Shown here piece by piece: positions 1-49,986 of a DNA stretch of 49,986 nt. Within the stretch, counting starts at the first letter, position 1. Every line of letters starts with the position of its first letter. The translations under genes were made by a program, and so were the position numbers. Source of the DNA: Bacteroidaceae bacterium (GTDB taxonomy: Bacteria; Bacteroidota; Bacteroidia; Bacteroidales; Bacteroidaceae); contig JAFSRW010000092.1 of NCBI GenBank assembly GCA_017445925.1, positions 1-49,986 on the forward strand, in the 5' to 3' direction. Under the pieces are notes generated by a model that made no database searches, had not been told where the DNA came from, and worked only from the letters and a program-made list of their open reading frames with translations.

Positions 1-120
1 CTCTTCACTCTTCACTCTTCACTTTTCACTCTTCACTCTTCACTTTTCACTCTTCATTCTTCACTCTTCACTTTTCACTCTTCACTCTTCACTCCTCACT
101 CTTCACTCTTAACTCTTCAC
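1..120. repeat. Heptamer tandem array, CTCTTCA unit, about 17 copies
   Basis: Seventeen consecutive 7-bp units fill the first 119 bases. Most are CTCTTCA, with single-base variants such as CTTTTCA, TTCTTCA, CTCCTCA and CTCTTAA. The array abuts the stop codon of the minus-strand membrane protein gene that ends at 121, and it may continue to the left of the window. It is the longest of several 7-bp-period arrays here. Confidence 0.95.
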
Positions 121-2040
121 TTAATACGACTGTATCTCTCTCAGCACGCAATAGTCCCACCAGTAGGTATCACCAAACTCTGGTTGGAGCGAGGCGCCTA
201 TCTGGTCCACATTCATTCCGCTTTGCGCATACCCCTTCATACTGCTGATAAAGGAATTGTATCGCTCCACCAACTGTGGATCTATGTGGTAAGTGGAGAT
301 AATCTCGTCGGGGCCGGTCTTCAACTCGTAATGGTAAAGCAGCATAGCTTCTTGGATATAACGCGGGAAGGGCTTGTCCGGGAAAAGGTTATGATACTGC
401 CAGACTTGTGCCCAGAAGCATTGGGTATCTTTGCTCTGGAGGCAATATGCCAAGGCTAAGTCCAGAATCTCAGGATTGTCTGTTGCCGTATGAGCCAACT
501 TATGAATCAACGTAGGCTCCACATAATAGTCGTCGCTTCCCACCATCGAGGAGCCACCGTTGTAAAGCCTCTTCACTAAGGCAAACCTTGGGCTTGATGC
601 AATAAGGGTAGTATCCTCCAGATAAGGCCGTATCTCCTTAGCCCATTCCTTTTGGAAGGTAGAACGATCCAGCAAGCGCAGGTACTTTCTTACATTATCA
701 TATTCACCGTTAATCAGGGCACAGCGGGTCAGCACTCGCAGCGCGTAGTACGAGAAGCCGTAATGCATGCTGCGCTCTATGGTCCTGCGGATGCCAAAGC
801 AGGTTTCGCCAAAGTTGTAATAGATGAAGTCGCCCGTAGTATCGCAAAGGCGAACCACGATGGAGTCGCTCATCACTGTTGGGTTTGCCGGTCGGTTATT
901 ATACTGATAGCGGTTCAGAATCTCACCCTTGTTCAGCAGAGCGATGTCGCGATACAGCACCATCATCCTGGAAGGATTGCCCTTGGCTGTACGTGCTTCG
1001 GATAACACATCGTCCCATCGTTGTTCGTCAACGGCTCGAAGCATTCTCAGCTCGGCATGATAGTTGGAATTGGTAAAATTCCTGTTGCTGACAATGTGAT
1101 AGGCACCGATGGCAACTACCAGCATCAGCACCTGACTTATCACCAAGCCGCGAACGCCAAACTTTTCATCCTTTCGTTTCCCTATCAATGGGATAAGCAA
1201 AGCAGAAAGAATCATCCACCAGAGCGGAGCCTCCAAAGCATGGTCGCGAACGGGGCCTATCTCGAAACGCTTTAATCCGAAGAGCCAGCATTCGTCGGGA
1301 CGCATCAAGGTGGTGCCGTTGGTTTCCAGCAGGGGCACAAACCCCAGCAAGGCAAGCAGCAGGATGAAGGCCTTCCAGTCCTTGCGCCAATTATCCTTGA
1401 ACATACGAAAGCCGATTAGCACCGTTGCCAGCAGGGCGTAAACGCCTAACGGATAATATAAGAGCACAGCCACCAGAATCATCTGAATATAGCCGCCGAA
1501 CTTCACCTTCCGGAAATAATCAACCGACAGCAGCAGGGCAAAGAAGAAGCCCAAACTGTGGTAGAAACTGTAGTCGATGTCCTTCATAAAGTACACCCAG
1601 TAACCCAAATGTATCTGAGTGCAAAGTAGGGCCAACAGAGGTACGAACAGCCAGAAAGTCAGTTCCAGCCTAACGTGAAACGACCGCCAAGCTACGCAGA
1701 AGCTCAGCATCCACAGCAGGATAAGCAGTGCTGCTCCGTAGGCAGGATAATAGAAGTACTGCGTCAGGTACGAGCCTGCCCACGAGAGGAAACCGCCCGG
1801 CATTCGCGTACAATGGTCGAAGTACACCATCGAGTCGTTCCAGTACCCTCGGTCTTGCATAAAATACAGGGTGTCGGCATTCTTCCCAATCAGGAAAAAC
1901 CACGCAAACACCACAAACACTACGCTATATAGTATAGGTAACAGCCAAAGGGGGAAGCGGATGTTCCTCCCCTTCTTTTCCACGCTCTCCACCTTGGGAG
2001 CCTGAACCGGCACACGCTTTTGTTTTACTTTCTTGCTCAT
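121..2040 (-). CDS. DUF6057-like multi-pass membrane protein
   Basis: The product has 639 residues. The first 25 or so are basic and Lys/Val rich, followed by about eight to ten hydrophobic segments between residues 30 and 320 (for example LWLLPILYSVVFVVFAWFF). The C-terminal half, about 330-639, is soluble, helix-rich and reminiscent of TPR-like repeats. This layout resembles the Bacteroidetes family DUF6057, whose function is not established; I recognise it by overall pattern only. The start at 2040 is supported by a consensus promoter just upstream (2049-2079). The gene diverges from the GH29 fucosidase and need not belong to its pathway. Its stop codon touches the heptamer array at the window's left end. 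A transport or envelope role would be a guess. Confidence 0.7.
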   Translation of the reverse strand: MSKKVKQKRVPVQAPKVESVEKKGRNIRFPLWLLPILYSVVFVVFAWFFLIGKNADTLYFMQDRGYWNDSMVYFDHCTRMPGGFLSWAGSYLTQYFYYPAYGAALLILLWMLSFCVAWRSFHVRLELTFWLFVPLLALLCTQIHLGYWVYFMKDIDYSFYHSLGFFFALLLSVDYFRKVKFGGYIQMILVAVLLYYPLGVYALLATVLIGFRMFKDNWRKDWKAFILLLALLGFVPLLETNGTTLMRPDECWLFGLKRFEIGPVRDHALEAPLWWMILSALLIPLIGKRKDEKFGVRGLVISQVLMLVVAIGAYHIVSNRNFTNSNYHAELRMLRAVDEQRWDDVLSEARTAKGNPSRMMVLYRDIALLNKGEILNRYQYNNRPANPTVMSDSIVVRLCDTTGDFIYYNFGETCFGIRRTIERSMHYGFSYYALRVLTRCALINGEYDNVRKYLRLLDRSTFQKEWAKEIRPYLEDTTLIASSPRFALVKRLYNGGSSMVGSDDYYVEPTLIHKLAHTATDNPEILDLALAYCLQSKDTQCFWAQVWQYHNLFPDKPFPRYIQEAMLLYHYELKTGPDEIISTYHIDPQLVERYNSFISSMKGYAQSGMNVDQIGASLQPEFGDTYWWDYCVLREIQSY

Positions 2041-2048
2041 ATCGGCTA

Positions 2049-2079
2049 CAAAAATACGATTAAGTGAGCGGAATACAAA
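2049..2079 (-). promoter_or_regulatory. Bacteroidetes-type promoter for the DUF6057-like gene
   Basis: On the minus strand TTTG (2079-2076) is followed by a 19-nt spacer and TATTTTTG (2056-2049). This matches the Bacteroidetes primary sigma consensus TTTG-N19-21-TAnnTTTG. The start codon begins 8 nt past the -7 box, so the leader is very short. Confidence 0.7.
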
Positions 2080-2102
2080 ATAAATGGTTTATTTTTTTCC
2101 CG

Positions 2103-2178
2103 AAGGAGCATTTTCGCCAGGCAGGCGGAATCATTTTTTCCTCAAAGGAGCATTTTCGCCAACTGGCGGAACCATTTT
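2103..2178. repeat. Direct repeat of about 35 bp, two copies, next to the GH29 promoter
   Basis: Copy 1 is at 2103-2137 and copy 2 at 2145-2178, a 42-bp period. Both read AAGGAGCATTTTCGCC, then a short variable stretch, then GGCGGAAYCATTTT. Each copy carries an internal dyad (CGCC...GGCG). Copy 2 ends two bases before the -33 box of the GH29 promoter, a suitable place for a regulator to bind. Confidence 0.7.
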
Positions 2179-2179
2179 C

Positions 2180-2210
2180 TTTGCATTTTTCCCGCTTATT
2201 TGTATCTTTG
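2180..2210 (+). promoter_or_regulatory. Bacteroidetes-type promoter for the GH29 gene
   Basis: TTTG (2180-2183), a 19-nt spacer and TATCTTTG (2203-2210) match the sigma consensus exactly. Transcription would start about 2215, giving a leader of roughly 17 nt before the ATG at 2232. This rules out the longer upstream reading of the frame. Confidence 0.8.
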
Positions 2211-2231
2211 CAAAAACAAAATCAGAAAAAT

Positions 2232-3851
2232 ATGATGAAGAAGAGTCTATTTATTGCCTTTTTAATGGCAGTTTGGATACCCGCTAGCGCTCAGCAGTAT
2301 AGAGTACCCGTATCGGAAAAGCACGAGAAGATGCAAACGGGACAGTTTGAACCAACGTGGGAATCGCTCCAGACTCACCAGACACCGGAATGGTTCCGCG
2401 ATGCCAAGTTCGGCATCTGGGCACATTGGGGGCCCCAATGCGTGGAAGGCTCGGGCGACTGGATGGCCCGCTCGCTGTATATGGAGGGCAGCCAGGAGTA
2501 CAAATGGCACGTTGAGCATTACGGGCATCCGTCGGAAGTGGGCTTTAAGGATATCCTGCCGCTCTTTAAGGCCGAAAACTGGGAACCCGAGAAGCTGGTG
2601 GAACGCTACAAGAGGTGTGGGGCTCAGTATTTCTTTGTGCTGGGCAACCATCACGACAACTACGACCTTTGGGACTCTAAGTACCAACCGTGGAACTCAA
2701 TGAACATCGGCCCTCACAAAGATATTCTGGCCGAGTGGGCAAAGGCTGCCAAGAAGGTGGGCCTGCCACTGGGAATCTCGTTCCATGCCGACCATGCATG
2801 GACTTGGTACGAGCCCGCTCAGCGCTACGACCTGAAAGGCCCCAAGGCTGGCTTGTATTACGACGGTAATCTGACAAAGGAAGACGGCAAGGGAAAATGG
2901 TGGGAAGGACTCGACCCTCAGATGCTCTATCAGCAGAATCATCCCATGAGCCAGGGTTCGTGGGATAACGGTCGCATCCATGCGCAGTGGGGCTGGGAGA
3001 ACGGAGCATGCCCTCCATCACAGGAGTTTGTGACCAACTTCTACGACCGTACGCTGGATGCTATCAATCGTTATGAGCCCGACCTCATCTACTTCGATGT
3101 AACAGTGCTGCCGTTCTATCCCCTGAGCGACTGCGGTCTGCGCATCGCCACACATCTTTATAACAAGAATCCTCGTGGCGTGGTATTCGGAAAGATTCTC
3201 AGCGACGACCAGCGTAAGGCTCTGACGTGGGATGTAGAGCGTGGCGCTCCCAACGAGATTATCCCCATCCCCTGGCAAACCTGCAACTGCATAGGCGGCT
3301 GGCACTATACCACCAGCATCTACGAGCACAACCACTATAAATCGGCTGCAACGGTAGTCAAGCAGTTGGTGGACATCGTATCTAAGAACGGCAACTTGCT
3401 GCTGAGCATTCCCCTGCGTGCCGACGGCACTTACGACGAAAAGGAATCCAAGATACTTGACGATTTGGAGGCTTGGATGACGCAGAATGGCGAGAGCATC
3501 TTCGGCACCCGTCCCTGGGAGAAATTCGGTGAAGGCCCTGTGGCCGAGAAGGATATCAAGATTAATGCCCAAGGCTTTAACGACGGTCAGTTTGCCGGAA
3601 TGGACTACCGCGATGTCCGTTTCAACCAGACCAAGAAGTACCTCTACGCTACCGCAATGGGCTGGCCTACAGATCAACGTCTCGTTATCAAATCGCTGGC
3701 TAAGGACAATCCGTACTTCAAGAAGCGCATCAGTCAGGTTCAACTCTTAGGCTACGGCAAGGTAAAAGCTCGCCAGACCGCAGAAGGTCTTGAAGTAGAA
3801 CTGCCCCAACCTGTAAACCAAATTGCCCCCGTGCTGAGAATTGATAAATAA
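2232..3851 (+). CDS. GH29 alpha-L-fucosidase, secreted
   Basis: This exo-glycosidase (539 residues) would remove terminal alpha-L-fucose from glycans in the periplasm or at the cell surface. Residues 1-21 form a signal peptide ending ASAQ. The GH29 barrel follows: EWFRDAKFGIWAHWGP, the metal/sugar-site-like FVLGNHHDNYDLWDS, GISFHADHAWTWYE, and YFDVTVLPFY, whose Asp is the likely nucleophile. The end (about 450-539) looks like a C-terminal beta-sandwich. There is no T9SS sorting tail; the protein ends VLRIDK. ATG 2232 (or 2235) is chosen because a consensus promoter ends at 2210 and a signal peptide starts here; the frame is open upstream to 2064. It lies upstream of an HD-domain gene and the GH95 fucosidase on the same strand. 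GH29 also contains enzymes with other substrates, so the exact linkage is unknown. Confidence 0.88.
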   Translation: MMKKSLFIAFLMAVWIPASAQQYRVPVSEKHEKMQTGQFEPTWESLQTHQTPEWFRDAKFGIWAHWGPQCVEGSGDWMARSLYMEGSQEYKWHVEHYGHPSEVGFKDILPLFKAENWEPEKLVERYKRCGAQYFFVLGNHHDNYDLWDSKYQPWNSMNIGPHKDILAEWAKAAKKVGLPLGISFHADHAWTWYEPAQRYDLKGPKAGLYYDGNLTKEDGKGKWWEGLDPQMLYQQNHPMSQGSWDNGRIHAQWGWENGACPPSQEFVTNFYDRTLDAINRYEPDLIYFDVTVLPFYPLSDCGLRIATHLYNKNPRGVVFGKILSDDQRKALTWDVERGAPNEIIPIPWQTCNCIGGWHYTTSIYEHNHYKSAATVVKQLVDIVSKNGNLLLSIPLRADGTYDEKESKILDDLEAWMTQNGESIFGTRPWEKFGEGPVAEKDIKINAQGFNDGQFAGMDYRDVRFNQTKKYLYATAMGWPTDQRLVIKSLAKDNPYFKKRISQVQLLGYGKVKARQTAEGLEVELPQPVNQIAPVLRIDK

Positions 3852-3863
3852 AATGATTCAACT

Positions 3864-4000
3864 TTCTGAAGTAGTTAAGTAGTCAGAAGTTAAGTAGTTA
3901 AGCCAAATGTGAGTAGGCAGAAAGAGACGAAAATGGTATCGGCTTAACTACAGTCTGAAAGGACGAGCGAAGCGATAACTACATAACTTCTTAACTACAA
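3864..4000. repeat. AAGTAGTTAAGTAG-type simple repeats and a dispersed 20-mer
   Basis: The gap between GH29 and the HD gene is filled with degenerate copies of AAGTAGTTAAG and TTAACTAC. Within it, the 20 bases at 3961-3980 (GGACGAGCGAAGCGATAACT) recur exactly, inverted, at 37844-37863. No terminator or clear promoter is visible here. Confidence 0.65.
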
Positions 4001-4014
4001 AGAAGTTGAGCAAC

Positions 4015-4887
4015 ATGCGAAACTTGAATAAAATGATTAAAGAATATCTTGTTTTGAGTCGCAGTAACGGAACAACCCGTACTGGCTCACCATACGCTGT
4101 ACTGAAAGTCGCCGATCTGATAGAAACCATAAACATTTCAGTCTGGGACCTTCAGCCCACAGCCGAACCCAAAGTCGGGCAACTGGTCAGTTTCTACGCC
4201 ATAAAAGATAATGCGGGAAAGAAATCGTGTTCCGTTACCGATATGAAGCCGGGAGCCATGCCTCTGCTGGACCATCCTCTGTATAATCTGCTCCCCCGCC
4301 CCATCCGTCGGGATGTTTGGGATAACACCATCAGCAAACTCATCGGTTTCTGTTCCGACGAGAGTCTCATCCCTATCATCCGCGATTTTGCCGACAAGCT
4401 ATACGCTCCCTACTGCAAATACCCTGCTGCCACCAGCGTACACCATGCCTTCCCCGGCGGTCTCACCAATCACACCTACCAGATGCTACACATGCTGGAG
4501 GGCCTATACCCGTGTCTGCCTTACCAGATAAAGGTGGAACGTTGCATACTGGCTATCCTTTTCCACGATTATGGAAAAGTTTACGAGTACAATACCGAGG
4601 GAGAGACGCAAGCTGACATGTATCTGCTGGGACACATCTTCATCGGTGCCCACAAACTACAGAATGTATTGGAGCAACAAGGCGTTGACGGAGAAGAGAT
4701 TAAGCGTATCATCCACGTCATTCTCGCTCACCACGGGACACGTGAATTCGGAAGTCCCGTATTGCCTTGTACCCAGGAAGCCATTATCGTTAATATGCTG
4801 GACAACCTCAGCGCCAAGACCGATGCTATAGAGGGAACCGGCAACATGGAGTCCTGCTCCCCCTTAGGCACTCGTGTAGTCAAGTAA
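4015..4887 (+). CDS. YhaM-like HD-domain hydrolase/exoribonuclease
   Basis: The product has about 290 residues. The N-terminal part (about 1-95) looks like an OB-fold nucleic-acid-binding domain. From about 135 comes an HD phosphohydrolase domain with ligands in [27 protein letters not shown] and [12 protein letters not shown]. This order matches the YhaM family of 3'-5' exoribonucleases in Firmicutes and their Bacteroidetes relatives; activity is inferred from the family. The start is ambiguous: TTG 4006, ATG 4015 and ATG 4033 are in frame, and ATG 4015 keeps the whole OB region. It lies between two fucosidase genes on the same strand, with GH95 starting 41 nt downstream. It is probably a housekeeping gene cotranscribed with GH95 rather than part of glycan breakdown. 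Confidence 0.8.
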
Positions 4888-4928
4888 TAGTATTGCCTTT
4901 CTTGTGTAGAAAAATAAATCCTTCCTTT

Positions 4929-7535
4929 ATGAAATTAACCGGAATTAAGCTTCTTTTTGCTGCTTTTATTTGCTGCTTTGTTGCCAGTGCTGCAACTTAT
5001 GACGACTATTATACCATAAACAAGGGGTTGCGCCCTGTAGATGTCAGTCCTTACACTTTGTGGTACAACACACCTGCTACCAAGTCGGGTGTAAGCGATG
5101 TATGGATGGAGTATGCCCTGCCAATAGGCAATGGTCAGATTGGTGCTACTATCCTTGGCGGCATACAGACGGAGAATATACAGTTTAACGAGAAAACATT
5201 ATGGGAAGGGAACTCTACAAACAGCTCGAATCAAGGCTACTTCCAGAACTTTGGCAGCATAGTAGTCAGGGACCTTTCTGACACGTTCAGCAAGAAAGAC
5301 GGCTCTAAGCCGGTTAACAATTATGCGCGTTATCTGGATATTATTAACGGTATAGCTGGTGTACGGTATGAGAGTGCTAACACTAAATTTGAGCGCCAAT
5401 TCTTTACAAGTCTGACCGATAATGTGCTGGTGGCACATTTTACTGCTGAGGGAAAAGAACAGCTATACCTGAATTTTGCTTTTCAGAAGGATGGACAGAT
5501 AAATGCAAGTAATCCGGCATACAGGGATAATTATGGAACTTTCAGCGGCAGCCTGACAAAAATAAAGTACAATACACGTTTCCGTATCTTTACCGACGGA
5601 ACTATGAAAGTCTCTTCTTCCGGCATACGAGTAAGTGATGCAACCTATGTAACACTTCTCTTGGCGGCTAAGACCAACTACGACAGCCGTTCTAAGACTA
5701 TTATTAGCAAAGACACACCCGCTACGCTTTCCCAGGCTGTGGACAAACGTATCACCTCAGCACAGGAGAAGGGGTATGAAGCCTTACGCATCTCTCATAT
5801 AGCTGCCCATTGCGCCTTGATGAACCGTGTAGATTTTAATGTGGGTGGAACTTCGGATAAAACAACCGACAGCTTGATTGACTTCTATAATGCATCGGCA
5901 GAAAATAAGCAGACGAAAGACGGATTGTTCCTGGAACAACTCTACTTTCAGTATGGTCGTTACCTGACCATTGGTGCCAATGCCGACCAAAGCATTCATG
6001 CTCCCAGCAACTTACAGGGTATCTGGAACGACCGCAGCAACTCCAGTTTCTGGCATTGTGATATTCATGCCGATATAAACGTGGAGATGAACTACTGGCC
6101 CGCAGACCCCGCCAATCTTAGCGAAATGCATTTGCCTTTCCTAAACCATATTATTGATTTGGCGCAGGAGGGTTATCCATGGCGCTCTTTTGCCAAAACC
6201 CTGAAATCGGGTGCGCCCGGTTGGACTGTTGCTGTTGAGAACAACATCTTTGGCGGCACCAGCAACTGGAGCAACAATTCCATTAAGACTATGGGGGCAT
6301 GGTATTGCACCCATCTGTGGCGCTACTACCGTTTCACTCTCGACAAGGATTTCCTCAAGCGGGCACTACCTGTAATGTATGATGCCGCACGCTTCATCAT
6401 GTATATTTCTGTTGAAGACCCCAATGATAAAGGAACATGGGTGGTACCCGATGAGTGGTCTCCCGAACACGGGCCAGGGAATACCGTAACGGCCTTTGCG
6501 CAACAGACTTCTTCCGAGTTGCTGCATGAAATTCTGATGGCACATAAGGAGTTGGGTGAAGAATCCCCACTTTCAGCTGACCAGATTTCAGATTTGGAGT
6601 CTTTTTATAACAAGTTTGATAAAGGCCTGAAAATAGAGAAATACACCTTTACCCGCGATGGCAAGACATATAGCAATGTTCCCTGTATTTCGGAATGGAA
6701 GCATTATCCACTCTCTGAACCGGAGCACCGACACCTGAGTCACCTATTGTGCGTGTATCCGTTCTGTCAGATTACAGCATACGGAACCACGCAGCAGCAG
6801 AAGGACTTGTTCAATGCCGCACAGAATGGCATACTGGCACGCAACGGCGATGTAACGGGTTGGTCTATGGGATGGCAGACAAACGTCTATGCCCGACTTC
6901 TGAATGGCGATAAGGCACGCAGCTATCTGTCTCAGGCATTGAAGCATTCACGTTCTTATGTCATTCAGATGAGCAACTATGGCGGTTGCTATTACAACCT
7001 GTTCGATTCTCATTCCCCCTTCCAGATTGACGGCAATTACGGCTGCACTGCAGGTATTGCTGAAATGCTGCTGCACAGCTATGACGGCATAGCGTTACTG
7101 CCCGCCCTGCCCACAGCATGGGCCAATGGATATGTTTGCGGGTTGAAGGCCGAAGGCAACTTTGAGGTGCTCATGGAATGGGCAGAAGGGAAACTGAACT
7201 TTGCCAAAATCAACAGCCTGAGCGGAGCTCCTCTTATTCTTCACAACACGAATGCCACAGACTTAGCCAACGCCTTCTTCTACCTGAACAGCAAGCGGAT
7301 AACTCCCATACAAGGCCAGAACGGCACCTTCTCTGTTGACATGAAGAAGGGTGACAGCCTTGTCATATCCATGGAGAATCTCGACGAGCAAATGCAAACA
7401 GCCATTGATAAAGTGCCCGTTAGCTTACCCTCTTGTACAGAACAGGTGTACGACCTCTCAGGCAGGCAATACAATAAAACAGCCGGTCATTATGGCATAT
7501 ATGTGGTAAACGGCCAAAAGAAGTTACTCCGTTAA
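4929..7535 (+). CDS. GH95 alpha-L-fucosidase/galactosidase with T9SS sorting tail
   Basis: The product has 868 residues. Residues 1-21 form a signal peptide ([15 protein letters not shown]). The N-terminal GH95 beta-sandwich starts LWYNTPA and [15 protein letters not shown]. The alpha/alpha-toroid carries the family's active-site stretches: [13 protein letters not shown] (Asn pair), [10 protein letters not shown] (Glu) and [15 protein letters not shown] (Asp). GH95 enzymes are inverting 1,2-alpha-L-fucosidases or alpha-L-galactosidases. The last 35 residues (VYDLSGRQ ... [15 protein letters not shown]) form a T9SS type A-like sorting domain, so it is probably exported and anchored at the outer surface. 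ATG 4929 is preferred over an upstream ATG at 4893 because it begins the signal peptide. It converges on the GH43 gene with only 11 bp between stops. Confidence 0.88.
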
Positions 7536-7546
7536 CTCCCTGTTAC

Positions 7547-9001
7547 TTAATAAGGGTTAAAGTGTGTGTTTACAATAAAACTTTTCGGATTCCTTCTTTT
7601 GTTCGGATGATGTTTATGCCATGCTGAGGCGCTGCACGGCGAATGCCATCGGGAGAATAGATTTCTGAGGGATGGGTTGAACTCTTGACCCCCTTGCACA
7701 TCTTGGACATGTATTTTTATTGCCGCTTCGGTGAAGGTTCCGTCACCCTTACCAAGGAATATGCCCTGACGGGATTTATCATCGGCATCGGAGCCATTCT
7801 GCTCAAATGCTACAATGTCCATATTACCGTCATTGTTCAAGTCGCAAGGAATGAGCGAGGGCATATCGGCTACCTGAAAAAGGGGTGATGTATTGGTGGT
7901 CCAGCGATGGGTTGTGGGAAGATAACGTGAGGTGTATGTAAGTCGCCCTTTGTCGTCCTGTCCACCTGCCACAATGTCCTGAAACCCGTCGTTGTTCAGA
8001 TCTACAGTCGTTGCCGAGCCTTGCTGGAACGCCTGTGTCTTATCGATGAGTTCAGGATTGTAGGGATTATCTGTCAGCGTAGGGCGTATGATGGGGTCGT
8101 TGGTCATCATAAGTTTCGTACCCGAGAACTGCATCGTGCCTATGTACATCAGGCGGTGGTGCACAGATTCCGTGCTGTTATGGGCATGAAAGACGATACG
8201 CATATTACCCTCCTTATCCGTAAAGATAGAGTGATGACCCGTTCCCACGAGTTCATCCCTGCGACACAGAATGGGATTGTTTTCGTATTTCGTCCAAGCG
8301 CCCGTTTTGATGTTACGTGTGGTGGCATAGCCCACGGCATAGTTCTGGCTTTCATAGCCGTTGCCCGAATAGGTAAGATAATAGGTATTCTTGTATTTTA
8401 TCACATTGGGGCCCTCGTTCACGCGTCCTTCCTTCTGTTCCCACGCCTGACTTCCGGCTATGCATTTCCTCAGCGTTCCTTCCACAGGCGTGATGTAATC
8501 ATCAGCCAGTCGGCATTGCCAAATGCAGATGTTGTCGTTGAACCGCACAAAGAACATCCAAGCCGTACCATCGTCATCGAAGAAGACGTGAGAGTCGATG
8601 CAGTTCTCGTCGACAAGAAGATTTTGCATCTGATAACCACCCACCTGCCTGAACGGTCCCTTGGGACTGTTTCCCGTGGCAACAAAAAGACGCTGATTGG
8701 CCGAGTAATACATAATGTACTTGTCGCCAAGGTGATAAACCTCCGGAGCCCAGAAGAAAATACTCTCCGTCGTATTATCCTTATGGAGAGCCAGTCCCTC
8801 GTATTTCCACGAGCGCAAATCGTCCGACGAGTAGCAACGTATGCCGTTATCGTCTCGCGTTCCGTAGGCATAGTATTTCCCCCCGTCCAACAGGATGTAA
8901 GGGTCAGCCAACTCTATCTGACTCTTTCCCCCTTCTGCCCAAAGGGGAAGGGAAATCAAAGTGAAAAGTGAAAGAATGAAAATAAATTTTCCGTTACTCA
9001 T
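7547..9001 (-). CDS. GH43-family glycosidase with FG-GAP repeats; 3' end frameshifted
   Basis: The product has 484 residues. A signal peptide (about 1-22) precedes a five-bladed propeller typical of GH43: ELADPYILLDGGKYYAYGT with the base Asp, FFWAPEVYH, HVFFDDDGTAWMFF, and NEGPNVIKYKNTYYLTYSG with the likely acid Glu. Family members are mostly arabinofuranosidases, xylosidases or galactosidases; the substrate cannot be assigned. Residues about 330-420 hold two FG-GAP/VCBS-type repeats (DLNNDGFQDIVAGG, DLNNDGNMDIVAFE). After a run of five G on the coding strand (7689-7693) the frame gives an unrelated tail; one base fewer would restore a T9SS sorting domain ending at 7570. It is the last gene of the fucO-GH2-GH106-GH43 operon, 20 nt after GH106. 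Confidence 0.82.
   Translation of the reverse strand: MSNGKFIFILSLFTLISLPLWAEGGKSQIELADPYILLDGGKYYAYGTRDDNGIRCYSSDDLRSWKYEGLALHKDNTTESIFFWAPEVYHLGDKYIMYYSANQRLFVATGNSPKGPFRQVGGYQMQNLLVDENCIDSHVFFDDDGTAWMFFVRFNDNICIWQCRLADDYITPVEGTLRKCIAGSQAWEQKEGRVNEGPNVIKYKNTYYLTYSGNGYESQNYAVGYATTRNIKTGAWTKYENNPILCRRDELVGTGHHSIFTDKEGNMRIVFHAHNSTESVHHRLMYIGTMQFSGTKLMMTNDPIIRPTLTDNPYNPELIDKTQAFQQGSATTVDLNNDGFQDIVAGGQDDKGRLTYTSRYLPTTHRWTTNTSPLFQVADMPSLIPCDLNNDGNMDIVAFEQNGSDADDKSRQGIFLGKGDGTFTEAAIKIHVQDVQGGQEFNPSLRNLFSRWHSPCSASAWHKHHPNKRRNPKSFIVNTHFNPY
7570..7690 (-). other. Out-of-frame T9SS sorting domain at the end of the GH43 gene
   Basis: In the frame shifted by one base from the annotated GH43 frame, the minus strand reads SSTHPSEIYSPDGIRRAAPQ and then HGINIIRTKEGIRKVLL before a stop at 7572-7570. 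This has the IYxxDGxR...GINII...RKVLL layout of Bacteroidetes C-terminal sorting domains. Deleting one G from the five-G run at 7689-7693 joins it to the FG-GAP region. Confidence 0.8.
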
Positions 9002-9021
9002 TTTATATAAATCATTTACAG

Positions 9022-12000
9022 TTAATATTTCATTAGGCGTACTGGCCCCAGGAGTCCGGATTCCTGAAGGCTGGAGTTGGCATCGTAAGGATTTACGGTG
9101 GCGTATGTCTTGCGTTCGGATTCTGGCATACGGGCATCACCTATAAGACGGTTGCGCCAGTTGTTGACCACCTCTATACGGATTGTGTTCTCGCCCTGCT
9201 TCAGCAGTTGGGTGACAGGAACGCGGTAAGGATAAGTCCACGCACCGCCTGCATACTGGTCGTTAACAAAGACGCGAGCCATGACCATGACACGACCCAG
9301 GTCGAGATAGACGGGTTCATTAGGCAATTGACTGAGGGTGAAGGTATTGGTATAGGTAGCCATACCAGCGTAATACTTGATGGCTTCATCCTCGTTTTGG
9401 CTCCAGTCTGTCAGCTTGTTGAATGTCTGAGGTGCAGAGGGACCTCGCATTTCAGGCTGGAAGATTACGGTCCAAGGCGTGTCTATCTGGGCAAGTACTG
9501 TGGGATCGGGATAATTTAATGCCAGAGAGGCAGGACGCTCGGAGGAAGGAGTATCAAATACCACAAACAAGCTTTGGTTAGGCTCCAGATGCATTGGTAC
9601 AACGGTCTGTCCGTCCTGCTGTCGGTACTCGGACAACTGACGCTTCTCACCCGTAACAGGGTCCCATGTATCAGGGGCTTTGCCCTGGATGCGGAAGGTA
9701 ACATCGAAGGACTGAGGCTGCTCGCTCTGGTTACTCACGAAGTACACGTCGCTGCCCTTCAACTGACGATGGATGAATGCATAGGGCACAGACGGGTTGG
9801 CAAAGCAGTCGGGTTTGACACCTAATGCATCGAGCACTGTCTGAAGCTCTGTTCCGTCAGCCCATACACGTCCTTTGCCGTAGGCCATTGAACTGTTCTG
9901 CCACATCTTTTCTGCCAACTGGCGAACCTGTTCATCGCATAGTGGATAATTCTGCATGCTGGGTGAGGCAGTAGGTTGGGGGCCAAGGATATTGAGACCC
10001 TGCTTCACAAGGTTTTCTATAACCTTCAGCACCTCGGGGCGCATGGTTTTCTGCTGTGGCAACACCAGCACACGATACTGCATGCCGCTGGGCAGAGAAA
10101 GGCATCCGTCTTTCACAGAGCACCCGCTCAGCACCTCGGCATTGATATAGTCGAAGCTATAGCCTCGAGGCAGGGTGGGCTTCGTCTCGCCAGTCATCTT
10201 CGGTACATCCTCACCAATGTAGTAAGCCACATCGGCAATGTAGCGACCTTGTTGCAACATCAGGTTACAGCGGCGCAGATAGTCGGTAAAGAGGTCCATC
10301 TGCTGGAACCACGTGTTCTTGCGGTTGAACTCGTTGCCGAATCCAGCGCTGACGCCAGGGAAGGTAGTATCGTCCGGTTGCTGGATATACAGGTGCAGAA
10401 GGGTGGCGTTGATACCCTCACAGAAGAAGCGGTCGGTGCGCTGCTTCATCATGTATGGATAACGGTTGAAGGCTGGTCCGCCTGCGGTACAACTCTCCGC
10501 CCAGACTTTCTGCTTGCCGTAGATATGGGCACAGCTGCTGGCAGCGCGATTCTCAATATCGCCCAGAGAGCCTTCGCTCCAGAACTCGCCTGCCACCTCG
10601 TCGCTCTGTCCGCCATACATCAGGAACTCGCCGGGGAATCCCCAGTGTCCGTAGCATTCCAGCCAAGTAGTCAGCCCATTCTTGTTGCTAACCTTACGAA
10701 GCCCCGCTACATAGTCGTATGCCACACGGTCGGCCACCAGTCGGCGCAAATCCCACAGGAAGCGTTCGCTCTGGTCCTGCGAACCAATGACCTGCCCATA
10801 CATCACTGGCAACCAGGGCAGAGGATTGTAGCCGTATGTCTTCTGGAAAACGGGAATCATGTCGTCTGTCCAGTTCTGTCCGCCCATCTCATAGCTGTCT
10901 TCCACCGTAGCCACCAGGCTCTTTCGGTCTTTGGCGGGAATGCGTCGGAGTATCTCACCCATAAAGGCATCAAAGTGGTCTGCCACATGCTTACGGCTCA
11001 TCTTGTCCACCTCCAGTCCGGTTGCTTCAGCCGAGGCAGGCCCGTTGGTAACTCCAGTGGTAAGCATAGCTGTACGATAGATAGTCCACTCGCCTGCGGG
11101 CACGTCCCACTCCAGTTGGCCGTTTTCCTGCATCTTGTCCGTCAGGTCGATAACCGTCTCAGGTTGTACTATCAGTCCCGTCTGTAGCGGTTCGGGCTGT
11201 GTAGGCCACATATACCAGTCCCACATGGGCAGCGGGCTTTGGAACATCTTGCCCAACGTCTTCTCCTCGTAGCGCTCCACCAAAGGCTGTTCGCTCAGCG
11301 TTACTTTCAGTTTTGTAGGCTGACCCCCACCGTTCAGCGTCAGACGGAAGTCCTGTGCCTTCACATCGGGGATACTCAGGCTAATGGGTGCCAAGGGATG
11401 GAAGCCTACGTTCGGGTTATGGTTGGTACGGTCCAGATGCTCCGTCCTGAGCGTCTTGTACTCACCACCCACCTTAGCCTCCAGTATAGCATCCACCAGC
11501 AGGTAGGCAGGTGTCTCGAAGAGTACGCTGCGCAGCGTCATGGGTTCGTCCAGATGAATATCCTTCGTTTCCCTGATTCCCGGTTCTTTGTTCACCTCGT
11601 AAACAAATGACTTATGCGGAACAACGGGCACAGCCACCACGCTGACATCCTGAGCATCCTTGCCCACGACAGGTAGCGTCAGGCTTTGCAATGTGCCGTT
11701 CCCCTTCACACTGATATGTTGCTGCGCCAGATAGCGCATACTCTGCTGCGGTTTAATCCACGGACCTCCGCTCTGGCTCCAGCCTGGGCAGTTAAACAGA
11801 CCTATTTCGATATTCAGCTCGGTAGCCTTCTTCAGGGCAGCATGCAGCACCTCCCACCATTCGGGCGAGAGCACCTTGATATTGCCAGGCTTCACATCGC
11901 CCTGCCAGATATGGCCTATGAAGGCGCGTTCGATGCCCGCCTTCTTCATAGCCTCCAGATCGTGCTCCACGCCCTGTACGGAGATGTTGTCAGAAATCCA

Positions 12001-12132
12001 ATACCAATAGACCGCCACCTTCTGCTCGCTCTTGGCGGTTTGGAATGCACGAAATAACTTGTCTCCGCCAGAGCTGAATGCCAAGGAGTAGGCAAATAAG
12101 GCGAAGAGGACTGATAAAACTATTCTTTTCAT
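9022..12132 (-). CDS. GH106 alpha-L-rhamnosidase (copy A)
   Basis: The product has 1036 residues, the usual size for GH106. A signal peptide (about 1-20) is followed by the family start WYWISDNISVQGVEHDLEAM and LFNCPGWSQSGGPWIKPQQ. The catalytic barrel holds TVEDSYEMGGQNWTDDM and a conserved acidic cluster around KVWAESCTAGGPAFNRYP. The C-terminus is a beta-sandwich (PVYLDLGRVMVMARVFVNDQ). GH106 enzymes hydrolyse terminal alpha-L-rhamnose, typically from rhamnogalacturonans or other plant and microbial glycans. It lies between GH2 (65 nt upstream, gap filled with an octamer array) and GH43 (20 nt downstream) in the operon headed by fucO. It is distinct in sequence from the second GH106 at 34447. 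Confidence 0.9.
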   Translation of the reverse strand: MKRIVLSVLFALFAYSLAFSSGGDKLFRAFQTAKSEQKVAVYWYWISDNISVQGVEHDLEAMKKAGIERAFIGHIWQGDVKPGNIKVLSPEWWEVLHAALKKATELNIEIGLFNCPGWSQSGGPWIKPQQSMRYLAQQHISVKGNGTLQSLTLPVVGKDAQDVSVVAVPVVPHKSFVYEVNKEPGIRETKDIHLDEPMTLRSVLFETPAYLLVDAILEAKVGGEYKTLRTEHLDRTNHNPNVGFHPLAPISLSIPDVKAQDFRLTLNGGGQPTKLKVTLSEQPLVERYEEKTLGKMFQSPLPMWDWYMWPTQPEPLQTGLIVQPETVIDLTDKMQENGQLEWDVPAGEWTIYRTAMLTTGVTNGPASAEATGLEVDKMSRKHVADHFDAFMGEILRRIPAKDRKSLVATVEDSYEMGGQNWTDDMIPVFQKTYGYNPLPWLPVMYGQVIGSQDQSERFLWDLRRLVADRVAYDYVAGLRKVSNKNGLTTWLECYGHWGFPGEFLMYGGQSDEVAGEFWSEGSLGDIENRAASSCAHIYGKQKVWAESCTAGGPAFNRYPYMMKQRTDRFFCEGINATLLHLYIQQPDDTTFPGVSAGFGNEFNRKNTWFQQMDLFTDYLRRCNLMLQQGRYIADVAYYIGEDVPKMTGETKPTLPRGYSFDYINAEVLSGCSVKDGCLSLPSGMQYRVLVLPQQKTMRPEVLKVIENLVKQGLNILGPQPTASPSMQNYPLCDEQVRQLAEKMWQNSSMAYGKGRVWADGTELQTVLDALGVKPDCFANPSVPYAFIHRQLKGSDVYFVSNQSEQPQSFDVTFRIQGKAPDTWDPVTGEKRQLSEYRQQDGQTVVPMHLEPNQSLFVVFDTPSSERPASLALNYPDPTVLAQIDTPWTVIFQPEMRGPSAPQTFNKLTDWSQNEDEAIKYYAGMATYTNTFTLSQLPNEPVYLDLGRVMVMARVFVNDQYAGGAWTYPYRVPVTQLLKQGENTIRIEVVNNWRNRLIGDARMPESERKTYATVNPYDANSSLQESGLLGPVRLMKY

Positions 12133-12161
12133 GATGATTATTAATACTCGTCAACAAACAA

Positions 12162-12222
12162 CTCGTCAACTCGTCAACTTGTCAACTTGTCAACTCGTCA
12201 ACTTGTCAACTCGTCAACTCGT
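12162..12222. repeat. Octamer tandem array CTYGTCAA, 7 copies, covering the GH2 stop codon
   Basis: Seven consecutive units CTCGTCAA or CTTGTCAA lie at 12162-12217, followed by a partial unit. The array begins in the gap after GH2 and runs into its coding sequence, so the TGA stop (12200-12198) and the last codons are made of repeat. Confidence 0.92.
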
Positions 12223-14651
12223 AGCGTCAATGTCTTTGTCAGTTTCCTATCTGCATCTCTTACCTTTAGTGTGATGGTGCCTGGCTGTTTACTGCTTCGC
12301 ACAACTACCACAAGTTGACCTTTGAACAGCTTCATGGTTGGTTGGGTGAAGGGTTCCAGGCTGGTGGCGTCGCCATTGCAGACAGCTTGAAATTTTCCAG
12401 CACCAGTGACTTCAAAGGTCAGTTGGTCATCGGCTTCTGGTACGAGGGTTCCCTTTGCATCCGTCAATGAGACGGTAACGAAAGCCATGTCATCGCCGTC
12501 AGCCTTCAAGAACGGAGCATCGTGCTGCGTCCATACGTCAAGTTGCAACTTGGCAGCTTTCCCAGCGGTTCTCAACACTTTTTCTCCTGCGGCATTGCCG
12601 TCAGCATCATAGACCACCACCTTCAGTTCGCCCGGTTCATACTTCACATCGTTCCAACGCAGACGATAACGGTCCAGGCGGTTGGCCTCTTTCATTTGTT
12701 CATTTTCTGAATCTTTCATTTTTGTCCTTCGGCCCTGGCTCTTTCCATTCACAAAGAGTTCTGCACTGGGATAGTCCGTGTAGCAATAGACGGGTGTCAC
12801 CTCGCCACGGCGTTCCTTACCCCACGTCCAGTGCGGCAGCAGATGGATGGTGTGGTCTGTAGTGTTCCAGTGTGAGCGGTACAGGAAGTAGCGGTCCTTG
12901 GGCAGACCAGCCAGGTCGCAGATGCCGAAGTAGCTGCTGCGCGAGGGCCAGTAGTCATCGTATGGCGTAGGCTCGCCCAGATAGTCGTAGCCCGTCCATA
13001 CAAACTCGCCAATTACCCACTGCTTATCATCCTGCCAACGCCAGTCGTCATCAGGCAGATTCGACCACCAACAATGCTCCACATCATAGCTTGAGCACTG
13101 GGCATCAGGGTGGTTGGGCTTGTCGGTAGGTGTTACAGGGAAATAATAAGCCCCACGCGATGATACGGTAGAAGCCGTCTCGCTACCCAGCACGAAGCCC
13201 TGCGTAAGCGTATCGTGGGCCTTCTGGTATACATTCAGACGGTAGTTCAGACCTGGTACATCCATGGCCTGCATGAAACCACTCCTCAAAGCATTATCCC
13301 CCTGGTCGCAGCCATGTGTCACGGGTCGTGTGGGGTCCAGCGCATGGCAGAGGCCCTGCAGGTGGATGGCAGTCTGTCGTCCTTCCTCGCTCCACTGTTC
13401 AGGTATCTCATTGCCGATGCTCCACATCACAATGCACGGATGGTTGCGATGGGCGCGCACCAGATTGGTGATGTCGCGCTCGTTCCAGTCGCGGAAGAAG
13501 CGGGAATAGCCGTTCTTACACTTAGGATAGTTCCACATATCGAAACTCTCGGCCATCACCATCATACCCAGCGAGTCGCAGATATCCATTTGCCACTGCG
13601 AGGGCATATTATGCGAGGTTCGGATAGCATCGCAGCCCATCTCCTTCATCATCTTCACTTGTCGGATGAGGGCAGCTTTGTTCACGGCAGCACCCAAGGG
13701 GCCGAGGTCGTGGTGCAGGCAGACACCCTTTATCTTACGCGTCTGGCCGTTCAGCTGGAAACCGTGTTCTTTCGATACGCGAACGGTGCGGATGCCCACG
13801 TTGACGGATGTCTCATCCACGATGCGACTGTCTTCTGTCGTCAGCCTTGCCACCAACTTATATAGATAAGGTGATTCGGGCGACCACAGTTTAGGCTCCT
13901 TCACCGTCAGTTTGGCGTTAATACTGTTCCTGCGGTTAGGGTCGGCAGGCTTGACTGCAGCCACTTCCACCCCGTCGGCATCCAGCAACGAGAAGGCGTA
14001 CCGTATGCCATCAGCAGCCTGTTCCACATCCATGTCTATCTGCAGTTCTGCTTTATCCTGGCTAATGGTCATGGTACGACAGAATAGGCTCCAGTCATCG
14101 ATATGGCATTTGTCAGTCAGCAATAGCTTCACCGGCCTATAGATGCCTGCACCAGGATACCATCGCGAGCTTTCCTCCACATTCTTCAGGCTTACCTCCA
14201 AGAGATTCTCGCCTGGCTTCACCAGCTTCGTCACGTCTAAGCGGAAGGTATTGTAGCCGTATGCCCAATAGCCCGCCAGCTTACCGTTCACCTTTACTGT
14301 GGGTTCAGACATGGCTCCGTCGAACACCAGGCAGGCGTGGCCGTCAAAGTTCTGCGGAATGGTAAACACGCGCTTGTAAAAGCCCTCACCTATCCAGGGC
14401 AGTGCACCAGACCGGCCAGTCTTCTCCGTTGCTTCCGTCTCACCGTTCTGCACAATGGCTACCGTTTGCATGTCCCACTTCTTATCGAAGGGGCCGCTGA
14501 TGGCCCAGTCGTGCGGCACGCTTACCTCTTGCCAGTTCTGCTGGTCGCGTGAAAACTGCCAGCCCTCATTTAGCATGGTTTCTGTGCGGCTCTGGGCAGA
14601 TACCGCCAGCGAGCTGGCAGCAACCAATAGTATAAGAAGAACACGTTTCAT
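12198..14651 (-). CDS. GH2 beta-galactosidase-type glycosidase
   Basis: The product has 817 residues. Residues 1-20 form a signal peptide. Then come a jelly-roll sugar-binding domain (about 25-180), an immunoglobulin-like domain (190-290), and a TIM barrel (about 295-600) with the acid/base Glu415 in MWSIGNEIPEQW and a probable nucleophile Glu491 in VLGSETAST. A conserved VIGEFVWTGYDYLGEPTPY follows, then a DUF4982-like domain and an Ig-like C-terminal domain. The closest functional class is Bacteroidetes beta-galactosidase; GH2 also includes arabinopyranosidase and glucuronidase activities, so the substrate is open. It starts 4 nt after the fucO stop, which implies cotranscription. Its 3' end is written by an octamer array, giving the tail LRVDELTS. 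Confidence 0.87.
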   Translation of the reverse strand: MKRVLLILLVAASSLAVSAQSRTETMLNEGWQFSRDQQNWQEVSVPHDWAISGPFDKKWDMQTVAIVQNGETEATEKTGRSGALPWIGEGFYKRVFTIPQNFDGHACLVFDGAMSEPTVKVNGKLAGYWAYGYNTFRLDVTKLVKPGENLLEVSLKNVEESSRWYPGAGIYRPVKLLLTDKCHIDDWSLFCRTMTISQDKAELQIDMDVEQAADGIRYAFSLLDADGVEVAAVKPADPNRRNSINAKLTVKEPKLWSPESPYLYKLVARLTTEDSRIVDETSVNVGIRTVRVSKEHGFQLNGQTRKIKGVCLHHDLGPLGAAVNKAALIRQVKMMKEMGCDAIRTSHNMPSQWQMDICDSLGMMVMAESFDMWNYPKCKNGYSRFFRDWNERDITNLVRAHRNHPCIVMWSIGNEIPEQWSEEGRQTAIHLQGLCHALDPTRPVTHGCDQGDNALRSGFMQAMDVPGLNYRLNVYQKAHDTLTQGFVLGSETASTVSSRGAYYFPVTPTDKPNHPDAQCSSYDVEHCWWSNLPDDDWRWQDDKQWVIGEFVWTGYDYLGEPTPYDDYWPSRSSYFGICDLAGLPKDRYFLYRSHWNTTDHTIHLLPHWTWGKERRGEVTPVYCYTDYPSAELFVNGKSQGRRTKMKDSENEQMKEANRLDRYRLRWNDVKYEPGELKVVVYDADGNAAGEKVLRTAGKAAKLQLDVWTQHDAPFLKADGDDMAFVTVSLTDAKGTLVPEADDQLTFEVTGAGKFQAVCNGDATSLEPFTQPTMKLFKGQLVVVVRSSKQPGTITLKVRDADRKLTKTLTLRVDELTS

Positions 14652-14655
14652 GTTT

Positions 14656-15810
14656 TTACAATATCTGATGATACAGGTCTATGATGTCCTGCTTGGTTAC
14701 AGGACGAGGATTGCCTGGTGTGCAGACATCATTGATGGCCTGCTCAGCCAGTGCAGCGATGTCGGACTCCTTGATGCCCAAGTCGGTAAGACGCTTGTTG
14801 GTCCCCACCTTGGCACTCAAGTCCTCAATGGCTTTGCAAGCAGCCTCAGCAGCCTCATCTGTGCTCATACCTGCTTTATATACGCCGCAAGCCTTGGCTA
14901 TCTCCACATACTTCTCCTTGGCAGCTGGCATATTGAAGCGCATCACTGTAGGCAGCAACATGGCACAAGCCACGCCGTGGGGCACATCAAACAAGGCCGA
15001 GAGCGGATGAGCCATACCATGATCTACACCCAAGCCCACGTTAGAGAATGCCATACCGGCAACATACTGAGCCACCGCCATACCGTCACGACCGACGGGA
15101 TTCTTGGGGTCTTCTACGGCAATAGGCAGATTGCGATATATCATCTCAATGGCTTTAATCTCGAACATATCCGACAGTTCCCAGGCACCCTTCGTGATAA
15201 GTCCCTCTATGGCGTGCGTCATGGCATCCATACCCGTAGCAGCCGTAAGCGACTTAGGCAGCGAGTACATCAGTTCGGCATCCACGATAGCCACGCAGGG
15301 AATATCGTTGGGGTCTACACACACCATCTTAGCTTGGCGAGCCTCATCTATGATAACATAGTTGATGGTCGTTTCGGCAGCTGTACCTGCTGTTGTGGGC
15401 AGGGCAATGATGGGCAGCGACTTCTTTTTGGTATCTGCCACACCCTCCAGGGAAATAATATCCGAGAACTCAGGGTTGTTCACCACAATGCCTATTCCCT
15501 TGGCTGTGTCCATGCTGGAGCCGCCTCCGATGGCAACTATGAAGTCAGCCCCTGCCTTCTTGCAGGCCTCTATGCCGTTCTTCACGTTCGTAACAGTAGG
15601 ATTGGGCTTCACATCGTCGAATATCTCATAGCTGATGCCAGCCGCATCCATTACATCCAGCACCATCTTGGCAACGCCAAACTGCATCAAGCCCTTGTCT
15701 GTTACCACCAACGCCTTCTTGAAGCCAAGGCGAGCTACTACTCCTGGCAACTCCTTGCGAGCCCCGGGACCGAAGTATGACACTTCGTTAAGGATAAATC
15801 GGTTTACCAT
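14656..15810 (-). CDS. fucO: Lactaldehyde reductase, iron-dependent alcohol dehydrogenase
   Basis: The product (384 residues) reduces L-lactaldehyde, the three-carbon product of fucose and rhamnose breakdown, to 1,2-propanediol with NADH in the cytoplasm. Length and sequence fit group III iron-dependent dehydrogenases of the FucO type. The NAD site is AIGGGSSMDTAKGIG (about 95-109). Metal ligands lie in IVDAELMYSLP, MTHAIEGL and the His-rich DHGMAHPLSALFDVPHGVAC. It is the first gene of the fucO-GH2-GH106-GH43 operon. The upstream region has a -7 box and a direct repeat likely to bind a regulator. A partial second copy lies at 17419-18108. Confidence 0.9.
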   Translation of the reverse strand: MVNRFILNEVSYFGPGARKELPGVVARLGFKKALVVTDKGLMQFGVAKMVLDVMDAAGISYEIFDDVKPNPTVTNVKNGIEACKKAGADFIVAIGGGSSMDTAKGIGIVVNNPEFSDIISLEGVADTKKKSLPIIALPTTAGTAAETTINYVIIDEARQAKMVCVDPNDIPCVAIVDAELMYSLPKSLTAATGMDAMTHAIEGLITKGAWELSDMFEIKAIEMIYRNLPIAVEDPKNPVGRDGMAVAQYVAGMAFSNVGLGVDHGMAHPLSALFDVPHGVACAMLLPTVMRFNMPAAKEKYVEIAKACGVYKAGMSTDEAAEAACKAIEDLSAKVGTNKRLTDLGIKESDIAALAEQAINDVCTPGNPRPVTKQDIIDLYHQIL

Positions 15811-15839
15811 AATGTTGTCGTTTTTAAGTTTTCGCGATG

Positions 15840-15906
15840 CAAATATACTGACTCCACCCCTACTCTCACTTGAATATTTGACATTTTACCTATACAAATT
15901 GATATT
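15840..15906 (-). promoter_or_regulatory. fucO promoter -7 box and upstream direct-repeat operator
   Basis: On the minus strand TATATTTG (15847-15840) is a good -7 element, but no TTTG lies at the -33 distance, as expected of an activator-dependent promoter. Thirty bases farther upstream is a direct repeat with 21-bp period, written on the plus strand as TTGACATT (15878-15885) and TTGATATT (15899-15906). The same boxes, period and spacing occur in front of the chimeric fucO copy (18135-18201). Confidence 0.7.
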
Positions 15907-15910
15907 GCGC

Positions 15911-15956
15911 AGAAAAAAAGCTGCTATCTCAATTATTTTTGAGGTAGCAGTTTTTT
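15911..15956 (-). terminator. Rho-independent terminator, now without an obvious gene to end
   Basis: CTGCTATCTCA (15921-15931) pairs with TGAGGTAGCAG (15940-15950), flanked by A and T runs, so it could work on either strand. It lies between divergent fucO and ATPase genes, where no gene ends. It would fit the end of a minus-strand gene once located upstream of fucO. Confidence 0.75.
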
Positions 15957-15977
15957 AGTTAGCGGTTAGCGTTATTT

Positions 15978-16005
15978 AATTGACAATGGACAGTTGACAA
16001 TTGAG
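15978..16005. repeat. Heptamer array AATTGAC-like, 4 copies
   Basis: Four consecutive 7-bp units read AATTGAC, AATGGAC, AGTTGAC and AATTGAG. The unit family is the same as that found in frame inside the LicD gene at 41122-41156. Confidence 0.75.
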
Positions 16006-16047
16006 GGAAGAAGGAAGAAATGTTGTTCAAGGTGACCCACACACAAA

Positions 16048-16133
16048 AAGTGCCGAAAATGTGAAAAAAACAAAGAATAAAGTGCCGAAAATGTGATTTT
16101 TGTTATACATTTGCAGTCAGAAAATGTGATTTT
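16048..16133 (+). promoter_or_regulatory. Repeated operator-like element and -7 box upstream of the ATPase
   Basis: AAGTGCCGAAAATGTGA occurs at 16048-16064 and again at 16080-16096, a 32-bp period. A third partial copy, AAAATGTGATTTT, lies at 16121-16133, between promoter and start codon. A -7 box TACATTTG sits at 16106-16113. Copies on both sides of the promoter suggest repressor or autoregulatory binding. Confidence 0.65.
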
Positions 16134-16138
16134 AGATT

Positions 16139-17503
16139 ATGGAACTGCTTAAAAGAAAGGTGGATGAGTATCTAGAAGAGTGGTATGAAACTCCTAATCA
16201 CAAGCCACTCATCATCAATGGTGCCCGTCAGATTGGGAAAACCATATCAGTGCGTGCCTTCGGTAAGGCGCATTATGAGTCGGTGGTGGAGATGAACTTC
16301 GTACTGGAAGAACAGTATCGAAGCATATTCGATGATGGTTATAAGGTGGACAATATTCTGAAAAACATAACGATGTTAAACCCTGCGGTAAAACTGATTC
16401 CAGGGAAGACGCTGCTGTTCTTTGACGAGTTACAGAAATGCCCTAACTGTGCTACATCGCTGAAGTCGTTTTGTCAGGACGGGCGTTACGACGTGATTTG
16501 CAGCGGTTCGCTGATGGGCATCTACTACGAGGAGATTGAGTCGAATGCGGTGGGATTCAAGGAGGACTACCAGATGCACTCGCTGGATTTTGAGGAATTT
16601 CTGTGGGCCAAAGGCTATTCGGAGGAACAGGTAGAGGATCTGTTTCGGCACATGAAGACACTGACACCCTTCTCACAGTTGGAGATGGACACGCTGATGG
16701 GACATTTCAAGGACTATATGAGCATAGGCGGTATGCCGGAGGTGGTGGCAATGTTTGTGAAAAACGGCCACTTTGGAGGTACGTTGAAGTTGATGCGGCA
16801 GTTGCTGAAGGACTATGAGGAGGATATCACCAAGTATGCAAAGAACACGGACAAAGCAAAGATTCTGGCTGTATATAACCACATCACTACGTTTCTGGGC
16901 AAGGAGAAGAAGAAGTTCCAGATTACCAAGGTAGCTCGGGGCGCGAGGAGCAGGGAGTATGTCGGTTCTGTGGAGTGGCTTAGGGAGGCTGGTGTGGTGA
17001 ACGTGTGCTATTGTCTGAGCAACGCAGAATTGCCGTTGAAGGGTAACTATGAGGCGAACATGTACAAACTGTACTACCACGACACGGGACTGCTGATAGC
17101 TTCGCTGGACGAGGAGGCACAGCAGGATTTGAGGGAGAACCGCAACTTTGGCACGTACAAGGGTGCCATCTACGAGAATGTCGTAGGTGAAATGCTTATC
17201 AAATCAGGCTACGATCAATTGTACTACTACACAAACGACAGCCCGGCATTGGAGATGGACTTCTTCGTGAGGGATGCAGATAGTCTGATTCCAGTGGAAG
17301 TAAAGGCGAAGGACGGGGCTACGGCTTCCCTGAATCATTTAATCGATTGGGATTCGTATCCAGATGTGAAGTACGGCATCAAACTGGGGTATAAGAATAT
17401 CGGATGGAATGGAAAATTCTACACTTTCCCATATTTCTTGGGATTCCTGATTAGGAGATGGCTGAAAGAACGGATGAGTACCTTTTTCCCGTTTATAATG
17501 TAA
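16139..17503 (+). CDS. DUF4143-type AAA ATPase
   Basis: The product has 454 residues. It begins with a P-loop ATPase domain: Walker A GARQIGKT at 28-35 and Walker B LLFFDELQK near 90-98. A DUF4143-type C-terminal region includes YKLYYHDTGLLIASL, GAIYENVVGEMLIKSGY and the nuclease-like EMDFFVRDADSLIPVEVKAK, resembling a PD-(D/E)XK core. Proteins of this family are widespread in Bacteroidetes; their biological role is uncertain. The true family end appears to be near FLGFLIRRWLKE. The last ten or so residues (RMSTFFPFIM) are the antisense reading of a T9SS sorting-domain codon stretch, so the original stop was lost by recombination. It sits between the intact and chimeric fucO copies in opposite orientation, which suggests it arrived by insertion or rearrangement. 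Confidence 0.85.
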   Translation: MELLKRKVDEYLEEWYETPNHKPLIINGARQIGKTISVRAFGKAHYESVVEMNFVLEEQYRSIFDDGYKVDNILKNITMLNPAVKLIPGKTLLFFDELQKCPNCATSLKSFCQDGRYDVICSGSLMGIYYEEIESNAVGFKEDYQMHSLDFEEFLWAKGYSEEQVEDLFRHMKTLTPFSQLEMDTLMGHFKDYMSIGGMPEVVAMFVKNGHFGGTLKLMRQLLKDYEEDITKYAKNTDKAKILAVYNHITTFLGKEKKKFQITKVARGARSREYVGSVEWLREAGVVNVCYCLSNAELPLKGNYEANMYKLYYHDTGLLIASLDEEAQQDLRENRNFGTYKGAIYENVVGEMLIKSGYDQLYYYTNDSPALEMDFFVRDADSLIPVEVKAKDGATASLNHLIDWDSYPDVKYGIKLGYKNIGWNGKFYTFPYFLGFLIRRWLKERMSTFFPFIM

Positions 17504-17516
17504 ATGCCTTTTCTTA

Positions 17517-17558
17517 GTTTACCGTTTACTTCTGACGGTTTACCGTTTATGCTTGACC
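17517..17558. repeat. Heptamer array GTTTACC-like inside the chimeric sorting domain
   Basis: The units GTTTACC, GTTTACT, TCTGACG, GTTTACC, GTTTATG and CTTGACC follow one another at a 7-bp period. They encode the loop between the two conserved strands of the sorting domain of the chimera. Confidence 0.7.
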
Positions 17559-17603
17559 CTTTGAACTCTTGAACCCTTAAACCATTCAGGTCATAGACAT
17601 CTT

Positions 17604-17637
17604 CTCTCCCCATAAGGGGGGAGTCGGAGGGGGTCCC
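17604..17637. repeat. GC-rich palindromic repeat, in frame in the chimera
   Basis: TCTCCCCATAAGGGGGGAG followed by TCGGAGGGGGTCCC is a member of the CCCCTCYCC/GGGGAG family seen at several places in the window. Here it is translated as part of the chimera's tail (GTPSDSPLMGRE). Confidence 0.75.
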
Positions 17638-18134
17638 AATGTTATCAGCCATGTGAGTATTTTCTACGGGTACAGAATAGCTATTCATGGCATTTTCCTT
17701 ACTAATGGTGGGGCGCGACATCTTCTTGGTATCTGCCACACCCTCCAGGGAAATAATATCCGAGAACTCAGGGTTGTTCACCACAATGCCTATTCCCTTG
17801 GCTGTGTCCATGCTGGAGCCGCCTCCGATGGCAACTATGAAGTCAGCCCCTGCCTTCTTGCAAGCCTCTATGCCATTCTTGACATTTGTAACGGTAGGAT
17901 TAGGCTTTACGTCATCAAATATCTCATACTCAATGCCAGCCTGATCCATAACATCCAGCACCATTTTGGCAACGCCAAACTGCATCAGGCCTTTGTCTGT
18001 TACTACCAATGCCTTCTTGAAGCCGAGGCGGGCCACTACACCTGGCAACTCCTTGCGAGCACCGGGACCGAAGTATGACACTTCGTTAAGGATAAATCTA
18101 TTAACCATAATGTTGTTTTTTAAAAAGGACAATG

Positions 18135-18201
18135 CAAATATACGGTTTTGTTCTATTTCCGTACTTAAATAAATGATATTTTAACTGCATAAATTGATAT
18201 T
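18135..18201 (-). promoter_or_regulatory. Duplicate fucO promoter and operator in front of the chimera
   Basis: The minus strand carries TATATTTG at 18142-18135. Thirty bases beyond it lie the plus-strand boxes ATGATATT (18173-18180) and TTGATATT (18194-18201). Period (21 bp) and distances are identical to those at fucO, whereas the intervening sequence has diverged, which marks the boxes as functional sites. Confidence 0.68.
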
Positions 18202-18238
18202 ACCCTGCAAGACCTTCATATTTGGCATGTTAAAAGAA

Positions 18239-18275
18239 AAACAAAGGCCAACGCTTTTTGCGTAAGCCTTTGTTT
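18239..18275 (-). terminator. Terminator after the 51-codon gene
   Basis: AAACAAAGGC (18239-18248) pairs with GCCTTTGTTT (18266-18275), with an inner ACGC/GCGT stem around a five-base loop. On the minus strand the hairpin is followed by TTTCTTTTA. It ends the short gene at 18299-18454. Confidence 0.85.
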
Positions 18276-18298
18276 ACCATAGATATTAAGGTATTATA

Positions 18299-18454
18299 TC
18301 AGTCCTTGTCATCAGACCAGATTTCCCAACTGTCTTCTTTGGTCAATGCATCGCCACCATCCACTGTGGTTTCGCTGTCAATTACCAGGCTTTCTGCCAG
18401 CATGCTGACAACCTCAGCCTCTTCTACTTTCAAAATCGGTTTTATGTATTTCAT
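18299..18454 (-). CDS. Small 51-residue acidic protein downstream of the GLUG gene
   Basis: The product starts MKYIKPILKVEEAEVVSMLA, continues with ESLVIDSETTVDGGDALTKE and ends DSWEIWSDDKD. It is acidic with a conserved-looking Trp/Asp tail, and has no signal peptide or Cys. Short proteins beginning MKYxKPxIxVxxxE and ending in Asp/Gly/Trp-rich tails often follow large surface proteins in Prevotella-like genomes; their function is unknown to me. It lies 122 nt downstream of the GLUG gene on the same strand, separated by two inverted GC-rich palindromes, and is followed by a strong terminator. That makes it a likely transcribed gene. Confidence 0.65.
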   Translation of the reverse strand: MKYIKPILKVEEAEVVSMLAESLVIDSETTVDGGDALTKEDSWEIWSDDKD

Positions 18455-18459
18455 ATAAG

Positions 18460-18568
18460 ACCCCTCCCATCCTCCCCTCTAGGGGAGGTGACTAATGAGG
18501 GTATGGGTCATAAGTTTATATTCAGTTTTCTATTAACCCCCTCCCCTCGGGGAGGATGGGAGGGGGTT
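18460..18568. repeat. Pair of GC-rich palindromic repeats in inverted orientation
   Basis: One copy (18460-18488) reads CCCCTCCCATCCTCCCC then TCTAGGGGAGG. The other (18535-18568) is the same sequence inverted: AACCCCCTCCCCTCGGGGAG then GATGGGAGGGGGTT. Each can fold by itself, and the two can pair with each other. They sit between the GLUG stop codon and the small gene and might act as a leaky terminator or an mRNA stability element. Confidence 0.75.
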
Positions 18569-18576
18569 GTCTGTCT

Positions 18577-21500
18577 TTATCTCAGCACCTTCTTACCGTT
18601 AATAATGTAGATGCCCTTCTGAGCCTTGTTCACACGGCGACCACTAAGGTCGTAGATAACGTCGTTAAGGTCTTTAGCGTCCTTAAGGCCGTTAATGCCC
18701 GTTGCATCTTCCTCGTTGAAGAAGAAGGCCTTTACACCTTCAGCACCCATTAGGTAAGCCTTACCTGCCTTAATGGTACCCTTGTCTGCCAAATAGAAAC
18801 CAATAGGTTTGTCCTCGGGATGAGCCAGAACATACTTGCCTGCAGCTTCCATATCCTCAGCAGCACCCATCAGGTCGTTGCCTTCGATATTGGCAGGCAG
18901 GCTTGCATAGGTAACAGTCATGCCTACTAAACGGTAGTGGCCACTGGTTGCATTACGGGTTAGTGTCACAGTCTCTGCATTACCTGTCCACGTAAAAGTT
19001 TCGAAGTCGAAATCACCGCCATTGAATACAGCTTCGCTGCTGGTTGGAGCATTGTTCTTGCCAAAGTTAAATACAATCTTGGTAATAGGCTGACCTAATG
19101 CATAAACAGAAAGAATATTGCCGCCATAGATGCGTGCTGCCGTACCCGAATTGTAGTACTTAGGAGTCGTAACTCCTTCACCGAGATCGAAGCTGATATC
19201 TAAATCATCCACAGTAATGGTACTTGAAAGTTCCTGTGCATTCTCGAAGCCCATAGCGGAGAAGTCCACAGTCACAATCTTTTCTGCAGCTGAGGCAGGC
19301 TTGAAGCTATAGAAACCGGCAGCACCCTTCAGTATGACAGGTTCCCAGGCGGGAACTGTACCCTCAAGAGCATTCAGCGCCAGTTTGTCGTTATAGATAC
19401 TACCTGTATAAACCTCAACATTTTCGGGAGCATCTACAGCTTCGGGAAGGAACATCGTAGCATAACCAACCTCGGAAATCTCCTTAACGATACCATGAGT
19501 CTGATTCAGTTCAGGATAAGCATCCTCTCCGATATTCTGACGGAAGGCAGCACCCAACATATAGCATAGTTCTCCGCTGGCTGCCTGGTCTGCCGTTACG
19601 CCCTCAAAGCAATTATCTGCTCTACCGCCATTAGGATAAGCACAAGAAATAACTGGCAAGGTGGTGTAGCAATTCTCGAAGAAGCCTATTGCAGCCTCAC
19701 CGCAGAGTCCACCCTTCTGCTCATGGTCAGTTACAAATTCAAAGTTACCGCGGGCAAAACAATTTTTCAGCAAAGCATTGGCGTGATGTTCGCCTACAAT
19801 GGCACCGCAACGCAGGTTGGCGGTACTCTCTATGTGTCCGTTCTCAACACCCAGATTTTCGATGTACCCTCCGATCAGGCGAGAGAAAAGTCCTCCCTCG
19901 CAGTCGGTCTTCACGAAAATGTTACGAATCACATGATTGTTACCATAGAATCTGCCCCTATAAGGTGTTGATTTATCTGCATCATTGTTTAGACCGATGG
20001 GAGAGAACTTGTCGCTGAACTCCATATCAATGTCACTGACCAGAGATCCGTTAGCATTCTGATTCTGTGTATTGACAATCTGAGAGAAGCGAATCAGCTG
20101 ACCAAGGTTGCCAATGGTAAAGGCATCGAGTTCATCATCACGTCCGGGCTCTTCGTAGATATTCAGGCAACCTTCGTTCTGACAAATACCATTCAGGTAG
20201 TTATGACCGCTGGTATTAGAATAGCTCAAACCATCGCAAGAGGGGAATACAGGAGCGTGAGTGGCGTCGAGTGTAGGCCATTCATCAACAGGCTGACCAT
20301 TGTCGATATTCTGATACCAACCTGTACCCAACTCGGCACATAGTTTACCAGAAGCTGCATTTGCATCTACATAGCCTTCGGCATTATTGAAGCACTTATT
20401 GAAAGTACCCAATCCTCCGACAAAGGTGGACTCTGTGGTATAGCAACCCGTAAAGGTGCTGTTTGAAGCCTCGCCACCGAAAGGACCCTTCTGTGCGTTG
20501 GTAGTGTTATAGGTAATGGAATTGGCACGGACAAAGACATTGTTGATGGTACATCTTTCCAATTCACCGCCTAAGACACCGGCACGGATGCCTTGTGTAT
20601 TCGTAATGGTGATATCGCCCATAAAACCGACATTTAAAATATTTGCCCCTGAGGCCCTGCCAAAGAAACCCGTCTCTATCTTGTTGTCCCGGTAAACGGT
20701 AAGGTTGTTGATAACGTGCCCCTGACCGTCAAATGTGCCGTTATAGACATAATTCTCGCCGCCGTCTTCGTACAGTCCGATGCCATAAAAGTCCTTAATG
20801 CCACTCATATCTATATCGGCTGCCAGCTTGGCCTTTGCGCTCTGGTGGAAGTGACAGGCATAGACACTGAACCACATCAGCTGCTCGGGTGTTGAAATAA
20901 GGAAGAAGCCGTCAGCATTGGGAGTCATATAGTCTTCCTGATAGAAGAAATCCACACACTCGCGGCAAACACCGTCCACAAAGTTATGCTCGTTGGTATA
21001 GGTGTCGCTTTCCAGCAACTTTGTAACCTGAGGAACATTTGAGTTGACTACGGGATAGCCATTGTTCTTCAAGTCCTGACGCCAAAGAGGAGTAAAGGTA
21101 TGGAAGTTATTCATCTCGAAGCATAGCTTACCGCTCATGATGTCTTCGACGGGAACATTCTGTTTCGAGTTGTCAACCAACTGACCCAAGTTACCGGACA
21201 GAACAGCATAGTCGGAATAGCAACGGCTGAAGCGTGTATCGCCGGCAGCCTCACCAGCCAAGCCGCCTTTCTGCTCACTTGTTGTTACAATCTCGTTGTT
21301 TACGCCAAAACAACCGGAAACTGTAATAAACAGAATCTCACCGCCAAGGGCACCGGCACGCTTACCGTCGGTACTTTCGAAATGAGAGTTCACAACGCCA
21401 AGGTTATACACACTGCCACCCTGAATACGAGAGAACATTCCGACCTCGTAATTTGCAATTTTTACGGTCATGTTCTTCACCACGAAGCCATTTCCGTTAA

Positions 21501-21753
21501 ACTCGCCTTGGAAAGTTGTCTGGGCACCGTCATTATCAGCAAAGAGGCCGATGGGCGTAAAGTTCTCGACACCGGACATGTCTATGTCGTTCATAAGACG
21601 GCCCTTTGCGTGATTGTTTTCATTGTTCACAATGTTTGAATAATCCACCAGGTCCTGAGAGGTGCGAATCAGATACCACTCTCCGTCCTGATCAATAGCT
21701 GCGCTGCTTAAACAAAAAGAGGCAGCAAGCAAAAAAATACAAAGTTTTTTCAT
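18577..21753 (-). CDS. Secreted GLUG-repeat surface protein with T9SS sorting domain
   Basis: The product has 1058 residues from the ATG at 21753 (an in-frame ATG lies at 21762). A signal peptide (KLCIFLLAASFCLSSAA) precedes three similar modules, at about 20-235, 285-515 and 545-770. Each starts with a line like LxxxxDIDMSGxxxFxPIG, passes through GxFNGxGHVIxNxTV, MFSRIQGGSVYNLGV and GALGGE, and ends with GLAGEAA. This is the GLUG-type beta-helical repeat of adhesin-like proteins. Modules are joined by His/Cys linkers (EHNFVDGVCRECVD; GHNYLNGICQNEGCLN). A beta-rich region (770-1030) and a sorting domain (YDLSGRRVNKAQ, then KGIYIINGKKVLR) close the protein. It is probably displayed on the outer surface for adhesion or glycan binding. 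Confidence 0.85.
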   Translation of the reverse strand: MKKLCIFLLAASFCLSSAAIDQDGEWYLIRTSQDLVDYSNIVNNENNHAKGRLMNDIDMSGVENFTPIGLFADNDGAQTTFQGEFNGNGFVVKNMTVKIANYEVGMFSRIQGGSVYNLGVVNSHFESTDGKRAGALGGEILFITVSGCFGVNNEIVTTSEQKGGLAGEAAGDTRFSRCYSDYAVLSGNLGQLVDNSKQNVPVEDIMSGKLCFEMNNFHTFTPLWRQDLKNNGYPVVNSNVPQVTKLLESDTYTNEHNFVDGVCRECVDFFYQEDYMTPNADGFFLISTPEQLMWFSVYACHFHQSAKAKLAADIDMSGIKDFYGIGLYEDGGENYVYNGTFDGQGHVINNLTVYRDNKIETGFFGRASGANILNVGFMGDITITNTQGIRAGVLGGELERCTINNVFVRANSITYNTTNAQKGPFGGEASNSTFTGCYTTESTFVGGLGTFNKCFNNAEGYVDANAASGKLCAELGTGWYQNIDNGQPVDEWPTLDATHAPVFPSCDGLSYSNTSGHNYLNGICQNEGCLNIYEEPGRDDELDAFTIGNLGQLIRFSQIVNTQNQNANGSLVSDIDMEFSDKFSPIGLNNDADKSTPYRGRFYGNNHVIRNIFVKTDCEGGLFSRLIGGYIENLGVENGHIESTANLRCGAIVGEHHANALLKNCFARGNFEFVTDHEQKGGLCGEAAIGFFENCYTTLPVISCAYPNGGRADNCFEGVTADQAASGELCYMLGAAFRQNIGEDAYPELNQTHGIVKEISEVGYATMFLPEAVDAPENVEVYTGSIYNDKLALNALEGTVPAWEPVILKGAAGFYSFKPASAAEKIVTVDFSAMGFENAQELSSTITVDDLDISFDLGEGVTTPKYYNSGTAARIYGGNILSVYALGQPITKIVFNFGKNNAPTSSEAVFNGGDFDFETFTWTGNAETVTLTRNATSGHYRLVGMTVTYASLPANIEGNDLMGAAEDMEAAGKYVLAHPEDKPIGFYLADKGTIKAGKAYLMGAEGVKAFFFNEEDATGINGLKDAKDLNDVIYDLSGRRVNKAQKGIYIINGKKVLR

Positions 21754-21896
21754 AAAGTACACAATTAAGTTACTAAAATAGTTAATCAGATTTTTTGGAA
21801 AAAATAGTTTTTATGATTGTTTTTTTATGGTTAGAAAATGACTTTATTATATAAGTTTATGGCATTTCTGACTTTTTTGTCCGAACTCCATGGCTT

Positions 21897-24809
<2,913 letters not shown>

Positions 24810-24820
24810 AATTCCTGCGT

Positions 24821-24873
24821 TTTTAAAATATCCCGAGCAGCACATGCCACCCGGGATATCCCTGAAAACAGGG
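24821..24873 (-). terminator. Terminator after the large GLUG gene
   Basis: On the minus strand a small hairpin (CCCTG-AAAA-CAGGG on the plus strand, 24860-24873) is followed by a larger one in which ATATCCCG (24828-24835) pairs with CGGGATAT (24852-24859). The minus-strand sequence then runs into TTTTAAAA. It lies 12 nt past the stop of the GLUG gene. Confidence 0.75.
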
Positions 24874-24884
24874 CTCAACCTTTG

Positions 24885-27800
24885 TTATCTGAAAAGAACT
24901 TTCTTTCCGCCTACAATATAGATTCCCTTCTTCAACTGAGAATTAACCTTGCGGCCTGTGAGATCATAGACATCTCGTGTGTTCACGTTGACGTTGACGT
25001 CCTCGATGGCATCAGGCATATTGGCAGAACCCACAAGTACAGGGTAGCTACCCTCCTGCATATCGCAAGACCATACAGAAGCGTCCCATGCAACAACGGC
25101 TTTCTGCATCTCAGAGAAGTTGGTGCTGTCATAGAAGATAACGCCTTGCTTAACGTCTCTCCTTACGGTGCGACCGAAGATCTCGTAGTCGTTGTTCCAT
25201 ACTGCCACATTCTTGTATACAGAAGCAGGAGTATCCTTGCTCTGGCCACCGCCTACAATACCACCGCCACGTGTGGTGGAGCCTGCTGCATATACATTCT
25301 CCATCGACAGTTTTTCTGCCACATGTCCAACGATGCCACCGGTATAAGTGGCTGTAGAGTTTACGTCTACATTAGCATAGCAGTTTTTGATAATGGTGTA
25401 TCCTGCAACCTTGCCGAACATACCACCTCCGTATGCGCCTCCACAAGTAAGTTTACCGTTAACATATACATGCTCTATAACAGACTCCATACGATTGTCG
25501 TCGAATCCTACTTTGGCTGCAATCATACCCGTGCGGTCATTGTCACTCACCGTCATATTCTCAAATCCGATGTTGCGGAGGTTCCCGTTCAGAACTCCAA
25601 AGAAACTGTTGTAGGATGATGCCGTGTTGCAAGTAAGATTACTGATAATATGGCCTTGGCCGTCGAAATCGATAGCATAGGCTGTATTGTTGCAGATAGG
25701 CTCCCACTCCTTTATCTTTTCCATATTCAAGTCGACTCCCAACTTCACGAAGTTAATCTGGTCGGCCTTGAGATAACCACTCAGGGCAAGCATGTCGTTA
25801 ACATCCATGATGATGAACGGATCGTCCTGGGTTCCCTTCTGGTTGGGGAGCTGGCTGTTGCCATTGGTGTAGATTCCGTTCTCATCCAAATAAACTACCT
25901 TATGAGAAGGATCCAGAACGGGCTGTGAATCCTGTCCCAGCGTCTGACGCCATGCAGGATTAACCACCTTTCCGGCATTTAGGTTATAGCAGAGCTCACC
26001 TGTACCGATGGTTGTGGCAACCTCGTCTCCTGCGTAGGAATTGTAGGCTGTAGCCATTGCACCTATGTTCTTGTAGGTTGTCCAGCATCCATAGAAGTTG
26101 CCACCTGCAGCCTCGCCAGCGAAACCGCCCTTCTGGCTGTGTGTGGTGTTGAGTTGAATGTCGCCGCATGTCCAGCAGTTATATACATTGGTCAAATGAA
26201 TCTCACCTCCCAGAACGCCGACACGTACGCCATCGGTGTGTGTGTTGGTGATGGTTGCATTCTCTATACCCAGGTTGCGGATTGTTGCCTCAGAGCAACG
26301 GCTGAATAAGCCTCCCTCCCAGCGGTCGTCAATCGTTACCTTCAGGTTACGGATTACATGCCCCTTTCCATCGAATTCTCCGCGGAAAATTCGGGAATTG
26401 GGAAGGTAGTCGGAGTAATGTCCTATCATGGGGAAGTTATCAATCATACTCATGTCTATGTCGTTCTCGAGGCAAGCTTTGGCATGCTCATCTTGGCTGT
26501 TGACATAATTGGCATAGTAGCGCAACTGGAAGGCATTGGTCAGGTGGAAGTAGCCATCCTCACCGGGAGCACACTTGCCGCCGTCAGCACCGCAGACAAT
26601 GCAGATACCGTCCTCGTTGTATTGATGGTCGGGCAGAACGATATCCTGTTTCTCGTTGGTATAAACCACCTCACCTATGCTCTTGCCACCGCAGTCCACT
26701 TCTCCCTTCATATATACCACACTATGTGTCTGGTCCAATACGGGATAGGCATCCTCTCCGATGTTTTGGTACCATGCAATCTGACTCTGGTTGCCGTTCA
26801 GGCGGAATGCCATTTCTCCGGTACCCATGATAGCCTCGGCCTCTTCGCCACAGAAGCAGTTCTCTTCCAGACTGGCAGCATTGGTCAGTTCGGGATACGT
26901 TGTCCAGCAACTACGCAGGGCCGTTGAGGCACATTCGCCGGCAATACCGCAGTGCTGTGGGTGATCCGTAATTACTTCCAGATTACCGGTTGTATAGCAG
27001 TTGATTATATTTGACAAGTGAATTTCTCCGCCCAGCACACCGGCACGGACATTACCGTCATTTACTATCTTCGCATTTACAATACCCAGATTCTTAATAG
27101 TGGAATACAAGGCACGTCCGAACAAGCCGGTCTCTTTCGTGTCGAAAACTTCTATGTTGAGATTGCTGATGACGTGACCCTGTCCGTCGAACTCACCTAC
27201 GAATTCATTTTCCAAACCGTCTGCATCGGAATGAACACCAATGGGTTTGAAGTTATAGACCGAAGACATATCGATGTCGTTTGTCAGGACAGCTTTTACT
27301 GTATTCTTATTTGCTATATTATTTACATAATAAGAGAACCAAACCATATTGTGTGGACTGGAAAGTTGGAACACACCATCTATCTGCTCAGGCTCCACTC
27401 CGTATGCCAGCAGATAATAGGGGTCTTGCTTCATCTTGTCTATCAACTGCTGAACCTCCTGATCTGTGGCAGTACCGCTCCCGTATATATCTACCATACG
27501 ATCTACCATTTCCTGCATATAATTTTCTTCCTCGGCAGTACAGTTCGATTCGTAATATGCATCCTCTATATCTGCCATTACCTTAGTCAGTTCCAGATAT
27601 ACGCACTTGCTGTCATAGATGGCCTGGAAGACATCTCCAATGGCATGAATCAAGTCACACTTCTCCTGTACGGTGGTAGCGGCTTCTGCCTGTTTTACCA
27701 GTCCCTTGAGCTGCTCGTTCAATTTTGTCTGGTAATTGGGAGCCTCGCTATAAGCATCGAAAGAAGGCTGGTAGTCGTCTGTCACATGCTTGGCATTTTC

Positions 27801-30485
27801 CAACACGGCACTGAGCACTTCGTCCACACCGCTTTCAGCATCTTCCATAGAACCAAGATAGATGAGTTTGGCATTAGCATAGTATGAAGCAGCAGCAACA
27901 CCCTTTATACCCAAATTAGAAACACCCAGTGTTAGGGTTCCGTCTGTAACGTTGGCCAGAATACGATTATCGTAATATCCTTCCTGGAACGCGTAGGCTA
28001 CTCCCTGAATAGAGCAGGGTGCATAACCCATAAGCTCGCCATAGATGTCCAGTCTCTCGGCAAAGTCTGCAGGATATTGCTCCTTTACCTCTACCGACTG
28101 CAAATTAGAGAGCTGCGTTCTCACATAGTTCTTGTAATCGTTGGCATAAATAAAGCCAGTATAATTGTAGGTTGCTTCGCTGCTGGCGCTGCCACCGCTA
28201 AACTCCGTGTAACAGTTGATACGCACCTCATAGATACCGTTCTTCAGTCCTGTTACAGTCTGATTTAAGTCCATAGTAGAGGAGTGAGCAACATTTTTCA
28301 CGGTTCCCTGCAGATTGTTCCACCAACCAACCTGACCGCCCATAGAGTAGGTCCATCCGTTGGTCTGATCAGAGAAGTCGGCATTGGTTAGCAAGGTAGA
28401 GATGTCTGCCCCGGCACCATAACCCTTGGCAATAGCCTGCTCCAGCATAGCCTGCAGGAAGGCTATTTCATCGTTCACCTCATCGGCCATCATGGTCATA
28501 TTGTTCATAATGTACGTGTAGCTTCCGTTGGGAAATTCATCGTTAGGTTCAACGTCAGCCTCAAGGTATTCCACTAACAGGTCGATATCATCTCCCTCCA
28601 AGCCTTCGTTCTTGTCCAAATAGTCCTTTACTTCCTGAGCTTTTGCAGCGTAGGCAGCATAGGCACTTTCCGATTCATTGATGGCAGTACGCAGGCCCTC
28701 CATACCATTATAAGCTTCTATGAAGTCCTCCAGCAATGAGCCGCGCAGCGCATTCAGCTTCTTTATGTAATTATTGACAAGCGACTTGGTGGCGGCGCAC
28801 TCCTCATACTTAGCTATCTCGGCATCTATGATGTAGTTCACCATAGTGCGGAACTCATTGTCAGTAACAGCACTGGCATACTCGCCCTCGTCTGTAGAAT
28901 AAACCACACCATGCGTATTGTCTAAGACGGGGAAATCATCCTCGCCCAGCGTCTGGAACCAAATAGGATTCTGGAAGTCTTCATGGTTCATCTTATAGCA
29001 CAACTCACCCGTAGAGGCCATCTGACGGGCTTCCTCGCCGCACCAGCAGTTATTCTGTGTACGTGGCGGTGTACCAACAGACAGCACGTCGTATGTCGTA
29101 TAACAGTTGTTGAGTGTTGCCTCAGCTGCTTCACCCGAGATTCCTCCCTTCTGTGGGTGTTCTGTACTGATGGAAATATCGCCTGCACTAAACACGTTAT
29201 CAACGGTGCAGGCATGAATCTCGCCTGCAATCACACCGGCACGTATTCCGGACATATTACTAACGGAGGCATTCACCACTCCGAAATTCTTGATGTAACC
29301 GCCACCATTGATACGGCTGAACAAACCTGCCTCTCCCTCGTCATACACAGTTACAGTGAGGTTGCTGATGATATGGTTTTGTCCGTCGAACACACCTTGG
29401 AAGGCAATCTGGGCACCATTGTCAGCAAAGTAACCGATGGGTGGGAAATTGGGAATCACGCTCATATCCAAATCATTCATCAGGCGAATCTTTACCTTGT
29501 TCATTCCCTTGTTCACCAATTCACGGCTTACGTAGCGCAGCTCCTCGGGTGTAGTGATGTTGAACCACCCTTCCTCGTCAGCCGCAATGATGCCGTTCGA
29601 GACACCGCAGTTGATGCAATAGCCGTCCTCGTCGTACTGATGTGGTGGCAATACAATCTGGCTGGGCGTATTGCTGTAGGTTACTTCACCCTTGGGTGAA
29701 CCGTCGCAGTTCAGTTCACCAGCAGCATACACTTGCTTGTGCGATTCGCCAAATAAAGGATAGGCATCAGTGCCTATTGTCTGGCGAAAGCGTATCACAC
29801 TTTGGTCACCATTCAAAAGAAAGCACATCTCGCCCGTAGCGGCAATACCATCCAGTTGCTCACCCGCAAAGGTGTTTACAAACTGGGGCTCACCCTCGCC
29901 CTCTACTACACCCCACGAAGATGCGGTGGTAAAGCAGCTCGTAAATGTGGTACCGCCATTGGCACTACCCACAAGACCGCCCACTCTTTCGTTGGCAGTT
30001 TCCAGAACAATCTCTCCCATGGTATAACAGTTCATGATTTTGGCATTATCAGCCTTTGCTGCCAGCACACCCACAGGAGCACCATAGGTACTGATCAGGC
30101 GGGCGTTCTCGATGCCCAAGTTCATGACTGTACCGCCATTGATGTGCCCGAAGAAGCCCAGGTGATGTGTCTGGTCTTCTGCGAGTTCAAAGTTCATGTT
30201 GCGAATTACATGGCACTGACCGTCGAACTGACCTGCGAATCCACAGTCCACAGCGCCCTCCTGCAAATACCCCAGTGGCATAAAATTCTTCACTTCGGTC
30301 ATGTCGATATCGGCAGTCAACTTACCGTTGATTCCCGTTTGACCGTTTCTCAGGAGCATAATGAACTCCTGCAACTCATCGTAATTACCGATTTCGTACC
30401 ACCCATTCACCGGTTGCAGATCTGCTTTGGCAAAAAGGGCCGACATCAGCATTACAAGCGATAAAAGAAAACATTTTCTTTTCAT
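24885..30485 (-). CDS. Very large secreted GLUG-repeat surface protein with T9SS sorting domain
   Basis: The product has 1866 residues. A signal peptide (about 1-22) is followed by GLUG-type modules at about 27-215, 300-545, 1065-1290, 1315-1560 and 1590-1800, each with the DIDM...F.PIG / FDGQGHVI.N / GLFSR / GVLGGE pattern. A long helical insert (about 550-1050) with Ala/Glu/Tyr-rich stretches and a FIVAR-like feel separates modules two and three; it contains a beta region (WTYSMGGQVGWWNNLQ). Linkers carry HQYDEDGYCINCG and HQYNEDGICIVCG, a repeated His-x7-Cys-x2-Cys arrangement. The sorting domain is VYDLTGRKVNSQ, then LKKGIYIVGGKKVLFR. It is probably a surface adhesin or glycan-binding scaffold. 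Domain limits are estimates from pattern, not from a profile search. Confidence 0.85.
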   Translation of the reverse strand: MKRKCFLLSLVMLMSALFAKADLQPVNGWYEIGNYDELQEFIMLLRNGQTGINGKLTADIDMTEVKNFMPLGYLQEGAVDCGFAGQFDGQCHVIRNMNFELAEDQTHHLGFFGHINGGTVMNLGIENARLISTYGAPVGVLAAKADNAKIMNCYTMGEIVLETANERVGGLVGSANGGTTFTSCFTTASSWGVVEGEGEPQFVNTFAGEQLDGIAATGEMCFLLNGDQSVIRFRQTIGTDAYPLFGESHKQVYAAGELNCDGSPKGEVTYSNTPSQIVLPPHQYDEDGYCINCGVSNGIIAADEEGWFNITTPEELRYVSRELVNKGMNKVKIRLMNDLDMSVIPNFPPIGYFADNGAQIAFQGVFDGQNHIISNLTVTVYDEGEAGLFSRINGGGYIKNFGVVNASVSNMSGIRAGVIAGEIHACTVDNVFSAGDISISTEHPQKGGISGEAAEATLNNCYTTYDVLSVGTPPRTQNNCWCGEEARQMASTGELCYKMNHEDFQNPIWFQTLGEDDFPVLDNTHGVVYSTDEGEYASAVTDNEFRTMVNYIIDAEIAKYEECAATKSLVNNYIKKLNALRGSLLEDFIEAYNGMEGLRTAINESESAYAAYAAKAQEVKDYLDKNEGLEGDDIDLLVEYLEADVEPNDEFPNGSYTYIMNNMTMMADEVNDEIAFLQAMLEQAIAKGYGAGADISTLLTNADFSDQTNGWTYSMGGQVGWWNNLQGTVKNVAHSSTMDLNQTVTGLKNGIYEVRINCYTEFSGGSASSEATYNYTGFIYANDYKNYVRTQLSNLQSVEVKEQYPADFAERLDIYGELMGYAPCSIQGVAYAFQEGYYDNRILANVTDGTLTLGVSNLGIKGVAAASYYANAKLIYLGSMEDAESGVDEVLSAVLENAKHVTDDYQPSFDAYSEAPNYQTKLNEQLKGLVKQAEAATTVQEKCDLIHAIGDVFQAIYDSKCVYLELTKVMADIEDAYYESNCTAEEENYMQEMVDRMVDIYGSGTATDQEVQQLIDKMKQDPYYLLAYGVEPEQIDGVFQLSSPHNMVWFSYYVNNIANKNTVKAVLTNDIDMSSVYNFKPIGVHSDADGLENEFVGEFDGQGHVISNLNIEVFDTKETGLFGRALYSTIKNLGIVNAKIVNDGNVRAGVLGGEIHLSNIINCYTTGNLEVITDHPQHCGIAGECASTALRSCWTTYPELTNAASLEENCFCGEEAEAIMGTGEMAFRLNGNQSQIAWYQNIGEDAYPVLDQTHSVVYMKGEVDCGGKSIGEVVYTNEKQDIVLPDHQYNEDGICIVCGADGGKCAPGEDGYFHLTNAFQLRYYANYVNSQDEHAKACLENDIDMSMIDNFPMIGHYSDYLPNSRIFRGEFDGKGHVIRNLKVTIDDRWEGGLFSRCSEATIRNLGIENATITNTHTDGVRVGVLGGEIHLTNVYNCWTCGDIQLNTTHSQKGGFAGEAAGGNFYGCWTTYKNIGAMATAYNSYAGDEVATTIGTGELCYNLNAGKVVNPAWRQTLGQDSQPVLDPSHKVVYLDENGIYTNGNSQLPNQKGTQDDPFIIMDVNDMLALSGYLKADQINFVKLGVDLNMEKIKEWEPICNNTAYAIDFDGQGHIISNLTCNTASSYNSFFGVLNGNLRNIGFENMTVSDNDRTGMIAAKVGFDDNRMESVIEHVYVNGKLTCGGAYGGGMFGKVAGYTIIKNCYANVDVNSTATYTGGIVGHVAEKLSMENVYAAGSTTRGGGIVGGGQSKDTPASVYKNVAVWNNDYEIFGRTVRRDVKQGVIFYDSTNFSEMQKAVVAWDASVWSCDMQEGSYPVLVGSANMPDAIEDVNVNVNTRDVYDLTGRKVNSQLKKGIYIVGGKKVLFR

Positions 30486-30617
30486 GGCTCAACCTTGTTA
30501 TTTTTTGTTGTTAGTTAATAATGATGTTAATATCTGATTCATGGCGAATTTACGTACTGAAACGGACTTCACCGCTGCAAAATTCGGCAAAACTCACAAA
30601 TACTTTTAAGATAAAAT

Positions 30618-30783
30618 GATTTTTTGATAGAACATTTTGACACGCCTTATTATTTTTTGCACATTTCTCCTCACCCATAACCCTATACATTATATATATT
30701 ATATAGGGTCAGAATGATGCTTTTTCTCTCAAAAGTGTAGCTCGTATGCGATTTTTTGGCAAAATCATATAACATTTTGGCAC
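30618..30783. promoter_or_regulatory. Dyad and paired direct repeats between the GLUG gene and the AraC gene
   Basis: A dyad, ACCCTATA (30680-30687) with TATAGGGT (30702-30709), lies between two copies of a composite repeat: GATTTTTTG (30618-30626, 30750-30758) and AACATTTTGRCAC (30631-30643, 30771-30783). The right copy lies 28 bp before the AraC -7 box. The arrangement is compatible with autoregulation or looping by the AraC-type protein. This gap otherwise holds only AT-rich sequence. Confidence 0.5.
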
Positions 30784-30811
30784 AATTACCTTTCTTTACT
30801 TCAAGAATACT

Positions 30812-30819
30812 TATATTTG
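30812..30819 (+). promoter_or_regulatory. Likely -7 box of the AraC-type regulator gene
   Basis: TATATTTG matches TAnnTTTG, 26 nt before the ATG at 30846. No clear TTTG stands at the -33 distance, so the promoter may depend on a regulator. Confidence 0.5.
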
Positions 30820-30845
30820 TAGCGTAATAACTATTATCAAACAGT

Positions 30846-31724
30846 ATGGGAACTGTAAAATACCTGATTGCACAAGAATCAGATTACAGCTGGGGAGCTG
30901 TCACCAGCACCGTTGGAATACAGGAAACGCCTGCAGGTAAGCCTTACCCCTATGGTGAGCACCCAAAAGAATACATCTTTACAGTGGACAAAGGACGCGT
31001 CCTACACGACTTTCATATACTGTACCTCATCAAAGGACGGGGATGGGTAACAACGGCCCATTGTCCCAAGACCCAACTCCGGGCAGGAGATGCCGTCATC
31101 ATCTTCCCCGACGAATGGCACAGCTACGCACCAGACGTAGAAACGGGTTGGACGGAAGCGTGGATCGACTTCACCGGTGAATTCGCTGACAGGATAATCA
31201 AGCAGCAATTCTTCGACATCAAGAACCCTGTATTGAGGGTGGGTATCAGCAACACCATCTGCAACGCCTTCGAGAAAGCCTACGATGCGGCACAAGCGGA
31301 GCTACCCGGTCACCAGCAGCAACTGGCAGGATTCGTGGGACTCATTGTCTGTTCTATGTATGCCAAGAACAAGCAACGGGCCTACAAAGACAATCCTGAC
31401 ATTGGATACATAAACCTGGGCAGAAAATATATGCGTGAGAACCTCTCAAACAACATCCTTATGGAGGATGTGGCAAAGGAGGTAGGTCTGGGGTACACTA
31501 AGTTCCGAAAGATCTTCCGCAATTATACAGGTTTTTCCCCTAACCAATATTTCCTTAACCTGAAATTAGAGAAAGCCAAGGACTACCTTTCCAACACCCG
31601 GCTCTCCTCGAAGGAGATTGCCTTCCGTCTGGGCTTCGATTCCACATCTTACTTCAATAAGATGTTTCGTCTTCATCACGGCATTTCGCCTTTGGAGTTC
31701 CGTGGGGAAATCGATTACGAATAA
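30846..31724 (+). CDS. AraC-family transcriptional regulator
   Basis: The product has 292 residues. The N-terminal cupin-like ligand-binding domain (about 1-160) has the typical FHILYLIKGRGWV ... LRAGDAVIIFPDEWHSY pattern. The C-terminal pair of helix-turn-helix motifs (about 190-285) is AraC type: MEDVAKEVGLGYTKFRKIF and SSKEIAFRLGFDSTSYFNKM, then FRLHHGISPLEFR. Sugar-sensing members bind direct repeats about 21 bp apart, like the boxes upstream of fucO; it is a candidate for them, though they lie 15 kb away. It diverges from the large GLUG gene and precedes the FAS1 lipoprotein, with a terminator in between. The inducer is unknown; rhamnose or fucose is a guess from the neighbours. Confidence 0.88.
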   Translation: MGTVKYLIAQESDYSWGAVTSTVGIQETPAGKPYPYGEHPKEYIFTVDKGRVLHDFHILYLIKGRGWVTTAHCPKTQLRAGDAVIIFPDEWHSYAPDVETGWTEAWIDFTGEFADRIIKQQFFDIKNPVLRVGISNTICNAFEKAYDAAQAELPGHQQQLAGFVGLIVCSMYAKNKQRAYKDNPDIGYINLGRKYMRENLSNNILMEDVAKEVGLGYTKFRKIFRNYTGFSPNQYFLNLKLEKAKDYLSNTRLSSKEIAFRLGFDSTSYFNKMFRLHHGISPLEFRGEIDYE

Positions 31725-31764
31725 TCAACAAGCTGCTCACTTTTTTCCAAAATTGGCAAAGGAG

Positions 31765-31800
31765 AATGTTTCGGGGAAAAAGCACCGGAACATTTTTTTT
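31765..31800 (+). terminator. Terminator after the AraC-type gene
   Basis: AATGTTTCGG (31765-31774) pairs with CCGGAACATT (31785-31794) around a ten-base loop, and the stem ends in a run of eight T. It is 40 nt after the AraC stop codon. Confidence 0.88.
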
Positions 31801-31863
31801 GTGTAATGCCAAAATATTATATCAAAGAATCAAATCTTTTTCGTTCCAGACTTAGAATTACCA

Positions 31864-31871
31864 TAATTTTG
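31864..31871 (+). promoter_or_regulatory. -7 box for the FAS1 lipoprotein gene
   Basis: TAATTTTG matches TAnnTTTG. Transcription from here would give a leader of about 55 nt. The -33 region (TTTTTCG near 31838) is a weak match. Confidence 0.5.
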
Positions 31872-31930
31872 CAGTACCTAATTTGATTATAACAACTGTT
31901 CGTTATTAACTAGTCTCAACTATAGTCGTT

Positions 31931-34054
31931 ATGAGCAATAGATTTGAAATCAAAATCCTGCTTTTGCTATTTACAGCATGTAGTATAATGGGATGCCAGG
32001 AAAACGTTGACATCACCAACAGGTATGTGTTCAAGGACAATACGGCACTGGACTACCTCAGAAAGCATCCCGACACATACAGCGAGTATGTGCAGCTGTT
32101 GTACCAAGTGCCCATGAGCAAAATCAGCCAGACCTCTGTGGCACAGATACTCTCTGCACGAGGCAACTACACTGTCTTTGCTCCGACGAACGAGGCTATT
32201 CAGGCCTATCTGGACACACTGGCGGCAAAGAACATCATCGACGAGGGCAGCTGGGAGGGATTCCGCGACAGCACGACACTGGACTCCATCCGGAAGGTCA
32301 TTGTCTATAACAGTATTATAGACGGAGGCGATGAACATAAGGCCTACGAGACCAACGCTTTCCCCCAGGACAACAAGGCAGAATTTCCGCTGGCCAATAT
32401 GTACGACCGCAAGCTTATTGTGGAATACCGCAAGGACGCTCCTGGCAGCATCTGGGTAAATGGCGCTGAGCTGCACGAGAGGAACCGCGACATTCTGGCC
32501 ATTAACGGTGTGATACACTGTACTACAGCCGTAGTGGCTCCCAGCAACAACACCCTGGGCTATCTGCTCAACGAGATATTGGCTGGCAAGCAGAGGGGAT
32601 ACTATGTAGCGGCATTGCTTACCAAGGCTGTGGGAATGTTAGACACGCTCAGCAAATACCGTGATGATGCGTACGAAGACAGGTACCAACGCGGCCTCGT
32701 TAAGGACTTCTCGCACACGTCCGGTATTGGTTACACATTCGGAAAAGTGCCCGAGCACCGCTACTATGGATATACATTCTTTGCCGAAACAGATGATTTC
32801 TGGGAGACGGAAATTGGCAAAGAGGCTACGGACATCACTGTGGACGACGTGCTGGAATACCTGCGGGACAAGAACATCTACCCCGATGCAAAGGACGACA
32901 GGAACTTCCGCGATGAAGAGAACCTGCTGAACCAGTTCGTCACCTATCACTTCCTGCCCATGCGACTGGCGGCCAACCGCCTGGTGCTGCACTGGAACGA
33001 GAAGGGATACACCAGCAGTAACCATAACCCCACGGTGGTTCAGTACGAATACTACACTACAATGGGCAAGCGCAGGCTGATGAAATTCCTGGAAAGCGCC
33101 GAAAGCAACGGGGTAAGGATAAACCGCTTCCCCACCATCGACAATAGCCGACGGGGAACGTATCACGAGGTGAAATGCGACCCGGACAAGGTGGGAATAC
33201 CCGTAAACAATCCCGAGGCGACGGGCGACTTCAGTGTGCGAAACGGCATCATCTATCCCCTCGACCAATTGCTGGTCTATACCCAAGGGGTCCGCGACAA
33301 CCTGCACAAAGAGCGCATCCGCTGGGACATCACGGCACAGTTCCCCGAATTCATGAACAACGACTTGCGCCTGCAATACTACCTTCGCGCACAGCGGACG
33401 GGCATCCCTACGTCCATCGTCTATCCCTATTTGGATGACTGCTGGATTGCGGACGACAACTACTTCTTCTACTACAACGGCTACAACGAGGGAATGAAGA
33501 ACTTCCAGGGCGACGAACTGAACATCCGTGGAAACGTGGACGTCACCTTCCGCCTGCCGCCCGTACCGGCAAAGGGAGTCTATGAGCTGCGCTTCAACAT
33601 CCAAAGCGACGGATATAACAGAGGCATGGTTCAGTTCTACTGGGGCCACGACCGCGACCGTCTGGCAGCAATGGGAATCCCGATGGATGTCCGCATGAGC
33701 GGACTGGAACGCCGCACCACCGCCGGCACTTTCCCAAGCGGTGTGGGTTGGGAACCCGACAGCGAAGACGATGACGCGAACGCCGAGGTGGATAAGAAAA
33801 TGCGTAACAAAGGCTTCATGAAAGGAGCCGAGATATACTGCGACGGTGCACAGGGAGTATCAGTTATGGCACGCGCCGACCCGCTCATCATCCGACGTGT
33901 GATTCTGAGAGAACAGATGGATCCCGACAAGACTTACTATCTGCGTTTCAAGACAGTGCTCGACGACCCGACGCGTGAATTCTACGTCGATTACCTGGAG
34001 TACTGCCCCAAGGAGGTCTATGACAATCCCGAGACACCGGAAGATATTTGGTAG
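31931..34054 (+). CDS. FAS1 (fasciclin) domain lipoprotein
   Basis: The product has 707 residues. The signal peptide ends in a lipobox, CSIMGC, so the mature protein is lipidated at Cys22 and held at the outer membrane. A FAS1 domain covers about 30-210 (VPMSKISQTS, GNYTVFAPTNEAIQAYLDTL, INGVIHCTTAVVAPS). A second, divergent FAS1-like region covers about 215-470 (VDDVLEYLRDKNIYP, ENLLNQFVTYHFLPMRLAAN, NGIIYPLDQLLVY). The rest is beta-rich with a likely carbohydrate-binding-like sandwich (VDVTFRLPPVPAKGVYELRF). In Bacteroidetes such lipoproteins usually accompany SusC/SusD glycan-uptake pairs, but none lies nearby here. It stands as its own unit between two terminators, upstream of the small lipoprotein and second GH106. 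Confidence 0.85.
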   Translation: MSNRFEIKILLLLFTACSIMGCQENVDITNRYVFKDNTALDYLRKHPDTYSEYVQLLYQVPMSKISQTSVAQILSARGNYTVFAPTNEAIQAYLDTLAAKNIIDEGSWEGFRDSTTLDSIRKVIVYNSIIDGGDEHKAYETNAFPQDNKAEFPLANMYDRKLIVEYRKDAPGSIWVNGAELHERNRDILAINGVIHCTTAVVAPSNNTLGYLLNEILAGKQRGYYVAALLTKAVGMLDTLSKYRDDAYEDRYQRGLVKDFSHTSGIGYTFGKVPEHRYYGYTFFAETDDFWETEIGKEATDITVDDVLEYLRDKNIYPDAKDDRNFRDEENLLNQFVTYHFLPMRLAANRLVLHWNEKGYTSSNHNPTVVQYEYYTTMGKRRLMKFLESAESNGVRINRFPTIDNSRRGTYHEVKCDPDKVGIPVNNPEATGDFSVRNGIIYPLDQLLVYTQGVRDNLHKERIRWDITAQFPEFMNNDLRLQYYLRAQRTGIPTSIVYPYLDDCWIADDNYFFYYNGYNEGMKNFQGDELNIRGNVDVTFRLPPVPAKGVYELRFNIQSDGYNRGMVQFYWGHDRDRLAAMGIPMDVRMSGLERRTTAGTFPSGVGWEPDSEDDDANAEVDKKMRNKGFMKGAEIYCDGAQGVSVMARADPLIIRRVILREQMDPDKTYYLRFKTVLDDPTREFYVDYLEYCPKEVYDNPETPEDIW

Positions 34055-34101
34055 TGACAAGTAACGTGTATTTTGGAGTTAATAGTTAAGGTTTTTTGAA
34101 C

Positions 34102-34133
34102 AACTCCTTCGTTGGGAAACGAGGGAGTTTTTT
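34102..34133 (+). terminator. Terminator after the FAS1 lipoprotein
   Basis: AACTCCTTCGTT (34102-34113) pairs with AACGAGGGAGTT (34118-34129), with a loop of four bases and one or two mismatches, and ends in a run of T (34128-34133). Confidence 0.85.
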
Positions 34134-34213
34134 CCCTAAAGCCCAAATTCAATGAATTTAAGCAGAACTGACACTCCCGGCAGGCTAAACGCAGTGAATT
34201 CAGAAATAAATTG

Positions 34214-34221
34214 TATCTTTG
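34214..34221 (+). promoter_or_regulatory. -7 box for the small lipoprotein and GH106 copy B
   Basis: TATCTTTG is identical to the -7 box of the GH29 promoter. It lies 53 nt before the 48-codon lipoprotein gene, between the terminator at 34102 and that start. No good -33 element is visible. Confidence 0.6.
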
Positions 34222-34274
34222 CAACATCATCCTGACCTAAAAACAACGAATAAACCATAATAACTGATAACCAA

Positions 34275-34421
34275 ATGAGAAGGAAAACAACAATTCTACT
34301 CTCAGGCATACTGATGTGTCTGATGAGTTGTACCCCGAAAGCGACAAATAAGGACGTAACCTTAGCTGGTCTGGTAGGTCCTGTGGTCATCAAACCATAC
34401 GCCAAGGTGAAGATTAAATAA
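34275..34421 (+). CDS. Small 48-residue lipoprotein
   Basis: The product begins MRRKTTILLSGILMCLMSC, a short basic start, a hydrophobic stretch and a lipobox LMSC with the lipidated Cys at 19. The mature part is only about 30 residues: CTPKATNKDVTLAGLVGPVV then IKPYAKVKIK. A -7 box precedes it, and it ends 25 nt before the second GH106, so the two are probably cotranscribed. Possible roles are a small outer-membrane anchor or accessory protein; I do not recognise a family. It could also be a translated leader for the rhamnosidase. Confidence 0.7.
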   Translation: MRRKTTILLSGILMCLMSCTPKATNKDVTLAGLVGPVVIKPYAKVKIK

Positions 34422-34446
34422 AAGAAACCAATAAATCCTCCGAGCA

Positions 34447-37400
34447 ATGAAAAGAACCAACCTTTTCCTATTTGTCATGTTGCCCGTCGTTGGACTGAAT
34501 GCAATGGGGCAGACATATTTTCCCGCTGTGCCTGATACTGCGAAACTGCGAAGCGCGTTTTCGAAAAAGGATAAAAAGGCCTTCTTGCATCCTGACCGCA
34601 TCTACTATCCCGAGACGTGGTTCCATTTCATAAATACCAATATCCGACGTGAGGGCATCACGCGCGACTTAGAGGCCATCGCTGCATCGGGCATACAAGG
34701 CGTGCAGTTCTTTCACGGACAGATGGGCGACACTAAGGAATGGCCAGGAACAGAGGAACATGTGGAATGCCTGAGCCCAGAGTGGGAAGATTTGGTAAGG
34801 CATACGGCAGAAGAGGCGCATCGTCTGGGGCTACGTTTCAGCCTGCAGACCTGTCCGGGTTGGGCCATGAGCGGAGGACCGTGGATTAAGCCCGAGCAGG
34901 CTATGCGCCACCTGAGCTATTCGCGAACGGACGTAACAGGAGGCAAGGAGGTGAATGTGGAGTTGTCTGTCCCACAGAAGGAGGACTGGCGTGACTGGCG
35001 GGACATCGCCGTGCTGGCATTCCCGGCTCCGCAGGGCGATACCGGCAAGTATTGCCAGATAGAGGAGGTGGAAGCCGAGGAACACCAGGAGGACTGGAAG
35101 CGCCTGCTCAGCGGTGAACAGGGTTTCAGTTTCACCCTGGAGCCGATAGGATTCGAACGGGGAGAGGGTCTTCATCGCCTGCGCGTCAAGATGAAGGATG
35201 CCGCCAAGGTTCGCTCCATAGCGTTCAATCCCATCGACAGATTCAATCATGAGTTCTGCGTACAACCTGATATTCATCTGCGCGTCCTGACTCCCAGTGG
35301 AGCCGTTGCCCTCGACACAGACTTCCCGCACGCCAACTGGCAGGATGATGAAAAGACCATGACCTTCGCCCTACCCGACCTGCAGGAACAGGGAGAGTAC
35401 ATCCTGGAAATCACAAACCTGCACCCTATGCACCTCACAAGTCTGCGTTTCTCAACAGCCACACGTGGCCACAACTGGGAGATGGAGGCTGGCTGGACAT
35501 CGCGTTGGCTGCTCGGACTGCCGGAGAATATGAACGAGGACGGAAACGGCTTCGTCAAACGGAAAGACATCGTCAACCTGACTGATAAGATGACAGCCGA
35601 CGGACAACTCCGCTGGACGGCTCCAGAAGGACATTGGATAGTGCTACGCATCGGACATGTGAACACTGGCAAACAAAACGGTCCGGCTCCGAAGGAGGCC
35701 ACGGGCTGGGAAGTAAACAAGCTGGACTCGGCCTTCGTCGCCTATCAGTTCCGCAGTTATATTGGCCGGCTGACAGACGGGCCACTGAAGGGACTTGTGA
35801 ACAATATGCTGATGGACAGTTGGGAATGCTCGTCGCAAACGTGGACAAGATACATGCAGCAGGAGTTCCTCAACCGATGTCATTACGACCTGCTCAGCTG
35901 GATGCCTGCCATCTTCGGATGGGTGATAGACAATCGCCAGCAAACCAGCAAGTTCCTTTCCGACTGGCGCCGCACCATCAATGAACTCTTCACGGATAAC
36001 TTCTACGGCCAAATGACACGACTGGCCCACGAGAAGGGAATAACGGTAAGCTACGAGACGGCAGCAGGAGACATCTTCCCAGGCGATCCTATGGAATACT
36101 ATAAGTATGCCGATGTGCCTATGACCGAATACTGGCAGCCAATCACAAACTGGCTGGCCAATCACAACTACAAGCCTATACGTGTCACGGCTTCGGCTGC
36201 CCGTATGTATGGTAAACCGCGCATTTCAGCAGAGAGCTTCACATCTTTCGAACTCACTTGGGACGAGCACCTGTCGATGCTACGCGAGGTAGCCAACCAG
36301 AACATGGTGGAAGGCGTCACACATACCGTATTCCATACCTACACCCATAATCCTGATGCGGACCGTTACTACCCGGGCACTTCGTTCGGCAGCGGCATCG
36401 GTACTCCCTTCCTCCGCAAGCAGACCTGGTGGCCTTATATGAAGCACTTTAACACCTATCTGGCCCGTTGTGCCTTCATGCTGGAGAAGGGACAGCCCGT
36501 TAGCAGCGTACTCTGGTATGTCGGTGACGAGATAGAGCAGAAGCCCGACCAGTATGCGCCCTTCCCCGAAGGCTATGCGTTCGACTACTGCAATACCGAT
36601 GCCCTACTCCACCGCATCAGCATGAAGGACGGACGATGGACGGCCCCTGAAGGAATTGCATACGATGTGCTTTGGATACCAGACACAAAACGCCTATTAC
36701 CCGAGACTAGTACCAAGTTGCAAGCAATGACAGCGCAGGGAGGACATGTTATTGAGGATGTTCCCCTCTCGGAATTAGGTCACGCCCTTGAAAGACTAGG
36801 GCTACAGTATGATGTTAAACCAACAGAACTGCGTTGGCTCCATCGTCATACAGGCGGAGCCGACTGGTACATGGTTTGTCCGAAGGCGGAGCAGTCGTTC
36901 AGCGGCAAGGTCTCTTTCAGACAGAAAGGACATGCAGAGCTGTGGAATCCCATGAACGGCAGCATCACCCCCATAGCTACCAGGCAAGACGGCGACTATA
37001 CCTGCCTCGACCTCAACCTAAGCCGCGGTCAGATGCTCTTCGTAGTGTTCAGACCCGCCCCCTTCCCCTCCCTTTATGAAGGGGAGCCCTCTTATACAAA
37101 TATAAATACTATAGAGGGGCCTTGGACGCTCAGTTTTAATGACGAATTGGGTACTTCCCTGATTCTTGAGGAAAAGAAAGCATCCCCTGACGGGGAGGTT
37201 GAAAGGGGTCTTCTGCCTTGGAAAGATCTTCCCCTGAGCGATGAAGGAAAGGCATTCTCCGGTACTGCCACATACGAGACCACATTCTTGCTTGACCACA
37301 AGCCTAAGAAAAAAGGAAGGCTTTCCCTGAATCTAGGAAAGGTGGAGGAGATAGCCGTGGTCAGCGTAAACGGCCAAGTCACCGATACCCTTTGGGCAGA

Positions 37401-37611
37401 GCCCTACGAGACCGACATTACCCGTTACGTCCGTAAAGGCAAGAACCGACTGAGCATCCAAGTCACCAGCACCTGGTTCAACCGTCTGGTCTATGATGCC
37501 CGTCAACCCAAGGAGCAACGCAAGACCTGGGTCATCAACGGCCCCTCAGCCAATTCTGAACTCCGACCCTCCGGCCTCCTTGGTCCCGTAGAACTGACAG
37601 AGTGGAAGTGA
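34447..37611 (+). CDS. GH106 alpha-L-rhamnosidase (copy B) with palindrome-coded inserts
   Basis: The product has 1054 residues. A signal peptide (about 1-22) precedes the family start WFHFINTNIRREGITRDLEA and LQTCPGWAMSGGPWIKPEQ. The barrel includes NMLMDSWECSSQTWTRYM and PRISAESFTSFELTWDEH, aligned with the WAES stretch of copy A. The end is a beta-sandwich (GRLSLNLGKVEEIAVVSVNGQ ... TDITRYVRKGKNRLSIQV). It should release terminal alpha-L-rhamnose in the periplasm or on the surface. Two GC-rich palindromic repeats (37058-37086, 37184-37208) lie in frame before the final domain and encode PFPSLYEGE and SPDGEVERGLLPW. These look like insertions into a linker. It follows the small lipoprotein gene and the gene-poor stretch begins after it. 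Confidence 0.88.
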   Translation: MKRTNLFLFVMLPVVGLNAMGQTYFPAVPDTAKLRSAFSKKDKKAFLHPDRIYYPETWFHFINTNIRREGITRDLEAIAASGIQGVQFFHGQMGDTKEWPGTEEHVECLSPEWEDLVRHTAEEAHRLGLRFSLQTCPGWAMSGGPWIKPEQAMRHLSYSRTDVTGGKEVNVELSVPQKEDWRDWRDIAVLAFPAPQGDTGKYCQIEEVEAEEHQEDWKRLLSGEQGFSFTLEPIGFERGEGLHRLRVKMKDAAKVRSIAFNPIDRFNHEFCVQPDIHLRVLTPSGAVALDTDFPHANWQDDEKTMTFALPDLQEQGEYILEITNLHPMHLTSLRFSTATRGHNWEMEAGWTSRWLLGLPENMNEDGNGFVKRKDIVNLTDKMTADGQLRWTAPEGHWIVLRIGHVNTGKQNGPAPKEATGWEVNKLDSAFVAYQFRSYIGRLTDGPLKGLVNNMLMDSWECSSQTWTRYMQQEFLNRCHYDLLSWMPAIFGWVIDNRQQTSKFLSDWRRTINELFTDNFYGQMTRLAHEKGITVSYETAAGDIFPGDPMEYYKYADVPMTEYWQPITNWLANHNYKPIRVTASAARMYGKPRISAESFTSFELTWDEHLSMLREVANQNMVEGVTHTVFHTYTHNPDADRYYPGTSFGSGIGTPFLRKQTWWPYMKHFNTYLARCAFMLEKGQPVSSVLWYVGDEIEQKPDQYAPFPEGYAFDYCNTDALLHRISMKDGRWTAPEGIAYDVLWIPDTKRLLPETSTKLQAMTAQGGHVIEDVPLSELGHALERLGLQYDVKPTELRWLHRHTGGADWYMVCPKAEQSFSGKVSFRQKGHAELWNPMNGSITPIATRQDGDYTCLDLNLSRGQMLFVVFRPAPFPSLYEGEPSYTNINTIEGPWTLSFNDELGTSLILEEKKASPDGEVERGLLPWKDLPLSDEGKAFSGTATYETTFLLDHKPKKKGRLSLNLGKVEEIAVVSVNGQVTDTLWAEPYETDITRYVRKGKNRLSIQVTSTWFNRLVYDARQPKEQRKTWVINGPSANSELRPSGLLGPVELTEWK
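37058..37208. repeat. Two GC-rich palindromic repeats inside the GH106 copy B gene
   Basis: CCCCCTTCCCCTCCCTTTAT then GAAGGGGAG (37058-37086) and CCCCTGACGGGGAGGTTGAA then AGGGG (37184-37208) belong to the dispersed GC-rich family. They are about 100 bp apart, in frame, and bracket a stretch (SYTNINTIEGPWTLSF) that resembles the start of the final beta-sandwich. Confidence 0.75.
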
Positions 37612-37759
37612 AACTCCTTGAACCACTTAAATTCTCAGGTCTATTTTAACCAACTAACCATAAGTTTGCCTCGCTTCATCCATACTTTTGCCGTACTCAT
37701 CGAGTAAGAGCAGAAGCTACCTAGAAGCAGAGCTCGGGAATGAGGAACTTGTGTTAATT

Positions 37760-38040
37760 ATTAACTGAAGTTTCGGAAGTTTAATGGGGAGTTAAAATGG
37801 AAGTATAATTGGGAGTTAAAATGGAAGTTAAAGAAGATAGAGAAGTTATCGCTTCGCTCGTCCATTCGGACAGGAGTTAAAGACGATAGTTATACACGTG
37901 CAGACAAGAAGTCTTAAGTAACGTCGGAGCGAAGCGGTAACTTCGGAGGGCGAAAGCCCGGTAACTCCTAAGCGAAGCGGTAACTTCCTAGGCCGTAAGG
38001 CCGATAACTCCTTAATTCCAATAACTCCCAAAACTTAAAT
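37760..38040. repeat. GGGAGTTAAAATGGAAGTTA-type and CGAAGCGGTAACT-type repeats
   Basis: The gap after GH106 holds degenerate repeats of GGGAGTTAAAATGGAAGT and of AAGCGAAGCGGTAACTTC. It also holds an exact inverted copy (37844-37863) of the 20-mer at 3961-3980. I see no gene in 37612-38068. Confidence 0.7.
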
Positions 38041-38068
38041 GAATTAATCCGAGTCATCCGTGTTCACA

Positions 38069-38384
38069 AAAACAGGTAACATATACCCTCGATTGCTGCT
38101 GAGGGCCGATGGTTATCGCTGCGGGAGGACGGGAGGTTGGATGGTTTTAACCTCCCGTCAATCTCCCGTCAACCTCCCGTATGACCTCAAGTCCATTTTC
38201 CATCTTCAGAAAATAGAAGGCAAATTGTTTAAGTAGAATTTACGATGAGAAAGTAGCAAGCGGCCTGAAGTTGACGGGAGGATAACGGGAGGTTAAAGGG
38301 AGGTCGAAGTTGTCCAACCTCCCGTCTTCTAATCCCGATAACCATCGGGGGTTGCAGCCATTTAGGATATATGTTAGGTTATTT
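38069..38384. repeat. Imperfect inverted repeat of about 315 bp
   Basis: The left arm (about 38069-38185) and the right arm (about 38265-38384) are inverted copies. Shared blocks from the outside inward are TAACATATAYCCT, GCTGC, CCGATGGTTATCG, GACGGGAGGTTGGA and runs of AACCTCCCGT. About 80 unpaired bases lie between the arms. Each arm itself holds repeated CCTCCCGTC units. No reading frame runs through. It resembles a non-autonomous inverted-repeat element or a long structured transcript. Confidence 0.8.
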
Positions 38385-38530
38385 TACGCCAAAACAAACT
38401 CGAAAAAGAACAGAACAGGGAAATATCCTTACAAAATTAAGAATAACTTAACAGACCGTTTTTGCTGTTTAACCAAGAAAAACTTACTCCCTAATTAGGG
38501 AATTTTTGTTGCCTAGTGTTGGAGGAAAAG

Positions 38531-38557
38531 CCCCCTCTCCGACTCCCCCAAAAGGGG
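38531..38557. repeat. GC-rich palindromic repeat
   Basis: CCCCCTCTCCGACTCCCCCA then AAAGGGG is another copy of the dispersed GC-rich family, standing alone in the gene-free region. Confidence 0.75.
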
Positions 38558-39011
38558 ATAGAACTAATTAGAAAGAAAAATATTTACATTTCGTATTAGA
38601 TATAAAAATACCCTCGATTGTGGGTATTAATAGAAACGGTTGCGAGTATTAATAGTAAATTTTGCGCCCATTAATAGGATAAAGGTATAAAGTGGTTAAC
38701 CCGTTACAAACCATTTACCCGCAAGTTACTCATACTCTATTTGTAAATCAGACAGTCAACCTTAAAAATACCCATTTTTAAGCCCCTATTTTGGCTCATC
38801 TTGACAAAAAGTGCAGAGAGCGTGTAGGCTATTCGGGCCAGCCATCACGGTTTAACACACCGTAATATAATAACATATATTTAAAAGCGCAGGCTTAGCC
38901 TGAGGCACGGAGCTTCTCATAAGGCAGGCTTGGGCTGTCGCTGTCTCATTATTCAGGTAGCCAGAAGACCGGCTACTGTTTATATGTTGCAACATTTCTT
39001 TGAATTTCTTT
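38558..39011. other. Gene-free AT-rich stretch with several hairpins
   Basis: No coding frame with recognisable content was found. Features seen are repeated GGGTATTAATAG-like motifs (about 38616-38690), a hairpin ACGGT/ACCGT (38847-38863), a direct repeat GCAGGCTT (38889-38896 and 38924-38931) within a GC-richer block, and a stem GTAGCC/GGCTAC (about 38957-38976). The last lies 35-55 nt past the stop of the hydrolase gene and could be its terminator, though the T tail is weak. A structured small RNA is possible but unproven. Confidence 0.4.
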
Positions 39012-40499
39012 TTAGTTCTTGAGTTCCTGCGAGGGGTCTTCTTTCAAATAGGTACTTAGGAAAGACATGGTCGTAATAAGATGCATAAGGCCAGCCTTGG
39101 GAAGTTTTGCCAGCTCGCTCAGAATCGGTAGGGCGTTGATTTCATGATAGTGTACGTTAGACATTGTTCCCCCGTTGCTTAGTGCTTCGTAACACTTACG
39201 CATATTTTCCACAGGGATGCCGTCGTCCTTCTTGCCATGTATCAGGTAGATTTCTGTCGTGGGCAGCCATCCTGACAGGTTGTTCTGCTCAGCCAGAATG
39301 CGCAACAGCACCTGCGTTTTCGGGTTAGTACTATCAAGATGGCTGTTCTTGGTCATCATATCGGGGGCGATAATCCCAGAAAGCGTCTTCGGGTTCGGCA
39401 TGTTAATGTCAGATCCAATGATGTTGGCGAAGTATCTGGCCTCTGCCTCATAGTATGACATTGTGCGACCTTCGCATTCCACCTGCACATTGAGAAGGTT
39501 CGGGTTGACGAAATCCTGGGCCTGATAGCCGTATAACTGTTCAGGAGAGAGTGCCGCGAGCGAGAAAACCATCGATTTGCTCAACATGGCGTTGAATTCG
39601 GGATGGTCGCTGAAATAGCGGATGCACCCTTCAAAATCCACCGGTCCGAAACCAGTATAGACGGTACTCAGCCTGACAGCCTGACGGAACGACGCGCTGG
39701 CCTCGGTCTCGTAATATTTGGCAAATGCCAAGGGAACAGCGGCTCCCAGCGAGCAACTGGTGCAGATAGTGTGACCGTCGTCGGACAGTGTGACGCCATG
39801 ATTTCGCATCACTTCTAGGGCAGCCATTGTGCAGTCGGCCATCTGACGGGCCAGCACATTCGACGAGACCGTGCAATAGAAGTCCTTATCCAGATTGACA
39901 CCCAATCCCTGGCCATCGGGCTGGATGACGGCTTCGTTGAAGTATGCGCGCAGTGCCCACATATCAAGAATCTGGGAAGGTGCCTCACTTACATCGACCA
40001 ATGCATGGTGCATGTTCAGTGTCAGCGATTTCACCTGGTGGCCGATGCCTTTCGTCTTATGATTGGGGAAGGTAACACGGCCCGACAATACAACATCCTC
40101 GCCACGGGCCGACTTGCTGCGGTAATTGAAACCATACGATTCCATCTGCCAACAGTGGTCTTCCTGTTTGTCCAGCCCCGCCTCGGCCTCAAATAGCCTA
40201 TCCATAGCCGGAGCCTGGGCGGCGATAAAACTACCGAAGACCTTCCTCAATATTATTACCACACCCCGGAAAACGTTTGTTACAACAGGAGAGGAGACTC
40301 CCCAATCTTCTTCGGTTACCAACTTACCGTTATTCGTGATGCTTACAAAAAGCTCAGGCTGAAACTGCAGACTATCCGTTTCCGCTAGCAGAATTTCATT
40401 ACTAACACAGTTATTATTGTTATTGTTATCGTCGTCTTTGCAACCCACCACGAGCAGCAGCGTGAGAACTATCACTGTATGGAAAAAAATCTTTCTCAT
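39012..40499 (-). CDS. Alpha/beta-hydrolase-like lipoprotein
   Basis: The product has 495 residues. The signal peptide ends in VVGC, so it is a lipoprotein; after the Cys comes an acidic/Asn run (KDDDNNNNNN) encoded by trinucleotide repeats. The hydrolase part (about 115-480) has an HHALVD segment near the first strands, a nucleophile-elbow-like CTSCSLGAAVPLAF, and late acid/His candidates in IYLIHGKKDDGIPVENM and VHYHEINAL. The fold resembles secreted lipase/esterase-like hydrolases; the substrate is unknown. Its start overlaps the LicD stop by 4 nt, making it the last gene of the six-gene surface operon. It could process the surface lipid or ester groups made upstream. Confidence 0.75.
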   Translation of the reverse strand: MRKIFFHTVIVLTLLLVVGCKDDDNNNNNNCVSNEILLAETDSLQFQPELFVSITNNGKLVTEEDWGVSSPVVTNVFRGVVIILRKVFGSFIAAQAPAMDRLFEAEAGLDKQEDHCWQMESYGFNYRSKSARGEDVVLSGRVTFPNHKTKGIGHQVKSLTLNMHHALVDVSEAPSQILDMWALRAYFNEAVIQPDGQGLGVNLDKDFYCTVSSNVLARQMADCTMAALEVMRNHGVTLSDDGHTICTSCSLGAAVPLAFAKYYETEASASFRQAVRLSTVYTGFGPVDFEGCIRYFSDHPEFNAMLSKSMVFSLAALSPEQLYGYQAQDFVNPNLLNVQVECEGRTMSYYEAEARYFANIIGSDINMPNPKTLSGIIAPDMMTKNSHLDSTNPKTQVLLRILAEQNNLSGWLPTTEIYLIHGKKDDGIPVENMRKCYEALSNGGTMSNVHYHEINALPILSELAKLPKAGLMHLITTMSFLSTYLKEDPSQELKN

Positions 40500-41467
40500 T
40501 TGTTTGGTGTTGTATGTGGATAATATTTGTTACGAGCTCGAAGCTCCTCCAACGTAAGCCTATGGTCTATATCGAAGAAGTAATGGGGATGGCTGACGCG
40601 TTTCTCCTCGGGCGGCAATTGCATATAGTCGCCATAAAGCTTGCGCAGATAAGCATCGTAGGCACGAGGAATAATAAGCGTGGTGTCCTCGAAAGGTACT
40701 TCTATCACATCGTGGAACCACTCCGACTGAAAGATTCTTCCTTCCCACTGGGTTACACAAACACATTTGGGCCCAGGGCCATTGTGTTTGTACGTTTCCT
40801 CGTACTGCTGGAAGGCCTGCAAGTATTTCTGGGGATTACGACTGCGCCACTTGCTGAGCACCTGAACACCCAAACGATGTACATCGCCAGCAAAGAGGGA
40901 CTTGGCCATATCCGCAAACGTATAATGGCTGACGGCATTCAGGTATTTGTCGAAGTAATAATGGCTACGGTACTGGCGTGCAGTAATCACCTCGTCAGCC
41001 TCATCAAACTCATCCAAGGGGAAAATATCTATGCTGACACCAAACAGAAAAGGCAGATGCCGGAACTCCCAAATGGTACTACGGCAGTCGGCAATCTTGG
41101 CGAAAGGCATGTAGTACTTGGAATTGATAATTGATAATTGACAATTGACAATTGGCTGTTTAGAGTTTAGAGATGGCTGTTGGGTGTTCCAATTGAGGAG
41201 CTCGTAGCCGGTGCCTTGGAACGAGGGGGCTAACTGCAGCAACTGCTCATAGTCCTTACGAGGCATGTAGAGGTCGATATCATCGTCCCAAGGAATGAAA
41301 CCTTTATGGCGGATAGCACCTAAGACGGTTCCGCCACAACCTATATAGCGAAGGTTATGCCGCTGGAAGAATTCCTTGGCAAAAAGGAACACTTCCAGCA
41401 GGCGATTCTTTAAGAGATCTCCCGACCTTCCCTCTAAGGGAGGAGTTTGTTTCTTTTCTTCTTTCAT
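40496..41467 (-). CDS. LicD-family phospho-alcohol transferase
   Basis: The product has 323 residues. The LicD family signature is present: RYIGCGGTVLGAIRHKGFIP followed by WDDDIDLYMPRKDYEQLL (about 40-80), with the metal-binding Asp cluster. Family members transfer phosphocholine, phosphoethanolamine or similar groups from a CDP carrier to surface sugars. A heptamer array (41122-41156) is translated in frame as QPIVNCQLSIINSKYY and may be an insertion in a loop. A GC-rich palindrome (41418-41446) encodes the N-terminal PPLEGRSGDLL. Both neighbouring genes overlap it by 4 nt. The linked cytidylyltransferase gene supports a CDP-linked donor. Confidence 0.85.
   Translation of the reverse strand: MKEEKKQTPPLEGRSGDLLKNRLLEVFLFAKEFFQRHNLRYIGCGGTVLGAIRHKGFIPWDDDIDLYMPRKDYEQLLQLAPSFQGTGYELLNWNTQQPSLNSKQPIVNCQLSIINSKYYMPFAKIADCRSTIWEFRHLPFLFGVSIDIFPLDEFDEADEVITARQYRSHYYFDKYLNAVSHYTFADMAKSLFAGDVHRLGVQVLSKWRSRNPQKYLQAFQQYEETYKHNGPGPKCVCVTQWEGRIFQSEWFHDVIEVPFEDTTLIIPRAYDAYLRKLYGDYMQLPPEEKRVSHPHYFFDIDHRLTLEELRARNKYYPHTTPNK
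41122..41156. repeat. Heptamer array AATTGAY, 5 copies, in frame in LicD
   Basis: The units AATTGAT, AATTGAT, AATTGAC, AATTGAC and AATTGGC follow one another, and two GTTTAGA units lie just beyond (about 41158-41171). The array lies in a protein segment between the conserved LicD start and HLPFLFGVSIDIFPLDE. Confidence 0.93.
41418..41446. repeat. GC-rich palindromic repeat at the LicD 5' end
   Basis: TCTCCCGACCTTCCCTCTAA then GGGAGGAG belongs to the dispersed GC-rich family and encodes the N-terminal residues PPLEGRSGDL of LicD. Confidence 0.6.
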
Positions 41468-42510
41468 TCGTGGAGAAGATTAAGGAACTGCTCTGCGCAC
41501 CACAGCTGCCACTTCTGGTTGCCTGTAAGCGTATCCATGGGGATATCTGTACGGAATTCGGGACGCTTGGGACCTTCCCAATTACGGAAGACAGCATCAA
41601 CGGGGCGAGGCATAGGAATCTTGAAGGGGATCTCCAAATCGGGATATTTGATGGCATACAGCCCGCGAACCAGATATTTGGGTTCTCCGTTCCTTACACG
41701 GGTCATATCCAGAGGGTCGGCCATCACCAACTTAGCGTATGGATCATAGTAAGGCATCCAAGCGGCTCCGAATGCGTTCAGATAGGAACTGCTACTCTCG
41801 ATGGCAAACACCTCGTCCATAAACTTCATGAAATCGATATGCTCAGCATCTGTACGATACTTCTCGTACAACTCGTCCTGGGGAACAGGATTCTTCAGTA
41901 CCAACGTAGGCTCCAAGAATGTGTAGCGCTTAACAAACCCATCGAAAGTCCACTCTGGCGATATCAGCTTATCCATACCACCAAAGATGAGGTCGGCACT
42001 CTCGCCCACAATCATAAGCTGAACGCCGTCCTGCTTGGCTATCTCGGCAGCCTTATATATCTGAGGTTCGATGGAATGAACAGGAGCAAACTTATAACGC
42101 ATCACAATGGGAGTGTACTTCTGGTAATCCTCCATCGTGATATCTATCAGGTGATGATGCAACTGCAGCTTCTGACAATACTTCTTGGCACGCTCCACAT
42201 CGGCATCAAACTCGCCAGATGCCGAATTGAATGTATAGGCGTGACTGCCCGGCTTGAGATAGGCTGCAAGGTTGGCGCTGTCCATACCGCCTGAGAGCAG
42301 GATGCCGATATTGTCGTACTTGGCATACAGCTCATCGAACTGCTTCTGAATTTCCCTGTCGATATCCTCAGATGTCTTGACGGGAATACGCTCCTTATCA
42401 TCCACAGGAAGGATATTCTTATGCTGAAAACCTTCTGCAAAATCAACTCCATCCTTCCATATATAGCGAAATGCCATATAGGAACTTAAACAAAACTTCT
42501 TGTCAATCAT
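41464..42510 (-). CDS. Asparagine-synthase-like PP-loop protein without glutaminase domain
   Basis: The product has 348 residues. A PP-loop ATP pyrophosphatase motif, ILLSGGMDSANLAAYL (about 87-103), identifies the synthetase half of asparagine-synthase-type proteins. The usual N-terminal glutaminase domain with catalytic Cys is absent; the protein starts directly with FCLSSYMAFRYIW. Conserved downstream stretches include VGESADLIFGGMDKL and the Tyr/Asp-rich MPYYDPYAKLVMADPLDMTR. Such stand-alone domains occur in sugar-modification clusters where they may form an amide or adenylate an acid. It begins 6 nt after the cytidylyltransferase and overlaps LicD by 4 nt. Confidence 0.8.
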   Translation of the reverse strand: MIDKKFCLSSYMAFRYIWKDGVDFAEGFQHKNILPVDDKERIPVKTSEDIDREIQKQFDELYAKYDNIGILLSGGMDSANLAAYLKPGSHAYTFNSASGEFDADVERAKKYCQKLQLHHHLIDITMEDYQKYTPIVMRYKFAPVHSIEPQIYKAAEIAKQDGVQLMIVGESADLIFGGMDKLISPEWTFDGFVKRYTFLEPTLVLKNPVPQDELYEKYRTDAEHIDFMKFMDEVFAIESSSSYLNAFGAAWMPYYDPYAKLVMADPLDMTRVRNGEPKYLVRGLYAIKYPDLEIPFKIPMPRPVDAVFRNWEGPKRPEFRTDIPMDTLTGNQKWQLWCAEQFLNLLHE

Positions 42511-42516
42511 ACTTTT

Positions 42517-42981
42517 TTACTTATTTAAATGGTTAGCGTCCGTTCTATCTTCTTCTTTTCCGTAAGCCCATCCGCGAGTTGCCTTCAAGGCTTCTGTAAT
42601 CTTGGTAGAGGAAATACCCTTTGTATAGGGGAAGTACACAATCTTTATGCCTTCACGGCTGAATTCCTCCTCGTACTGCTTCCACTTCTCGGTTCCGTAC
42701 CAGTCATCACCGACAAACAGTACGCTGGCCCCCAACTTCTTGCAGGCGGCAAGCTTGTCCATATCATACTGAGGTACGACGGCATCCACATACTTGATGC
42801 TCCTTACTATCTCGGCACGGTCAGAGAAAGGAATCATAGCGTGCTTTCCCTTGTAGAGTACCAACTCATCGACCGTTACGCCGACAATCAATTTATCACA
42901 GAGTGCCTTTGCATTCTTCAGCAAAGTGAGATGTCCGATGTGGAACAAATCAAAAACTCCAGCTGTATAACCTATTACCAT
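42517..42981 (-). CDS. Cytidylyltransferase (TagD/glycerol-3-phosphate type)
   Basis: The product has 154 residues, the usual size for a single-domain CTP:phospho-alcohol cytidylyltransferase. The nucleotide-binding motif is TAGVFDLFHIGHLTLLKNAK, and the late motif is YTKGISSTKITEAL. It would make a CDP-alcohol (CDP-glycerol, CDP-ethanolamine or related). Lying in the same operon as LicD, it is the natural donor-making enzyme. Substrate cannot be decided from sequence. About 72 nt separate it from the acyltransferase upstream, and that gap carries repeats. Confidence 0.85.
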   Translation of the reverse strand: MVIGYTAGVFDLFHIGHLTLLKNAKALCDKLIVGVTVDELVLYKGKHAMIPFSDRAEIVRSIKYVDAVVPQYDMDKLAACKKLGASVLFVGDDWYGTEKWKQYEEEFSREGIKIVYFPYTKGISSTKITEALKATRGWAYGKEEDRTDANHLNK

Positions 42982-43011
42982 AACTTATTTAAATAAACAA
43001 TGATCAATTCT

Positions 43012-43071
43012 CAACGATAACGTTAACGTCAACGTCAACGATACTTTCAACTCTCAACTCTCAACTCTCGA
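43012..43071. repeat. AACGTC hexamer repeats and CTCTCAA heptamers at the acyltransferase stop
   Basis: An AACGTC-type stretch (43018-43040) is followed by CTCTCAA, CTCTCAA and a variant CTCTCGA (43051-43071). The TGA stop (43056-43054) and the last codons (WESRVES) of the acyltransferase are built from the heptamer. The rc of the hexamer stretch also encodes VNVNV in the large GLUG protein near 24985-25000. Confidence 0.88.
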
Positions 43072-44067
43072 CTCCCATCTTCCACTTAACCATGGGATGC
43101 GTTCTATGAACGGGACCATCCAACTACACATACAAAAGACGGCAGGAAGGAGGATGAAAACCTCCTCCGGCTTATTCCAGATGCTACGTCCGAAACTCAA
43201 ATGCATGAACTTATAGAAGTAAAGCATGGGGTAATGAGAGATGAAGTAGACCATACTATGCTCGCCTATATAGCAAATTATGGGAACGCGAGGCAGGTTC
43301 AGACAAGACAACATGCCCACTAGTCCGCATATTACCAATACCATATTTAAGATGGTTATAGGAAAACTTCCCTTAAAATCATTGATGGACATCATATATT
43401 CTCCGTGCCAAGTTGCGTTCAATACCACGAACAACAGTACCATTACGACAGAAGCCCAGAGAATGGTCTGACGGGAGAACCTGTTCATGATACGCTTCCA
43501 CAACATACCCAAGTAGAAAAAGAAGATGCCCATAAATACGTTGTTGACACTCATCCACAAGGGGTTACCATTGAGGAAAAGCCAATATCCCATGAGCGGG
43601 AAGAGAGCCGCAATCCAATGAAGCCCCTTTACCTTCTCAATAAAATGAACCACCAGATATGTGACGAAGAAGGAGAAAAGGAACCAGGTTGGACGATTGC
43701 CATAGAAACTGCTGGTTTCCCAGATGTGCGACAAATATAATGGTTCTATGGGCTTATGGAATCTGTCTAACAGAGTAGGAAGGAAGGCAAAGTAAATAGC
43801 CAATCCTATAATGCCTGCCGACATATATGGAACGAAAAGTCGTTTGGTGCGGTCGATGATATAATCCTTGGTGGGACGGTTGTTCACCCCCTTGTTGAAA
43901 TATCCAGCCTTAAAGAAGAAGAACGACATGAAGTAGAACGTCCACTCCATGACACGCGTCCACCACTGAACCTCTCCCATACCACAGAAGTCCATAACGT
44001 GCAGGCTTATCATACGAATGATGCAAAGTCCACACAGAAAATCGAACGTATGATTTCTATTCTTCAT
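43054..44067 (-). CDS. Acyltransferase family 3 membrane protein (copy B)
   Basis: The product has 337 residues from the ATG at 44067. It has about ten hydrophobic segments and starts with NRNHTFDFLCGLCIIRMISL, the family's first helix. Later shared stretches are FYFMSFFFFKAGYFNKG, KRLFVPYMSAG, PTWFLFSFFVTYLVVHF and YIGEHSMVYFISHYPMLYF. Family members add acetyl or other acyl groups to surface sugars using a cytoplasmic acyl-CoA. It is closely related to copy A, whose end it overlaps by 11 nt, so a tandem duplication is likely. The start codon is set by the alignment with copy A. Confidence 0.85.
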   Translation of the reverse strand: MKNRNHTFDFLCGLCIIRMISLHVMDFCGMGEVQWWTRVMEWTFYFMSFFFFKAGYFNKGVNNRPTKDYIIDRTKRLFVPYMSAGIIGLAIYFAFLPTLLDRFHKPIEPLYLSHIWETSSFYGNRPTWFLFSFFVTYLVVHFIEKVKGLHWIAALFPLMGYWLFLNGNPLWMSVNNVFMGIFFFYLGMLWKRIMNRFSRQTILWASVVMVLLFVVLNATWHGEYMMSINDFKGSFPITILNMVLVICGLVGMLSCLNLPRVPIICYIGEHSMVYFISHYPMLYFYKFMHLSFGRSIWNKPEEVFILLPAVFCMCSWMVPFIERIPWLSGRWESRVES

Positions 44068-45085
44068 TTGCAACCTTATTAACTGTCTTAGGCCATCTGC
44101 CACTTAACCAAGGAACACGTTCGATGTACGGAACCAACCAAGTACAGATGCTGATTATCAGCATGAACACCAAGATGAAATCATCCCAATGCTTATTCAT
44201 TCCCCTGCCTGCTACACCATGTACCATAGTATAATACAGCAGAATGGGATAGTGAAGCACAAAGTAAACCATACTATGCTCGCCGATATACGCCACAAAA
44301 GGCACACGGAAAGGAGGCATCGACAAGAGAACACCTGAAATTCCACAAAGGGCACAGGTGATATTAACGACGGCTCCCCAAGGGCGGTGTACCCAATGGT
44401 TCAGGCTCATATCATACTCGCCGTGCCAATAATGGTTCCCGAACAGGAAGACCAAAAGCAAAACCAAAGAGACAAGCGTAAAAGTATGTTTGGGAACTTT
44501 ATGCAGCAACCAATGCCAACATTTTCCTAAATAAAAGAAGTAAACGCCCATAAAGACATTACCCAGACTCATGGGCACCTGAATCTTATTATCTGCCAAT
44601 GCCCAACTTGCGAGCGGAAAGAAGATGGCAAGATATGCCAGATAAGGAACCTTCTGCATAAAATGCACCATCACATACATACAGAAGAAGGAGAACAGGA
44701 ACCAAACGGGCGGATTGCCATAGAAATGGCTCTGCATCCAAACATGACTCCAAGTCAGTTTATCCCAATACCGATGCAACTCATTAGGGAACAGCATCAG
44801 TATGCCAAAATAAAAGATACTGCCAATGGCACCCCAAGCCAGATAGGGGATAAACAAGCGTTTGAACTTGTCCTTCAGGAAGAAACGGGTTGGTGCGGAA
44901 ATGCTTTTGTTGAAATAACCTGCCTTGAAGAAAAAGAAGCAGATGAAGAAGAAGGTCCACGCCATCAACTTGTCGAACCAAAACGTGCAACCTCTGAATC
45001 CACACATACTTATGCAATGCAAGACTATCATCCTAAGAATGCATAGTCCGCAAAGCAAGTCAAAAGCATGATTCCTTTCTTTCAT
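44057..45085 (-). CDS. Acyltransferase family 3 membrane protein (copy A)
   Basis: The product has 342 residues from ATG 45085. It starts ERNHAFDLLCGLCILRMIVL and shares with copy B the stretches FFFFKAGYFNKS, KRLFIPYLAWGA, PPVWFLFSFFCMYVMVHF and YIGEHSMVYFVLHYPILLYY. ATG 45085 is favoured over an open upstream extension because a -7 box (45097-45090) lies four bases away and the family begins here. It is the first gene of the six-gene surface operon and divergent from the glycosyltransferase at 45215. The two copies may acylate different positions or sugars. Confidence 0.87.
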   Translation of the reverse strand: MKERNHAFDLLCGLCILRMIVLHCISMCGFRGCTFWFDKLMAWTFFFICFFFFKAGYFNKSISAPTRFFLKDKFKRLFIPYLAWGAIGSIFYFGILMLFPNELHRYWDKLTWSHVWMQSHFYGNPPVWFLFSFFCMYVMVHFMQKVPYLAYLAIFFPLASWALADNKIQVPMSLGNVFMGVYFFYLGKCWHWLLHKVPKHTFTLVSLVLLLVFLFGNHYWHGEYDMSLNHWVHRPWGAVVNITCALCGISGVLLSMPPFRVPFVAYIGEHSMVYFVLHYPILLYYTMVHGVAGRGMNKHWDDFILVFMLIISICTWLVPYIERVPWLSGRWPKTVNKVANEE

Positions 45086-45089
45086 GATG

Positions 45090-45118
45090 CAAAAGTATGA
45101 AAAACATTGAACATTCAA
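45090..45118 (-). promoter_or_regulatory. Promoter of the surface operon, near-leaderless
   Basis: The minus strand reads TTG (45118-45116), an 18-nt spacer and TACTTTTG (45097-45090), then CATC and the start codon ATG at 45085. Transcription would start on or within a few bases of the ATG. Confidence 0.65.
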
Positions 45119-45197
45119 CATTGAACATTGAACATTTTTATGGAATTCGACACAAAATCCAAAATTATGAATTGTGAATTGTGAATTATGAATTAAA
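45103..45197. repeat. Two heptamer arrays between divergent surface operons
   Basis: Units AACATTG, AACATTC, AACATTG, AACATTG, AACATTT fill 45103-45137. Units AATTATG, AATTGTG, AATTGTG, AATTATG, AATTAAA fill 45163-45197. The arrays cover the -33 regions of both divergent promoters. Confidence 0.93.
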
Positions 45198-45210
45198 AAC
45201 ATTAATTTTG
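45179..45210 (+). promoter_or_regulatory. Promoter of the glycosyltransferase operon, near-leaderless
   Basis: TTG (45179-45181), a 21-nt spacer and TAATTTTG (45203-45210) are followed by CATC and ATG at 45215. The layout mirrors the divergent promoter, with the same TTTGCATCATG ending. Confidence 0.65.
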
Positions 45211-45214
45211 CATC

Positions 45215-46227
45215 ATGAAACAAGCACTTGTGGATGTTTCCGTACTGATTTTGTTCTTCAACAGGCCAGAACCGTTGAAGCAAGTCTTTGCGCAAGTACA
45301 GCAAGCACGGCCCGCACGACTCTTCCTTTACCAAGACGGTCCCCGCTCTGAAAAAGATATGGAAGGCATACTTGCCTGCAGGGAAGTTGTAAGCCAGATT
45401 GACTGGGACTGCGAGGTGCATCAGTTGTACCAGGAACGCAACTACGGATGCGACCCCTCGGAATTTATTTCCCAAAAATGGGCCTTCAGCCATACGGACA
45501 AATGTGTAGTCCTGGAAGATGATGATGTGCCTGCCGTTTCATTCTTCACGTTCTGCAAGGAAATGCTGGACCGTTATGAGAACGATGAGCGTATTACCAT
45601 GATTTCCGGATTCAACGTAGAGGAACAGACAGCCGACGTGAAGGAAGACTATTTCTTCTCGACCAACTTCAGCATCTGGGGATGGGCTTCATGGAGAAGA
45701 GTCGTTGACCAGTGGGATGAGCACTACACCTGGATGGATGATCCACAAGCGGTTGCTCAGATTAAAGCCATCATAAAGGAACGTGGCTACAGGAATGATT
45801 TCCTACCTATGTGCGAACAACACAGGGCGCAAGGCAAAGCATTCTACGAGACTATCTTCTGGGCTCATCTGTTGATGAGCAACGGGCTCTGCATTGTTCC
45901 TCGGCGTAACATGATTAATAATCTGGGCGCTACAGCAGGCAGCACGCATTTTGGAGGTTCGCTGGAGACTATGCCTCGTGGATATCGCCGCATCTTCACC
46001 ATGAAGCGGTTCGAGCAGGAAACTCCTGTACAGCATCCTTCCTATATTATGGAGCATGTGGCCTACCGAAAGAGAGCCTATAAGATAATGGGGTGGATGA
46101 ATCCGTGGGTGAAAATTGGGCGTTCATTTGAAGAACTGTTCCTGAACCTTCGCTACGGCAACTTCCGCTTTATCCTTCAATCCCTTAACAAACGCATCCA
46201 TAAATGGATGGGAAAGACTGCATACAA

Positions 46228-46231
<4 letters not shown>
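45215..46231 (+). CDS. Glycosyltransferase, GT-A type
   Basis: The product has 338 residues. It begins with a GT-A-like sugar-nucleotide fold (VSVLILFFNRPEPLKQVFAQ) and contains a DXD-type motif CVVLEDDDVPAVSFF (about 104-118). A conserved FSIWGWASWRRVVDQWD stretch follows. The pattern resembles GT2-like enzymes of LPS or capsule clusters; donor and acceptor are unknown. It heads the plus operon, and its stop overlaps the next start as ATGA. Confidence 0.8.
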
Positions 46232-47350
<1,119 letters not shown>

Positions 47351-47364
<14 letters not shown>

Positions 47365-48157
47365 AACGCAAAATACATCACTCCCGCTTATAACCATAGC
47401 CACCGTCACCTACAATGCAGGGGCTACCTTACAGCGCACATTAGACAGTGTGGCGGCTCAGGATTATAATAGGATTGAGCATCTGATTATCGACGGACTT
47501 TCCACAGACAATACGCTCAGCCTTGTACAGCGGTACGTGGAGCAGAATAATAACAGGCACCAGATTCGTTTGACCAGTGAGCCTGACGACGGGCTTTACG
47601 ATGCTATGAATAAGGCGCTGACGCTGGCTGCAGGAGATTACATTGTATTCCTGAATGCGGGAGATAAATTGCATAGCCAATATACCATTTCGGAGATAGT
47701 GAAATGTGCCCAGTGGCGTAAAGGACGCAACAGCAATCCTGCCATTCTGTATGGCGAAACAGATTTGGTGGATGATGAAGGGAAATTCGTTCGGCACCGT
47801 CGTCTTACCGCCCCAGAAGCACTGACATGGAAAAACTTCCTTAGTGGCATGAGAGTTTGCCACCAGTCGTTCTACGTCCGTTCCGACATAGCAAAAAGCG
47901 AAAGTTACAATCTGAATTTCCGCTACTCTGCCGACTACGACTGGTGCATCCGTATCATGAAGAAAGCGGCCCAACGAAGATTAAAAATAACAAATACCCA
48001 TCAGATTCTTACGGATTACCTCAACGAGGGCATGACTACCAAGAACCACCGTAAGTCTCTCGTAGAGCGACTGAAACTGATGGCCCAGCATTACGGATGG
48101 GCACAGGCTATAGCCGCCCACTGCTGGTTCGTAATAAGATCCATCATCAAAAAATAA
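47351..48157 (+). CDS. GT2-family glycosyltransferase
   Basis: The product has about 268 residues. The GT2 start LITIATVTYNAGATLQRTLD is followed by HLIIDGLSTDNT, EPDDGLYDAMNKALTLAAGD and the DXD-like YIVFLNAGDKLH, all typical of GT2. The second half includes HQSFYVRSDIA and FRYSADYDWCIRIMKKA. The start (ATG 47351 or 47345) lies within the end of the GT4 gene, so the two are translationally linked. The acceptor is unknown. Confidence 0.87.
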
Positions 48158-48161
48158 AAAA

Positions 48162-48236
48162 GCCTCTCCCCCCGCCATCTCCAAAAGAGAGGGAGCAATG
48201 GTTCAAGAGGTTCAAGAAGTTCAAAAGGTTCAAGAT
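48162..48236. repeat. GC-rich palindromic repeat and 9-bp array before proC
   Basis: GCCTCTCCCCCCGCCATCTC then CAAAAGAGAGGGAG (48162-48195) is a member of the GC-rich family. It is followed by four 9-bp units GTTCAAGAG, GTTCAAGAA, GTTCAAAAG and GTTCAAGAT (48201-48236). This separates the glycosyltransferases from proC; no promoter is clear. Confidence 0.85.
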
Positions 48237-48259
48237 TTAATAGTAAATAGCAAACCAAT

Positions 48260-49036
48260 ATGAAAATAGCAATCATAGGAGCAGGAAACATGGGAGGTGC
48301 CACTGCCAGAGGATTGGCACAAAGTCAGCATGTAAATGCAAAAGATATCTGTATCAGCAACCCAAGCAAGGGCAAACTGGATGCCATTAAGGCAGAATTC
48401 CCAGAGATAAACATCACGCAGGACAATATGGAATGTGTAAAGGATGCCGATATGGTCATCTTAGCTGTTAAACCTTGGAAAGTAGAAGAGGTTGCTTGCG
48501 AAATAGCTACTCACCTAAAGAACGGAAACGTAATTGTGGGAAGTATGGCTGCTGGCACAAGCACCGAAAAGATAGAAACCATGTTTGGTCAACATCCCAT
48601 CTACACTATCATTCCTAACACAGCTATTGCCGTACGCCAGAGTATGACCTTCATCGCCCACAAGAACACTACACCTGAGATGGACAATGAGATTCTGACC
48701 ATTTTCAAGGAGTTGGGTGAAGCCATGATTATAGAAGAACGACTGATGGGAGCCGGAATGGCTCTTGCCAGTTGTGGCATAGCCTACGCTATGAGATACG
48801 TCCGCGCTGCCACCGAAGGAGGGGTAGAACTTGGTATGTACGCCAAAGATGCCCAACATATAGTTGAACAGACGCTTTTAGGAGCTGTAAAACTGCTTCG
48901 TGCCAACAACAGTCACCCTGAGGCAGAAATAGATCGCGTTACAACACCAGGTGGTATCACCATTCGTGGACTGAACGCTATGGAGGAGAACGGATTTACC
49001 AACAGCGTTATTAAAGGACTGAAGGCAAGTAAATGA
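48260..49036 (+). CDS. proC: Pyrroline-5-carboxylate reductase
   Basis: The product has 258 residues. It reduces 1-pyrroline-5-carboxylate to L-proline with NADPH in the cytoplasm. The Rossmann motif is IAIIGAGNMGGATARGL at the N-terminus, followed by ADMVILAVKPW. The C-terminal dimer helix region holds ALASCGIAYAMRYV and the signature VTTPGGITIRGLNAMEENG. Length is normal. Its stop overlaps the next start by 4 nt (ATGA), so it is cotranscribed with the CDP-alcohol phosphatidyltransferase although their functions differ. Confidence 0.93.
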   Translation: MKIAIIGAGNMGGATARGLAQSQHVNAKDICISNPSKGKLDAIKAEFPEINITQDNMECVKDADMVILAVKPWKVEEVACEIATHLKNGNVIVGSMAAGTSTEKIETMFGQHPIYTIIPNTAIAVRQSMTFIAHKNTTPEMDNEILTIFKELGEAMIIEERLMGAGMALASCGIAYAMRYVRAATEGGVELGMYAKDAQHIVEQTLLGAVKLLRANNSHPEAEIDRVTTPGGITIRGLNAMEENGFTNSVIKGLKASK

Positions 49037-49941
49037 AACTGAAGGAAAAAGTCTTGCAAACAATGAAGTCGACCGATACGGAAAGTCGGTTCGAACTTTA
49101 CGTCACCCGAACGCCTGGCTATCTTTGGGCCCGCCTGTTCCAGAAGTTGGGCGTCCACCCTATAGCCGTTACCCTGATGAGTATCGTCATTGGGGCTGCC
49201 AGCGGCTATTTCTTTTACCTTCCTACCCTAAAAATGAACCTCATTGGTATCCTCCTACTGATTTGGGCTAACTGGTACGATTGCGCAGACGGACAACTGG
49301 CTCGTATGACAGGCAAGAAGACGCTCATTGGCCGTATCCTTGACGGCTTTGCCGGAGATGTCTGGTTCTTCTGTATCTATCTGGGCCTTTGCCTAAGGTT
49401 GACACCAGAGTGGGGTATATGGATATGGTTGTTGGCAGCGTGGGCTGGAATTCATTGTCACGGTCGCCAATGCGCTATTGCCGATTATTACCGCAACATA
49501 CACTTGTGGTTCTTTTTAGGCGAGGAAAAAAGCGAACTGGCAACCAGTCGACAGGAAGAAAAAGAATACCATAGCCTGAAATGGAAGAGTAGTGAATGGT
49601 TCCACAAACTCTACCTATTCTTTTATATAAGGTATACCAAGAGTCAGGAAGCGCAGACTCCCCGTTTTCAAGAACTCTTCCATGCTATACAGGAAAAGGG
49701 AAGCATCTCGGAGGATATGCGACAGCGTTTCCGTGCAGACAGCCTTCCGCTGATGCCCATCACCAATATTCTAACCTTCGACACCCGTGCTGGAGTACTG
49801 TTCCTTTCTGTCCTGATAGGAATGCCCTGGATATACTTTATCTTCGAAGCAACCGCATTGGAACTCCTCCGCTACTGGATGATTCATACGCACGAAACCT
49901 TCTGTCAGAAATACCTTGATGAGGTAATTAATAATTCATAA
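49033..49941 (+). CDS. CDP-alcohol phosphatidyltransferase
   Basis: The product has 302 residues, an integral membrane protein. The family motif D-x2-DG-x2-AR-x8-G-x3-D-x3-D is read as DCADGQLARMTGKKTLIGRI then LDGFAGD (about 84-110), with all metal ligands present. Members transfer a phospho-group from a CDP-alcohol to another alcohol, making phospholipids or phospho-linked head groups. About five or six hydrophobic segments are seen. The last codons and the stop lie in a heptamer array (tail EVINNS). It follows proC with a 4-nt overlap. Given the cytidylyltransferase and LicD genes nearby, a shared CDP-alcohol is possible but not shown. Confidence 0.87.
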   Translation: MKLKEKVLQTMKSTDTESRFELYVTRTPGYLWARLFQKLGVHPIAVTLMSIVIGAASGYFFYLPTLKMNLIGILLLIWANWYDCADGQLARMTGKKTLIGRILDGFAGDVWFFCIYLGLCLRLTPEWGIWIWLLAAWAGIHCHGRQCAIADYYRNIHLWFFLGEEKSELATSRQEEKEYHSLKWKSSEWFHKLYLFFYIRYTKSQEAQTPRFQELFHAIQEKGSISEDMRQRFRADSLPLMPITNILTFDTRAGVLFLSVLIGMPWIYFIFEATALELLRYWMIHTHETFCQKYLDEVINNS

Positions 49942-49986
49942 TTCATAATTCACAATTCAGAATTCACAAGTCATAATTCATAATTC
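49933..49986. repeat. Heptamer array AATTCAY, 7 copies, over the last stop codon
   Basis: The units AATTCAT, AATTCAT, AATTCAC, AATTCAG, AATTCAC, AAGTCAT and AATTCAT run from 49933 to 49981, and a partial unit reaches the window edge. The TAA stop of the preceding gene (49939-49941) is part of the array. Confidence 0.95.

What the first reader, a model, noticed from the sequence alone, without database searches (positions are those of the whole stretch)
1..49986. Window-wide family of heptamer arrays with different unit sequences but constant 7-bp period
At least nine arrays have a 7-bp period: CTCTTCA (1-119), AATTGAC (15978-16005), GTTTACC (17517-17551), TTGAGAG (21948-21975), AATTGAY (41122-41156), CTCTCAA (43051-43071 and 46978-47005), AACATTG and AATTRTG (45103-45197) and AATTCAY (49933-49986). 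Octamer (12162-12217) and nonamer (48201-48236) arrays also exist. The unit sequence changes freely while the length stays at seven. This resembles the heptanucleotide short tandem repeats known from cyanobacteria and suggests a generating mechanism with a fixed step rather than spread of one sequence.
Basis: partly seen in the sequence, partly recalled or inferred. Interest (0 to 1): 0.72.

Follow-up and report, generated by a model that had tools for sequence, protein, structure and literature searches.

The report
Dispersed seven-base repeats in rumen Bacteroidales
A rumen bacterium carries many short DNA arrays that repeat every seven bases; they use a limited set of words, sit between genes and also inside ordinary enzyme genes, and are rewritten between related species while the seven-base step stays fixed.

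Summary
The window is a whole 49,986-base contig of a rumen Bacteroidales metagenome-assembled genome, not a cyanobacterium. In 895 kb of this genome I count 144 period-7 arrays against 15, 17 and 10 for periods 6, 8 and 9; one shuffled copy gave none. The excess holds inside coding sequence, where seven breaks frames. 'The unit changes freely' is wrong: 144 arrays use 50 words where shuffling gives about 120, one word occurs 24 times, and 14 of its 24 arrays start at the same phase. Across relatives the word is rewritten at fixed sites: one glycosyltransferase loop carries AACTCTC, AACTGTC, AATTCTC or AATTCAY arrays, each readable in frame. Some are clean insertions: MiaA has ten extra codons, the array, in this species only among 25 genomes read. 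I favour a process that writes short heptamer modules in one multi-unit step by copying from a short primed core, filtered by selection; local slippage is the main rival. Heptamer arrays, and a guess at their step, are already in print; I found no report of this vocabulary, these boundaries, or in-frame insertion into conserved enzymes.

The parts
1..121 (+). CTCTTCA array, 17.3 units, at the contig end (assembly probably broke here)
   Evidence: contig length; contig-end test
21945..21977 (-). AACTCTC array read as NSQLSTL, near the C terminus of the gene called at 21897-24728, between GRKV and KKGVYI of what looks like a secretion-tail domain (name recalled, not searched)
41122..41154 (-). 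AATTGAY array inside the LicD-family gene 40496-41467; with a short AAACTCT run it makes a 19-residue in-frame insertion absent from RGIG6721
43043..43074 (+). AACTCTC array overlapping the 3' end of the acyltransferase gene 43054-44103; site without array in RGIG6721 and RGIG9995
45103..45136 (+). AACATTG array, upstream of the divergent genes on either side
45163..45195 (+). AATTATG array, upstream of the gene at 45215; nearly the same length with another word (AAAATTG) in RGIG6721
46976..47007 (+). AACTCTC array, five AACT cores (32 bp), inside the glycosyltransferase gene 46204-47364; the word differs between species
48200..48235 (+). nonamer GGTTCAAGA array before the pyrroline-5-carboxylate reductase gene; the same gap holds heptamer arrays of several words in relatives
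49925..49986 (+). AATTCAY array at the other contig end; the gap is nearly empty in G061
12159..12222 (+). octamer CAACTCGT array, 8 units, overlapping the 3' end of the glycoside hydrolase family 2 gene 12198-14651
15978..16004 (+). weak AATTGAC array (80% matches), intergenic
17517..17549 (+). weak GTTTACC array (65% matches), intergenic

Best explanation
The arrays are a dispersed, fast-changing family of short heptamer modules in one rumen Bacteroidales lineage. The commonest words in genes, read on the coding strand, mostly fit TCAAYNN, and a typical module is four or five cores spaced 7 bases apart (25-33 bp). Shown: the period-7 excess, the limited vocabulary, array lengths that imply the same short core at both ends, a fixed start phase of the commonest word, empty sites in relatives, insertion in frame into conserved enzymes, and en-bloc change of the word at a fixed site. 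Inferred: a module is written in one multi-unit event by DNA synthesis that primes on a 4-6-base core and copies an array in 7-base register, from another array or from itself, so that words spread between loci and replace one another in place. Selection then removes copies that shift the frame or put stop codons in a needed gene. No gene for such a process was identified, and why the step is seven is not explained.
For: Period 7 exceeds periods 6, 8 and 9 by 8- to 14-fold, also in coding sequence (56 exact runs of 11 or more matches against 3, 5 and 3). Vocabulary: 50 distinct words against 120 by shuffling; commonest 24 against at most 5 in 200 shuffles. Array length modulo 7 is 4, 5 or 6 in 76 of 119 arrays, where simulated arrays of whole units give 0 or 1 in 87%. 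AACATTG arrays start at one phase in 14 of 24 (p = 7e-7 for a phase named beforehand; it was chosen afterwards, so about 5e-6). Lengths fall sharply: 38 arrays at 31-33 bp, 9 at 34-36. LicD: 19, 21 and 17 inserted residues in three species, none in RGIG6721. MiaA: loop of 11 residues in 20 of 25 genomes read, 21 in G000, the extra 30 nt being the array; single 7-base steps would have passed through frameshifts. Glycosyltransferase array against RUG12069: 4 of 6 differences fall at the same unit position in four units. Inside genes the sense strand is stop-free and the other not in 31 of 38 arrays, the reverse in 4; between co-directional genes 13 to 10 (Fisher p = 0.01).
Against: The MiaA word has no other array in the assembled genome at one mismatch or less, so no surviving donor is seen, although completeness is only 84%. 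29 of 50 words occur once, as local birth predicts. Start phases of the other five words looked at are less fixed, and AAAGTTG (7 arrays) shows none. The first and last four bases are identical in only 40 of 146 arrays, though that fits only lengths of 4 modulo 7. Word difference between species by sampled array counts is not significant (24 of 144 against 3 of 48, p = 0.09). In HisS the array segment aligns to a solved structure without net insertion, so some arrays replaced sequence. In RUG13701 the LicD pieces on either side of the insertion are in different frames, so not every copy found is in frame. Y1 transposases and reverse transcriptases do not track array-rich genomes among 20. Before the reductase gene array lengths run from 21 to 87 bp, as ordinary slippage would give.
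Confidence: 0.43

Rival explanations
1. Purely local birth and turnover by slipped-strand synthesis. A polymerase-related bias makes 7-base steps the most likely, each array grows from a local seed, and repeated gain and loss homogenises the units. Common words are those most prone to slip.
For: [quoted passage not shown] Private words exist (29 of 50; MiaA word unique). The MiaA loop of G061 (AACGGTCAGCAG) resembles the G000 unit, a possible seed (by eye). Ending on the same 4-6-base core is what slippage between short direct repeats gives. Isolated two-copy 7-base duplications are not in excess, so the peak lies in growth beyond two copies.
Against: The commonest word starts at the same phase at 14 of 24 loci, lengths fall sharply after 33 bp, and coding arrays would have to pass through frameshifted intermediates.
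Confidence: 0.34
2. The arrays are selected sites for a DNA- or RNA-binding regulator.
For: Intergenic density is 15 times the density inside genes (72 against 4.8 per 100 kb), some arrays lie just upstream of genes, and a translational role was proposed for TAACTGA repeats in Beggiatoaceae (PMC4679880, abstract).
Against: At orthologous sites the word was the same in 27, different in 83 and no array was scored in 44 of 154 comparisons, which overlap and are not independent. Orientation between co-directional genes is mixed (13 to 10), and 38 of 144 arrays lie inside 30 genes, several of them housekeeping enzymes.
Confidence: 0.08
3. Phase-variation (contingency) loci: unit gain or loss switches the surface-polysaccharide genes of this window on and off.
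For: Arrays lie in LicD and glycosyltransferase genes; heptanucleotide tracts are named as potential phase-variation mediators in Haemophilus influenzae (PMC2651432, passages). In RUG13701 both genes show frame breaks, which could be off states, decay or assembly error.
Against: Arrays also lie in HisS, MiaA, CobD/CbiB, CobQ-like, ketoacyl-synthase and pseudouridine-synthase genes. The glycosyltransferase frame is open across the array in all eight genomes read; the break in RUG13701 lies upstream of it. Most arrays here are shorter than the 13-38 units of most tracts reported there.
Confidence: 0.07
4. Assembly artefact of metagenomic contigs.
For: Arrays sit at contig ends more often than expected (5 of 61 against 1.45%, p = 0.002), so lengths there are unreliable and long arrays may be lost.
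Against: The glycosyltransferase array, exact or decayed, occurs at the same site in eight assemblies from several projects; a 9-contig genome of another family has similar arrays.
Confidence: 0.02

Closest known systems
TAACTGA direct repeats of marine Beggiatoaceae, some cyanobacteria and five Bacteroidetes (MacGregor 2015, PMC4679880; abstract and sections 8, 10, 15 read)
   Same: Many short heptamer arrays, mostly intergenic; stop codons in all frames on one strand; some inside genes; indels mostly in 7-nt steps between two close strains; orthologous gaps without repeats; mobility considered there.
   Different: There one word is favoured and one-base variants are rarely repeated, and coding copies lie mainly at protein ends. 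Here there is a vocabulary of about 50 words in the sample and many arrays lie within enzyme genes; TAACTGA is not among them.
GGGNATC / GGGGAYT heptamers of Xanthomonas and Nostoc (Rehm 2015, PMC4692102; abstract, introduction, discussion read)
   Same: Genome-wide heptamer arrays, mostly non-coding, preferred copy number of four, length and sequence variation between close relatives.
   Different: Those words form G-quadruplexes, and the four-unit preference was noted to match that. Here 6 of 144 arrays have a word with three G or C in a row, yet three to five units prevail.
Seven-nucleotide repeats of the Nostoc trnL intron P6b stem-loop (PMC4476775; abstract and passages)
   Same: Two 7-nt word classes replace each other at one site while the step stays seven.
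   Different: That is a structured RNA stem; here the swap occurs in protein-coding and intergenic DNA at several sites.
Borg tandem repeats (PMC9879509; abstract and passages)
   Same: Fast-evolving, independently arising arrays both between and inside genes, flanked by partial repeats.
   Different: Borg coding repeats have units divisible by three; here the unit is seven and only the net insertion can be a multiple of three.
Rickettsia palindromic elements (MITE review PMC10969869; passages)
   Same: Short DNA inserted in frame into unrelated metabolic genes.
   Different: RPEs are about 150 bp palindromic elements; these are 25-33 bp direct heptamer arrays.

Membership tests
Heptanucleotide short tandem repeats (cyanobacterial type, as a class) | tandem 7-nt units dispersed at many loci | tested here: met
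   144 arrays in 895 kb, period 7 far above 6, 8 and 9
Heptanucleotide short tandem repeats (cyanobacterial type, as a class) | cyanobacterial host | tested here: not met
   gene content; nearest named genomes are Bacteroidales MAGs at 85-90% identity in one protein
TAACTGA repeat family | TAACTGA as the favoured word | tested here: not met
   0 of 144 arrays in the 895 kb sample
G-quadruplex heptamers | a G-tract of three or more per unit | tested here: not met
   4 of 50 words, 6 of 144 arrays
Phase-variable simple sequence repeats | copy number varies within a strain and switches a gene | not testable with these tools
   one genome per species; no long-read or strain data
MITE / Rickettsia palindromic element | terminal inverted repeats or palindrome | tested here: inconclusive
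   the arrays and flanks printed were read by eye and look like direct repeats only; no systematic inverted-repeat search was run on them
MITE / Rickettsia palindromic element | in-frame insertion into unrelated genes, with empty sites in relatives | tested here: met
   LicD and MiaA; but LicD of RUG13701 is out of frame around its insertion

The most novel reading that the evidence does not exclude
A dedicated templated writing process, unlike a transposase and unlike ordinary slippage, places 25-33 bp modules of four or five cores in 7-base register, from a species-specific vocabulary, into intergenic DNA and into loops of housekeeping enzymes, and rewrites existing modules in place, so that the proteome is seeded with heptapeptides such as NSQLSTL.
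Probability: 0.17. Interest if true: 0.85.

Novelty: new variant of a known kind. Interest (0 to 1): 0.57.

Why it matters
The heptamer excess in bacteria has only a hypothesis behind it. Here the word changes between close relatives while the step and often the length do not, and copies in needed genes must keep the frame, so single-step and multi-unit models can be told apart. It also gives a case without G-tracts that shows a similar preferred copy number, which weakens quadruplex formation as the general reason for about four units, and it shows a source of new in-frame protein segments.

Tried and rejected
Target-site duplication by a transposon with 7-bp duplications: isolated two-copy 7-base duplications are not in excess (18 intergenic against 34 for period 6 and 7 for period 8), so dropped. 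Arrays as three-frame stop signals: a stop on at least one strand in 138 of 144 arrays against about 84% by unit shuffle, but orientation between co-directional genes is mixed, so dropped. Split matches of the glycosyltransferase in six distant species looked like array-driven frameshifts; reading the DNA showed divergent loops without arrays. Y1 transposase (PF01797, 6 of 20 genomes) and reverse transcriptase (PF00078, 9 of 20) do not follow array-rich genomes. Hairpin companions: real as a class but not clearly enriched near arrays (5 of 44 within 100 bp; 11% of intergenic sequence is that near). Rfam and tRNA scans of the window: nothing. Plasmid search with 10 kb of the window: nothing. 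The backward control is useless because AACTCTC is its own mirror. A regex for the MiaA loop first missed minus-strand loci and was repeated on both strands; 5 of 30 fetched loci stayed unread, and loci were fetched for 30 of the 61 genomes searched.
Full report
What it is. The window is the whole of contig C52 (49,986 bases) of a 3.3 Mb, 100-contig genome with 84% estimated completeness. Its genes include glycoside hydrolases of families 43, 106 and 2, a fucosidase and a surface-polysaccharide cluster with LicD, acyltransferases and glycosyltransferases. The nearest named genomes are uncultured Bacteroidales, Bacteroidaceae or Prevotellaceae metagenome-assembled genomes, some from rumen or reticulum samples by their record titles, with 85-90% identity in one glycosyltransferase.

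Observation. All named arrays are present; two are weak. In the window, exact runs of 12 or more period-7 matches number 11, against 0 for periods 1-6 and 2 for period 8. In 203 kb of other contigs of the same genome, 37 runs of 10 or more matches have period 7, against 9, 1 and 2 for periods 6, 8 and 9; period 12 gives 13. Those contigs were taken by number and are ones not listed for the word searched. In 895 kb with a mismatch-tolerant finder the counts are 144, 15, 17 and 10, with none in one resampled copy; the period-14 and -21 hits (59, 28) are probably in large part the same arrays. In three close species (263 kb) the counts for periods 7, 6, 8 and 9 are 48, 3, 7 and 4. In 20 stretches from 20 other species of the genus (386 kb; two lay on contigs known to hold arrays) they are 14, 1, 4 and 9, so the excess is not general in the genus. 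In 16 stretches from other families of the order (197 kb, one of them fully masked) there is 1 period-7 array.

Vocabulary. The 144 arrays use 50 words; shuffling letters within words gives 120 distinct words on average and no word more than 5 times, whereas AACATTG occurs 24 times. 29 words occur once. TCAA (or its complement) occurs in 70 arrays against 16 expected. A pattern of three AACATTG units, one mismatch allowed, has 123 overlapping matches in this genome, 106 in G015, 49 in G061, 11 in G067 and 1 in G063; a long array counts several times. 32 of 81 genomes of the genus match; the backward control matches once in one genome. Across the phylum 11 of 395 genomes match; apart from this genome only G153, of another family, has many (82), and its arrays look alike. 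There the backward control matches in 4 of 395 genomes, which suggests arrays of that other word.

Shape. Array lengths cluster: of 144, 25 are under 25 bp, 30 at 25-27, 21 at 28-30, 38 at 31-33, 9 at 34-36, 7 at 37-40 and 14 longer. Length modulo 7 is 4, 5 or 6 in 76 of 119 arrays of 25 bp or more; simulated arrays of whole units give 0 or 1 in 87%. So arrays tend to begin and end within the same 4-6-base core, for example five AACT cores with 3-base spacers; identical first and last four bases, which this predicts only for lengths of 4 modulo 7, occur in 40 of 146 (which added four chosen stretches). For AACATTG the start phase is the same in 14 of 24 arrays and the end phase in 12; the flanks printed look unrelated by eye. 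Other words are less fixed: AATTATG 5 of 11 starts and 6 of 11 ends, AAGAGTG 5 of 8 ends, AAAGTTG no clear phase. Part of the fall beyond 35 bp could be loss of long arrays in assembly: 5 of 61 contig ends lie in arrays against 1.45% of random places.

Place. By my own dicodon gene caller, 38 of 144 arrays lie inside genes (30 genes), 7 within 30 bases of a gene end, 29 overlap a gene end and 70 are intergenic, including 8 at stretch edges. The density is 72 per 100 kb between genes and 4.8 inside. Inside genes the sense strand is stop-free and the other strand has stops in 31 of 38; four are the reverse, two have stops on both and one on neither. Between co-directional genes the ratio is 13 to 10, with 13 of 36 in the other classes. 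I scanned 10 of the 30 array-bearing genes with Pfam; all matched: histidyl-tRNA synthetase, CobD/CbiB, a class I/II aminotransferase, a CobQ-like amidotransferase, an ArsP permease with HMA domain, a ketoacyl synthase, a pseudouridine synthase, MiaA, a nucleotide-base phosphoribosyltransferase and a PrsW protease. HisS and MiaA also match solved structures; the MiaA array is an insertion there, the HisS array is not.

Orthologous sites. In the glycosyltransferase gene at 46204-47364 the same loop carries AACTCTC (this genome and RUG14681; RGIG6721 with its first units altered), AACTGTC in every unit (RUG12069), AATTCTC in every unit (SRR12081302 bin 49), AACTTTC with one altered unit (RGIG9995), a decayed array (RUI473) and AATTCAY plus a GC-rich hairpin (RUG13701). 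Net lengths differ by 0, 18 and 48 nt and the frame is open across the array in all eight. Distant species have no array there (36 of 40 loci read; the other four are this genome, G067, G063 and G061). RUG13701 has a frame break elsewhere in this gene. In LicD, RGIG6721 has no array while this genome, RUG14681 and RGIG9995 carry 19, 21 and 17 extra residues of different content; in RUG13701 the LicD pieces around the insertion lie in different frames. Before the reductase gene eight species show five words (AAACAGT in three, AAAATTG, AAAGTCT, AACATTG, AACCGCT) and, in this genome, a nonamer instead. Upstream of the gene at 45215 the array stays at 33-34 bp while the word is AATTATG (this genome, G061, RGIG9995) or AAAATTG (RGIG6721). 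Over 154 array-to-species comparisons, which overlap heavily and come mostly from this one region, the word was the same in 27, different in 83 and no array was scored in 44, decayed ones included. The MiaA array is seen in this genome only: of 25 genomes read, 20 have an 11-residue loop, two have 7, two have longer loops (19, 25) without arrays, and this genome has 21, the extra ten codons equal in length to the 30-nt array. Its word has no other array in the assembly at one mismatch.

Mechanism. Two readings compete. Local slippage with a 7-base preference explains private words, the possible MiaA seed and length changes at some sites. Copying of modules explains the repeated words, the fixed start phase of the commonest one, the sharp fall in length, the in-frame insertions without frameshifted intermediates and the word changes at constant length. 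I favour copying primed on the core, in which an array can also copy itself, at 0.43 against 0.34. The priming, the copying and the enzyme are inferred. Why seven remains open; a polymerase-contact hypothesis is already in print as cited in PMC4692102.

Known and new. Heptamer arrays are described in cyanobacteria, Xanthomonas, Beggiatoaceae, Haemophilus and a few Bacteroidetes (PMC4679880, PMC4692102, PMC2651432, PMC4476775), and a survey notes high short-tandem-repeat density in Bacteroidota (PMC12699852, one passage). Searches for heptamer repeats with Bacteroidetes, heptanucleotide with Bacteroidetes, heptanucleotide repeats with coding and insertion, and rumen Bacteroidales tandem repeats listed no paper, other than PMC4679880 on the related TAACTGA case, that appears to describe this. 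Only open-licence papers are held, and I saw those listings, not every paper.

Noticed in passing
window 18470, 18539, 41426; L242 in the glycosyltransferase gene; L195 in the LicD gene: A dispersed GC-rich hairpin of the type CCCTCCC..GGGAGGG: 44 in 895 kb against 5 and 13 in two controls, 22 of them inside called genes. In RUG13701 and RUG14681 such hairpins share insertion sites with heptamer arrays.
   Followed up: partly
window 1-121 and 49925-49986: Both contig ends lie in heptamer arrays, so true lengths are probably longer than assembled.
   Followed up: partly
window 37918-38012 and 2093-2178: Imperfect 43-bp and 41-bp tandem duplications of unknown meaning.
   Followed up: no
G153 (L275-L277): A 9-contig genome of another family in the phylum carries AACATTG arrays, up to 71 bp in 60 kb read; shared ancestry, transfer or convergence is open.
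   Followed up: partly
L092: Six heptamer arrays within 3 kb inside three adjacent genes, two of which match cobalamin-synthesis families.
   Followed up: partly
window 43011-43040: A short period-6 TCAACG array directly beside the AACTCTC array.
   Followed up: no
L242 (RUG13701): Both the glycosyltransferase and LicD genes show frame breaks in this assembly; decay, an off state or an assembly error cannot be told apart.
   Followed up: no
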